From positions 6,414,636 to 6,478,635 of the forward strand of contig OX422183.1 in the NCBI GenBank assembly GCA_949130485.1: a DNA stretch of 64,000 nt, written 5' to 3'. The DNA is from Agelas oroides (taxonomy: Eukaryota > Porifera > Demospongiae > Agelasida > Agelasidae). Under the pieces are notes generated by a model. It saw only the letters and a list, made by a program, of their open reading frames with translations, was not told the origin of the DNA and made no database searches. Of the stretch, positions 1 to 64,000 are shown one piece after another. How positions within the stretch are numbered: the first letter of the stretch is position 1; every line of letters begins with the position of its first letter. The translations under genes and the position numbers were made by a program.

Positions 1-247
1 CTGGGACAGACTGGAGCCTGTCCACTCTTCCAAAGAAGTCTACCAGCAATTAGTCCACATCTCTAGAGAGCCACAGTTACTGTCAAGGATTGTAAGAAGG
101 TTTGGTAGCTCCCAGCATACCTTCTCTAGACAAATTAGTGAGTATTGAGTCTAACCTATACAAACTAAAAGGTAAACTAAGAATTCCGTTTAAGAAAACT
201 GGGCGTGTATACACTTGTGCAGCAGCAAATACATGTCAATGGCCTAC

Positions 248-1908
248 CTCCACCAGATAACAAAGGCAGCAATATAGACAACTGCAATCACCAGCACCAT
301 CACACACACAGCAACACCTATCACCAGGTTAAGGACACTGGGTGATCCAGGTTCATCTGCACAATGTTGCGTATAAAACATGTACATATAATTATGTAGT
401 GTTGTTTTAGCAGCTAACAGAGAGCACATTGGGTATGTACAAATGATGTATAATAATTATTAACTGTAACACAGCTTATAAGTTAAACGTTGAGTCAACA
501 AACATTACCTGTGTTTTCCAGACAAATAGATGTTCTATCTGTGCAGAAAAAAAATCAAACTCTCTTCATAATTTATCATCATATCTTATAGTTGAATTCT
601 CATAGAGTCTTCCTGTTTGTGACAGTACATAGGCACCATTAATTACATCATAATGAATGTCAAGCGTATTTGTCAACAAGCATTCGATCAGTATACCTTG
701 CAGTGAAAGGAATACTACACCCTCCATCCTGTGTTCTCCAGCAGTGGCCACCACAGTGATAGTGTAGTTTGTGTTGCACTGGAGGTCAGTGAGAGTGACT
801 TCAGTTGCTGTTGGGTCACTGAGCTGCATGGAGGACTCACCACCTCCCTCAGGATGGTAGGTCACACGGGTGGTGTTGAAGCAGTTGGGAGCTGGGCCTG
901 AACTAGTCCACTGCCATGTTACCCTAACACTTGAGGCATTCATGAGCTTAGCAATGACACCAGTGGGTGTGGGAGGGGCTGGAGTACAGTGTTATAAGAA
1001 ATTACAGTAGACTGTATGAAGGGTTAATAACTTGTACATGTACCTCTTGCTGGTAGAAAAACCATTCTGGGGACACTCCTTGTATCATTTAGACCACCTT
1101 GAGCATAAACCCAAACGGTGTACTCTATGTTGCACTGCAGGTTGGGCAAGGTGGCACTGGTTGCTGTTGTATTGTCCACTGTGTACACCATCAGAGGGTC
1201 TCCCTCAGGTCGGTAGTGAACTGTAACATTGTCAGGCACACCCTGACACGACCACTCCCATGACACTCTGATACTTGCGTTGTCTGCAACAACTTCAGCT
1301 CTCACTCCAAATGGGACTGGTATATCTGTATAATAGCATAACCACCATCAATTTTTGCTGTGATTTAAGTTTCAATTTATTACCTCCAACAAGCAATTCC
1401 ACTTGTGGACTCTTCCATCTACCCATCTGACTTGAACTATCAACTACCACTCGGATGTGGTACTTTGTAGCACACCGGAGACCAGTCTGAATGACCTCGG
1501 TCTCTGATATATTAGTAGTGTTGTATGCTAATGATAAATTTCCTTTTTCACTCAGTTTGAACTTCACCGTCACAGATGCCACACAATTCTTAGATGGTAC
1601 TGTTGTACTCCAGGTCACTCTAACACCAGGGGTTGAGCCACCAACATTCCCAGCACTCATAGTAACATTGCCTAGTAAGGTAGAATTCAGGAACAGTATG
1701 CATAAACATACTGAATGCACGCTCATCACCTCATTTACTCGAACCGAGGCTTTCTGTCTCGCAGGTAGCTACGAAGCAGCGCGGAACAGAAACCTGGGTT
1801 CAAGGGTTTATGTGTAGCCAACTACCTAGTACCTGAGCAACTTTCCCCACCAACTAGCATGCAGCTGCTAAGCACCAACAAGACGAGCGACAACAAACTA
1901 CCGTCCAT
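248..1908 (-). CDS. Receptor M1: signal peptide, three FN3 domains, membrane segment (3' part beyond left edge)
   Basis: Exons in transcript order: 1833-1908 (signal peptide, starts [20 protein letters not shown]), 1384-1671 (FN3-1), 1044-1325 (FN3-2), 697-978 (FN3-3), 509-538 (30-nt microexon, DRTSICLENT), 248-356 (stalk and membrane helix ending AAFVIWWR). All junctions are GT-AG and phase 1, except the last donor, which is phase 2. FN3-1 to FN3-3 each keep the FN3 Trp (VTW, VSW, VTW) and a paired Cys in place of the usual 'L.PgT.Y' turn (LRCATKY, LQCNIEY, LQCNTNY), which suggests an added disulfide. No stop interrupts these exons. The membrane exon resembles that of the PTP genes more than that of M2-M6, so the missing cytoplasmic part could be either a phosphatase or an ITIM-like tail. 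It lies head to head with PTP-A. Product: a single-pass surface receptor; ligand unknown. Confidence 0.8.
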
Positions 1909-2345
1909 GTCAGTCGAATGACAAATTTTCTGGCAGTTTGCGAGGGGACCCAGTACGGAAAATTTAGAGGGGGGCCGGTTGACAGTAGTATACACATTGA
2001 GTTCGGCACATGCATAAGTTAGCAGAGGCGGAGACAGCTACCAAGAAGTGGGGGGGCTCATGTTCTGAATGTTAAGCTGTGGGGGTGTGGAAACGAGATG
2101 ACATTGTATTTCTCTGTACAACTAGTAGAAAAATTGGGGGGCTGAGCCCCCCCAATCTGAAAAGTGGGAGGGCCTAAGCCCCTCCTGCCCCCCCTATATC
2201 TCCGCCCCTGGTTAGTGTTTCAAAATTAGTCCCTCAACCTATAATAAGAAGGTGAACAAGAAAGTGAATCAACCTCTGAGCAGCAGCAATGCCTCACATC
2301 ACAGAAACGTTAAAAGTTCAAAGTGGCTCCGAAACATGATTGATA
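1909..2345 (-). promoter_or_regulatory. Conserved 5' flank of receptor M1
   Basis: The sequence upstream of the M1 start codon is repeated upstream of PTP-A (9717-9985) and PTP-B (about 31300-31508) in matching orientation. It contains the same 'tactgggtcccctcgcaaac' stretch, a 'gttcaccttcttattatagg' stretch and a 'gaggcattgc' stretch. Preservation between genes that differ downstream makes it the best promoter/5' UTR candidate, though a recent duplication would also explain it. The copy here is interrupted by a 188-bp TIR element. Confidence 0.5.
2023..2210. mobile_element. 188-bp MITE with CAGAGGCGGAG ends in the M1 promoter
   Basis: Ends are CAGAGGCGGAG and CTCCGCCCCTG (inverted), flanked by the direct repeat GTTAG at 2018-2022 and 2211-2215. 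The paralogous flank at about 9845 reads straight through with one GTTAG-equivalent, so it is the empty site. The interior is G/C-tract rich and non-coding. Confidence 0.75.
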
Positions 2346-2453
2346 ACATGCAGAACTGGATTTGGGAAATGCATGACTTGAGACAGGAGTAGCTACATAG
2401 GTAGCATGAGATGGGTGATTGTGCAGTGCTTTGGTGGCTTATAACAGAGGATA

Positions 2454-2640
2454 TAACCTGTTATCTAGGCAACATATAAGAATGTTGCTCATATCTCTCT
2501 TCTACAGAGATGTTGCGTAGGTAACAGGTTATATAATAGTTATATCCCCCCCTGGGGTGTGGTCTTGCACATTGGTGTCGGGCTACACCCAACACAAATG
2601 TGTAAAACGACCACCCCCCAGGGGGGGATATAACTATTAC
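2454..2640. repeat. Double hairpin element, left copy
   Basis: Two adjacent palindromes. The first has stems of the form 'ataacctgttacctaggcaa' closing on a loop with 'agaagagagatatgagc'. The second has stems 'aatagttatatccctccctg' with a G/C-rich loop. The same pair occurs inverted at 7577-7752 with cleaner stems. Looks like a foldback/MITE-type insertion that predates the inverted duplication. Confidence 0.65.
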
Positions 2641-2944
2641 ATAATGATGAGTAGAGTACTAGTGTAACCTAATCAACATCTGTCATGACATGTACAGTGT
2701 TTTCAACTTTGAAGTGACATATTCATCCTTTCATGCGATCAATTGCCACCAGATCAACTCTCATCAGATCAACTCTAGTTGCCACGAAATCAATTCAATT
2801 TGATGTTGTTGAAATAGTTTTGATCTTGTTGAACTCAGAAAACCAGCATGTCAGCATACCGGAGTTCTCAAAGAAGGTAAAGATGTGAATTTCACAAGGC
2901 TGGGTGCAAAGGAAGAGCTATGGTGAGGCTGTTGATGTCACATG

Positions 2945-3013
2945 CAAAATGTGCCCTCCAACTAGCACACTGCTGAGCACCAACAAGACGAGCGACAACA
3001 CTATATCGTCCAT
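2945..3013 (-). pseudogene. Orphan signal-peptide exon relic
   Basis: The minus strand from 3013 reads [15 protein letters not shown] then VLVGG, the family signal peptide. No FN3 exon follows on the same strand, so this is a stranded first exon left by a rearrangement. Confidence 0.6.
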
Positions 3014-3099
3014 TTTCAGTCAAGAGACGGGCAGTTACGAGGAGATCCAATAGAGAAAATTTACGAGGGGGTCCGGATGGCTCAACTTTTCTACACATG

Positions 3100-3750
3100 C
3101 ACGTTCATTCGCGACACGAGGCGGAATCATTAACAGCAGCATGGGCAAAGAAACGTTAATAGTGTGAGGTCCGCAATTAAGCCCCCCCAACTTTTCAACT
3201 CATGTCTACGCACCTGGCACATGTATGTGTATCCAAATGACAAGAACATGCTGTTCTTTGCTAGCATACAATGATGACATTTGGATTCACACGAATGTAA
3301 TCTGCGTAGCTATCCAAATGACAAAAACATGAAGTATTTCTAACTATAATACGATGAAGAAATTTGAGTCTACACAGATTAATTTCTGCTAGCACTTCAC
3401 CAGTAGTCCACATTTTTTTTAATCCACATCTTCATACATAGTGTGTGGGGAAGCATTATGATTTAATGTCCTCTGATTATCAACAATCATAATATATGGT
3501 TAAGTCCTGATCTCTTTTGCGATCAACACTGCATGTACAACATTTATTCCAGTTGATGTGTGTTGTCTACATATTATCCCTTTGGACTGTGCGTACATAT
3601 ATTGGCAGTCCTGGTTAGAAATTGACCGTTCAATCAATTAAGTTAGAAATTGACCGTTATGTATTTCAATCAATTAAGTTACCAATTTCGAAGTGCTGTA
3701 TTAAGGGTGGGGCTTATACACACTCTGCAGAAACGTCAGGTATTAAAGGA
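3100..3750. other. Non-coding stretch
   Basis: No gene recognised. It contains two related stretches 'atccaaatgacaagaacatg' and 'atccaaatgacaaaaacatg' at about 3230 and 3310, each followed by a similar 'gatgacatttg / gatgaagaaatttg' tail, i.e. a diverged local duplication of about 80 bp. Confidence 0.4.
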
Positions 3751-3805
3751 TAGTTACGAGAAACAGTAACAGCTCATGCATCCAAAAGATTGCCTACCAT
3801 TTAGT

Positions 3806-4130
3806 GTGATGTGTCCACTGCATGATGGGCACACCAAATGGCCATTGACACTGACTGCTGCCACTTGGAAAACATACTCAGTGTTTGGAGTAAGACCATT
3901 AATGATGTCACCTGCTGTCACTACTGACTTGTTCCAGTGCACTCACCACAGGTTGTATAGTACTGCACAATGTAACCAGTAATAATTTTGTTGTATACAG
4001 GGTACCTCTGTCCACCTAAGGTGAACTTCACTGTGGTAGTCCATTATTTTGTGAGCAAGTACACTTTTAGTGGGTTGTACAAACGTGGCCTGCAGTAACT
4101 GTGGATGTGGAGACCCTGAGGGGGCTGAGA
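3806..4130 (-). pseudogene. Decayed FN3 domain
   Basis: The minus strand gives FN3-like pieces in different frames: 'APSGSPHPQLLQ', 'HLRWTEVPCIQQN', 'ITGYIVQYYTTCGE' and 'IINGLTPNTEYVFQVAAVSV'. The order is right for one FN3 domain (B-strand Trp, C-strand GYxVQY, EF-loop LTPNTEY), but no single frame covers it. The pieces resemble the fourth-FN3 type of the cluster. Related weak traces lie near 43760 and 57170. A domain relic, not a working gene. Confidence 0.6.
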
Positions 4131-4533
4131 ATGCAAGGGGGTACACGTACAGCAATAACAGCCATGGAGTGATTACCCTGGTTGCTGGTTGAATGGTTTA
4201 TTTTTGTACCAGAGATTGGAAGCTGTCTTGTCTTACAACCATAATCCTGTGATCTTGACCACAGAACATCTGATGTGTATGCTAATCACCTGATTTGTCA
4301 AGAGCTCCAACCTACTACAAGAATTGTTTGCAGATCCGACAACAAGTAAGTAGAAGCTGATGAATATTGGCATGCCAAGGTGAAACAAAAGAATACCAAA
4401 GAAAACACACCACAAATGAGCAAAGGTTTATAAGCATAAGGACTGGAGACTTTGCCAAGCTAGCACTGAGTTAATTAACAGCTGAAAGCAAGCATGCCAG
4501 TACAGAAAACACACACAAAAATTAAAGTGGAAC

Positions 4534-4842
4534 ATGGGGACCAACAAGTATGCACTGGCTGTGGGCCTATTGATGGTGCTTGTGTTCGCTGCAAAGAATG
4601 GGCTAGAGTCAAATGCACAATTGGTGCAAGAATGCCCAGAGATGTGCATGATACCAACAGCAGTAATATGCCAAAAGAGCTGCTGTGCCCAACAACAGGA
4701 GCTTGAAGTGCTGAGAGAAAGAGTGACACAACTGGAGAGACTGCTAACAGCAATTGTGAAAGGAGTGTGGTACAGACCAAGGGAGACAACATACAACCAG
4801 TTGCTCAACACAACACTGGGTGAAGGGGTGTTGTGGATATAG
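4534..4842 (+). CDS. Small secreted Cys-rich coiled-coil protein (102 aa)
   Basis: The ORF starts MGTNKYALAVGLLMVLVFAA, a good signal peptide (charged n-region, hydrophobic core, small residues at the cut). A short Cys-rich segment follows (CPEMC, then ICQKSCC) and then a heptad stretch, LEVLRERVTQLERLLTAIV, typical of a short oligomerising coiled coil. The C-terminal 28 residues have one NTT glycosylation site. I do not recognise a family. The layout resembles the N-terminal part of secreted C1q-like or collagen-like proteins, so this could be the first exon of a longer gene. It sits in the loop of the inverted duplication and shares no sequence with the receptors. The start is the first Met of the signal peptide; an earlier upstream start lies in another frame. 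Confidence 0.5.
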   Translation: MGTNKYALAVGLLMVLVFAAKNGLESNAQLVQECPEMCMIPTAVICQKSCCAQQQELEVLRERVTQLERLLTAIVKGVWYRPRETTYNQLLNTTLGEGVLWI

Positions 4843-5042
4843 ATTTGAAACTGAACACTGAACTGAACACCATAGCATAGCACATGCAATAGCACCATAC
4901 CATATTATGCAATGTGTCCTGGCAAAATGTAAGACTGGTAAGACTGGGGATTTGCTAATTGTGACCTTGTTGACATGCATGAACAATCAACGAACTACAT
5001 CTCCCTTATAAAACAGGCCTAGATGTTATGCAAAGTCACCCA

Positions 5043-5090
5043 CTGTGCAGGACGCGTTTCGGCCAATACCAGGCCTCATCAGCTACGCTA
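5043..5090 (-). ncRNA. Type I hammerhead self-cleaving ribozyme with minimal stem III
   Basis: The minus strand shows the complete hammerhead core. CTGATGAG (5075-5082) is followed by stem II GCC/GGC around a TGGTATT loop, then CGAA, then ACGCGTC: a two-pair stem III with a two-base loop ending in the cleavage triplet GTC (5051-5053). Stem I forms between the bases just before CTGATGA (GCGTAG) and those just after the cleavage site (CTGCAC), with C-G, U-A, G-U and C-G pairs. This short-stem-III form is known from Penelope-like elements, newt satellite DNA and retrozymes. No reverse transcriptase or second ribozyme copy is seen nearby. Confidence 0.7.
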
Positions 5091-6290
5091 TCTTCATATG
5101 TTCATGTAATGTTTGTTAAAGTCTGTAATTTCACTTTCATCAGCTGATTTGTTCCCTGGTGAGCACAATAATCATACTGACACTTTAGGTTATTGAATCT
5201 CATTCCAGGCCTCTTACAGTCTATATTGACTTCATATGTAATGCATGGAAATTTGTGTGGGTAAGCCCAATTAACAAAGCAACTCAGAGTGCCAGAGACA
5301 GCTATTTTAGATGCTGATGTTGATGGTTAAGCACAACTTTTGAGATCAAGAGAATAGATGGTTCAAGTCACATTATAGAGACTTTTTGCATTTCTCTAAA
5401 GTAGAGCACAATCATCAGCAAGTAGCTTATATAGCTGGATGATAATCCTGTTCCTATGTCATTGGTGTAATTCAGGATAGTGGGTGCATGCTGAGATCAC
5501 TCTGCACCCCATGGCAGTAGCAGTCAAGCATGTATGTATAGCTGGTATTAAACTTCAGATAGCTGTGTCAGAGTTCACCAATCCAGTCCAGTGTTTAGAC
5601 ACGACCACACCACAACTAATATAGCCTCTGGGAATGAAGTTGCTACAAAACGTTGTCAGGGGTCTGAAAGCATACATTAGCAGTTTTGCTATATACCTGA
5701 CCTGCAGTTGTGCCATGCAGTATATAGTATTTCCATAATGTGATTATGTGAATGATAGCTATAGCTGTCCAATTCAAGTAGCTATAAGAATGCAGAACTA
5801 CTGCCAGTATATATCTGGCATGGAGCAGTGACAATCAATAAAAGTGGACTGTGCATGAAGTACAGCAAAGATGTGCATGAATTTACCCTCTGGTAAAGCA
5901 ACATGTGTACCAGTGTTGTGGTAAAGCAACATGTGTACCAGTGCTGTAGTAATTTTGGTGTAATTGATCACTTATTAATTACTTAATCACAAGTAATTCC
6001 ACAACATGTAATCATTACCCGTTTTCCAAGGAATGAATTTTTGCTGTAAGCAAATTTCAAATTAGCATGATTACCAGAAAAAGGTCATGCAACATGTGTC
6101 ATGTTGCTACAAGACCATTGAAGCAGTTGGTGGTCTAAAAACAAGGCTTCCAAGAAATTATTATATGTGAAGGTGAATTCCGCGGCCTTGCTTTGACTGG
6201 ATTAGGAATTAATTGACAACAGCACTGATGTGTTCTAGGCTTTGAGAAACAGCTCAGTCACTAAAATGAACAGGTGGTTGATGGTATGAC
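5091..6290. other. Non-coding stretch
   Basis: No gene recognised. It holds a 32-bp direct duplication around 5890-5945 ('ggtaaagcaacatgtgtacc' twice), and at 6300-6400 a few minisatellite units in the orientation opposite to the large array that follows. Confidence 0.4.
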
Positions 6291-6719
6291 AAGAACAATT
6301 CTCATGAGATCAATTGCCACCAGATCGACTCTCATGAAATCAACTTGTCATGAGAACAACTCTCACGAGATCAACTTGCCATGAAATCAACTCAGTTTTT
6401 TTTATGTTGAAACAACATTAAGCACATGTACTGAACCAGTTTGATATTTTGTTACGTCTAGATATTCACTAAAGCTGTATTCGTACAACCCTCATGGAGG
6501 ACACCAGCTTCTTTAATACCTGATCTGGTGGATAATTGTGTTCAGTGCATGTGACATCAACAGCCTCACCAACAGATGTAGCTCTTCCTTTGCACCCAGC
6601 CTTGTGAAATTCACATCTTTACCTTCTTTGAGAACTCCGGTATGCTGACATGCTGGTTTTCTGAGTTCAACAAGATCAAAACTATTTCAACAACATCAAA
6701 TTGAATTGATTTCGTGGCA

Positions 6720-7465
6720 TGTTGATCTCGTGAGAGTTGATCTCGTGGCATGTTGATCTTATGAGAGTTGATCTCGTGGCAAGTTGATCTTATGAGAGTT
6801 GATCTCGTGGCAAGTTGATCTTATGAGAGTTGATCTCGTGGCAAGTTGATCTTATGAGAGTTGATCTCGTGGCAAGTTGATCTTATGAGAGTTGATCTCG
6901 TGGCAAGTTGATCTTATGAGAGTTGATCTCGTGGCAAGTTGATCTTATGAGAGTTGATCTCGTGGCAAGTTGATCTTATGAGAGTTGATCTCGTGGCAAG
7001 TTGATCTTATGAGAGTTGATCTCGTGGCAAGTTGATCTTATGAGAGTTGATCTCGTGGCAAGTTGATCTTATGAGAGTTGATCTCGTGGCAAGTTGATCT
7101 TATGAGAGTTGATCTCGTGGCAAGTTGATCTTATGAGAGTTGATCTCGTGGCAAGTTGATCTTATGAGAGTTGATCTCGTGGCAAGTTGATCTTATGAGA
7201 GTTGATCTCGTGGCATGTTGATCTTATGAGAGTTGATCTCGTGGCAAGTTGATCTTATGAGAGTTGATCTGGTGGCATGTTGATCTTATGAGAGTTGATC
7301 TCGTGGCAAGTTGATCTTATGAGAGTTGATCTCGTGGCATGTTGATCTTATGAGAGTTGATCTCGTGGCAAGTTGATCTTATGAGAGTTGATCTGGTGGC
7401 ATGTTGATCTTATGAGAGTTGATCTGGTGGCAAGTTGATCTTATGAGAGTTGATCTGGTGGCAAT
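6720..7465. repeat. 31-bp minisatellite, about 24 units
   Basis: Head-to-tail units made of two half-units, 'gttgatctcgtggcaa' and 'gttgatcttatgaga'. They are near identical over the middle of the array, with a/t and c/g variants at the edges. Every unit has two GATC sites. The left arm of the inverted duplication (2740-2800) has only two to three units, so the expansion came after the duplication. Confidence 0.85.
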
Positions 7466-7576
7466 TGATCGTGTGAAAGGAAGCCATAGCTACCACTGTG
7501 AATATGTCACTTCAAAGTTGAAAACACTGTACATGTCATGACAGATGTTGATTAGGTTAGTACTCTACTCATCATT

Positions 7577-7752
7577 ATGTAATAGTTATATCCCTCCCTG
7601 GGAGGGGGGGTGGTCGTAGCCCGACACCAATGTGCAAGACCACACCCCAGGGAGGGATATAACTATTATATAACCTGTTACCTAGGCAACATCTCTGTAG
7701 AAGAGAGATATGAGCAACATTCTTATATGTTGCCTAGGTAACAGGTTATATC
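7577..7752. repeat. Double hairpin element, right copy
   Basis: Inverted counterpart of 2454-2640. Stems at about 7577-7599/7642-7664 and about 7670-7692/7729-7751 are almost perfectly complementary. Confidence 0.7.
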
Positions 7753-7833
7753 CTCTGTTATAAGCCACCAAAGCACTGCACAATCACCCATCTCATGCTA
7801 CCTATGTATGCATTTCCCAATTCCAGTTCTGCT

Positions 7834-9433
7834 TTTATAAATGCAGGCAATAGAAAGGAAACTCTAGATAGTTTATGGGACTCTCTTGCATTGAAGTTTT
7901 TTCGTAAGTGGGAGGCCGGGGTCTGGGACATGGAGGCACTGGGATCTGAAAGTGGGGTAAACTGGCTGTTTACAGACGTTTGAAAGATTTATACCAGCAG
8001 CTGAGTCTTATGCTAGAGCTAATCTCCCCATAAGCATATAGAGGGTCTTGGCTGGGCTCAGGGCAGGATGTCTTCCACTGCAAGTTGAACTTGGCAGATA
8101 ATTCCTCTCCTAAAACTCCCTTCAATGAAAGACTTTGTAAAACGTGCAACCTGGATGTTGAGGATCAAGAACACTTTCTGTTACAGAATTCCTCGAGCTA
8201 CTGTTTTGGCTGAGATATCCAAGCACAACCCTGATTTCATCTCCTATGACAGCACTACTGAACTAACATATCTACTGTACCCTACTGAACTCATCTTTAT
8301 AATTGCAAAAGGGATTCATAAGTCACACATGCACAGGTTCGCCCTTTTTTATCAATATTCTCTCATATAACACCCTTTATTTTTCGTTTATTTTTGTGGT
8401 TGTTTTCTTTATTTTGTTATTGTTCTTATGGCTATATACTTTCTTTCGTCATCCGTGCCCGTACATTTATTGCTGTTTTCTCCTACTCCCCCCCCCCCCC
8501 CCCCACCCCCCATCCACCCTCCACCTCTACTCTTCCCCCTCTCCTCATGCATATGCACATCGTATGCACACACAAGCCTTGCACACACATACATGGTTGT
8601 AACTATGCACACACACAAGCTGGCCCATTTCAGTGCGTCCCATGCACTCCACACAGTTGTACCATTGGCACACACAATGTGCTCATGCATTCTCTCTTTG
8701 TGTGATTAATTCACTTGATGTATGCTGTCTAGAACTTCTGACGTTCCCCTATGTCCCCTGCTATGTATATATTCATAGTTATACTAATGCATTACAAATG
8801 TAAAATAGTTCTTTACAGCATTGTATTACCTCTCCTTTTGATATTGTAATACCCTTTTTGATAAGTTTTGTATGTGCCTAGTTGGTTGGAACAATTCAGC
8901 CTCTGCTAATATCATGAGATGTGGACAAAGACATCATATAGCTAGCCACTGCTAGGAGGAGAAGTACGATGGACTGCAGATCTAATCCCAAGCTGCAGCA
9001 GTGTTTGCCAGTCTTCTAAGAAGTGGGGCTGGCACTTGTTGCATGGCACTTCCATTGTTTCGGATTCTGCTTTTTGTGCTAACCTACTGCCATGCCGGAT
9101 TCTCCTGCTTCTGGATGTTGAGCTCCAAGTACAGCAGCCTTCAAGAACAAGTGGAGTATATAGCACAGAGCAAGCAATGAAGCACCCCCATTTCATGACT
9201 CATCTCAGGCCATAAGTATACTCTATAGTGTCCTTCTTCATCGACTGTTCTTCAATTGCTGGCCAAGAGACCCTGATCTAACTTTACAATGTTTGGGATA
9301 GACTTTCAATGTGCTCGTGGAACTGTGTTTGTCATTTTGTACTGGATTATTTTTTAGCATTTGTACATCCTATAGGAGCCTAGATGATTTGTGTACTTTT
9401 AGCTAGCTAGTCTCATAGGTCCAACTTTGGACC

Positions 9434-9528
<95 letters not shown>

Positions 9529-9670
9529 TGACTGACTGACTGACTGACTGACTGACTGACTGACTGACTGACTGACTGACTGACTGACTGACTGACTGAC
9601 TGACTGACTGACTGACTGACTGACTGACTGACTGACTGACTGACTGACTGACTGACTGACTGACTGGCTG

Positions 9671-9708
<38 letters not shown>

Positions 9709-9717
9709 TGACTGACT
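7834..9717 (+). mobile_element. 5'-truncated LINE remnant inserted in the right duplication arm
   Basis: Between about 8050 and 8200 the plus strand encodes the typical C-terminal tail of a non-LTR reverse transcriptase: 'LRAGCLPLQVELGRY', then 'ERLCKTCNLDVEDQEHFLLQ' (a CxxC...H zinc-finger-like end), broken by stops and frame changes. About 1.1 kb of 3' non-coding sequence follows, ending in a tetranucleotide array. The opposite duplication arm reads without it at about 2345-2360, so this is a filled site. Only the last part of the element is present, as usual for aborted target-primed reverse transcription. The C/T-rich block 8480-8550 and the ORFs over it are low complexity. Confidence 0.6.
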
Positions 9718-9718
9718 G
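9433..9718. repeat. (GGCT)n/(GACT)n tetranucleotide microsatellite
   Basis: About 25 units of ggct, about 35 units of gact, then mixed ggct/gact. It sits at the 3' end of the LINE insertion and ends at the insertion boundary, so it may be the expanded 3' tail of that element. Confidence 0.9.
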
Positions 9719-9985
9719 GTATCAATCATGTTTCAGAGCCACTTTGAACTTTTAACGTTTTTGTGATGTGAGGCATTGCTGCTGCTCAGAGGTTGATTCA
9801 CTTTCTTGTTCACCTTCTTATTATAGGTTGAAGAATTTTGAAACACTAACTTGTGCATGTGCCAAACTCAATGTGTGTACTACTGTCAACCAGCCCCCCC
9901 CCCTCGTAAATTTTCTGTACTGGGTCCCCTCGCAAACTTTCTATACTGCCTACTGGGTCCCCTCGCCAGAAATCATTCGACTGAC
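9717..9985 (+). promoter_or_regulatory. Conserved 5' flank of PTP-A
   Basis: Direct counterpart of the M1 and PTP-B flanks. It contains the 'gttcaccttcttattatagg' stretch and a duplicated 'tactgggtcccctcgc' motif (9919-9966). It ends directly at the start codon at 9986. Confidence 0.5.
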
Positions 9986-12900
9986 ATGGACGGTAGTTTG
10001 TTACAGCTCGTTTTGTTGGTGCTCAGCAGCTGCATGCTAGTTGGTGGGGAAAATTGCTCAGGTACTGGGAAGTTGGCTATACATACTAATCGTTGAATCC
10101 AGGTTTCCGTTCCGGATTTTGTCTCGCTGCTTTCGTAGTAGCTAGCTCATCGGTAACGTTAGCAGGCTAGCTACCTGTGAGACAAATCGAGGATAGCTGG
10201 AAAAAAGATGATGAGCGTGCATATTTATTATGTTTATGTATTCTGTTCCTGAATTCTGTCTCGCTAGGCGGAGTTACTATGAGTGCTGAGAGTGTGGGTG
10301 GCCCAACCCCTGGTGTTAGAGTGACCTGGAGTACAACAGTACCACCTGAGTGTGTGGCATCTGTGACGGTGAAGTTCAAACTGAGTGAAATGGGAAATTT
10401 ATCATCTACATACAACACTACTAATATATCAGAGGCCGAGGTCATTCAGACTGGTCTCCGGTGTGCTACAAAGTACTACATCCGAGTGGTAGTTGATAGG
10501 TCAAGTGAGAAGGGTAAATGGAAGAGTCTACAAGAGGAATTTCTTGTTGGAGGTAATAAATTGAAACTTAAATCACAGCAATATTTGATGGTGGTTATGT
10601 TATTCCACAGATATACCAGTCCCATTTGGAGTGAGAGCTGAAGTTGTTGCAGACAACGCAAGTATCAGAGTGTCATGGGAGTGGTCATGTCAGGGTGTGC
10701 CTGACAATGTTACAGTTGACTACCGACCTGAGGGAGGCTCTCTGATGATGTTCACAGTGGACAATACAACAGCAACAAGTGCCACCTTGCGCAACCTCCA
10801 GTGCAACACAGAGTACACCATCTGGGTTCATGCTAGTGATGGTCTAAATGATTCAAGGAGTCTCCCCATAATGGTTTCTCTAGGTAGGGATTTGCAACGT
10901 AACCTTTTTTTTTACAGCAGTTATAAATTCGTACTACTGTACCACCCCAGCTCTGAGGTGACTGCTCAGTTAGGTTTGACAGCATGGGTCGTTCAGCTGT
11001 CAGAGTATAGCATGGCAGTGGAGTAGTTCAGAGCCAGCTTCCCGCTGCCTCAACACCACCCATGTGACCTATCGCAATGTTCTGACTGCTATCTTGCAAT
11101 CCTCGTATCCTAGCTGACGATGATATAAAGTGCTTTTACTTGCACAGGAGCTCCACAGTTGTTCATGGTCTCTCCAGTAAACTCTACTGTCGTAAATGTC
11201 TCCTGGAGTGAGGTTCAGTGCTTCAATGGAAGTGAAACAGTCACCCACTACCTTGTGCAGTATCAGTCAGTGTGTGGTGGTGCTGTGCATAATGTAACAA
11301 CAAATGGTACAGTTCAAGTGGTTTCAGACCTGACACCAAACTATGTGTACACATTTCGAGTGGCTGCAGTTGGAACTGGTAAGAAGATAGGGCCATTCAG
11401 CAGTCCTGTCAATGCATCTCTACCTGGTGAGTGTATAGGAGATATAGCTGATAGTTGAATGCAGTAATGAGTGTTTTGACTGTAATGGTAATTAGTGTAG
11501 CTCAAAATTTGGGAGGTAACATGTACTGTCTATGCACAACATTACACAGATGACCCTGGAGTATCCACTGCCCCCGGAGTATCCACTGCCCCTGGAGCAT
11601 CCACTGCCCCTGCAGTATCCACTGCCCCCGGAGTATCCACTACCCCTGGAGCATCCACTGCCCCTGGAGCATCCACTGCCCCTGGAGCATCCACCTACCC
11701 TGGAGTATCCACCTTCCCTGGAGTATCCACTGCCCCTGGCCAGACTGATAAACCTCTATCATCTAGTAACACTGTCTTGGTGGCAGGTGTTGCTGTGTCT
11801 GTGGTTGTGCTGGTGCTTGCGGCTGTCTGCATTGTTGTCCTGGTTGTCTGGTGCAGGTAGGTATTCATAAATCTGTCACCACAATATCGTTGCTGCTGTA
11901 CAAATATATACATTGAAGTGGAACTTATAACTCATTTTGACTAGAGATCTAATACTAGAAGTGACCACACCTGCATGCTTGCAACACTAACTGCTCCCCT
12001 GAGCTGTAGACTAAGTCATGGCAGCATCTCACGAAACTAGACCAACTCCAGTGTTTCCTTTGCCCCAGCCTTTACCTTCTTCTGCTCCCCTGAGCTGTAG
12101 ACTAAGTCATGGCAGGATCTCACGAAACTAGACCAACTCCAGTGTTTCCTTTGCCCCAGCCTTTACCTTCTTCATTAGAGGATACAATGGATTCAGCACA
12201 TGACAGTACTGCCATTGTATATTTGTCAGGGTCATTATTGTGACAAGGTCTAGCCTCTGCATGGTGAACCTACAAGATGGTCTTGATGATCTAACTGACT
12301 ATTATGTTATAGGGCTATATTTACCTAGGGTGGAGTGTACCTGGGACTAAAATGTGCTGCTTGTGAACTAAAGCTGGGATGATATTTCAATATATTGCAA
12401 TATTCACTGGCATGATATGATATCAATACTGTCTGTTCAGTTATCGATATGGCAGGTCAAGGTTCATGTATGTTTTTAACAAACACACACTCACTATTAC
12501 TGTAACTAGTGTACCTAGTGAGCAACTATTCAGTTCTGCTGGTGATCTTATTTTGGAGAAAAGATCTTGCCTAAAGCCTAAAAACATTAACATGTTGCTC
12601 TTTTTGTATTAAAATCTGCAATTTTGTGTGCAGTTTCTTAAGTTTTCCTTGTTATTGTACTTTGGCCTATGTTCCACTAGTTTACATTTCCTTGTCATTT
12701 GGTGGACTTTACCCTCTCAATATATTGATATATTGCAATAAAGATAGATCAATATATCGATATGGTGAAACATAATATTGTCCCAGCTCTATTGTGAACT
12801 GTAAGCAAATTTTATCAGACTAGGGTTTGGTTGCTTTGACTGGAAAGAGGAACTGTGAGGAAGGTAATAGACTTTAACAAACACAATTGGTGTCACTGTG

Positions 12901-15900
12901 ACTATATGACATTTTGTAATGCAGCTGATAGTTCTTGATTCTATTCCACTAGTGGTTGAGATAGCTCTATTAAAGACATCCCCACTTTAATTTAAAAAAT
13001 CTGTAAGCACATCATTTGTGTCAATTTCTCAGACACAGACAAGTTAACGGAAAGAATGCTACAGTGAAGTTAGCTGATATGGCAGATAGTGACCGTGTTG
13101 ACAGTGAAGAAGAACAGGATGCAGAGACATCCGTTGACAATGTCTGCTATGAGAAGATTAAAATTGCATATAAGAGAGGAAGTGGAGAGCAGGACACGGG
13201 CACATCTGTTGACAGTACCTGTTATGAGAAACTTCAAAGTAGGTCCTTAAACAATGTTTGTAAAAGTGTTGTAGTAACTAATCAATCATTACACACACAG
13301 CGTCCCCACCAACCATTATTGACTACCAGCGGGAGGTGCAGTGTTTGGAGGGAGAACAGGTTAGCCTGATTGTGAAAGCTACTGGCATTCCTGCCCCCAC
13401 TTTCACTTGGTTCTTCAATGGGAGGAAGTTGGAGGATGACTACTCCACTGAACTTGGGAAGGATGGGTCACTGGTGCTTGTGTCTGTGGAGGTAAAGCAT
13501 GCCGGCACTTACACCTTCAGTGTCAGCAACAGGGTGGGCAGTGTGGAGGGGTGCACCAAGCTGGTGGTCCACACTGAGGATGAGGAACATGCCAATGTAC
13601 CCAGAGTTGAGAGCAACCCAGTCACTAGGGAGAAGTTTGGGGAGTACGTCTCCAGCTTACATGCTCACAACAACAGTGCCTTCCTAGTACAATTCCAGGT
13701 ATTAGACCACATATATACAGCTAGAACCTGCATACTGTAGAGGATAATTATGGCAGTGAATGTTTCTCCCACATCTCAGACTTTGCCCTCTGGGGAGGAA
13801 GGCCACCAGACAACTATTGGCAAGACTCCAGCTAACAGGCTCCTGAACCGATTTAAGAACATTGCAGCCTGTAAGCCAAGTTTACATGTTACAATGTCCT
13901 GTGCATTGTTATTTGAAAAGTATAGTGAAAGATATGTTTCTCTTATAATCAGCTTTTTACTTCCCTTATTATTCTGTTCCCCTATGCTCTTTATCTGTGC
14001 TTTGAAATTACTCCCAATGTATGATCATGCATATTTTACCACTGAATTTCAGTTACAGGTGATCTGTTAGATACTTCATGGCTGGTAAACAGAAAGCCAG
14101 GAAGTCTAAACCACAAAGATGTTTAAGCACTTTTGACACATGCTTCTATTACTCTGAATGATACTTCTAAAGTTGTGTATTTTTCTTAAGAACAATGTGT
14201 ATATGCTTACTTGATTTTAGTCAGGTGATCTCTAAAATGTTAGTGGCCAATGCAATGAAAGCATGCAGACTGCAATTTATTACACAATGAGCTGCAAATG
14301 AGACTACTGCTGATTATTTCCACAGCTCTGGATATTGCACAATTTAGGGTATTATTCCAGAACATAATTTTTCCTTTTACACTATTCACAAAATTGTTTT
14401 CTCTTGTGATAGATGATGATCATCGTGTTGCTCTGAAGTCCATTTCTGATGGTGTGGACTGTGAACATGACTACATCAATGCCACCTACATAGATGTAAG
14501 GCTTCTTGAAAATGCACTGCAAATATTTCACTGGTGAAATCAGCACCAGCTATACTTAGTTATATGTTACTTTGATTAAGAGGTTAAGGTAGACAGGCTA
14601 TTAATTTATCTCATTCTTTTTCACCCAGGGGTATTCACAAGACAAGAAGTACATTGCCACCCAGGGTGAGCTACGAACAACTCTCATCTCAATTCTAAGA
14701 TCAGTGTAGCATTCATTGATTGCAAAGCTCTAAACTTTGTAGGTCCACTCCCAAACACTACTACTGACTTCTGGTGGCTGATGTGGCAGGAGCGGGTCCA
14801 CATTGTTGCCATGGTAACCAATACTGTGGAGAGGGGGCAGCAGAAGTGTGAGCACTACTGGCCAGATGAGGGGACTAAGGAATATGGTCCATTCAAAGTC
14901 ATGCTCGCAGACCAGCAGGTCTTTGCAGACTACACCATCAGGCAGCTTTTTCTCTCTGTGAGTTTGAGGAACTAATGTTATCAAGAATTTATAGCCATGT
15001 ACTGCTAGGAATCTGGTATCCTCATTCCCAGGCATCTCCCATCTTCTAATTGCTTGACCCTTTGTGTTTTGACTTTGCTTTGCCAAAGTATCTGGTGGTT
15101 GCATCAGCAGTATAGCTTTTGATTTGAGACAGTTGCTGAGTTCCTACTATACACTATTCTCACTGTGTAGTTTTGATGATATTGAGTTGCAACACTTAAT
15201 TCTACTTCCTATCACTCTCTATACAGTGTGACAAGGTTGGAGGGAACCAACTGAAGGTGACACAGTTCCACTTTACCTCCTGGCCAGACCATGGTGTTCC
15301 AGAGTATGCTGGTCCAATCCTCAACTACCTCTGTCGAATGAAGGCCCAGATGAAGCTCTCCAGGGGACCTACACTGGTGCACTGCAGGTCAGCTAGGGTT
15401 GGAAATGTTGCAATTGTGCTGTGTGAGTACATGTGTACTTTGGCTGTTCAGAGGACAGAAATAAGAGTTCCATCATCTCTCCATGCAGTGCTGGTGTGGG
15501 GAGGACAGGCACACTGATTGCCATTGACATGGCTCTGGAGCAGGCTGCCCGGGAGAGTGTAGTGGACATCCCTGCCATTGTCACCACGATGAGGAGGCAG
15601 CGCATGAAGATGGTCCAGAACTCTGTAAGAGAAGCATGCAACTGACACACATTTTACTGCAAGTGCACTACAAGCTTCACATTGTTAAACTCATTTTGCA
15701 ATGTTGCACTCTGCTGCGTCACTGCCTATGTATTATGTATTATGTTAGTGACTGACAGTGAGGTGGCAAAGTATGAATTTATAAGCATAACAGATATAGC
15801 TGCCATCTCATTCTGTGGCATTTATGCATCAAGAGTAGTTGCCTCGTGCCAAGTTGCTCGGCTATTAGGGAAAAGGTAGTACCTCTGGTTGGAGAGGCTA

Positions 15901-18900
15901 AATGAATTTATACACTACAAAAACAAGTTGGTTGTTTTAACCACAGAGTGGTTACCCTGGTTGCAGACAAAGTGGAGAGACAGTGGTTATGAGAGGTTTC
16001 TTTTGATATTGAAGACTAATTGCATAAGGCACACAAGGGGCAGCTGCCCAGTTCATGTTACAACCACAGACTCACAGTACACTGAAAACCCTCAGAGGTT
16101 ACATTAAGATACATTAAGAACATGAAAGTTACGTACTGCAACTTTGAAGTGCATTTGTAATGACTCCTTGACAGATGTTCTGAGGGTTGTCAGTGCACTG
16201 TGGTTGTAAGATGAACTGGGCAGCTGCCTCTTGGGTTGCCTTATGCAATAAGTCTTCAATATCAAAGCAAACCTCTCATAACCACTGTCTCTTCAGCTTG
16301 TCTGCAACCATGGTAACCATTCTGTGGTTAAAACAACCAACTTGTTTTTGCAGTGCTATAGGCCCACCTACAGTAATATCCTATGCATGATGGGCTGTCT
16401 CAGTGACCTCCCCCACCCCATGACCCAGGATCAATATGTGTTCATCCATGATGCTGTCCTGGAGTCCCTCACCTGTGGGGACACCCAGATCCCAGCCTCA
16501 GGACTCGCCAGTGCCATTAAGAAACTGAAAGAGAAGGACAGTGAAACTGGGAGGACAGGATTTGAGACACAGTTCCATGTATGCAACACTCATGAGTGGT
16601 TCCAGTAGTGTTAATGTAAATGCATCAGTTTCAGGACATACATGCATGGGACAGACAAGTATTTTGGCCATTGGGAATGATACTACCAATATCTGTTGAA
16701 ATTTTCTTTTTCCCTTCGGCAAACCTATCAGTCTCTTGGTTATTTCCTTTCTACCCAATAAGTAGTTCTGCATCAGCTTGCTAGCTACATATGGTCTGTA
16801 CACTGATTAGTACAGTGGTAGTACATCTAAAATTGTATGAATCTTGTACTTGATTTAGCTGGAAGTAAACCTGGTGCCAGTTGGACTAGGATAAATATCA
16901 CTAGAGTTGAACAAATATACAAGGGTTGTAGGAATTGTGTTTATAGATGAAAAAACAACTTCACAGGAATGCTAACAGAACCATGGCCCTAAACGTTTAT
17001 TTTGAAATGTTATTGTTTTTCTGAAACAACAGGTTCTTGGTCTGGTGACTCCAAAACCTACTGAAGTCATCAGAGCCTCCGCCTTCCGCTTTCCTGAATT
17101 AAACAGGAGCTTGGACTTCCTGCCATGTGAGAATAAGTGATAACAGCTTACCCAGACTGAATTCCAAACCTCCTGTGGTACCCCTGTGGGCCATTCTCTC
17201 CTTGAAAAAAGCACAGACGGGATTCAGGCTGGGTATACTACCCTCATCTAACACAATCCTTGTTGATACTTCTTTGTTTGTGCATGCAACAGCTGACTTA
17301 TGGAGAGTTGTAATGAAGGGAGAATCCAAAGACTACATCCATGCCAGTTTTGCAAACGTAAGAGTCTAAGAGTTTGAGACGTAACAAATAGTTCACTAAC
17401 GTATAATGGAAGTGAGTCAAGCCTTGGTTCAGTCAAATCTAATCTGTTTATTTGGTTGAAGTTTTGCATACTTGGCCGTGTATTGTATATGCATGTGCAT
17501 GTGTATTGTATATGCACGTGTATTGTGTGTCCGTGTGCACACACACATATCTGTGCATATCTATACAGGGCTACAAGCAACGGAAGGGGTTCATAATTGC
17601 CCAGGCACCAATGAAATCTACCTGTCAAGACTTCTGGAAGATGGTCTATGAGAGAGAGTGTGGTGTGATTGTGATGCTGTCAGACCTGGTGGAGAATGGC
17701 AAGGTTGGGAAAACTGAGCTTTAAGGTTGCCCATACTGCTGTTCAGCTACTATCACTTCACTACAGGGGGTGTGCTACCAGTACTGGCCTGCTGATGACA
17801 CCAAGGGTGTGCAGAACTATGGCGAGTTCACTGTGTCTGTTCTCCAAGCCACAAAAGAGGATGGCTTCCTACAACGTAATATCAGCATCACCAACCACAA
17901 GGTAATGAAGAAATTAGCATGCAGCCAAGTGGTGTACTACCTGTTGCATGGTACGTATGTGAACTTCATACCTTATATCAAGTATTTTTCACAAGGAAGT
18001 AGCTTTTCACAGTTTTAAAGTTAATTGGCTGCTGACTTACTTAACTCTTCTTGACCTTTGACCAGTAACCATGGTGACATGTAATGCCTCCACCTTGTCT
18101 TAAAAGGAGGAAGGAGAGCTGGCATCTTTTGCAGCTCTTGGACAACAGCAGTACTGTTAACCCTCAGTTAAAACAGCTTTTAATTTTTAACCTACAAATT
18201 CTAACAGTTAAAACAGCTTGTGCAAATGTTTCGTGACAAAATTCCCACCATACGACACTCTATATCAGTATACACCATCTATCTACATGTTCTTCTGTAG
18301 TCAGGCCAGGAACACAAGGTGACTCAGTTCCAGATGTCCTGCTGGACCCTCACAGGTCTGTGCACCTCCCCTCCTGCCATCATGGCAGTCATTGAGCAGG
18401 TGTTGGTGATACAGAGGAGAACTGGAAACAAACCCATTGTGGTCCACGGCAGGTGAGTCAGCTGGCTGGAGCCTTTTTGTTACATTTGTCATTTTTGTTT
18501 TGGCTATATCTCCATTAAACCTGATATTGCAGTTGGTATGGCAGCACTACAGTGCCAAATATGAGGATGTCTCCAAAATAAGCATGGAAGTGCAGTGTGT
18601 GTGTGCTCAAATCATCTGCATAAATCATCACTGCTATGTAGCACTATGCTTGCCATGTGCAGAAAAGTAGCTAATTACTGCCACATCCACAGTTATGTGG
18701 GGTGTAATGAGTCTATAGTATGCAACAATGTTACTTCACTACCCATGAATACACTACAGAGCCAAAATGGTGTATTAGGACTTGCTACTGATGTAAAGTA
18801 AAATTTATTTTACAGTTCCTTTCTTTCATTATACATGCACATGCATGCATGCACACATGCATGGACACACACATGCACGCGTGCACGCATGTACGCATGC

Positions 18901-18920
18901 ACACATGTACACACACACAT

Positions 18921-18958
<38 letters not shown>

Positions 18959-18981
18959 CACACACACACACACACACACTG

Positions 18982-19028
<47 letters not shown>

Positions 19029-19520
19029 CACACACAGTGACACAGTGAGTCGGTGTGGAGTGTTCTGTTCATTCATCAGTGCCATGGAGTGTTGCAAGAC
19101 AGAGGGCATTGTGGATGTGTTCCAGGTAGTGAAGGCACTTCGCATTCAAAAGCCAGGCAGTGTGCTCACTGTGGTAAGTATTAGTAACCAACCCATCCAT
19201 ATCAAACTAGAACGATCTTTGTAACTAAAATGATATTTGTACGTATGTAACTAGTAATCTGTGCAAGGCGCAGGACAATAAGTGCTATACAGCAGGAATG
19301 TGCTAAGAAAGAATCGTGTCTCTAATTACCATACTTAAATCATACAATTGCTTAGTTTACTTTCTGCATGAAGGCGATCGATCATATATTGTTCACCTGT
19401 AAATTGGGATCATTCACTGTATTGTAATATTGTCTTTTACTGCAGGAACAATACCGTTTCATATTCGATCTGATGCTGTTGTTCCTCGAGTCATTCAACA
19501 TTTACTCAAATTTCAAGTAA
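9986..19520 (+). CDS. PTP-A: receptor-type tyrosine phosphatase with three FN3, a cytoplasmic Ig domain and tandem PTP domains
   Basis: 21 exons join in frame to about 1162 codons: 9986-10061 signal peptide; 10268-10552, 10611-10883, 11148-11426 FN3; 11550-11856 (VSTAPG)n stalk and membrane helix; 13033-13238 juxtamembrane ([18 protein letters not shown]); 13301-13698 Ig; 13780-13870, 14413-14495, 14629-14665, 14743-14957, 15227-15387, 15489-15624, 16429-16578 PTP D1; 17033-17126, 17293-17357, 17569-17703, 17767-17901, 18301-18452, 19038-19173, 19446-19520 PTP D2. D1 has the substrate loop NRFKN, the WPDHGVP loop, nucleophile motif [10 protein letters not shown] (split by an intron after HC) and the Q-loop QNSDQ, so it should be active. 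D2 has [10 protein letters not shown] with Gly in place of the nucleophilic Cys and no WPD, so it should be inactive. The Ig domain lies after the membrane helix. The protein dephosphorylates phosphotyrosine at the inner membrane; its substrates and ligand are unknown. Exon boundaries are inferred by eye from GT/AG, phase and the PTP-B copy. Confidence 0.88.
10945..11095 (+). pseudogene. Relic FN3-3 exon inside PTP-A intron
   Basis: Between the second and third kept FN3 exons lies a fragment similar to FN3-3 of the minus-strand genes ('GAGGTGACTGCTCAG...', 'TGGCAGTGG...', 'CTCAACACCACC...'), with stops and no splice sites. The same relic is at about 32487-32620 in PTP-B, so it died before the tandem duplication. 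It explains why PTP genes have one FN3 fewer at this position. Confidence 0.55.
11991..12173. repeat. 91-bp tandem duplication in PTP-A intron
   Basis: Two near-identical units starting 'ctgctcccctgagctgtaga'. PTP-B has a single diverged unit, so the duplication is specific to this copy. Confidence 0.8.
12370..12792 (+). mobile_element. Short hAT-family element in PTP-A intron 5
   Basis: Ends related to AGCTGGGA...TCCCAGCT are flanked by the 8-bp direct repeat TGTGAACT (12362-12369, 12793-12800), the target-site size of hAT. Inside, the plus strand reads '[20 protein letters not shown]' then '[14 protein letters not shown]', the conserved C-terminal dimerisation segment of hAT transposases. 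The rest of the transposase is missing. The PTP-B intron at about 33650 has an uninterrupted TGTGAACT, i.e. an empty site. Confidence 0.85.
15913..16357. mobile_element. Foldback (long-TIR) element before PTP-A exon 14
   Basis: Two inverted arms of about 185 bp (15913-16100 and 16172-16357), beginning 'aaaaacaagttggttgtttt', with roughly 90 percent identity by eye and a short centre. A fragment of the same family is at about 44120-44200. It ends 70 bp before the acceptor of the D1 Q-loop exon (16429). Confidence 0.75.
18841..19037. repeat. (CA)n microsatellite that forms the 3' splice site of the penultimate PTP-A exon
   Basis: Imperfect then nearly pure CA dinucleotides run directly into the acceptor 'acacacag' at 19037. 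The upstream intron has no normal pyrimidine tract near the acceptor. PTP-B has the same arrangement at 38810-38973. Confidence 0.85.
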
Positions 19521-21140
19521 TTTTAAACTCACAGAAATTAAAACTTGGCTGGTGGATCACATTTTGCAATGTAATATACTATGTTCATCATTGAAGTCAA
19601 GTGCTTTATTATTAGTGATCTTGTAAATAGCAATTTACCTAGCTGTATAAATGTGCATGTATATAGTGCTCTAGAGCAAAATATTTAGTACAACTACATG
19701 TAAAGACTATACATGACTGATTCTTATTAGACAGTGTGTGTTCTGTTCAGTTATTGCATAAAAAGACTTGCAATGAGAGTTTCAACTTCTCTATACACTG
19801 TAAAAAAAGTAACAATTGTGACACCACAGCAATATAGTGATAATGTATCATTGAACGGTATTAATTTTGATACAATAAACAACAAACTAAAGAAACCAGC
19901 TATCAAAATACACTGCAACTACTTTTCTAAACATGGTGACTGTTGGTAGCCATATCATGTCCATGACACACACACACAGCAAAACCACAACTATGGGAAT
20001 GTGGGTGTTGTGTTCATGAAGGCAGGTTGGATGCAGATAGTAAAAGAATACATTTGATGTGTGGCACCATAATATTTTTATTTGCCACTGAGATTACCTC
20101 TTAAGTAATATAGCCAATCTGACATTACATATACAGTGAAGTATAGCAAGCAAACATTATTAAGTAGCACAATAAAAATGTTGGTGTGCATAACAGTACA
20201 GTGAGGGTGTATATTTTTATTATGCACTTTTGACTTTAGTCTCTTGATGGCAATGCATTGGTGCATGTGCCGTACCACACCCTCTGTGTAGTCTGTGCAT
20301 ACTATAGAGGATGCAGTTTGTGAATATAGCCAGGGTTTTATCTAGAAGGAAAAGTTTGTGTGGGGGGCGGGGGGGAAGTATTTTAAAACTTGTGCAGTGC
20401 AAAGTGCTGCACAAACTCTTGGGGGTGGGGGATGCATGGCCTTCTGCACAATTCTATTAATATTAGCTTCCCCACTGCCCCCCTGCAGATGAAGCCCTGA
20501 TAGCTAAATGAAGTTCTCAATCACTATACGTTGTATGACAAATTTTCAAGTATATACATATTATGTATTTTTTGTACACACAAGCTATTAAGCTTGTCCT
20601 ACCCCCAAATCTAGCATCATCCCAGGCCTCCCACTGTAAGTTATGGTGAAGCATGTGGCTTATGAGAAAACCCAATACAGTAAAACAGTAAATGTGGGCA
20701 CAGTACGTAGGCACTTGCAATGGAAGCATGATGACTAAAAGCTGATCCTGGCCTGATCCCTGAGTGAAAATGAACAAAGCTGATCCTGGCCTGATTCCTG
20801 AGTGAAAATGAACAAAGCTGATCTCGGCCTGATCCCCCGGAGTGAAAACAAATAACGAAGCAGGAATGCAGCTAGATGCCATAATATTATGGGAATAGGT
20901 ATTCTGCGCTTGTCCTACATAACCCCTCCCTGAGGAACCATGCAGGCTTTAGTCACCACCACAATCTAAATAGTACTGTTAGCCACTTCAAGCTGCCAAA
21001 CAGCACAGTACATAAACAACAGCTAATCTAAATATGTGGGTAATCATACAGCTGGCTATTTAATTGTAGAGTATGCATGCTACTAGTGCATATTGAACTA
21101 TCAGAGCTAGTGTGCTATGAAATCAAAGGTCTATATGCAG
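19521..21140. other. 3' flank of PTP-A
   Basis: A likely poly(A) signal 'aataaa' lies at about 19874. The whole flank is repeated after PTP-B (39721-41811). It includes three 38-39 bp units 'gctgatcctggcctgattcc' (about 20735-20850) that are expanded to about seven in the other copy. No gene recognised. Confidence 0.5.
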
Positions 21141-21707
21141 TCACTGTGGCCGTTCATAAATGTGAGGCTTCTCTCTCTCTCCACCACCCTGGTCAATCTG
21201 TCCATAGGCTGAACACTCCTTCAAAGGAATCTCAGTGGCCCTGCAGTGACATTTTGATAATGTATAATGCATAAATATTTGTTAGATAAATAAAAATAAA
21301 CAATGTAGATGTAAGTGGTTGTTGCACAACCACAGTGATTACCTGATAATATATAAGTATCACCATAGTACAAAGCTATACCAGAAAATATCACGAGTTT
21401 GTTGCTGTCTGTATTGTTACGAGTATGCAGCACAAGTAACAATGCCAACAGCAACAAATGTCCCCATTGACTCCCATACATTTGCGTGAGTTAGACGTAT
21501 GATAAGCAGTAAACATGTTAGCATGCTATCTTACTTAAATGTTTGTACAACTTTCCTGATGCTATTGCTATTGCTGAGTATACACTGTGCACAGTGAAAA
21601 CACATGCAGTACGTGTAGTCAGCTTGCAGCCAAAGTATGTAAACATACAACAATAATGTTATTGTTCCTGTTACCTCTGTGTTTGGCTCTTTATCCCAGC
21701 TATGAAC
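21141..21707 (-). pseudogene. Orphan tail exon and juxtamembrane microexon
   Basis: 21675-21707 is the 33-nt juxtamembrane microexon (FIAGIKSQTQ) and 21141-21240 is the cytoplasmic tail exon (KECSAYGQIDQ...HIYERPQ, stop), both with intact splice signals. The tail has lost 12 nt near its start, in frame. No membrane or FN3 exon follows upstream; a LINE and then receptor M2 take that place. It corresponds in position to the last exons of M3 after PTP-B. It could serve as an alternative last exon for M2. Confidence 0.65.
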
Positions 21708-21979
21708 CTGCAGACAGAGAAGGAAAGCTATCGCAATAACAATGACGATATTGAGGTGACATTCTGTGCATGTAGTCATATCACCAAGCAAAGCATAGAA
21801 CTGGAAATAGATGAGTTTCACTTAAAGTCTCCACAGTGACAGGCAATCAGGTAAGTGTGCGCTACAAAAAACTTCTTGGCTAGGGATAGTATGATGCAGT
21901 CTTTGTTTGTTTTTTTTCTATGAAAACTTGTGCAATGGATACATAAAATAGCAAAGGCTAATAGTATAATGTACCCAGG

Positions 21980-23579
21980 TTATAAAGATAGGTTACAGTT
22001 AACAAAACCTTTCTTAAACATACTAATATTAGGTGATGAAACAACGGAGTAAGGTAAACTATTCCAAATTGCTACAGCATGTGAAAAAAAGGAAAAGTAG
22101 TAAGAGTTTGTGTGAGTCTGAGGTTGTAGGAGTGTGAGAGGATGTGCGTATCTTGTGAAGTAATTGGTGCAAGGCTTATACAGTAATGGTGCATTAGGAA
22201 AGTCAACAAATCCATGAATAATTTTGTATGTTCAAGGTACACAGCATATCACAGTAAGCATCATCCCAACATTTGGTACAGACCCTACATGCGAAACGTT
22301 GTACTGATTGAAGTTCTTGTTTGTCCTTAGACAGGTGAGGGTCCCAAACAGCAGTTGCATATTCAAGATGGGGGCGGATAAATGCCACATATAGTTGCTT
22401 TAGAGTGTCCACATCAGAGTATCTGTAAAATTTGTGGTAGAGCAGGCCAATTTGCTGTCGAGCTTTAGAACAAATTGTAGATATGTGTGCTGACCAGGAC
22501 AGATCAGATGTTAACAGGATTCCAAGGTACTTGTAGGAATACACTCTCTCTAGGGGTTGGCCACTGATTACTAACACAGTTGGCATGGTGGAGTCCCTCT
22601 TACGAGTCACAAGCATGCACTTACACTTATCACAGTTCAACTGTAGCTTGTGGGCTGAGATCCAATCGGATAGTGCATTGATTTCTGCTTGCAAGGTTTG
22701 GTAGTCAGAAGGGGATTGGATAGTCCTGTACAAGAGAAGATCATCAGCATACAGACTCATGCTGCTGTTGGACAGGGCATTGGTAAGGCCATCAATGTAA
22801 ATTATGAACAGTAGGGGACCTAGCACGGAGCCTTGAGGGACACCTGAGAGGACTGGTTGGGAGAGGGAAGTAGCGCCTTCAACTCCAATGCACTGACTTC
22901 TGTCTGTCAAGTAGTCAACAATCCACTTGAGTTAAAACTCATTGATGTTCAACTGTCTCAGTTTTGCAATAAGGGAACGATGAGGCACACTGTCAAATGC
23001 TTTCTGAAGGTCAAAAAAGATGGCACATACCTCGGAACCACTGTCAAGAGTTTGATGCCAGTCATGAGTGGCAGACAGAACAGCATCTGTTGTTGACCTG
23101 CCTGGTAGAAAGCCCCATTGCTTAGTGGAGATGGGTGCATGCTCAAGTAGATGGTCATAAAGTAGGTTGCTCATGTGACGTTCTAAAACTTTGGAGAGGA
23201 CTGGGAGAAGAGAAATTGGGCGATAATTTGACGGGTCAGAATAGTCACCTTTCTTTGGAATGGGTACCACTAAAGATGATTTCCAATCTGTCAGTAGTTT
23301 TCCACTTGCAATTGACATGTTGAATAGTTTAGTAATGGCAGGGGCAATGCTGTATGAGGTTGACTTCAACATCCTTGCAGATATACCATCAGGTCCATTC
23401 GACTTAGAAACATCAAGGGAACCTAACATTGACAGTACCTCTTCTTCTGTGCAAAGGAGGTATGATGGACATAATGAAGGATCAGTTTCAGGAAGGTTGT
23501 CATAAGTGAGCGGTGGTTCTGATAGATTAAAATATTTTGAAAAGCATTGCCCAAGTAGGGCGGCCTTGTCTGCAGTCAC
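21980..23579 (-). mobile_element. Non-LTR retrotransposon (LINE) reverse transcriptase, 5'-truncated
   Basis: The reading frame runs from 23579 to about 22203 with one in-frame TAA near 22928, then continues in another frame to a stop at 21980. Motifs in order: 'NGPDGISARMLK', 'WKSSLVVPIPKKGD', 'NYRPISLLPVLSKVLE', 'FLPGRSTTDA', 'FFDLQKAFDSVPH', 'LSGVPQGSVLGPLLF', the catalytic YADD box, 'YKYLGILLT', and the C-terminal 'LHLEYA..VWDPHL' type segment. This is a Jockey/CR1-like LINE RT. The endonuclease and ORF1 are missing. One stop plus one late frame change suggests a fairly young but dead copy. Confidence 0.9.
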
Positions 23580-23947
23580 TGGGAATTCAGTAGCTCACTT
23601 CCCTCTCACCACCACTTTTGTTTTTTATCACATCTGTGGCATTAGCTACCACACCTCGTTTTGTATCTCAGCACGGCTGTACTACACAGTATGCCAGTTA
23701 TGGCCAGCCAAAGACACTTTTTATACAGCTGGTTTGGCTATTCTACCTAACACTCTGTTATCCAGCTCTGAGCTCACTAGCTAATTAGCTCAGAAATGTA
23801 ACCAAATACGTATGTATGTTTTACAGCTGCTGAGTTACCATGACGTGTCTGCCAGTAAACAATCAGTATATACATATAGCTACCAACTATGAACTACATT
23901 CAATGTCAGACTGTGTGTGCTATCACATCCAATTTCTTCATATAGAG

Positions 23948-26900
23948 TCACTGTGGGTGTTCATAAATGAGAGGCTTCTCCCTCTCACCACCACTCTGGT
24001 CAATCTGTCCGTAGGCTGAACACTCCTTTGTGGGGATCTCGGTAGTCACAGCAGTGGGCCTACAGTGATGACATTGTAATTATATAATGCTAACTAAGCT
24101 AATACTAGTTAACAAGAAATGGAAAATGGGAAACAAGACTAGTTACTGACTGAATTTTTCATGGATGACTACCAGTACTATATGGAAATTACATAACTAC
24201 TTCTCATATAAACTTTCAGTGTGTTTGTCTTTATATATAAGATAACTGACCTAGTAACCATGGCAACTACCACTTGGACATCACATACCAACCATGGAAT
24301 CGTGGATATTTTGTTCTGTCATGTTTACAAAGGTATCCACTACCATACTAATTAAAATGAACCACCATCAGGTAAGTATAGGATTGCTTTACAGTACATC
24401 TCCCCTAACTTGTCATTATATTCTGTCACGTATCTCCCAATCCCATGGCATTCCAAAGTTTTACAGGAGGACCCAAACAACATTTGGAAAAAAATTAATC
24501 AGAATCAAAATATTCGTTTTTGAGATAGCAGGTCAAAGTGCACTAATCATGACCTTTGACCCGAACTTTATGGGATAGACTTGTTAATTATATTAAACGA
24601 AAGGAAATTTTATGAGCTACAAGCGGTGTATCTCATAAAGTTAATCTCTTACAAAGTTATGGTTAATTTAGTAACAGCAGGTAAGCTAAAATTTTCGAAA
24701 ATCAATTTTTCATCTGGTTCTAACTCTGAAGCCATACATCGCAGAATGCTGAAACTCACCTCAACAGACACTGTGTCAAAGCCAAGTTTCGTTCAAATCG
24801 GTGAGGGTAAGGATTTTTTTGTGTGTTGATTGAATGACCCATAAGTCTACACAGGAATACAGAATACGCTTGCGTACTACTAGCTCATGCAGTGTTTGCA
24901 TGCCTGCATCCATCATAGCCATTATTTGATTACTTACAAAGCTACAAACCATTTAAGGGGATGAGAGAGACTTCCTATTGACTATTGACTAAGTGTTATA
25001 CTTAATATTATAACTAAGAGGAGAACATCTTAATGCCTTGATGTCATACCGATGTAACAATGTTTGTTAGTGTAATAATATATTGTGCATTTTACTGTTC
25101 GGATGGTTCTAATTGAGTATACTCTGTGTACAATGAAAACACTTGCGAACTATATTAGCACAAGTAATCTATAAACATGCAAGAAATGTTTTTCTCATTA
25201 CCGTGTTTGGCTCTTTATCCTAGCTATGGACCTGCACACAGAGAGAGAAAGCCACTGCCATAAGTTTAGGATCAAACTCCCTGTCCTTTCATACATAATC
25301 ATGATAGTGCAGTACATGCTCTGAAATAGTGTAATGTGTTTACACTGGTATTACATAGTAATTCTGTCTGTGCAGTTTTGTGCTACCATTGATGACAGAC
25401 CTGAAGTTTACCTCCATAAGTGCCAGATGACTGCAGACTGTACAACAGCCATCACCAGGAGGACCAACACTGCTGTAACTGCAACTCCTGTTGCTGCCCA
25501 AGCAGATGAACACTGAGTGGGTACTTCAGATGAGATGCATGGAGTGTCTGAAGATAAAATTCAGTGTTAATAATGCTTACCACTAGCTTAGCCCACTGCA
25601 CTTCAATAGTACTTTAACACCTATAGAGACAATGTTTCTCCTGGATACACATTGCAGCCCAAACCACCTGATCATGCATAGCTTTTGCACAAACTACTTT
25701 ATACACAGATATGATATGCTATGTCTGTTTAATTCTGTGAGTGAAGCTGTTGGTCAGCTCAGTTAGCTGGTTTCCAGACCACTAAGGGACTGGGAACAAG
25801 ACTGCATATTGCTGCATTGCTTAAGGCCAAACTAGGCTAGCTACATTGATGTACCTGTACAGCCAAAACACTCTGCTTGAGAATTATCTCCAATCTAAAC
25901 AAGACTGTAAAACACATACAGGCAGCAGGACTACCAATGTCAACAGAACTTTACCTGAGACTTGTCTGCACAGATACATTATCCATGTGTCAGGAAAACA
26001 CTTGTGAAATACATGCCGACTTCCAGATAGACATTAAAAATACCTTGCAGTGAAAGGAATGCTACACCCTCCCTCCTGTGTTCTCCAGCAGTGGCCACTA
26101 CAGTGATGGTGTAGTTTGTGTTGCACTGGAGGTCAGTGAGAGTGGTCTCAGTTGTTGCTGGGTCACTGAGCTGCAGGGTGGACTCACCACCTCCCTCGGG
26201 ATGGTAGGTCACAGTGGTAGTGTTGAAGCAGTTGGGAGCTGGGCCCAAACTAGTCCACTGCCATGTTGTTCTGACACTTGAGTCACTTGTGAACTGAGCA
26301 GTGACCTCAGTGGGAGTGGGAGGGGCTATGGGTGGTATATATGTATACAGTGTTATAAGAAATTACAGTCGACTGTATGAAGGGTTACATAACAGGCACA
26401 GTACCTCTTGGTGGTAGAGAAACCATTCTGGGGACACTTGTGTCATTGTGACCGCATCTGGCATTAACCCAGATGGTGTACTTTGTGTTACACTGGAGGT
26501 TAGACAAGGTGGCACTGGTTGCTGTTGTATTGTCCACTGTGTACATCATCAGAGGGCCTCCCTCAGGTTGGTAGTGAACTGTAACAAGGTCAAGTACACC
26601 CTGACATGACCACTTCCATGACACTCTGATACTTGTGTTGTCTGCAGTGACTTCAGCTCTCACTCCAAATGGGACTGGTATTGCTGCATGTGTAATGGTG
26701 AAACCATCATCAAGTTTTGATGTGATTTAATTAAAGTTTCAATTTATTTATACCTCCAACAAGCAATTCCACTTGTGGACTCTTCCATGCACCCTTCTGA
26801 CTTGAGCTATCAACTACCACCCTGATGTAGTACTGTGTAGCACACTGGAGACCAGTCTGAATGACCTCGGTCTCTGATATATTAGCAGTGTTGTATGTTG

Positions 26901-27368
26901 ATGATAGATTTCCTCTTTCACTCAGTTTGAACTTCACCCTCACAGATGCCACACACTCAGGTGGTACTGTTGTGCTCCAGATCACTCTAACACCAGGGGT
27001 TGAGCCACTCACACTTGCAGCATTCATAGTAACCGTGGCATTGCCTAGCGAGATAGAATTCAGGAACAGAATACATAAACGTATATGCACGCTCATCACC
27101 TCTTTTCCAGCTACCCTCAAACCTAGGCTTTCCTTTCCAGATCAATTTGTCTCTACTATAAAGCAGCAAGACAATATCCGGCACGGAAAACCTGGGCCCA
27201 AGGGTTAGTCTCGCGTAGCCAGACTTTCCGGCGAGAGTCTGGCTACGCGAGACTAAGTATATGTATAGCCAACTACCTCGTACCTGAGACCAGGGAGCAA
27301 TTGTGCCCTCCAACTAGCATGCAGCTACTGAGCACCAACAAAACGAGCGACGACAAACTACCGTCCAT
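23948..27368 (-). CDS. Receptor M2: three FN3 domains, membrane helix, ITIM-like tail (about 404 aa)
   Basis: Exons in transcript order: 27284-27368 signal peptide ([15 protein letters not shown]), 26754-27044 FN3-1, 26405-26683 FN3-2, 26044-26325 FN3-3, 25412-25547 stalk/membrane (ATGVAVTAVLVLLVMAVV), 25202-25231 juxtamembrane microexon, 23948-24059 tail. Lengths sum to 1215 nt, in frame with no stop. The tail reads RPTAVTTEIPTKECSAYGQ, then DQSGGEREKPLIYEHPQ and a stop; SAYGQI fits the ITIM pattern (S/I/V/L)xYxx(I/V/L). The 30-nt microexon normally placed between FN3-3 and the membrane exon is inverted here (about 25951-25990), and skipping it keeps phase 1. The gene converges on PTP-A. Role by analogy: a surface receptor whose tail recruits SH2-domain proteins when phosphorylated (inference). 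Confidence 0.82.
24060..25200. repeat. M2 last intron with a dispersed repeat
   Basis: Part of this intron (about 24360-24840) shares blocks with 30130-30580, including 'gacctttgacccgaacttta', 'tctgaagccataca' and 'caagtttcgttcaaatc'. Some blocks are in the same order and some inverted, so the copies have been internally rearranged. No coding potential seen. Confidence 0.5.
27206..27255. repeat. 50-bp perfect micro-hairpin
   Basis: Arms 'tagtctcgcgtagccagact' and its exact reverse complement around a 10-base centre. It lies in M2 intron 1. Looks like a minimal MITE. Confidence 0.85.
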
Positions 27369-27545
27369 GTCAGTCGAAAGAGCGGGCAACCTACGATCCA
27401 GTACAATGAAGGGGGCCGGATGACTCAAATTTTCTTGTATACACATTTGAGTTGACAAGCATGCAGTTCAATTTTAGGTGGCAGAGAACCCTGTTACTTT
27501 CAAGGTCGACAAACCTGGAATCCAAGCTGATAGACTTCTTTGTCT

Positions 27546-28328
27546 TGTTAACCCTCGGCGCGCATGCGCAGCGAGGGTTACAGTACTTGGTCTGTGTGTC
27601 TGTGTGTGTGTGTCTGTCTGTGTGTCTGTGTGTGTGTGTCTGTCTGTGTGTCTGTTACTCAACATCTCACTTTATACGTGATTATTCGTGCCACAAACGA
27701 TACTAACCTTCTCAGCGGCGGATGAAGGTCGAAATTTTAAGCGATTTTCTCCGAAAATGCTTCGTTGCGAAGCTAGAGCGTTTCCTGTTGGTACGGCTAC
27801 ATGATAAGTCGGCCATTTTTTACTCCGCGGAAAACGTGCATGCGTATGAATCTGGACCACGTGGCTAGCGGCGATTTTTTTCTTGGGAGAGACGTTCTTT
27901 GCGAGTTCGATTATTGGCCATTGGCAGTAAGTATGCCTCCAACAAAGATATGCCCGCAGTGTAAAGCTGCTGTACCTGTAAGACGAAAGACATGTGAACG
28001 CAGTGATCATGTCTTTCGATCCAAACGAAAAGCAGAGTGTAATTTGCGAGGGAAAGCTATGAAACGTATGAGATCAGTAGAATCAGATAGTGTGAAATCA
28101 GCTAGGAAAGCTACTCGTGAGCGAACTTTGTATAGGCAGGAACAAAACAGATTGCGCATGGTAAGCATGAGAGACTCTGAAACCTTTGAGCAAACTCTGC
28201 AGAGGAAAGAGCGAGATAGAATGCACAAAGTAAGCATGAGATAGTTATTATTGCTAAGTCATAACTTAGTCACTGTGCTGTGTCATGTGTGTATAAATAG
28301 TAACAATGATGTTTGCTGCTCTAAATAT
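27546..28328 (+). mobile_element. DNA element beginning with an AACCCTCGGCGC palindrome
   Basis: Starts with a 30-bp palindrome (aaccctcggcgc, gcatgc, gcagcgagggtt), then TG-rich repeats, then about 350 bp that match 53573-52972 in inverse orientation nearly base for base. The 52972-53573 copy has the AACCCTCGGCGC end at both sides, so it is an internally deleted derivative. This copy carries an ORF (27933-28244). Confidence 0.6.
27933..28244 (+). CDS. Element-borne basic protein with zinc-ribbon-like start (103 aa)
   Basis: Starts MPPTKICPQCKAAVPVRRKT: a CPQC half zinc ribbon whose second Cys pair is degraded. A basic segment with two imperfect 'ET.EQTL.R...R..M.SMR' repeats follows. I associate such N-termini with helicase-bearing or other large transposon proteins of invertebrates, but cannot assign a family. 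Truncated: no catalytic domain follows before a stop. Confidence 0.35.
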   Translation: MPPTKICPQCKAAVPVRRKTCERSDHVFRSKRKAECNLRGKAMKRMRSVESDSVKSARKATRERTLYRQEQNRLRMVSMRDSETFEQTLQRKERDRMHKVSMR

Positions 28329-29730
28329 CAGAGAGTCGGTAGACTCTCTATGTAGGGATGGCGCCGACGCGCAATATATGCAATACTTAAGCAAAAGCCG
28401 TATAACTTCACCACAAACGCGCTAAAAGCTTATTTAAGCGCCCAGGCTTCCTCTTTGGGTGCCTTTGTGATCAGCAAGACTCATATAGTTGCCCAAAACC
28501 CACGCGGAAGACAGCTAAACGCAAAAGTGTGCGGTAGCAAAAGTGCCATTTTTTGTATTCTTTCTTTCTTTCTTCTTTGTTCAGACCACTTGTCAAACGA
28601 CGATAACTCGAAAACGGTTCAAGCACTCACCTTGATTTTAGCACGAAACGGATGCTCATCACAGCGTGCAGCTTCCCAACCACTCAGCAACTTCATAGCT
28701 TCAAATTCACCCTGGTCAACAAAAGCCATTCACAACACTCTGAGGCTGCTGTCCGTTGCTTAGGACGCCATTTTCTAATTTTGTACGCATGCGCACACGA
28801 AGTCTCGTTCCCAGACCAAAGACCACGGTCATCGGTCTGGAAGCGAGACTAGTATATACACAAGCGAAATGGCCAGCGGGCAGTACGCGTGGCTGGCACA
28901 GTCTTTCCCGGGTTCCCCCCGCGGCATTGGGCAAGGCTTATGAACACCACGTAGGTAAGGCGCTACCTGCTTGTAGCTATACACTAAAATAGCCTACTCA
29001 CAGCTTTAGTGAACTGTAAAGCTAGGATGGTCAGTTGTCAGTATCATTGATAGTTTTCTGTGCTGCAGCTGGTCAGTCGTCATGACAACTGAATCATGAA
29101 ATTTGTTTCACAAAGTTTGGTAGGGAGAGTGGTTGGCCCTTCATCATGTTCTAGCTGCTATACCGGTATTACACATAATTATTACATGCCTGGAACCACT
29201 ACTAAACTGTCAACGCCGTTTCAAAAGTTCTGGTGTTGCGGTTACACTTGGTCTAACTGTAACTGAGAATAACATCAAAAAAGTACAGAAACAAGACTTA
29301 AAAAACATTTAAAATGTAAAAAGATGTAGGGATGGCATGCCAAAAAGTAGGCAAACAAGATAGGGATAATGCATGAAAGCAAAGCCCCATCCCTACATCT
29401 TTTTCACACTACAGCTGATGCAATGCTGCTAGATCATATTAGCCTCGTTATGAGCCGGCATGTGGGAGAAGAAAAGGGCCTGGGGACGAGGCTAGAACCA
29501 TGCCATATACTTTAAAGACACTATCACAAGTCTGCAGTTAGCCTCGTTCCCAGGTCGAACAGGCCTGGGGACGAGGCTAGTCTGCAGTCTACTCCAACTA
29601 ACTGCTTAAGTTGTTGAAGAGGTTCCGTATAACATAATGCTACCAAGGTCATACTAGCCTCCTTCCCAGACCACGTGGGAGGAGGAAGTGGCCTGAGAAC
29701 AAGGCTACGGCCATGAACTGCCAGTGACCC
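28329..29730. mobile_element. TIR element (ATGTAGGGATGG ends), left arm of a 29.6-kb-spaced inverted repeat
   Basis: Nearly identical in reverse complement to 59310-61079. ATGTAGGGATGG at about 28351, with its complement at about 29390, could be TIRs; a nested short segment with the same ends lies at 29326-29399. Also present are 'agagagtcggtagactctct', a palindrome at the outer edge, and several micro-hairpins. The ORF over 28455-28763 differs at only two residues from its counterpart. No transposase recognised. Confidence 0.6.
29441..29707. repeat. Cluster of three 'gcctcgttcccagg' micro-hairpins
   Basis: Hairpins at about 29441-29493, 29541-29579 and 29655-29706, each 40-55 bp with arms like 'tagcctcgt.cccagg' and inverted copies. 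Others are at 28803-28849, 46149-46213, 55800-55845, 59315-59365, 59442-59480 and 59528-59582. Confidence 0.75.
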
Positions 29731-30667
29731 TTTTAGCCCGACGCGCATGCGCAGAAATTGATGGCGTGGTTACGAGAGAAGCTAATAAAAAATGGCGATT
29801 TAGTGTAGTGTTGATTCATTGCGTTATATCTTTTAAAATAGCTGAGTTCAGGCAATGATAGTTAGGCTTAGCTTAGTTGAAAACAAACCTGCTTTACTCA
29901 GAACGTAGTCAGAAGACCCGCTAATGAAGTGCGAAGAAGCTACAACGGTGGAAACGTAGGTACCCGCTGTGTACCTGAAAATGACCGATAATACACGGCA
30001 AAAGTTGGCAGACAGTTTCAGCGAAGGTACGTTTCAACTGTCTCTGACACAATTAGATAGTATATAGACGATAGAACAAGTAGCGTGTGGATATAAGCTG
30101 TACTGTGGCTAACTACGATCGGCAGGCAAACGTATATCCCATAAAGTTCGGGTCAAAGGTCACCACTAGTGTACTTTGACCTTTGCTCTCTCAAAAACTG
30201 ATGTTTTGATTTGAATCAATTTTTTTTACTAAATGTTCTTTGGGGCCTTCTCTTTAAGTGCAGTAAAATTGGTTTTGGGACTGCCATGGGATTCCGAGAT
30301 ACTTGACAGAATGTAATGGCAGTTAGGGGAGATGTGCAAGTAATCAACCGTATACTTACCCGATAGGGGTGCATTTTGATCAGTATGATCCTCGTAAACA
30401 TGACATGACAAGTAGACATAATTACGTGCCCAATGGACAATCTGAAGCCATACAACATATAATGCTGAAACTGACCATGGGTGAATGTCTCAACAGACAC
30501 TATGTAAGAACCAAGTTTCGTCCAAATCCGTGAGGGTCAGGTATTTTTTGTGTTGATTTGACATGGAATGACCCTTCTCTGAGATCAGCATCTGTCATTA
30601 CAGTGCTTTCAAGTTTAAATATTGTGACATTCATTTCTGGTATTGGTGACCCTTTTTGCTTGCACAG
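29731..30667. other. Non-coding stretch with dispersed repeat
   Basis: 30130-30580 holds the second copy of the dispersed repeat seen in the M2 intron. No gene recognised in the rest. Confidence 0.4.
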
Positions 30668-31027
30668 GAGTGCCACAGTTTTTGGTAGTCGCTCCAGTGA
30701 ACTCCACCACTGTAACTGTCTCCTAGAGTGAGGTTCAGTGCTTCAATGGAAGTGAAGCAGTCACCCACTACCTTGTACAGTACCAGCCCCTACTTGGTGG
30801 TTCTGTGAAGAATGTAACAAATAACAGAATATTTCAGGTCTGAGATCAAATTGTATGTATACATTTTGAGTGGCTGCAATTGGAGTGAATCATAAAGATA
30901 GGACCATTCAGCAAACTTGCCAATACATCTCTACCTGGTGAATGTAGGAGATAATCCAGAGTGTTGGATTGCAATAATGAGTGTTTTGACTGTACAGGTA
31001 CAACATCCATGTATCCAGATGACTCAG
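30668..31027 (+). pseudogene. Orphan fourth-type FN3 exon and microexon
   Basis: 30668-30937 matches the FN3-4 exon of PTP-A (11148-11426) with intact acceptor and donor, but has stops inside (for example TCC TAG where others read TCC TGG). 30998-31027 is a 30-nt microexon (TTSMYPDDS) with good splice signals, and a stalk-like fragment follows at about 31108. Remnant of a plus-strand receptor just upstream of PTP-B. Confidence 0.65.
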
Positions 31028-31299
31028 GTAATGTTCTGTTGATATTGTTCCACTGTTGCATGGAAACAAAACTGTATCAGTTTATTTTGTCTATACACAA
31101 TGTGTAGATCAGCCTGGAGTATCCTGGAGCCTCAATCATGTGATTATAAACCATAGTAGATGCAATAACGAGTAATACAGCTAGCCTATATAGTTGGTTG
31201 TCATCAGGAAGTGCAGTATGTAGCTAGCTAGCTACTCCTGTCCCAATTAAGTTGTGCATTCCCCAAATCCTGTTTTGTTATCAAGCATTAAGATGTATC

Positions 31300-31508
31300 A
31301 AAGCCACTTTGACATTTCTGTGATGTGAAGCAGAACCCACTCCTCACAGTTTGATTCACTTTCTTGTTCACCTTCTTATTATAGGTTGAGGGACTAATTT
31401 TGAAACACTAACTTATGCCAAACTCAATGTGTGGTCAACCTGCCCCCTCGTAAATTTTCTGTACTGGGTCCCCTTGCAAACTGCCAGAAAATTTGTCATT
31501 CAACTGAC
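31300..31508 (+). promoter_or_regulatory. Conserved 5' flank of PTP-B
   Basis: Third copy of the shared flank, with 'gttcaccttcttattatagg' and a 'gtaaattttctgtactgggt' block before the ATG at 31509. Confidence 0.5.
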
Positions 31509-34500
31509 ATGGACGGTAGTTTGTTGTCACTTGTCTTGTTGGTGCTCAGCAGCTGCATGCTAGTTGGTGGGAAATTTTGCTCGGGTACTGGGTAGTTGGC
31601 TACACATAGTAACCCTTGAATCCAGGTTTCCGTTCCGGATTCTGTCTCGCTGCTTCGTAGTAGCTAGCTCATGTAAAGTTAGCCGGAGGCTACCTGCGAG
31701 ACAAAATCTGGAACGGAAAGCCCAGGTTCGAGGGTAGCTGGAAAAGAGGTGATGAGCGTGCATATTTATTATGTTTATGTATTCTGTTCCTGAATTCTAT
31801 CCTACTAGGCAATGTTACTATGAGTACTGAGACTGTTGGTGGCTCGACCCCTGGTGTTAGAGTGACCTGGAGTACAACAGTACCATCTAAGTGTGTGGCA
31901 TCTGTGACGGTGAAGTTCAAACTGAGTGAAAAAGCATTAGCACACAACACTACTACTATATCAGCAGAGACCAAGGTCATTCAGACTGGTCTCCAGTGTG
32001 CTACAAAGTACTACATCAGGGTGGTAGTTGATAGTTCAAGTCAGATGGGTAGATGGAAGAGTCCACAAGTGGAATGGCTTGTTGGAGGTAATAAATTGAA
32101 ACTTAAATCACAGCAAAAATTGATGGTGGTTTTGTCATTGCACAGATATACCAGTCCCATTTGGAGTGAGAGTTGAAGTCACTGCAGACAACACAAGTAT
32201 CAGAGTGTCATGGTAGTGGTCATGTCAGACTCAGGGCGTGCTTGACAATGTTACAGTTTACTACCAACCTGAGGGAGGCTCTCTGATGATGTACACAGTG
32301 GAGAATACAACAGCAACGAGTGCCACCTTGCCCAACCTCCAGTGCAACACAGAGTACACCGTTTGGGTTTATGCTAGAGTTGGTCCAAATGATACAAGGA
32401 GTCTCCCCATAATAGTTTCTCTAGGCATTTGCAACGTAATCTTTTTTTTTTTACAGCAGTTATAAATTTGTACTACTGTACCACCCCATGCAGCTCTTAG
32501 GTGACTGCTCAGTTCATGCGTGGGTCGTTCAACTGTCAGAGTAGCATGGCAGTGGAGTAGTTCAGAGCCAGCTTCCTGCTGCCTCAACACCACCCATGTG
32601 ACCTATCAGACAAATTTAGTTATGCAATGTTCCGACTGCTATCTTGCAATCCTTGTATCCTAGCTGACGATGATATAAAGTGCTTTTACTTGCACAGGAG
32701 CTCCACAGTTGCTCATGGTCACTCCAGTAAACTCTACTGTCGTAAATGTCTCCTGGAGTGAGGTTCAGTGCTTCAATGGAAGTGAAACAGTCACCCATTA
32801 CATTGTGCTTATTTGGTGGTTCTGTGAATGTAACAACAAATGGTACCGTTCATGTGGTTTCAGGCCTGACACCGAATTATGTGTACACATTCTAAGTGGC
32901 TGCAGTTGGAGCTGGTAAGAAGATAGGACCATTCAGCGATCCTGTCAATGCATCTCTTCCTGGTGTGTCTAGAAGATATGGCTTGTTAGATGCAGTAATG
33001 AGTGTTTAGACTGTAATGGTAATTAGCGTAGCTCAAAATTTGGGAGGTAACATGCAAACAACTTGTTTAGTCTATGCACAACATTACACAGATGACCCTG
33101 GAGTATCCACTAACCCTGGAGCATCTACTACCCCTGGTCAGACTGATAACTCTCAGTTGTCTAGTAACACTGGCCTGGTGGCAGGTGCTGTTGTGACCAT
33201 GTTTGTGCTGGTGCTTGCAGCTGTCTGCATTGTTTTCTTGGTTGTCTGGTGCAGGTAGGTATTAATGCTCGTGTCACCACTATTGTTGCTGCTGCATCAA
33301 AATATATATACACCCCACTTGGAAGTGGAACTCTTAGTTTGCTTTCTAGAAGGTAGTCTGTAAATAATGTGCTCTCTTTGACTAGAGATCTAATACTAGA
33401 AGTGACCACACCTGCATGCATGCTTGCGACAGTAACTGTGGCTCCCTTGAGCTGTAGACTAGCCTTTACCTTCTTCACTAGAGGATAGAGGATTCTGCAC
33501 ATGACAGTACTGCCCTTATCGTGTCAGGGTCTAGCATCTACATGGTGAACCTAAAAAATGGTCTAGATGATCTAACTCCCACTGTGCCGCATATGCTAAA
33601 TGGGGCGATATTTATCTAGGTTGGAGTTTACCTGGGAATAAAATCTGCTGCTTGTGAACTGTTTATCATCAGACCAGGGTGGTTGCTTTGGCTGGAAAGA
33701 GAAACTATGAGGGGGTATTAGACTTTAACTAACACAATTGATGTCACTGCGACTATGGCATTTTTAATACAGCTGCTATAGTTCTTGATTCTTTTCCACT
33801 AGTGGTTGAGATAGCTCTATTAAAGAGCACCCCCAGTTTAATTTAAAAAGCCTATAAGCACATCATTTGTGTTAATTTCTCAGACACAGACGAGTTAGCG
33901 GAAAGGATGCTGCAGTGGAATTAGCTGACATGGCAGATAGCAACAGTGTTGACAGTAAAGAGGAGCAGGACACAGACATGTCTGTTGACAATGTCTGCTA
34001 TGCAAAGATTAAAATTCCATGTAAGAGAGGAAGTGGAAAAGATGCTGTAGTAGTGGAGGAGGCTGTCATGATGGATGAGAGCAGTGTTGACAGCAAAGAG
34101 CAGGACATGGGCACACCTGTTGACAACATCTGTTATAAGAAACTTCAAAGTAAGTGGTCAAGAGCTGATTACTTAGGCCCTAAACCATGTTTGTGAAGGT
34201 CTTGCAATAACTAAATAATCATTACACACACAGCCTCTCCACCAACCATTGTGGATTACCAGCGGGAAGTGCAGTGTTTGGAGGGAGAGCAGGTTAGCCT
34301 CATAGTGAAGGCTACTGGCAGACCCACCCCAACTGTCTCTTGGTTCTTCAATGGGAGGAAGGTGGAGGATGACTACTCCTCTGAACTTAGGAAAGATGGA
34401 TCACTGGTACTCGTGTCTGTGGACCCAAAGCATGCCGGCACTTACACCTTCACTCTCAGCAACAGGGTGGGCAGTGTGGAGGGGTGCACCAAGCTGGTGG

Positions 34501-37500
34501 TCCACACTGAGGATGAGGAACATGCCAATGCACCCAGGGTCGAGAGCAATCCAGTCAGCAGGGAGAAGTTTGGCGAGTATGTCTCCAGCTTTCATGCTCA
34601 TAACAACAGTGCCTTCTTAGTACAATTCCAGGTATTAGACCACAAGATACAGCACCTTCATAATGTGCATGATATGGCAGTTAATTAATGTTGTTCTCTG
34701 ATCAATCTCAGACTCTGTCCTCTGGAGAGGAAGGCCACCAGACAAATATTGGCAAGACTGTAGCTAACAGACTCCTGAACTGATTTAGAAACATTGCAGC
34801 CTGTAAGCCAAGTTCTTATTACAGTTATTCTTGTTACATGTGCATTGTTATCTTGAAGAGTATTAGCTGATCTGTTGAAAGAAACGTTTCTCTTTTAGTC
34901 AGCTTTTTGTTTAACTATTATTCTGTTCCCCCATGCTCTTGATCTGTACTCGCCCCATTACTCTCAACGATGCTAGTGTATTTTTCTTTAAGCAATCATA
35001 CATAGTTTCCCACTGAATTTCAGTTACAGCTGATCTGTTAAATATTAATGCAAATAGAAAGTCAGAAAGCCAGCAAGTCTAAACCACAAAGATGTTTAAA
35101 CAGTAGTACTTTAGCAATACCCCCATACTCTTGAAACATGCTTCTTACTCTCAACGATGCTTTTAAAGTTGTGTATTTTCTTAAGAATTATCTATAAACA
35201 CTTGCTGGAATTTAGTGATCTCTAAAATCCTTATGACCATTCAATGAAAAGCATAATGCCATTTATTGCACAATGGCTTCAAATGCTGACTATTTTCCAC
35301 AGCTCTGGATAATGTTCAATTTAAGGTATTATTCCAGCACATAATTTTTCCTCTTACACTATTCACAAAATTCTGCTTGTGTATTCTCTCTTGGGATAGA
35401 TGATGGTCATCGTGTTGTTCTGAGGTCCATTTCTGATGTTATGGACTGTGAACATGACTACATCAATGCCACCTACATAGATGTAAGGCCTCTTGAAAAT
35501 ACATATTTGACTGATGAAAATCAGCACCATTTGTATTTAACTTTGATTAAGAGGTTAAAGTAAACAGACTATTTTTTATCTCATTCTTCTTTTGTACCCA
35601 TAAACATTGACACACAGGGGTATTCTCAAGGCAAGAAGTACATTGCCACCCAGTGTGAGCTACAAACAACTTTCATCTCAATTTAAGATCAGAATTAGTG
35701 AATAGCGTTCATTGATTGCAAAGCTCTAAACTTTGTAGGCCCTCTCCCAAACACTGTTACTGACTTCTGGTGGCTGGTGTGGCAGGAGCGGGTTCACATT
35801 GTTGCCATGGTAACCAATACTGTGGAGAGGGGACAGCATAAGTGTGAGCAGTACTGGCCAGATGAGGGGACCAAGGAGTATGGTCCGTTTAAAGTCACCC
35901 TCGCAGACCAGCAGGTGTTTGCAGACTACACCATCAGGCAGCTGTTTGTCACTGTGAGTTTGATGAACTAGGGTTAGCTTCATGCTCTTTCATAGCAACT
36001 ATTATTTTATTTAGTTGCAACACTGAATCCTAGTTGCTGCCATAATTGGGTGGTCTCCTCATCTCCATGCAGTGTGACAAGGTTGGAGGGAGCCAACTGA
36101 AGGTGACCCAGCTCCACTTTACCTCCTGGCCAGACCATGGTGTTCCAGAGTACGCTGGTCCAATCCTCAACTACCTCTGTCAAATGAAGAGCCAGATGAA
36201 GCTCTCCCGGGGACCCCTGCAGGTCAGCTTGGGTTGGAAAAGGCACACTGTGTAATTATACATATGTATTTTGGCTGTTTGAAGGACAGAAATGTCAGGT
36301 CCACCATCTCTCCATGCAGTGCTGGTGTGGGGAGGACAGGCACACTGATGGCCATTGACATAGCTCTGGAGCAGGCTGCCCAGGAGAATGTGGTGGATAT
36401 CCCTGCCATTGTCACCAAGATGAGGAGGCAGCGCATGAAGATGGTCCAGAACTCTGTAAGAGAAGCATGCAACTGACACACATTTTACTGCAAGTGCACT
36501 ACAAGCCTCACACATACAAGCAATCGTTATCACAGTTGCTATACAAGCTTATCCCGAAACCATACTGATTTTGCAATGTTGCACTCTGCTGAGTCACTGC
36601 TTATGTATGATGACACCAAATCACATCATGTGACTTTACATTGGTTCCCAAATCAGTTAGCAGTCTGATAATGAGATGGTGAAGCGTTATGGACATAACA
36701 TTACATACAATATATATAATAAAAATGAATCTTGTACTTGATTTAGCTAGAAGTAAACATGGTGCCAGTTGGACAGGAGTTAAACAAATATACAAAGGGT
36801 TGTAGGAATTGTATTTATAGATGAAAAAAAAAAATGGAAAAAAAAATGGAACTTTACAGGAACACTAACAGAACCACGACCCTAAATGTTTATTTTGAAG
36901 TGTTATTGTTTTATCTGAAAAAAAACAAAAAAACAACAGGTTCTTGGTCAGGTGACTCCAAAACCTACTGAAGTCATCAGAACCTCTGCCCTTCGCTTTC
37001 CTGAATTAAACAGGAGCTTGGACTTCCTGCCACATGAGACTAAGTGATAACAGCTTACCCAGACTGAATCCCAAACCTCCTTTGGTACCCTGTGGGCCAT
37101 TCTTCTCCCTGAAAAAAGAGCAGCACAGAGTGGATTCAGGCTGGGTATACTAACACAATCCTTGTTGATACTTCTTTGTTTGTACATGCAACAGCTGACT
37201 TATGGAGAGTTGAAGGGAGAATCCAAAGACTACATCCATGCCAGCTTTGCAAACGTAAGAGTCTAAGAGTTTGAGATGTACGGTAGTTCACTAACATAAT
37301 GGAAGTGAGTCAAGCCTTGGTTCAGTCAAATCTAATCTGTTTATTTTGGTTGAAAAGAAAGAAGTTTTGCATACTTGGCAGTGCATTGTATATGCATGTG
37401 CACACACACATCTGTTCAGGGCTACAAGCAGCGGAAGGGGTTCATCATTGCCCAGGCACCAATGAAGTCCACCTGTCGAGACTTCTGGAAGATGGTCTAC

Positions 37501-38809
37501 GAGAGAGAGTGTGGTGTGATTGTGATGCTGTCAGACCTGGTGGAGAATGGAGAGGTTGGGAAGAACTGAGCTTTATACAGGTTGCCCATATACTGCTGCA
37601 GCCGCTTTCATTTTACAGGAGTTGTGCTACCATTACTGGCCTTCTGATGACACCAAGGGGGTGCAGAAGTACGGAGAGTTCACTGTGTCTGTTCTCCAAG
37701 CCACAAAACAGGATTGCTTTGTACAACGTAATATCAGCATCACCAACCCCAAGGTAATGGTATGAGGGAAGTATGAAGAAATTAGCATGCAGCCAAGTGG
37801 TGTACTACCTGTTGTATGGTACGTATGTGAACTTCATACCATATATCAAGTATTTTTCACAAGGAGGTAGCTTTTCACAGTTTTAAAGTTAATTGGCAGC
37901 TGACTTTCTTGACCTTTGATCAGTAACCATATTGACATGTAATGCCTCCACCTTGTCTTAAAAGGAGGAAGGAGAGCTGGCATCTTTTGCAGCACTTGGA
38001 CAACAGCAGTACTGTCTCTGATCCTACAAATACTAACAGTTAAAACAGCTTGTGCAAATGTTTCTCATGACAAATATATGTCACTCCATATCAGTATACA
38101 TCATGCACAGTATCTACATGTTCTTCTGTAGTCAGGCCAGGAACACAAGGTGACTCAGTTTCAGATGTCCTGCTGGACACCTGAGGGTCTGTGCACCTCT
38201 CCTCCTGCCATCATGGCAGTCATTGAGCATGTGTTGGTGACACAGAGGAGAACTGGAAACAAACCCATTGTGGTCCATGGCAGGTGAGCCAGCTGGCTGC
38301 ATGGAGTCTTTGTGTTACATTTGTCATTATTGTTTTGGCTATAGCTCCATTAAAGCAGTCTTGGCTATAGCTCCATTAAAGCAGTCTTGGCTATAGCTCC
38401 ATTAAAGCTGATATTGCAGTAGGTATAGCAGCACTACAATGTCAAATGTGAGGATTCCCCAATATAAGCGTGGAAGTGCAGAGTGTATGCTCAAACCATC
38501 TACATAAATCAACATTACTTTCAAAATGTCGGAGGATGGATGTTTTTCAACCAGGAGCATACCCTATTCTGTGCTTGGTGTTTAATACGTGTACTGCCAC
38601 TGCTATGTAGCCTATGCCACATCTACTGTTATGTCGAGTGTAATGAGTCTACAGTATGCAACAATGTTACTACACTACCCATGAATACAATGTTATATAC
38701 AAGAATACACTACAGAGCCAAAATGGAAAGTATAGTGTATTAGGACTTGCTACTGATGTAAAGTAAAATTTAGTTTACAGTCCCTTTCTTTCATTATACA
38801 TGCACATGC

Positions 38810-38917
38810 ACGCATGCGCACACACACACGCACACACACACGCACGCACATACGCACACTCGCACGCATGCGCACGCACGCACACACGCACATGCATGCA
38901 CACACACACACGTGAAT

Positions 38918-38973
<56 letters not shown>
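38810..38973. repeat. (CA)n microsatellite at PTP-B 3' splice site
   Basis: Counterpart of 18841-19037; the array ends in the acceptor at 38973. Confidence 0.85.
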
Positions 38974-38974
<1 letters not shown>

Positions 38975-39210
38975 GACACAGTGAGCCGGTGTGGGGTGTT
39001 CTGTTCATTCATCAATGCCACTGAGTGTTGCAAGACAGAGGGCATTGTGGATGTGTTCCAGGTAGTGAAGGCACTTCGCATCCAGAAGCCAGGCAGTGTG
39101 CTCACTGTGGTAAGTATGAGTAACCTGCTTGCCTGTTATATCCAACTAAAATGATCGTACATACGTAACTAGTAATCTGTGCAAGGAGCAGGACAGTTGT
39201 ACCCAAGTAG

Positions 39211-39500
39211 GAAAGAATTATGTCTCTGACTAGGAAAGAATTATGTCTCTGACTAGGAAAGAATTATGTCTCTGACTAGGAAAGAATCATGTCTCTGACT
39301 AGGAAAGAATTTTGTCTCTAACTAGGAAAGAATTTTGTCTCTAACTAGGAAAGAATTTTGTCTCTAACTAGGAAAGAATTATGTCTCTGACTAGGAAATA
39401 ATTATGTCTCTGACTAGGAAAGAATCATGTCTCTGACTAGGAAAGAATTATGTCTCTGACTAGGAAAGAATTATGTCTCTGACTAGGAAAGAATAATGTC
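39211..39500. repeat. 23-bp minisatellite in the last PTP-B intron, about 12 units
   Basis: Units 'ctaggaaagaattatgtctc' plus 'tga', with a/t and g/a variants. PTP-A has a single diverged unit at about 19305. A smaller 26-bp triplication ('tggctatagctccattaaag') lies at about 38332-38407. Confidence 0.9.
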
Positions 39501-39720
39501 TCTGATTACCATACTTCTAAATCATACCACTGCTCTATTCTGCTTTCTGCATGAAGATGATCCTGCACTCAAAATTGTTCGTGTGTACATTGAGATCATT
39601 CACTGTATTGTAGAAACTTAAATGTAATACTGTCGTTTACTGCAGGAACAATACCATTTCATATTTGATCTGATGCTGTTGTTCCTCGAGTCATTCAACA
39701 TTTACTCAAATTTCAAGTAA

Positions 39721-41811
39721 TTTTAAACATCACACTCACAGAAATTCAGACTTGGCTGGTGTATCACGTTTTGCCATGTAGGCCTATTAATATAATACTA
39801 AGTTGAGTGCTTTATTATTAGTGATTTTGTAAATAGCAAATACCTAGCTGTATAATGTGCATGTATTGTGCTCTAGAGCCAAGTATTTTACAGTACAACT
39901 GTAGAGACTATGTATGACTGATTCTTATTAGGTAGATTGTGTTCTGTTTAGTTATTGTATAAAATAACTTGCATTGAGAGTTTCAACTTCTCTATACACT
40001 GTAAAAGTAACAATTGTGACACCACAGCAATATAGTGATAATGTATCATTGAAGGGTATTAATTTTAATACAATAAACGAAACAAATTCAAACTGAAGAA
40101 ACCAGCTATCAGTGAATCAAATTACACTTCATGGGTAACTGCAACTACTTTTCTAAACATGGTGACATGTACATGTGTCTACCTTAGTAATGGATGGCTC
40201 ATGACACACACACACAGCAAAACCACATCTATATGGGAATGTGGGTCCTATGTTATTGAGGGCAGGCTGGATATAGATAGTAAAAGATTACATTTGATGT
40301 GTTGGCACCATATGTTTTTATTTGCCACTGAGATTGCCTCATACTTGCTCTTAAATAGCCAATCTGACATTACATATACAGTGAAGCATGAATAATCACA
40401 CCACACTCTCATTACAAAGAATGATAACATTACGGGAAGGGCATATCTATATTTTTTACACACTTTTGACTTAGTCCCTTGACGGCAATGCATCTGCACA
40501 TGTGCCGTGCCACACCCTCTGTGTAGTCTGTGCATACTATAGATGGTGCAGTTTGTAAATATATAGCTAAATGAAGTTCTCAAATACCATACATTGTATG
40601 GTGGTCTGTATGACTATTTCAGTCCAAATTCTGACTGTCCACGAGCTCTGGCTTGACAGTAACCTATTCCAAGTTTGAGTAAGTTTTGTAGACCACCAAC
40701 TTGTTCTTTCATCTCTTGCCTTCAGCTTCCTACAATATCTCAACACACTTGTACCATATTCCTGCAAGTGGAGTGCATGGTGACAGTCTGCAAGTTGGAG
40801 ATGTCAGAAAGTTGAGCTCATGAGTGTAGGTGTTGCTGCACTAATCATGCAGGTCCATGATTTGGGGCATGATTAGCTAGACGGGTCAACTGGACTGGCT
40901 TATACTAAAAGCGGACAACTGTACACATTCTTGCAATATTATGAATACCATGGTAGGCAGTATATAGCCCACTCACAAAAGCCATATATTCAATGACACA
41001 TTGCACCTACATTCCCCATTTTAGAGGATCTACTGTCTTCAATGATATTGTGTTCACATGCAAGTGCCTACATACTGTGCCCACATTTACCATTTTACTG
41101 TATTGGGTTTCCTCATAAGCTTCACCATAACTTAGAGTGGGAAGGCCTGGCATGATGCTAGATGTGGGCGTAGGACAAGTAGCTTGTGTACAAAAAAAAT
41201 GTAATATATATGTACTTGAAAGTTCTTCAGTGGAAGCATGATGACTAAAAGCTGTTCCTGGCCTGATTCCTGAGTGAAAATGAACAAAGCTGATCCTGGC
41301 CTGATTCCTGAGTGAAAATGAACAAAGCTGATCCTGGCCTGATTCCTGAGTGAAAATGAACAAAGCTGATCCTGGCCTGATTCCTGAGTGAAAATGAACA
41401 AAGCTGATCCTGGCCTGATTCCTGAGTGAAAATGAACAAAGCTGATCCTGGCCTGATTCCTGAGTGAAAATGAACAAAGCTGATCCTGGCCTGATTCCAT
41501 ATAAATAACGAAGCAGGAATGCAATTACTGAGCTACACACCATTATATGGTATTCTGAGCTTGTCCTACATAACCCCTCCCTGAGGAACCATCCAGGCAT
41601 AGTCACCACAGTACTGTTGACCACTTCAAGCTGCCAAACAGCACAGTCATTACAACCAAAATTAAACAACAGCTAAATCTGAATCTATAGGTAATCGTAC
41701 AGCTGGCTATTTAATGGTAGAGTGTGCATGCTACGAAAACGCTTATGCACACACTAGTGTGTATTGAACTTTCAAAGTATGTGTGCTATGAAATCAAAGG
41801 TCTATATGCAG
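39721..41811. other. 3' flank of PTP-B
   Basis: Homologous to 19521-21140. Includes about seven 38-bp units (about 41240-41500). The block 40590-40960 recurs at about 45760-46110 downstream of M3/M4, so it is part of the duplicated unit. No gene recognised. Confidence 0.5.
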
Positions 41812-44800
41812 TCACTGTGGGCATTCATAAATGTGGGGCTTCTCTCTCTCTCCACCACCCTGGTCAATCTGTCCATAGGCTGAACACTCCTTCAAAGGAA
41901 TCTCAGTGGTCACAGCAGTGGGCCTGTAGTGACATTGTGATAGTATGTTTTGTTAGCTAAACCATGAAGATGTGAGTGGTTACATTAGCTAGAAGATGGC
42001 TGCACAACAGTGATTACCTGATAAACTGTAAACATGTTAGCATGCTATCTTGGTCAAATGTTTGTATAACTTTCCTGATGCTGTTGCTATTGCTGAGTAT
42101 ACACTGGGCACAATGAAAACACATGCAGTATGTGCAGTCAGCTTGCAGCCAAAGTATGTAAACATACAACAATAATGTTATTGTTCCTGTTACCTCTGTG
42201 TTTGGTTCTTTATCCCAGCTATGGACCTGCACACAGAGAAGGAAAGCCACTGCAATAGCATTAACTGTAGTCCTACACAAAACTGAGTAAATGCACAAGT
42301 AACGTGTGAAGTGTTAGTATGAGTTTAACACAATGCTTTGATAAATCCTGCTCTCCACTTTTGTGTTCATGTAGGAGTGCAGTAAGTGCTCAAAAATCAT
42401 GTGATGTGTTTGCAACAGTGTTATACAATGCGCTACTAAATCATGCTCTCCAGTTTTATGCTCATGTTTCCACCAGTGTTCTTGGACAAAAAATCCTCCT
42501 CACTAATTTTGTACCATGCACTGATGACAATCATTGAAAGCTGGAGCTGACCTCTGCTGGTGCCAGATGACTGCAGACAGTACACCAGCCACCACCAGGA
42601 GGACCAACACTGCTGTAACTGCAACTCCAGCCACTGCTAAAGTGGGTGTACACTGAGTGGGTACTTCAGATGTCCACTGAGTGGGTACTTCAGATGTCCA
42701 CTGAGTGGGTACTTCAGATGTCCACTGAGTGGGTACTTCAGATGTCCACTGAGTGGGTACTTCAGATGTCCACTGAGTGGGTACTTCAGATGTCCACTGA
42801 GTGGGTACTTCAGATGTCCACTGAGTGGGTACTTCTGATGTCCACTGAGTGGGTACTTCAGATGTCCACTGAGTGGGTACTTCAGATGAAATGTGTGGAG
42901 TGTCTGGAGTGTCTAAAAATAAAATCATAACACCCTGGTTTAAAGCTTACCAGTTAACATACAGTTCAGTAGTACAGCCATAGGCTATGATTAACCTTGA
43001 TTGTCTGGACACACAAGCTACACCTGTGCAGACAAAACCACTCAATTAAGATAATATATATGGCCAGAAAGAAACCGCAAAACAAATGCCTGAAACTGTT
43101 CAGCATTCATTTCAAGAGGCTAGTAACAAGGTCACTGCACTGCTTTATAGTCCAGCTATACTGGTGTGCCCTGTGTAGAACTGTCTCCATTTACTCACAC
43201 GATTGAGCCTCATCCAGATCAGGGTCACCGGATGCTCCAGGTGCAGCTGCACAGTGTGTAGCAAGAAATTGATATAATGTACATCAGAACAATTAACAAA
43301 AGCATTACCTGAGGCTTTCGCACACATGGATGTTGTACCTGTGCAGTTAAAACACTCATTATTGTAATCCAGCTATCTGGGCTATCTTCTACACTCACCA
43401 GGCAGAGATACATTGGCAAGTTTGCTGAATGGCCCTATCCTCTGACTAGCTCCAACTGCTGCCACTCGAAATGTATACACACAAGTTGGTGTCAGACCTG
43501 AAACATTCTGAACGAGGCCACTGGTTGTTGCATTCTGTACAGCACCATCACATATGGACCAATACTGCACAAGGTAGTGGGTGACTGTTTCACTTCCATT
43601 GAAGCACTGTACCTCACTCCAGGAGACAGTTAAAGTGGTGGAGTTCATTAGAGTGATCACCACCAACCATGGGGCTCCTGTTCATGGCTGATCAGTAATG
43701 CATAATACACAATAGAAAAATGCAAAATAGAAATTCCAAACACCCCAAGTCTGATGGGTCACTAAATGGGTCTATTCACATCAGCTGTTGCCACTTGGAA
43801 AGTATATCAGCATTTGGAGTCAGTATTTGTTGTGACTTTTACAGTACATTGAGACCCATGTGGTTAATCTACACCATAGGTTGCTTTATGCAATCAGTAT
43901 ATATACCAAAATGAAGCTCTCATAACTGAAGGGCTGAGGGGTAAAGTGGACTAACCCACAAATATTCAATTTACCCCCCTTAACTTAGAAATACTCTTAA
44001 AATGCATGCATAGCCTATAAGATAAAATTTTCTGCAGCTCCTGAAACACCATTTTTGTTCATTTTATGAAATTTCCAGTACTTGATTTTTTGGGTTAGTC
44101 CACTTTACTTCTTGGCCCTTCAACTATACTGTCTCTTCAGTTTGTCTGTAACAAGGTAACCACTGTGTGGCTAAAACAACCAACCTGGGTTTGCTTTGGG
44201 ACTGAAGTTGCTTGCTAAAATTTACGCTCATCACAGTGTTGATTTGACTGTTTACCTGTTGTGAAGGTTCTTGCATACACTGGGCCAGTAGAGAGCATTC
44301 TACCTCCACTGAACCCAGTCTGGTTGACAGTGAAACTGTAGCTTATGCCTTCTTGCAGTTCATCAAATGTGTGTTCTTGATGATCAATATCCAACCTGCC
44401 CTCATCAACATAGGCTCCACATGTTCCCCTGTAGTAGATGTACTGCAGTGATGGTGTAGTTTGTGTTGCACTGGAGGTCAGTGAGGGTAGCCTCAGTTGC
44501 TGCTGGGTCACTAAGCTGCAGGGAGGACTCGCCACCTCCCTCAGGATGGTAGATCACACAGGTGGTGTTGAAGCAGCTGGGAGCTGGGCCTAAACTAGTC
44601 CACTGCCATGCTACCCTCACAGTTGTGGTACTTGTGAACTGAGCAGTGACATCAGTGGGAGTGGGAGGGGCTGGGGTAGCATAGTACAGTAAACTCTATC
44701 CAAAGGTTACATCACTAGTACATGCATACCTCTTGCTGGTAGAGAAACCATTCTAGAAACACTTGTACCCATTCCATTCTGAACATAATAAACCCAGATG

Positions 44801-45578
44801 GTGTATATTGTGTTGCATTGGAGGTTGGTCAAGGTGGTACTGGTTGCTGCTGTATTGTCCACTGTGTGCATTATCCGAGAGCCTCCCTCAGGTTGATAGT
44901 CCACTCTAAGAAGGTCAGGCACACTCTGACATGACCACTCCCATGACACTCTGATACTTGTGTTGTCTGCAGTGACTTCAGCTCTCACTCCAGATAGGAA
45001 TGGTGAATCTGTGATGACATAACCATCATCAAGGTTTCTGTGATTAAATTGAGTTGCAAGTAAAACCATATGATTTCTTTACCTCCAACAAGCACTCGCA
45101 CTTGTCTGCTACTCAGTGTGGGATGTAGACCACCTAGGTTTCTCCAGTAACTCCAGTAATCACCACAGAGATGTAGTAGTAGGTAGCACACTGGAGACCA
45201 GTCTGAATGACCTCAGTCTGTGATGTATTGGTAGTTGTGTAGGTTACTACTACAGGGCCACGACTACTAATCAGTCTGAACTCCACCGTCACAGATGTTA
45301 CACACTCAGGTGGTACTGTTGTCCTCCAGGTCACTCTAACACCAGGGGTTGAGCCACTCACACTCTCAGCATTCCCAGTAAAAGTGGAGAGTGAAAATTG
45401 AGCACCTGCATGCGCAATTAAATCAGGCAAATAAAATTTACCTGGTACGCTCATCATCAATTCCAACATGTACTATATCTAAGTAACTCGTGCCTGACAG
45501 GGAGCATGATGTCTGCCCTCCAACTAGCATGCAACAGCTGAGCACCAACGCGACGAGCGACGACAATCCACCGGCCAT
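41812..45578 (-). pseudogene. Receptor M3: FN3 receptor with ITIM-like tail, probably broken
   Basis: Exons in transcript order: 45494-45578 signal peptide (MAGGLSSLVALVLSCCMLVG), 45083-45405 FN3-1, 44730-45008 FN3-2, about 44443-44670 FN3-3 first half, 44256-44442 a half FN3 of another type, 43399-43677 FN3-4, 43309-43338 microexon (TTSMCAKAS), possibly part of 43201-43246, 42552-42912 stalk/membrane with ten EVPTQWTS repeats, 42194-42226 microexon, 41812-41923 tail (SAYGQI, HIYECPQ, stop). The first donor is GC rather than GT (CAG|GC), and the phase fits. FN3-1 is 323 nt instead of a multiple of three, with a one-base shift near 45147; the FN3-3 join also leaves the frame. All other exons are open. 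Either a recent pseudogene or a gene with sequence errors. It converges on PTP-B. Confidence 0.7.
42652..42890 (-). repeat. Coding 24-bp minisatellite (EVPTQWTS)n in the M3 stalk
   Basis: Ten head-to-tail units, all but one identical, in frame within the stalk/membrane exon. M2, M4 and M6 have a single 'EVPTQCSS'-type unit at the same place. This gives an 80-residue Ser/Thr/Trp stalk. Confidence 0.9.
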
Positions 45579-46633
45579 GTCCGTCGATTGCGGGGGCCCG
45601 TGCCGGTACTGAGTAAAGTTCAAAACGGGGCCGAACTTGTGCGCAATATGTTGGTAAGTCTAGCTACTTTGTGGGCTCCAGAGATTAATGCACGTTAATG
45701 AGTGCATGGGTAACTGAGAGGATGCAGTTTGTAAATAGAGATTTCAATTTATGGGTGGCATTGTATGGTGATCCCTACGATTATTTCATTCCAACGTCCA
45801 TGCACGAGCTCTTGCTTGACAGAAAATGACTCTCAAGTTAAAATCTGTGCATTGTTTCAATTTTGAGTAAGTTTTGTAGACCATCGACTTGTACTTCTGT
45901 TGCCTTCAGCTTTCTAGAAGTTGAGCTGTCAAATCATCATAGTAGTCTTGTACTATATGTTCCTATACTGATGGAGTGTTGACAGTCTGCAAGTAAGTGT
46001 GAGCTCATGAGTGTAGGTGTTGTCGCACTAATCATGCAGGTCCATGATGTGGGGCATGATAGCTTAGACAGGTCAACTGGACTGGCCGTACTAAAAGCAC
46101 ACAAAGCGTACACATGCCATGGAGTATTAAATGATTACCATGGTAGGCAGTAGCCTCGTTCCCAGGTTTTCCTCAAAACATGCACTTACTCACGAAAGCC
46201 TGGGAATGATGCTAAGTACAGTAAATGCATGTTTTGCAGTGATATACTGCAACTATAGTCTCTGGGATTGCAGGCTACAAGATGTTTCAGATCAAGACTG
46301 GGAATTGCTGTATTCAGTGATATTGCATGGGTTCACAAGTGCCTATACTCTCACAGCATGGCTCAGCATGCAATTAATGCATGAGCTACACACCATAATA
46401 TCATGGTATTCTAAGCTTGTCCTATAAACCCTAACTGGGGCCCTAAACAATGCACGCAGGCTTTAGTCACCACCACACTCCTGGCACACACATGCAGTAT
46501 TAACCACTTCAAGCTGCTAAACAACCCATTACAACCAAAAGCAAACCATATAGTTTGATATAAAGTACACAATAGTGCATGGGTATAGGGCTATCGAAGT
46601 ATGTGCACTATGAAATCAAAGTTATATAAGCAG
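45579..46633. other. Intergenic between M3 and M4
   Basis: Includes the block shared with 40590-40960, a micro-hairpin (46149-46213) and a block shared with 57640-57740. No gene recognised. Confidence 0.45.
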
Positions 46634-49600
46634 TCACTGTGGGCATTCATAAATGTGGGGTTCCTCCCTTTCACCACCACCACGGTCAATCTGTCCATAG
46701 GCTGAACACTCCTTCAACAGAATCTCAGTGGTCACAGCAGTGGCCCTGCAGTGACATTGTGATAATTTGCTATCTCATGCTCAATACCAGTAAGGTCTCA
46801 CAGCAAGCAATCAGTGTTTTAATTTGTTAGCAAAATAAACCATAATTATGTAAGTGGTTACATTAGCTAGTGGAGCATAGCAAATGCCTTATAAACAGTA
46901 AACAGGTTAGCAATTATAGTCTTGCTCAAATGTCTGATGTTATTGCTGTGTATACACTGAGCACAGTGAAAACACAACACAGTTAACTTGCAAACTACAA
47001 ACATGCAACAATAACATTATTCATCCTCTCACCTCTGTGTTTGGCACTTCATCCTGGCTATGGACCTGCACACAGAAAAAGGAGGTCATTGCAACATTGA
47101 CTGTACTCCTACACAAATATGACTCCAGTATAAATTCCAAGAATCATATAGACTAACAGTGGTAGCACGAGTATAACTCAATGTTTTACTAAATTCTGCT
47201 CCCCATTTTTGTGCTATGAATGGAGGAATGACGTAAATTAATTTATCAGGAATCATTTGTTTGCACCAGTGTTGTACATGTTGGAGCTTACCTCCGCTGG
47301 TGCCAGATGACTGCAGACTGTACAACAGCCACCACCAGGAGAACCAACACTGCTGTAACTGCAACTCCAGCCACTGCTGAAGTAGATGAACACTGAATGG
47401 GTACTTCTGGCAAGATGTGTGGAGTGCCTGCAGGTAAAATTCATTTCTGCTGTAACAAACATTGGATCAAGGGCTATGCTCAACTGCACAACATCATATG
47501 TAGATGAAACAAATTACACAAACTAAATTCTGCAACAAAACTACCTGAGAATTTTACCTGAGTCTTCTGGACACATGGATGCTGTACCTGTGTAGTTAAA
47601 GCATGCATTAACCACAATGTCATGCAGACTTCCACATTGCTAGCTATAGTTCACCTTGCAATGTTACACCTTCCCTCCTGTGTTCTCCAGCAGTGGCCAC
47701 CACAGTGATGGCGTAGCTTGTGCTGCACTGGAGGTCAGTGAGAGTGGCCTCAGTTGCTGCTGGGTCACTGAGCTGCAGGGAGGACTCACCACCTCCCTCA
47801 GGATGGTAGGTCACAGTGGTGGTGTTGAAGCAGCTGGGAGCTGGGCCTAAACTAGTCCACCGCCATGCTACCCTGATACTTAAGGCATTCATGAAGTGAA
47901 CAGTGACCTCAATGGGAGTGGGAGGGGCTGAAATAATACAGTTGAACAAATACAATAAACTGTATGACAAGTTATACAACATAAACATACCTCTTGCTGG
48001 TAGATTAACCATTCTGGGGAGACTCCTTGAATTATTTAGACCACCTGTAGCATAAACCCAGATGGTGTACTCTGTGTCACACTGAAGGTTGAGCAAGGTG
48101 GCACTGGTTGCTGTTGTATTGTCCACTGTGTGCATCATCAGAGAGCCTCCCTCAGGTTGGTAGTGAACTCTAACAAGATCAAGTAAACCCTGACATGACC
48201 ACTTCCATGACACTCCGATACTTGTGTTGTCTGCAGTGACTTCAGCTCTCACTCTAACTGGAATTGGTATTGCTGTGCAATAACATAACTACATTAAGAT
48301 AATGTGACCAAAATCTCACACATACACACAATTGCTTTACCTCCAACAAGTACTTGCGCTGTGCTATGCAGTAAAGCAAATTCACCTAGGTCTCTTGCTT
48401 CTCCAGAAACTAACACAGTGATAGAGTAGGTAGTACACTGGAGACCAGTCTGAATGATCTCAGTCTGTGATGTATTGGTAGTTGTATTTGTTGCTACTAA
48501 AATCCCAGATCTATTTCTGAAGTTCACCCTCACAGCTGTCACACACTCAGGTGGTATTGTAGTGCTCCAGGTCACTCTAGCACCAGGGGTTGAGCCACCG
48601 ACACTCTCAGTACTCACAGTAACAGTGGAGAGGAAAAATTGAGCAGCTGCACGAATAATCCAGCAAATTAATCCGGAAATTAATATAAATGCGAACATTG
48701 CAAGGCATTTTACACATGCATTATTTAAAAATGGTATTCATTTTATGGATACTATTACCAGTATATATCAGTAGTTAATTCGCATTATTTAAATAGCATT
48801 ATTATGCAAAACCCTTACATTCAACTGATTCACATTACTTTAACCGCACATTAATTTCCGGAATTATGGTATAACACTGTGTCTATAGAGAATACAGAAT
48901 TGAATTTCAGCGGCTATACACAGCAATGATAAGCTCCAATAAAAATATAACATAGACCAATCAACAGAGTGCTAAAAGACTTACATGATGATTTTATCAG
49001 CAAAATGTTTAGGCACTGTACCTAGTAAAATTCACTTCGTATTATTTTAAAGTACCGGTACCGATCAGAGGAGTGAGTGACTCCCCGGAGAGAATAACTC
49101 CCCCCTGGAGAAAAAGACTCCCCTAGCGGACGCTCGTCCCGAAATGGCAGTACTTGGCAGGAAATTCAAACTCATCAGTATAACGATCAATGGTGCTATA
49201 TAATGGCAAGTAAAATGTGTTTTATAGCATTCATCAGTCATGGAAGAGCTTGAAGTAGTTGAGAACTATTGTATGCTGCACACAAGGTGCTCAGTGTAGA
49301 GTTTCCCAATCTCGAAGGCTTACAAAGCACTCTATACTGGTTGAAACTGGAGGATTTTTTCCTATCAATGGCACAATAGTACAGATTCTGTTTGAGCGGG
49401 AAAGGAATCACTGGGTGACGACAAGCTTACATGATGGTGAAGTGAGGCTATATGACAGCTGTTTTCATGGCCACAAACTAAGTGCAAGCATCGAAGAGCA
49501 GCTGATACGCATCTACAAAACATCAGTTCAAGGTCGCATTCTACCAGTTTCAGTGATACCAGTACAGCAGCAAACCGGGAGTGTGGACTGTGGACTCACG

Positions 49601-52600
49601 GCTCTGTTCCACACACAACCACTCTTCAGCTCCTTTGGATACTGGAGCGTAGTACCAACGATATATTGCATATTCTAGTTTAAGCCCAGCCCAGCACTCA
49701 AATCACCTGGCCACGGTCACCAACTAGGCTTGGCATACGATCGCAAGACCTGGGCCTACTCAACAAATATAGTCTTGGCCACTGTGGCCTTTCTGCTGCT
49801 TCTAGACACAAGCTTGCTTTCACAAGGAGGCATTACGCACTACTCACAGCAACTGACACTATAGCACTCTACTAAACTCCTTCTTTGCAAAAAAAAAAAG
49901 TCGATCTAAGCTTATCTTCAAAGTTAAAGTTCCAACCACAACATGAGGGGTTCCACCAGGCCACATTTAACTAACTTAATTATAAATGCATTATTGGATG
50001 CCAATGCCGACAGGAAACTGGGAAATTCCCCAATTTTACAGACAGTGAACGGTTGAAGACTCCCAAAACCAAGTGTTTGCTAAAAGTTTATGAAGGCGAG
50101 GAGTCTATCAGCTTGGATTCCAGGTTTGCCGACCTTGAAAATCCAGGGTTGAGTACCACCTTAAGCATGTATTTACGAGCGTCCTTTCAGTGCAAAGTAC
50201 TTATGCACGCATTCCACATTCATCTGCTGGCCATCTATGAACAAATGGAGTACATAGCTGCAACCAAATTGGCTTGAACAGTGATGTTCAGTGGAAGCAA
50301 GGCTAGTGGAACACTTACAAATGGTAGGGCTAGACGGTGAGTGGACTTTGTGGCCATCCCAGTTTTCTTCTCAGACAGATATTGAACATTGCAAAGTGGT
50401 AGTAGTATTCAAGGTCACAGACACCTGAAAAATGAGATCTGATATACATTTTGCAAAATTCAAAACAAAGCCGTAGTGTGATTCTCACAGTGGTACAATT
50501 TGGCCAACATTCAGAATCCAGTTTCCAATGTAACTGTTGACCACACTGAGAGTGGCTTCTTGTGGCCAATCTGTCTCCAATGTTGTAATGACTGTGATGT
50601 TAACTTTCCAGATCATTTTTTACAAAACAGCCAACAGAATAGAAAATGGAAATCTGGTGGCTATTTTCTATTTTCCATATCTCATTCACAAAACAGCCAT
50701 GTGATTGAAAAATGGAAATCTGGAGGAAGTTTTCTATTTTCCACATCTCAGGCACATCATTGTCCTTATGGTAAAACCTGCAAAACCAGTTGGGTGAGCA
50801 CATGCTCTCACAATGAGGTCACACATAAGTATTACGAAAGGCCAACCAGTTGGGTGAGTACATGATGTGTGAACTTAATCTGTAGCTAGTAGGAAAATGG
50901 AGGTCTATAGTGCTGAAATTAGACCTATGGTGGAAGATAGTTAGCTATACACATGAACAGATCAGTGGATTTCTGTAGCAACAAAACTATGAAGCATGTG
51001 GGTTTTCAGCCCGAAGTGTAAGAAAGTTTTGCTCTCCGCATTGTAATCACTACCACAGTAACCTATCTGTTCAGGAGTTATAGACAGAGTTGTTCATAAT
51101 GGAGTAATTACAGTTGGACATAGTTATGGCAGGCGCACAATGCATGGATTGCTGGCATCCAGTGGGGTACGTTATTAAACAAAGAAAGTGCATTATGAAC
51201 TAAACGCTTTACCTGTTGTTGAATGCTATCTATTTCAGTTTCATGTTTCAGAACATCGTATCTGCTGAATCACTATCCCAAGTGGCTCCAATTCAACGTC
51301 AACACAGCACCCACAAACTAATGAATCCTATTCCATATATGGTAACTGCTCGTGGCGACAAAATTGCTTCTAGATTAGAATGAAAAGGTCATAAAATATG
51401 GAATGACCCATGGGTTGCTATAGATGGATACTCACGTAAAATAGTTGGATTTAGTACGCTTCCAGTAAAAAAATGCCATAGCAATATATGACTGCCTCTT
51501 CTGACCACTGTTGCTAAAGGAAGGGCTGTGGGTCCAAGTAAAAGTTGATCATGGGTGTGAGTTTAGTCTCATGCTTAGTGTTCAGCAGGGCTTGGCAGGT
51601 TTCTGTGTTAGACAAGACAAAGTTCCTTTCCTACAGACAATTTCACAAGAAACGTATTTGGCCTGAAGTAAATCAGAGGATCAATTACCCACTGAAGCAT
51701 CTGTTAATACAAATGGAAGTGAACCAGATCATTGATATGAGAGATGAAACTGTGAAATTCTGCTTTTCCTGGGTAACAATACTTATGTGTGACCTCATTG
51801 TGAGAGCATGTGCTCACCCAACTGGTTTGGCAGGTTTTACCATAAGGTCAATGATGTGCCTGAGATATGAAAACTTCCTCAGGATTTCTATTCTTCAATC
51901 TCTTGGCTGTTTTGTAAATGAGATATGGAAAATAGAAAATAGCCACTAGATTTCCATTTTCTATTCTGTTGGCTGTTTTTGTAAAAAATGATCTGGAAAG
52001 TTGTCATTACAACATTGGAGACAGATTGGCCACAAGAAGCCACTCTCAGTGTGGTCATCAACAGTTACGTTGCAAACTGGATTCTGAATGTTGGCCAAAT
52101 TGTACCACTGTGAGAATCACACTACGGCTTTGTTTTGAATTTTGCAAAATGTATTTCAGATCTCATTTTTCAGGTGTCTGTGACCTTGAATACTACTACC
52201 ACTTTGCAATGTTCAATACCTGTCTGAGAAGAAAACTGGGATGGCCACAAAGTCCACTCACCCTAGACGGTGTATGAAATCTACGGGCCTGTAATATATC
52301 TATTGGAGTCATCCACTTTAGGGGAATCATTCACTTCAGGGGAGTCATTCACTTCAGGGCAGTCATTCACTTCTAGAAGCCAGTGACTTCAAGGGAGTCA
52401 TTGGCTCCTAGGAGTGAATGACTGAGAGTCACTGGCTCCTAAGAGTGAGTGACTGGGGAGTTATTGACAGGGTGAGTCACTCACTCCTATGACGCGTTGT
52501 AACAACACAGCCTAACAAAGGGGCTATCATTTCTCGCTCTTTTAGCGCTCAATCCAGTGATTATAAAATTGGAGTTTGCTGTCAGTAGTTACTCTAGACA

Positions 52601-52756
52601 CAGCTAGCGAATTAATATAAGTAGGCCTATATATACGCATCACCATCTCAAACGATCATGTAGCTAGCTCGTACCTGATAGGGAGCAATTCTGCCCTCCG
52701 ACTAGCATGCAGTTGCTGAGTACCAACAAGACGAGCGACAACAATCCACCGTCCAT
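46634..52756 (-). CDS. Receptor M4: three FN3 domains, membrane helix, ITIM-like tail (about 417 aa)
   Basis: The most complete ITIM-type gene. Exons: 52675-52756 signal peptide (MDGGLLSLVLLVLSNCMLVG), 48341-48646 FN3-1, 47991-48272 FN3-2, 47655-47927 FN3-3, 47558-47587 microexon (TASMCPEDS), 47292-47427 stalk/membrane (AVAGVAVTAVLVLLVVAVV), 47033-47065 juxtamembrane microexon (SIARMKCQTQ), 46634-46745 tail (KECSAYGQIDRGGGEREEPH then IYECPQ, stop). Sum 1254 nt = 417 aa plus stop; all junctions are in phase. Each FN3 has the Trp and Cys pattern of the family. Intron 1 is about 4 kb because a 3.4-kb element sits in it; linking the signal exon to FN3-1 across that element is my inference, supported by strand, order and phase. 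Expected to be a glycosylated single-pass surface receptor with one ITIM-like and one C-terminal Tyr motif. Confidence 0.82.
48647..49068. other. AT-rich part of M4 intron 1
   Basis: No feature recognised; 'ttaatttccgg' occurs in both orientations (about 48668-48680 and 48849-48862). Confidence 0.35.
49069..52488 (+). mobile_element. 3.4-kb TIR element with Ulp1-like protease and integrase-like transposase, broken
   Basis: Ends AGGAGTGAGTGACTC at 49069 and the inverse at 52474-52488, with 'gagtcattcactt'-type subterminal repeats at the right. 49259-49678 encodes a C48/Ulp1-like cysteine protease piece (NHWV, YDS, VQQQ, VDCGLTAL). About 51110-51780 holds traces of a DDE/integrase-like domain ('GYSYGRRTMHGLLAS', 'AIDGYSRKIVGF', 'VDHG.EF', 'WPEVNQRINYPLK'). 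Two inverted 500-bp arms (50331-50838, 51774-52266) flank it. Protease plus integrase-like transposase suggests a Ginger- or KDZ-like DNA transposon; a Polinton relation is not excluded. Broken in several places; moderate age. Confidence 0.6.
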
Positions 52757-52971
52757 GTCCCTCAATAATCATTGAGTGGGTTCTTCGTGATAGGGTGGGG
52801 TCTGGGCACGAGACGAGCCGAGGTCGGGATACAAGTATATCGGATAACTTAGGCCAGGCAAACTAAATTAATATTGTTTCGCAATAGCATTTGTTTGCTT
52901 TGAGACGTAACAGTGGAGGAGTGAAACTGAACAACTACATGCAGCATAAAACGAAAGGCACTGAAGTGCCA

Positions 52972-53573
52972 AACCCTCGGCGCAGCAGTGCATGTGATTG
53001 TACTTGTGTGTTACACTCTGCTTTTCGTCACATGTCTTCCGTCTTACAGGTACAGCAGCTTTACACTGCGGGTATACCTTTGTTGGAGGCATACTTACTG
53101 CCAATGGCCAATAATCGAACTCGCAAAGAACGTCTCTCCCAAGAACAAAATCGCCGCTAGCCACGAGGTCCAGATTCAAAGTAACTTGCCCCCCGGACAC
53201 TTTACTTCGGGGGGCAAGTTACTTCGTGACATGACTTGACAACTGACTTTGACAACTGTCTGGACGGTGATGAGTCTACTAGCAAAGCGTCCTGGGATGA
53301 CCAGTCTATATGAGTATTATATACCTTCCGCGGAGTAAAAAATGGCCGACTTATCATGTAGCCGTACCAACAGGAAACGCTCTAGCTACGCAACGAAGCA
53401 TTTCCAGAGAAAATCGCTTAAAATTTCGACCTTCATCCGCCGCTGAGAAGGTTAGTATCGTTTGTGGCACGAATAATCACGTATAAAGTGAGATGTTGAG
53501 TAACAGACACACAGACAGACACACAGACACACAGACCAAGTGACCCTCGCTGCGCATGCGCGCCGAGGGTTAA
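52972..53573 (-). mobile_element. 600-bp deletion derivative of the AACCCTCGGCGC element
   Basis: Both ends carry the AACCCTCGGCGC motif in inverted orientation. The interior matches 27546-28020 in reverse, including the MPPTK start, but is shortened. A 43-bp hairpin with arms 'agtaacttgccccccg' sits inside at 53180-53222 and is absent from the other copy. Confidence 0.65.
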
Positions 53574-53654
53574 TCATGAATGCAATTTTACTATGCATGT
53601 ATGCGCACTAAACGATCAGACATAGCTGCCTAATTATACATAAGAGGGAGCATA

Positions 53655-53736
53655 AGAGGGAGTATGATTTCTGTCCTCTAACCAGCATACAGCTACTGAG
53701 CATCAACTAGATGAGCGACGACAATCCACTGTCGGT
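53655..53736 (-). pseudogene. Signal-peptide exon relic
   Basis: The minus strand matches the family signal exon ('GGATTGTCGTCGCTC...'), but the ATG is changed and a stop lies inside. No FN3 exon follows directly. Confidence 0.55.
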
Positions 53737-54259
53737 GTTGATGGACTGCGAGGGACCCAGTACACTAAATTGACGCGAGGGGGCACAGCAACGTAACAGT
53801 ATAGTCCTTTCCTCGTGATTCGATCCCCACAGCCTGCAGGGCCTTTGTGCATCAAGTATATATACCAGGTACAATTGTAGGAATGCCATATGGATTATAC
53901 TCATATGAAATGCTAAACTTGCAGTGTGACACTGTACTATTTATAGTCCAGTTCCAGACGGAAAATTGTATGAATATGCAAACCATCTTTCCTGCACCGC
54001 CCCAGTTTATGGGCTGCAAAAGCAAGTAAACGTGACAACCAATCAAATCAAAAAACTGGAAGTCTGCCAGTCTAGTAGACCACCAGTGGGTACCGGTATA
54101 TACAGCTACAATAGATTTGTATATGTCAATGTCACAGTGTTTTCTATACATAAAGCAGATTTCTTGCTATATGCGGTCACTGTGGGATTTCATAAATGCA
54201 GTTCTCCTCCTTCTTATCACCACCATTCTGGTCAATCTGTCCGTATGCTGAACACTCCT

Positions 54260-54840
54260 TTAAGGTGGCAGGGAACCCTGTGTTTTCAAGGTCAACAAAC
54301 CTGGAATCCAAGCTGATAGAATTCTTTGTCTTTGTAAACTTTAAGCGCACAGTCCGCTTCATCCGCTCACGGTCTGTAAAATTGGGGATTTTCCCCATTT
54401 CCTGTCGGCATTGACATCCAATAATCAGTTTATAATTAAGTTAGTTAAGATGTGGCCTGGCGGTACCCTTCATGTGGTGGTCGGAACTTTGAAGGTAAGC
54501 TTAGATCGACTTAAAAAAAAAAGAAAAAAAAAAAAAGAAGGAGTTTAGTAGAGTGCTGAAGTGTCAGTAGCTGTGAGTAGTGTGAAGTGCCTGCTTGTGA
54601 AAGCAAGCTTGTGTCTAGAAGCAGCAGAAAGGCCACAGTGGCCAAGACTGTACTCATTGGGCAGGCCCAGGTCTTGCGATCGTATGCCAAGCCTAGTAGG
54701 TGATCGTGGCCCGGTGCTTCGAGTGCTGGGCTGGGCTTTAACTAGAATGCGCAATATATCATTGGTGCTACGTTGCCATTGACAGGAAAGCTGAACGGTG
54801 TTTGTGTGTGGAACAGAACCGTGAGTTGTTTAGCGACATA
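54260..54840 (-). mobile_element. Second, partial copy of the protease-bearing element
   Basis: Reverse complement of about 49560-50160: the same 'gcttggattccaggtttg', 'ccaagcctagtaggtgatcg' and poly-A blocks, and the end of the protease region. Fossil fragment; it interrupts the M5 tail exon. Confidence 0.65.
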
Positions 54841-54844
54841 AGGG

Positions 54845-56214
54845 GGAGAGGTGGGGCTAGTAATGCTTACTTGCACTCGTGAATGAGCCCCTCCCGTAGA
54901 CAAGCTGTGAATTTTGTGAAATGTGCATTCATTTTGGTGCAGTCAAAGTTGTCCATTCCAGGAGTAGTGACAAACATGAGTCTAGCCTGACTTTGGGAGT
55001 AGCTCTGAACAAAAGCTGGCACAGAATGATTTGAGATACATTGGTGGTTAGGACACTACCTACAGTGAGCATGTAGATGCATCCATCGAGTGGCAATTTT
55101 GGCTCATGAATATATTAATAAGCTACTAAAACCCATTTTTAAAATTAGGCAATGCAAGATTGCCCTAAACCAAACCCTAACCCTGAAACTAGGAGCAACA
55201 CTGGTCCTGACTTGTAACCCAGGTTTATGTTTTCGTAACCTCCGCCGAGTGACTTCCCCCGCCACGTTAAAGAATCTCAGAGTAATAATTATAAGTTGCA
55301 TAACAGCCAAAAAATTATCAATCTTTACAGTAACCACAGCGTTCATCTTTTATATTGCAAGCAATGAACGCTCCAGTGACCTTAACCTTGTACCTGTGCA
55401 CCAAAGCTGGGAATGAGGTTACCTGTAGAGTGGCTTAATTCTAGTGTCAATGAGCCTTCCAAAAAGAAGAAGAAAAAAAAGATTGCTAGCTGTACAACAT
55501 TTTGTGTATTGATGGTACTACTTGATGACTGGAATTCATTTCTTGGTGATCAGTAGCCAGAATTCACCTAAACTGGATGTGTACATCTCTCCACCATGTG
55601 ATCACAATTAAACATTGACCTGAATGGCACTATATTGCCCAGAACACACTAATTTGCATGTAGATTTTATAGATTGACTCTGAGTAATTAATGGTATTTG
55701 TACAGTGATAGAATACTTGAGCTAACAGACACACAATTGAGTGTAATTTGTAACCTTCACCTGATTGAATTCTATGAGTGAGACACTACATAGCATGTTA
55801 GTCTGGTCCCCACACCTACTGCTGAAGGTCTGGGGACGAGGCTACTAGCATGTTTATTGTTTATTATAGTGGTATTCACTATAACTATGGCCCCTGTGCA
55901 TGGTGAGAACTAGCTGAAAGGAAACAAACTACTCCACAAGTTGCTGTTTTAATTGTGCAGTTAAGTTCTGTACTCATTCTGTCGTTAAACTAGACTGACT
56001 GTAGACCTTGTGTAAATTTAGAGACTGTGTGCTGACAAAAGAACCACTTAAATCAGCCACTTTCAGTGACTTTCATGATGTGTAGGACTCATTAAACCAC
56101 TCACCATTAATGCACTCACCATTCAGATGCCACTGTTTGCGTATGCACTGAAAAAACAAAACAAACAAAAAACAGCTGCAAACTTAAATCTAAATTGTAG
56201 CAACAAAGTTTTCT
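54845..56214. other. Non-coding stretch
   Basis: No gene recognised; one micro-hairpin at about 55800-55845 and A-rich runs. Confidence 0.4.
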
Positions 56215-57737
56215 TCTCTTCTGTGCTTGGCTGTTCATCCTAGCTATGGACCTGTACACAAAGAAAGGTACAGAAAGTTCTCGCTATATTTTGAATGGGC
56301 TCCTATACACATGCAAAAGTACATGCTCAGATCATAAACCAGGTGTGATATGTTAGCATCAGCGCAACACAATTAATGCTCTATGTATACTGTCTAGTTT
56401 TGTACCACTGGTGACAGACTATCACTAAGCTGAAGCTTACCTCTGCAGGTGCCAGATGACTGCAGACTGTACAACAGCCACCACCAGGAGTGGGTTACCA
56501 TACTGAAATCATAACACCCGGGTTTTAAGCTTACCAATTAGCACTTCAGTAGTACAGCCACAGGTGTACTATAACACTCATTATTACAATCCAACTGTCT
56601 AGGGGCATCTCCTACACTCACCAGACAGAGATAGATTGGCAAGTTTGGTGAATGGCCCTATACTCTGACTAGCTCCAACTGCAGCCACTTGAAATGTATA
56701 CACCTGAAGATGTCTGAACTGGACCACTGGTTGTTACATTCGTCACAGCACCACCACACATGGTCTGATACTGCACAAGGTAGTGGGTGACTACTCCACT
56801 TCCATTGAAACAATGAATCTCACTCCAGGAGACAGTTACAGTGGTGGAGTTTACTGGAGTGACTACCACCTGTGGAGCTCCTGTACAAGTAAAAAGGATT
56901 CTATCACAGTAGCTCAACATTATGTTGCACCTGTAGGCTGGGACCTGGATGTCAGGCTGAAACTACCTCACACCATGCTGCATATTAAGCACAAAGCAAA
57001 GCAAGGCCACGGAGTTTACTGGAGTGATCGCCATCAAATGTGGACTCCCTAGATGCAAAGAGGATCAGGAGAGTAATAGCTTGTGGCTGATCAGCAATGC
57101 ATACATGCAAAACAAACACAAAAATAGAATCAAATTCCTAATACCTCCAAGTCTGAAAATGGGCCAGGTCTCTTCACATCAGCTGCTGCCACTTGGAAAG
57201 TAGCTATATTCCATGTTTGAAGTCAGGCCTGACACATTAACAGCCTGAACTAGACCATTTGTTGTTATGATCTTGGAAGGCAGTGATAACTATCTGCTAT
57301 ATTCTATCACAATCTGCCATGGTTCGAACATACTCTAATCATGTTCAAGACAAAGCAGCTACCAATGAGCCTTTTTCAAATTGATTTGTTGCCTTTCTGG
57401 AGAAGTTGCAGAATTCTAGTAAGATCGTGCAAGCTGAATTGGTGCTAGAATCCATTTCAAAGTATATTGTTGGTCAGTATAATCTTTCACATATGGACAA
57501 GCCTTGTCCCCAGGCCCCTCCCCCCTGAAGCCTGGTACTCACTGTTTACACATATACAAAATATTATCATAAAAGGCTTTGTGCACTTACCGGTCAACTG
57601 GATATGAAAAAAATGAATGCAGTTTTAATTGGCCAACTCAAAAATGCAATTAATGAGCTGCACACCATAATATCATGGTATTCTGAGCTTGTCCTATAAA
57701 CCCTAACTGGGGCCCTAAACAATGCACGCAGGCTTTA

Positions 57738-58002
57738 GGCCACTTTGAATTAATTGAACTAACCCGACCGACCTGAAGTTTTAAAAGTGCCTCATAGTTG
57801 GGTAATAATTGTTATATGCACCACCTCAAACATTTTAGCACAAGTAGGATAAAATTGTGTTTTTTTTAGGCTACCGTTTCAGAGCTAAGCTGCCACGTTT
57901 AATACATCCGGTGGGCCTAAATAAAATATTACCCGCCCGACCGACCGACCCAACATTCTTGTGGTCATGTTAGTTCAAACAAACAATTAATTCAGAATGG
58001 CC
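57738..58002. mobile_element. 265-bp MITE, PIF/Harbinger-like
   Basis: Ends GGCCACTTTGAATTAATTG and the near-exact inverse, flanked by the 3-bp repeat TTA (57735-57737, 58003-58005). The paralogous site at about 46459 reads 'ggctttagtcaccacc' without it. TTA target duplication is typical of PIF/Harbinger. Confidence 0.75.
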
Positions 58003-58407
58003 TTAGTCACCACCACACTCTTGGGACACACATGCAGTATTTGCTAGTACTATAATCACTTCAAACTGTTGGCTAAACAACCCAAAGCAAACCATGTAAA
58101 GTACATATGCAGTAGTAGGTATAGGGCTATCAGAGTATGTGTGCTATGAAGCCAAAGTTATATAATCCAGTCACTGTGGGCGTTCATAAATGTGGGGCTC
58201 CTCTATCTCACCATCACCACGGTCAATCTGTCCATAGGCTGAACATTCCTTCAAAGGAATCTCAGTGGTCACAGCAGTGGCCCTACAGTGACATTGTGAT
58301 AATTTACTATCTCATGCCCAATTCTAGTAAGGTCTCACAGCAAGCAATCAGTGTTTTACAAAATACACCAGATGTAAGTGGTTACATTAGCTAGCAGAGC
58401 CAGGTAT

Positions 58408-58722
58408 GTTCGGATGCCAAAATTGGCACATTTTGGAAACCGTTTTCTACCACTTATGGTGGATTGTGACATGCCAATTCTGGTTTGATTCCAAAATTGG
58501 CACAAGATGTATTCTCTGTTCTACAGAGTGACTCATGTGCCATATCTGCCAACTTTGGTTCGGTTCCTAAATTGGCACAAAATGTATCCTTGGCAACTTT
58601 CCAAAATTGGCACAAAATGTATCCTCGGCAGCTTTCCAAAATTGGCACAAAATGCATTCTCTGTTCTACAGAGTGACTCATGTGCCATATCTGCCAACTT
58701 TGGTTCAGTTCCAAAATTGAAA
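58408..58722. repeat. Nested tandem repeat 'ccaaaattggcacaaaatg'
   Basis: A unit containing 'ctctgttctacagagtgact' and 'gccatatctgccaactttgg' occurs twice, separated by two 34-bp subunits ending 'ccaaaattggcacaaaatgt'. Lies in an M6 intron. Confidence 0.75.
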
Positions 58723-59309
58723 ACACAGTCAACTTGCAAACTAACTCAGCACAAACATGCAATTATTCTTCCTGTTACCTCTGTGTTTGGCACTTCATCC
58801 TGGCTATGGACCTGCACACAGAAAAAGGAAGTCGCTGCAATATCATTGTCTGTACTCCTACACAAATACGAGTCCAGTATAAATTGTGTCTCTATTTATC
58901 CACTCAGGCGGTTTTTGCGACACACATTGGCCTAGAAACACATAAGACTATACAGGAATGCAGAACACGCTTGGATGCTGCTAGCTCAGCATTTGCCTGC
59001 ATCCATCATATTAGAACCATATGAGCAGTAGTATAATTATTATTACACTAGCAAAAATTGTTGCGTTGGTACAGACATTTGAGATGTTCTCCTCTTAGTT
59101 ATACAAGACTTAAAAAACATTAAAATGTAAAAAGATGTAGGGATGGCATGCCAAAAAGTAGGCAAACAAGATAGGGATAATGCATGAAAGCAAAGGTCAA
59201 CATATTGGCAAAGCGCCATCCCTACATCTTTTTCACACTACAGTTAGACAGTGCATGGGGGTCTTCCTAAAACGTACCACAAGTTCACAACCTTCACTGG
59301 CAGTTCATG

Positions 59310-61079
59310 GCCGTAGCCTTGTTCTCAGGCCACTTCCTCCTCCCACGTGCTCTGGGAAGAAGGCTAGTATGACCTTGGTAGCATTATGTTATACGGAACC
59401 TCTTCAACAACTTAAGCAGTTAGTTGGAGTAGACTGCAGACTAGCCTCGTCCCCAGGCCTGTTCGACCTGGGAACGAGGCTAACTGCAGACTTGTGATAG
59501 TGTCTTTAAAGTATATGGCATGGTTCTAGCCTCGTCCCCAGGCCCTTTTCTTCTCCCACATGCCGGCTCATAACGAGGCTAATATGATCTAGCAGCATTG
59601 CATCAGCTGTAGTGTGAAAAAGATGTAGGGATGGGGCTTTGCCAATATGTTGACCTTTGTTTTCATGCATTATCCCTATCTTGTTTGCCTACTTTTTGGC
59701 ATGCCATCCCTACATCTTTTTACATTTTAATGTTTTTTAAGTCTTGTTTCTGTACTTTTTTGATGTTATTCTCAGTTACAGTTAGACCAAGTGTAACCGC
59801 AACACCAGAACTTTTGAAACGGCGTTGACAGTTTAGTAGTGGTTCCAGGCATGTAATAATTATGTGTAATACCGGTATAGCAGCTAGAACCTGATGAAGG
59901 GCCAACCACTCTCCCTACCAAACTTTGTGAAACAAATTTCATGATTCAGTTGTCATGACGACTGACCAGCTGCAGCACAGAAAACTATCAATGATACTGA
60001 CAACTGACCATCCTAGCTTTACAGTTCACTAAAGCTGTGAGTAGGCTATTTTAGTGTATAGCTACAAGCAGGTAGCGCCTTACCTACGTTAGCGATTCCG
60101 GAAGATTGACATTTTTGAAAGAAACAGCTCGTTCTCAGGAATGGCTTGTGCTACAAGCGACCAACGCACATCAAACGACGTCCCATTGGCTGCTCTTTGC
60201 GAAAAACTGTGTGTCGTCCAAAAGTAGTTGGCTCTAGTACCTGCTGTTTTTCATTTTCGTTCAATTGAAATTTGTATGGGAAAGATTAAAAACGCGAGTA
60301 ACTTTCGCATCAACGGAGTTCGCAACGACCAACGGTGATCGCTCGACAGAGCTCACTGAGAGCTTTCTTTTAGTGTATAGATATTTGGATTTTGACTATG
60401 ACTAGTGCCTGCAGTTTTTGACCGAAGATTTGACCGTCCGGAATCGCTACCTACGTGGTGTTCATAAGCCTTGCCCAATGCCGCGGGGGGAACCCGGGAA
60501 AGACTGTGCCAGCCACGCGTACTGCCCGCTGGCCATTTCGCTTGTGTATATACTAGTCTCGCTTCCAGACCGATGACCGTGGTCTTTGGTCTGGGAACGA
60601 GACTTCGTGTGCGCATGCGTACAAAATTAGAAAATGGCGTCCTAAGCAACGGACAGCAGCCTCAGAGTGTTGTGAATGGCTTTTGTTGACCAGGGTGAAT
60701 TTGAAGCTATGAAGTTGCTGAGTGGTTGGGAAGCTGCACGCTGTGATGAGCATCCGTTTCGTGCTAAAATCAAGGTGAGTGCTTGAACCGTTTTCGAGTT
60801 ATCGTCGTTTGACAAGTGGTCTGAACAAAGAAGAAAGAAAGAAAGAATACGAAAAATGGCACTTTTGCTACCGCACACTTTTGCGTTTAGCTGTCTTCCG
60901 CGTGGGTTTTGGGCAACTATATGAGTCTTGCTGATCACAAAGGCACTCAAAGAGGAAGCCTGGGCGCTTAAATAAGCTTTTAGCGCGTTTGTGGTGAAGT
61001 TATACGGCTTTTGCTTAAGTATTGCATATATTGCGCGTCGGCGCCATCCCTACATAGAGAGTCTACCGACTCTCTGATA
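59310..61079. mobile_element. Right copy of the ATGTAGGGATGG element
   Basis: Reverse complement of 28329-29730, almost identical apart from a 360-bp MITE (60090-60449) and a few small indels. Inserted in an M6 intron. Confidence 0.6.
60090..60449. mobile_element. 360-bp MITE with TAGCGATTCCGG ends
   Basis: Perfect 12-bp TIRs TAGCGATTCCGG / CCGGAATCGCTA, flanked by CCTACGT (60083-60089, 60450-60456; 8 bp if the shared A is counted). The left copy at about 28950 has the intact empty site. The target size fits hAT-like elements. Confidence 0.85.
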
Positions 61080-62959
61080 TGTGTACAGCCCTAAGTTGAT
61101 AGCAAACCATGGAAGTCTCTCTCCTCCCCATAAGTGGTTTGTAGCTTGGTAGTAACCAGATAATACAGTTAATAATGGTTTGAGTATACAATGAAAGCAC
61201 TGGCAACTATTTGCCTAAGTAATCTCTACATATATGCAAGAAGAAAGTTTTTCCCATTACCTCTGTGTTTGGCTCTTTATCCTAGCTATGGACCTGTGCA
61301 CAGAGAGAGAAAACCACTGCCATAAGTTCAGGATAGAACTCCCCGTCCTTTCATATGTAATCATGATAGTGCAGTACATGCTCTGAAATAATGCAATGTG
61401 TTTACACTGGTATTACATAGTAATGCTCTTCAGTTTTGTGTCAGATGACAAACTATCATTGTAAGCCAAGGCTTTTACCTCCTCAAGTGCCAGATGACTG
61501 CAGACTGTACAACAGCCACCACCAGGAGAACCAACATTGCTGTAACTATAACTCCCACCACTGCTGAAGTAGATGAACACTGAGTGGCTACTTCAGATGA
61601 GATATGTGGAGTGTCTGCAGGTAAAATTCAGTACAAATACTGGACCACGGTCCAATGCTTATAGCTAGTTTTGCCACTGCAGCACAACAACTGTAAAATT
61701 GTTTCTCCTGGACGCATTCCAGCCCAAACCACCCAATCATGTATGACTTTTACATAGACCATATAACTCTATTTTCATAAAGTTGCCATTTATAAGCTGA
61801 TATATGCTGTACCTGTTTAATCCTGTTACTGGATCTGGTCAGCTTCACATACACCTGAGCAACTAGCATTGTACTGCCTATTATGGGCCAAATAGGCACT
61901 ATGTTAGTACCTGTGCAACCATAACACTCATTACCCCATCCACTCACCTGCCAGCCCAGGATTACTGGATGGTTGAGTACAAGGGACACTGGATGCTCCA
62001 GGGTCATCTGAACAAGATTTTGAAACAACACATTGCATTCCATGTTGTCAAGTTCAATCTTAACACCCATTACTCCATCTACTCACCTGCTGCCAGGCCA
62101 GGATTACTGGATGGTTGAGTACCAGGGTCACTGGATGCTCCAGGGTCATCTGAACAATGTTCTGAAGCTTACCTTGTTGTCAAGTTCTGGTGGCAAGACT
62201 ATACCAAGAGCGTTACCTGAGACTTCCTGACACATGGATGGTATACCTGTGCAGATAAAACACTTGTTAATTACATGCAGACTTCCAGGTATGTAACTAT
62301 TATACCTTGTAGTGGAAGGAATATACACCTTCTCTCAGGAGAACTGTCCTTGCTACACTCTCCCTCCTGTGCTCTCCAGCAGTGGCCACCACAGTGATGG
62401 TGTAGTTTGTGTTGCACTGGAGGTCAGTGAGAGTAGCCTCAGTTGCTGCTGGGTCACTGAGCTGCAGGGAGGACTTACCACCTCCCTCAGGATGGTAGGT
62501 TACAGTGGTGGTGTTGAGGCAACTGGGAGCTGGATCTGAACTACTCCACTGCCATGCCAACCCAACACTTGAGGCACTTGTGAACTGAGCAGTGACCACC
62601 ATTTGAGTGGGAGTAGGAGGGGCTGGGGTGGGACAGTGGTATATATACCGTTAACTACAGTAAACTGTGTAAGGTTACATCACAAGTGCATACCTCTTGC
62701 TGGTAGAAGACAGATGTTTTGCCAGTTCTACCACGCCTGGCTTCAACCCAGACGGTACTTAGTGTCACACTGGAGGTTGGGCAAGGTGGCACTGGTTGCT
62801 GTTGTATTGTCCACTGTGAACCTCATCAGAGATCCTTCTTCTGAACTCTAACAAGGTCTACACACATGAGCACACCCTGACGTGACCACTCCCATGACAC
62901 TCTGATACTTGTGTTGTCAGCAGCAACATCAGCTCTTACTCCAAATGGGACTGGTATAT

Positions 62960-64000
62960 CAAAAAAAGAAAAGAAATTTCATGCATGCACAGACACTGAA
63001 GTATACCTTGCAGTAGGACAAACACTGTCCTTGGTAGATGTAGTATATTCTCTCTTTGAATTTCAACTCAATAACTGCATGGCGTATATACAGAAACTCA
63101 AGGCTATACTGTGCCTCAAGAGTGATGCTGTGCCCAGATTCCACAAGCCAAGATCAGTCCCTTTTGCTAAAGGAAGCTGTTGGCAGGGAACTGGATGAGA
63201 TGGAGGCCGCTGGAGTTCTAGAACGAGTAACTCACAGCAGGTGGGCTGCACCTATTGTGCCTGTGCCCAAGAAGAATGGGCGGATTCGCATCTGTGGAGA
63301 TTGCGCAGAGCATGGAAGCTGCCGAACGTAACACACAGCAGCTTAAATGGGATTCTACTGTTCACAGTGTGAAACCGGTTTCAGCAAAGGAAAAGGAGTG
63401 CTACCGCTGTGGTAGAAAAAACCATTTGCCTGCCGAGTGTCGGTTTAAGGACGCCGAATGTCACAAATGCGGGCTGAAAGGGCACATCGCCAGAGTTTGC
63501 CGCGCAAGGAGCTCCGCCGGCGCTCAAAGAAAGACAGCGAAAGCAAGCTACAGAGGGCAAAACAGAACCAACTGTGTGCAGGCCGACCAAGATTCCGATA
63601 GTACAGATGACGCGCCAGACGATTCACTGGTGTGCCAGATCAGCGGCGACTCGTCTCGGACCATGAATGTGAAATTGCAGATTAATGGTACCCCTTTGTC
63701 CATGGAAATTGACACCGGTGCAGCAGTGTCTATAATATCGAAGCAAACACAGAGGAACTTGTTTCCAACTGCCACTCTTCAACCGACCAGGATCAAACTG
63801 AGGACATACACTGGGGAGCCTATGGCCGTGCTTGGAGAGCTGACTGTGGATATCACATATCAACATAACCATTTCACACTTCCATTAATTGTGGTGGAAG
63901 GAAATGGACCAAGTTTGTTTGGAAGAAACTGGTTGCAACATATTTGCCTGGACTGGAAGTCACTGGGAGTTGCGACTGTTCAGGAAGTGCCCTCTGCGAT
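62960..64000 (+). mobile_element. Ty3/Gypsy (Metaviridae) LTR retrotransposon fossil, continues past the right edge
   Basis: About 63115-63300 matches the start of a Gypsy reverse transcriptase ([44 protein letters not shown]). About 63320-64000 encodes the end of gag with two CCHC zinc knuckles (CYRCGRKNHLPAEC, CHKCGLKGHIARVC) and an aspartic protease (EIDTGAAVSII, ending LFGRNWL). The RT piece precedes gag-protease, the reverse of normal order, so this is a rearranged or nested copy. No LTR visible in the window. Looks broken; fairly young from the open gag-protease stretch. Confidence 0.85.

Follow-up and report, generated by a model that had tools for sequence, protein, structure and literature searches.

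A probable paired-receptor cluster in the demosponge Agelas oroides joins a shared FN3 ectodomain to phosphatase or tyrosine-tail interiors

Two predicted classes of type I membrane receptor that share a signal exon and an FN3 ectodomain are encoded side by side in a 64,000-nucleotide stretch of the Agelas oroides genome (contig OX422183.1, positions 6,414,636 to 6,478,635 of the forward strand; hereafter the window). One class continues into a juxtamembrane tyrosine segment, an intracellular Ig domain and tandem PTP domains (the RPTP class), while the other ends in an intracellular tail of ~48 residues with two conserved tyrosines, SAYGQI...IYExPQ (the short-tail class). The paired architecture is well supported, and the locus is probably part of a demosponge paired-receptor complex in which a common ectodomain is joined to either an RPTP or a tyrosine-tail arm; the RPTP would counteract signalling by the tail. 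The two ends may signal in opposition, and a role in allorecognition is suggested.

Results

Gene A comprises 21 exons with AG/GT at all internal splice sites and encodes 1157 aa with no internal stop (Table 1). Its product is predicted to carry three FN3 domains, a transmembrane (TM) segment, an intracellular Ig domain, a PTP D1 with catalytic motifs (a 10-residue motif and WPDHGVP) and a dead D2 that is degenerate in an 11-residue motif. With its Ig domain placed after the TM segment and two PF00102 stretches, gene A has the organization of the sponge Ig-RPTPs, and exon mapping indicated that a TM segment, an intracellular Ig domain and tandem PTP domains are likewise present at locus R4. 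Pfam scanning of spliced proteins and open stretches, together with sequence comparison against the PDB, identified fn3, I-set, two Y_phosphatase stretches and a LAR-like tandem PTP in the RPTP class; the gene A model used for these and for the sponge-relative queries contained 27 extra residues at exon 16. Among solved structures, the intracellular part was closest in sequence to LAR and PTPRS. This resemblance, and the FN3 ectodomains that adhesion RPTPs commonly carry, would fit developmental or general adhesion receptors of the LAR-like kind, acting outside immunity and allorecognition. We consider this somewhat unlikely, since the size of the cluster, its rapid turnover, the focusing of its diversity on a loop and the existence of a paired class that lacks PTP domains are, in our judgement, unusual for developmental RPTPs.

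Table 1. Receptor genes and gene A exons in the window (exons of minus-strand genes are listed 5' to 3').
Feature	Positions	Strand	Details
M1, RPTP class	248..1908	-	Cut by window edge; signal exon at 1908; exons 1908-1833, 1671-1384, 1325-1044, 978-697, TM 356-248
Gene A signal exon	9986..10061	+	26 residues; phase-1 donor
Gene A FN3-1 exon	10268..10552	+	
Gene A FN3-2 exon	10611..10883	+	
Gene A FN3-d exon	11148..11426	+	SWxEVxC type; strongest Ephydatia match among the FN3s
Gene A STAPG linker and TM segment	11550..11856	+	Linker of 18-nt repeats
Gene A juxtamembrane exon	13039..13238	+	NVCYEKI and STCYEKL
Gene A intracellular Ig (I-set) exon	13301..13698	+	
Gene A PTP D1 exons	13780..15624	+	23-residue motif
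Gene A D1 end and PTP D2 exons	16429..19520	+	11-residue motif, catalytic Cys lost; exon 16 = 17293-17357
M2, short-tail class	23948..27368	-	Intact; signal exon at 27368; exons 27368-27284, 27044-26754, 26683-26405, 26325-26044, TM 25547-25412, tail 25231-25202 + 24059-23948
B, RPTP-class pseudogene	31509..39720	+	Signal exon at 31509; 11-nt deletions in FN3-d and HC-motif exon, stop in NRF exon, exon 14 missing
M3, short-tail class	41812..45578	-	Disrupted in FN3-1 and FN3-c; signal exon at 45578 with donor GC, not GT; tail exon 41923-41812 intact
M4, short-tail class	46634..52756	-	Intact; signal exon at 52756; exons 52756-52675, 48646-48341, 48272-47991, 47927-47655, TM 47427-47292, tail 47065-47033 + 46745-46634
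M6, short-tail relic	54177..56894	-	FN3-d, part of TM, tail exon
M5, short-tail class	58171..62957	-	Broken; tail exon 58282-58171

Comparison of the window with itself revealed a multi-copy duplication, in which the copies are about 68-99% identical and the similarity extends into introns. An earlier note on this DNA had counted at least six loci with the signal exon and FN3 exons; signal exons were indeed located at six loci, whereas a search at M5 (62955) found none, and that gene begins in FN3-2. The note had also placed PTP endings at 9986 and 31509 and tyrosine tails at 27368, 45578, 52756 and 62955. The former is an intact RPTP gene (gene A) but the copy at 31509 is dead, and all four tail loci belong to the short-tail class but only those at 27368 and 52756 (M2 and M4) are intact, M3 and M5 being broken. 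A further short-tail locus, M6, is an incomplete relic. The proposed division of the classes by strand had to be given up because M1, on the minus strand, belongs to the RPTP class; the exons for its Ig and PTP domains lie just outside the window, beyond the edge where its interior had been expected. Right of 6.6 Mb, both classes lie on the plus strand among the cluster matches listed. Additionally, an isolated short-tail exon pair lies at 21141..21707 on the minus strand, beyond a LINE-like insert.

The receptor cluster extends past the window on both sides. Genome-wide searches placed the window in a cluster of ~590 kb containing 33 matches to the tail exon, of 42 in the genome at E<=1e-3, at 6.404-6.948 Mb of C1, and 15 strong matches to the intracellular Ig exon at 6.413-6.990 Mb, two of which are broken. 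Related ectodomains with different signalling ends are therefore found within one cluster, and the shared ectodomains, two kinds of interior, clustering, fast duplication and dead copies described in the earlier note are all borne out, genome-wide matches included.

Members of the opposite classes were also found to be kept alike in sequence. Eighteen loci in 200 kb were given a class by our own assignment, and for five of six RPTPs the nearest short-class FN3-1 was that of the adjacent scored locus, a degree of adjacency reached by 1 of 100000 class-preserving shuffles. Scoring was confined to 16 loci in which FN3-1 could be used, three of which came from two stretches of our choosing, and its reading is qualified by the fact that A, B and M1 all match M2 best and that S12 and R5 are ~55 kb apart. 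A head-to-head pair with an identical FN3-2 was seen once, short-tail S9 and RPTP R4, with starts at 6507701 (-) and 6507796 (+) and 94 bp between the start codons. Intron 2 (419/419) and FN3-2 (291/291) form a fully identical tract of 710 bp, FN3-1 is identical at 305/312 positions, and the inverted repeat continues into FN3-c, where identity is down to 86%; such a drop is the pattern left by a conversion tract. The tract of full identity, in data drawn from a single assembly, might instead point to an assembly artefact, either a fold-back or unmerged haplotypes, which would account for both the pair and the copy numbers. We think this highly improbable: a fold-back would not be expected to produce identity that falls from 100% to 86% within the arms at intron 3/FN3-c, seven differences in FN3-1, or a TM segment and interior that differ between S9 and R4 beyond the arms. 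Moreover, a tandem pair at 6720/6725 kb has the same cross-class match, and both classes are independently present in the sponge Ephydatia.

The outside and inside of the receptors differ in their mode of sequence change. Pairwise dN/dS comparison gave values near 1 for the FN3 exons (0.56-2.91 over 19 pairs) and mostly constrained interiors, with 0.15-0.29 in five of six tail pairs (0.73 in the sixth), 0.19 for the intracellular Ig of A and B, and 0.77 for one A/B PTP exon. Fisher tests of FN3 versus inside gave p values of 0.058, 0.027 and 0.002, the last of which includes pseudogene B. Values near 1 in FN3 can also be explained by relaxed constraint. The FG loop of FN3-2 had an entropy of 2.01 versus 1.08 overall (64 FN3-2 domains, with FN3 types assigned separately), a value equalled or exceeded by 1 of 20000 random site sets, and the G strand that follows the loop was also variable (1.77). 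The FN3 ratios, together with the many dead copies (B, M3, M5 and M6), could be taken to mean that lineage-specific duplication of an RPTP yielded truncated by-products that acquired a short 3′ end and are drifting, so that the pairing has no shared function. This is quite unlikely in our estimation, given that the tail shows mainly purifying selection and is conserved in Ephydatia as well, that both classes include intact genes, that 33 tail-exon matches lie within one cluster, and that adjacent loci have matched FN3-1 exons.

Both classes with a shared ectodomain recur in Ephydatia, where six proteins lacking PTP domains match the RPTP-ectodomain query at 88-91% identity across 91-95% of its length and 10 of the 27 proteins examined have the homologous short tail. 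On the Ephydatia ectodomain tree the short-tail proteins group in a single clade, so this tree revealed no continuing exchange between the classes there.

The polarity of the short tail was considered from its motifs. The ITIM consensus is [SIVL]xYxx[ILV] and that of ITAM is YxxI/L-x6-12-YxxI/L. The short-tail exon occurs in six places of the window, and its SAYGQI (SxYxxI) is intact and fits the ITIM consensus in 6/6; the second tyrosine motif is YExP. Juxtamembrane sequences of the RPTPs, VCYEKI in A and VCYDKI/ICYEKI in R4, also fit ITIM. Both arms could hence be dampening, an ITIM-type tail recruiting SH2 phosphatases and the RPTP acting directly, so that the pair would tune the strength and not the sign of the response. 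We regard this as unlikely, since ITIM/ITSM-like motifs arose by chance in 1823 of 20000 shuffled M2 tails, a frequency that is not low, and since the homologous Ephydatia tail reads DAYGEI (DxYxxI), with Asp at -2, and continues as YGEI-x7-YEVV (YxxI-x7-YxxV), near ITAM spacing and outside the ITIM consensus. The short tail may be of either polarity.

Discussion

We propose that both arms of a pair use the BC/FG loop end of their FN3 domains to bind one ligand or a set of related ligands. A Src-type kinase would phosphorylate the short tail, allowing SH2 proteins to dock there, and on co-engagement the RPTP would dephosphorylate the tail or its effectors. On this model, the ratio of one arm to the other would determine how a neighbouring cell or a microbe is answered, and the changing ectodomains would stay matched through duplication and gene conversion. 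A bolder reading, which we offer tentatively and hold to be possible, is that demosponges share an ancient paired-receptor complex restrained by a transmembrane tyrosine phosphatase arm and driven by an ITAM-like tail with two tyrosines, with a common, fast-changing FN3 ligand face matched by conversion and some pairs on one bidirectional promoter, the whole forming a locus for self/non-self recognition.

The RPTP half of this system is an already known sponge kind. A sponge RPTP with an intracellular Ig domain was reportedly described in Geodia cydonium in 2001, and the Ig-RPTPs of Geodia, Ephydatia, Amphimedon and Halichondria have the same order of TM segment, intracellular Ig and tandem PTP, with NRF and WPD in D1 and various ectodomains. 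These are, to our knowledge, known as single receptors, and the source names in the match lists mention no short-tail partner sharing their ectodomain. Among the titles and abstracts retrieved from an open-access library, none described an RPTP/short-tail pairing. Vertebrate paired receptors (KIR, PILR, SIRP and Ly49) likewise combine a shared ectodomain with differing interiors, gene clustering, sequence exchange and dead copies; the sponge receptors differ in having FN3 ectodomains in place of Ig or lectin ones and in that one arm is itself a phosphatase, and the likeness is one of layout, with no homology claimed.

Among invertebrates, the fester and fester co-receptor genes of Botryllus are neighbouring paired receptors at an allorecognition locus, with ITIM, hemITAM and YxxI/L/V motifs; in contrast to the sponge genes they have Ig/sushi ectodomains and a known genetic role in fusion, and the portions of the source available describe no PTP arm (PMC12065747). 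The Alr genes of Hydractinia similarly form a clustered family with tyrosine tail motifs, but have V-set and I-set Ig ectodomains, and the available parts of the two sources describe no PTP partner (PMC11999971, PMC12065747).

In one review, the mechanisms of invertebrate allorecognition are termed a "complete mystery" (PMC12065747). The cluster described here, with its matched phosphatase and tyrosine-tail arms, supplies candidate genes for sponge recognition of self or microbes, and its named exons are now available for sequencing across individuals, expression analysis and knock-down. If the proposal is true, the kinase/phosphatase logic of paired receptors would lie near the base of the animals, with FN3 and RPTP parts as its building blocks in place of Ig and lectin.

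Receptor loci of the window fall into two classes

Two kinds of receptor were recognized in the window: receptor tyrosine phosphatases (RPTPs), in which an FN3 ectodomain is followed by a transmembrane segment (TM), an intracellular Ig domain and tandem PTP domains (D1 and D2), and short-tail receptors, in which a similar ectodomain and TM lead into a two-Tyr tail of about 48 residues. Gene A is a complete RPTP of 1157 aa and 21 exons, free of internal stops and with AG/GT at all internal splice sites, and its order is signal, FN3-1, FN3-2, FN3-d (the SWxEVxC type), STAPG linker with TM, juxtamembrane exon (carrying NVCYEKI and STCYEKL), intracellular Ig, D1 and D2. D1 retains WPDHGVP and a second, 10-residue motif, and an 11-residue stretch replaces the active site of D2. 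Pfam recognized an I-set domain and two stretches each of Y_phosphatase and fn3; FN3-1 of gene A fell below its pass level and is assigned as an FN3 domain from pattern and position. By sequence comparison, the nearest solved structures are the tandem domains of LAR and PTPRS.

The short-tail genes M2 and M4 encode a signal, three FN3 domains and a TM, followed by a tail that contains KECSAYGQID and has IYEHPQ or IYECPQ at its C-terminal end; all six tail exons of the window keep SAYGQI and the terminal stop. An earlier note had proposed a paired-receptor cluster over 248..62955, with Ig and tandem PTP genes at 9986 and 31509 and short-tail loci at 27368, 45578, 52756 and 62955. The first, third and fifth of these hold as intact genes; the second is a pseudogene, lacking exon 14 and interrupted by a stop inside the NRF exon and by 11-nt deletions in the FN3-d and HC-motif exons, and the loci at 45578 and 62955 are disrupted or incomplete. 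The note also expected the inside of M1 beyond the window edge, and an own-genome search found its Ig exon (C1:6413468-6413866, minus strand, C1 being contig OX422183.1) and PTP exons immediately outside. The M1 TM exon and the next intron are closer to A and B than to M2. M1 is thus a minus-strand RPTP and strand is no marker of class, contrary to the note's assignment of the PTP class to the plus and the Tyr-tail class to the minus strand. Self-comparison of the window revealed numerous long copies, about 68-99% identical, that span introns as well as exons. The inverted repeat in M4 intron 1 resembles a foldback element or a DNA transposon.

Receptor loci, repeats and mobile elements (window positions; C1 positions where stated)
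Feature	Position	Strand	Description
M1	crosses left edge; TM exon 356-248	-	RPTP class
31-bp tandem array	6706-7470		24.7 copies, 97% matches
Gene A	signal exon 9986-10061	+	complete RPTP
STAPG array	11554-11739		18-nt units, gene A linker
Isolated tail copy	21248-21141	-	sixth tail copy, stands alone
LINE-like element	23594-22206	-	RT ORFs (RVT_1), separate M2 tail from isolated tail exons
M2	27368	-	intact short-tail receptor, 404 aa
B	31509	+	second plus-strand RPTP copy, pseudogene
24-nt array	42647-42888		M3 linker, 10 copies, in frame (EVPTQWTS repeats)
M3	45578	-	disrupted or incomplete short-tail locus
Inverted repeat	50336-50833 / 52262-51778		~500 bp, 93% identical, within M4 intron 1
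M4	52756	-	intact short-tail receptor, 407 aa
M6	~56.9 kb	-	disrupted or incomplete short-tail locus
M5	62955	-	disrupted or incomplete short-tail locus
ORF by right edge	63231-63998	+	gag-type aspartic protease, zinc knuckle
S9	C1, start 6507701	-	short-tail; maps onto M4 exons without frameshift
R4	C1, start 6507796	+	RPTP; maps onto A exons, exon 16 via corrected acceptor

The cluster extends beyond the window

The window (C1:6414636-6478635) is part of a larger array in the 259.3-Mb genome. The tail peptide gave 42 genome matches at E<=1e-3 (50 at E<=10), of which 33, including partial ones and two that contain a stop, lie at 6.404-6.948 Mb of C1 (19 plus, 14 minus); the others are on C17 (5), C7 (2), C18 (1) and C12 (1). 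Among 49 matches to the intracellular-Ig exon, 15 strong ones lie at 6.413-6.990 Mb of C1 (2 broken, 1 on the minus strand), C18 holds five strong and one weaker, and further weaker matches occur elsewhere. FN3-2 had at least 150 scored matches. Within the 200 kb examined, 18 receptor loci were assigned by coordinate ranges, fragments excluded, as 12 short-tail and 6 RPTP. Five tail-exon and several FN3-2 matches lie at 7.206-7.226 Mb of C17 without an intracellular-Ig match, possibly a cluster of the short-tail type only, and a distinct array of PTP exon matches with similar scores covers about 190 kb of C12 (4.87-5.07 Mb).

Neighbouring loci of opposite class share ectodomain sequence

S9 and R4 are neighbours of opposite class whose start codons, from their positions, are separated by 94 bp. 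Both signal exons have CAG/GTAC donors, and the loci form an inverted repeat of 1407 bp with 95.3% identity, in which FN3-1 matches at 305/312 bases, intron 2 at 419/419 and FN3-2 at 291/291; past FN3-2, identity is 53/62 in intron 3 and 234/271 in the FN3-c exon. Intron 2 and FN3-2 thus form an identical tract of 710 bp that ends sharply, as expected after recent gene conversion. FN3-1 of S12 (short-tail) and R5 (RPTP), about 55 kb apart, are mutually closest (0.063), and a short-tail and an RPTP locus in tandem at 6720/6725 kb are mutual best matches at 0.117 (0.123 in a second alignment; next best at least 0.216).

Across 16 loci with scorable FN3-1, the closest short-class FN3-1 of five of the six RPTPs, M1 being the exception, was that of the adjacent scored locus. 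Shuffling loci within classes reached five adjacent matches in 1 of 100000 trials (mean 0.80). This is better taken as a strong lead than as a clean p-value, since loci without FN3-1 were excluded, two stretches were hand-picked and M2 is the match of all three of A, B and M1. The FN3-1 exons of the window place M2 in a group with A, B and M1 (p-distance about 0.10, versus 0.24-0.29 to M3/M4), and the M3+M4 branch has a support of 100 (signal exon, FN3-1 and intron 2 combined). FN3-2 of M2 is equidistant from M4 (0.108) and B (0.109).

Ectodomains and insides differ in dN/dS

Pairwise NG86 comparisons between loci gave dN/dS of 0.81-2.91 for FN3-1 (10 pairs), 0.56-1.20 for FN3-2 (6 pairs), 0.66-1.53 for FN3-c (3 pairs) and 0.52-0.82 for the TM (3 pairs). 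Five of six tail pairs gave 0.15-0.29 and the remaining one 0.73, and the A/B insides gave 0.19 (Ig), 0.35 and 0.77 (PTP). Fisher tests of FN3 against inside returned p values of 0.058, 0.027 and 0.002, and intron divergence among A, B, M1 and M2 was about that of exons. These values fit either a relaxation of constraint or diversifying selection that is averaged out. In 64 FN3-2 domains, taken from 62 of 85 M2 homologues (all metagenome ORFs), with strands delimited on an AlphaFold2 model (pLDDT 82.8), the FG loop was the most variable element (2.01 bits versus a mean of 1.08; G strand 1.77, BC loop 1.54), ranking second of 73 ten-residue windows.

Both classes occur in a second sponge

Among the best 120 of 2236 matches to gene A, the top named ones were RPTPs of Geodia barretti, Ephydatia muelleri, Halichondria panicea and Amphimedon. 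All nine RPTP-match sequences read have the Ig ahead of the PTP domains, and, in those that have a TM, behind it. The database proteins P0001 and P0002 showed no TM; the latter (G. barretti), with Ig and tandem PTP, starts MGNKSSGG and could be a soluble or lipid-anchored form.

An Ephydatia RPTP ectodomain matched 47 proteins, including six without PTP at 88-91% identity across 91-95% of the query; an ectodomain shared between two insides, as the earlier note described for the window, occurs in this sponge too. One 8.23-Mb record bears both classes, with gene numbers as near as Em0011g928 (RPTP) and g930 (PTP-less); a few relatives are on other scaffolds. A tail like KSCDAYGEIRAGGQDCYEVVEHK terminates 10 of 27 Ephydatia proteins examined; P0220, P0244 and P0240 carry tail variants, and the others lack the tail or are short models. 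The match of the Ephydatia tail to that of M2 was equalled or bettered by 3 of 20000 shuffles and to that of M4 by none of 20000. FN3-d, the FN3 closest to the membrane, matched 48 (best 1e-12) of 76 proteins (P0001-P0029 and P0206-P0252), with weaker matches for FN3-e (44), FN3-2 (24) and FN3-c (4) and none for FN3-1. Exchange between classes was not seen in the 27-row Ephydatia ectodomain tree, in which the short class forms a single clade. P0223 (Em0011g1115) is a relative that lacks PTP and whose longer tail carries several Tyr motifs (TYETV, TYAVV, TYLNI); it may represent a third receptor class.

A paired-receptor layout

Searches of an open-access library, from which subscription papers are mostly missing, turned up no account of such a sponge receptor cluster. 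The nearest published idea, in the part of a Botryllus review available (PMC12065747), is that of fester/FcoR genes, which occur in pairs and bear ITIM and hemITAM motifs. In the accessible portions of other sources, an invertebrate IgSF review gives 41 Alr genes for Hydractinia, a review of marine innate immunity brings up ITIM/ITAM in connection with C-type lectins, and an Antarctic sponge immune paper tallies Ig-like and FN3 domains, its available text giving no match to the word phosphatase.

Among 20 parsed RPTP matches (31 tried), 12 carry a juxtamembrane YxxI/L/V and 8 an ITIM/ITSM-like motif. The short tail is ITIM-like in A. oroides and ITAM-like in Ephydatia; it may either inhibit or activate. 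A matched outside joined to two insides, one bearing conserved tyrosines and one a phosphatase, has the arrangement of a paired-receptor system.
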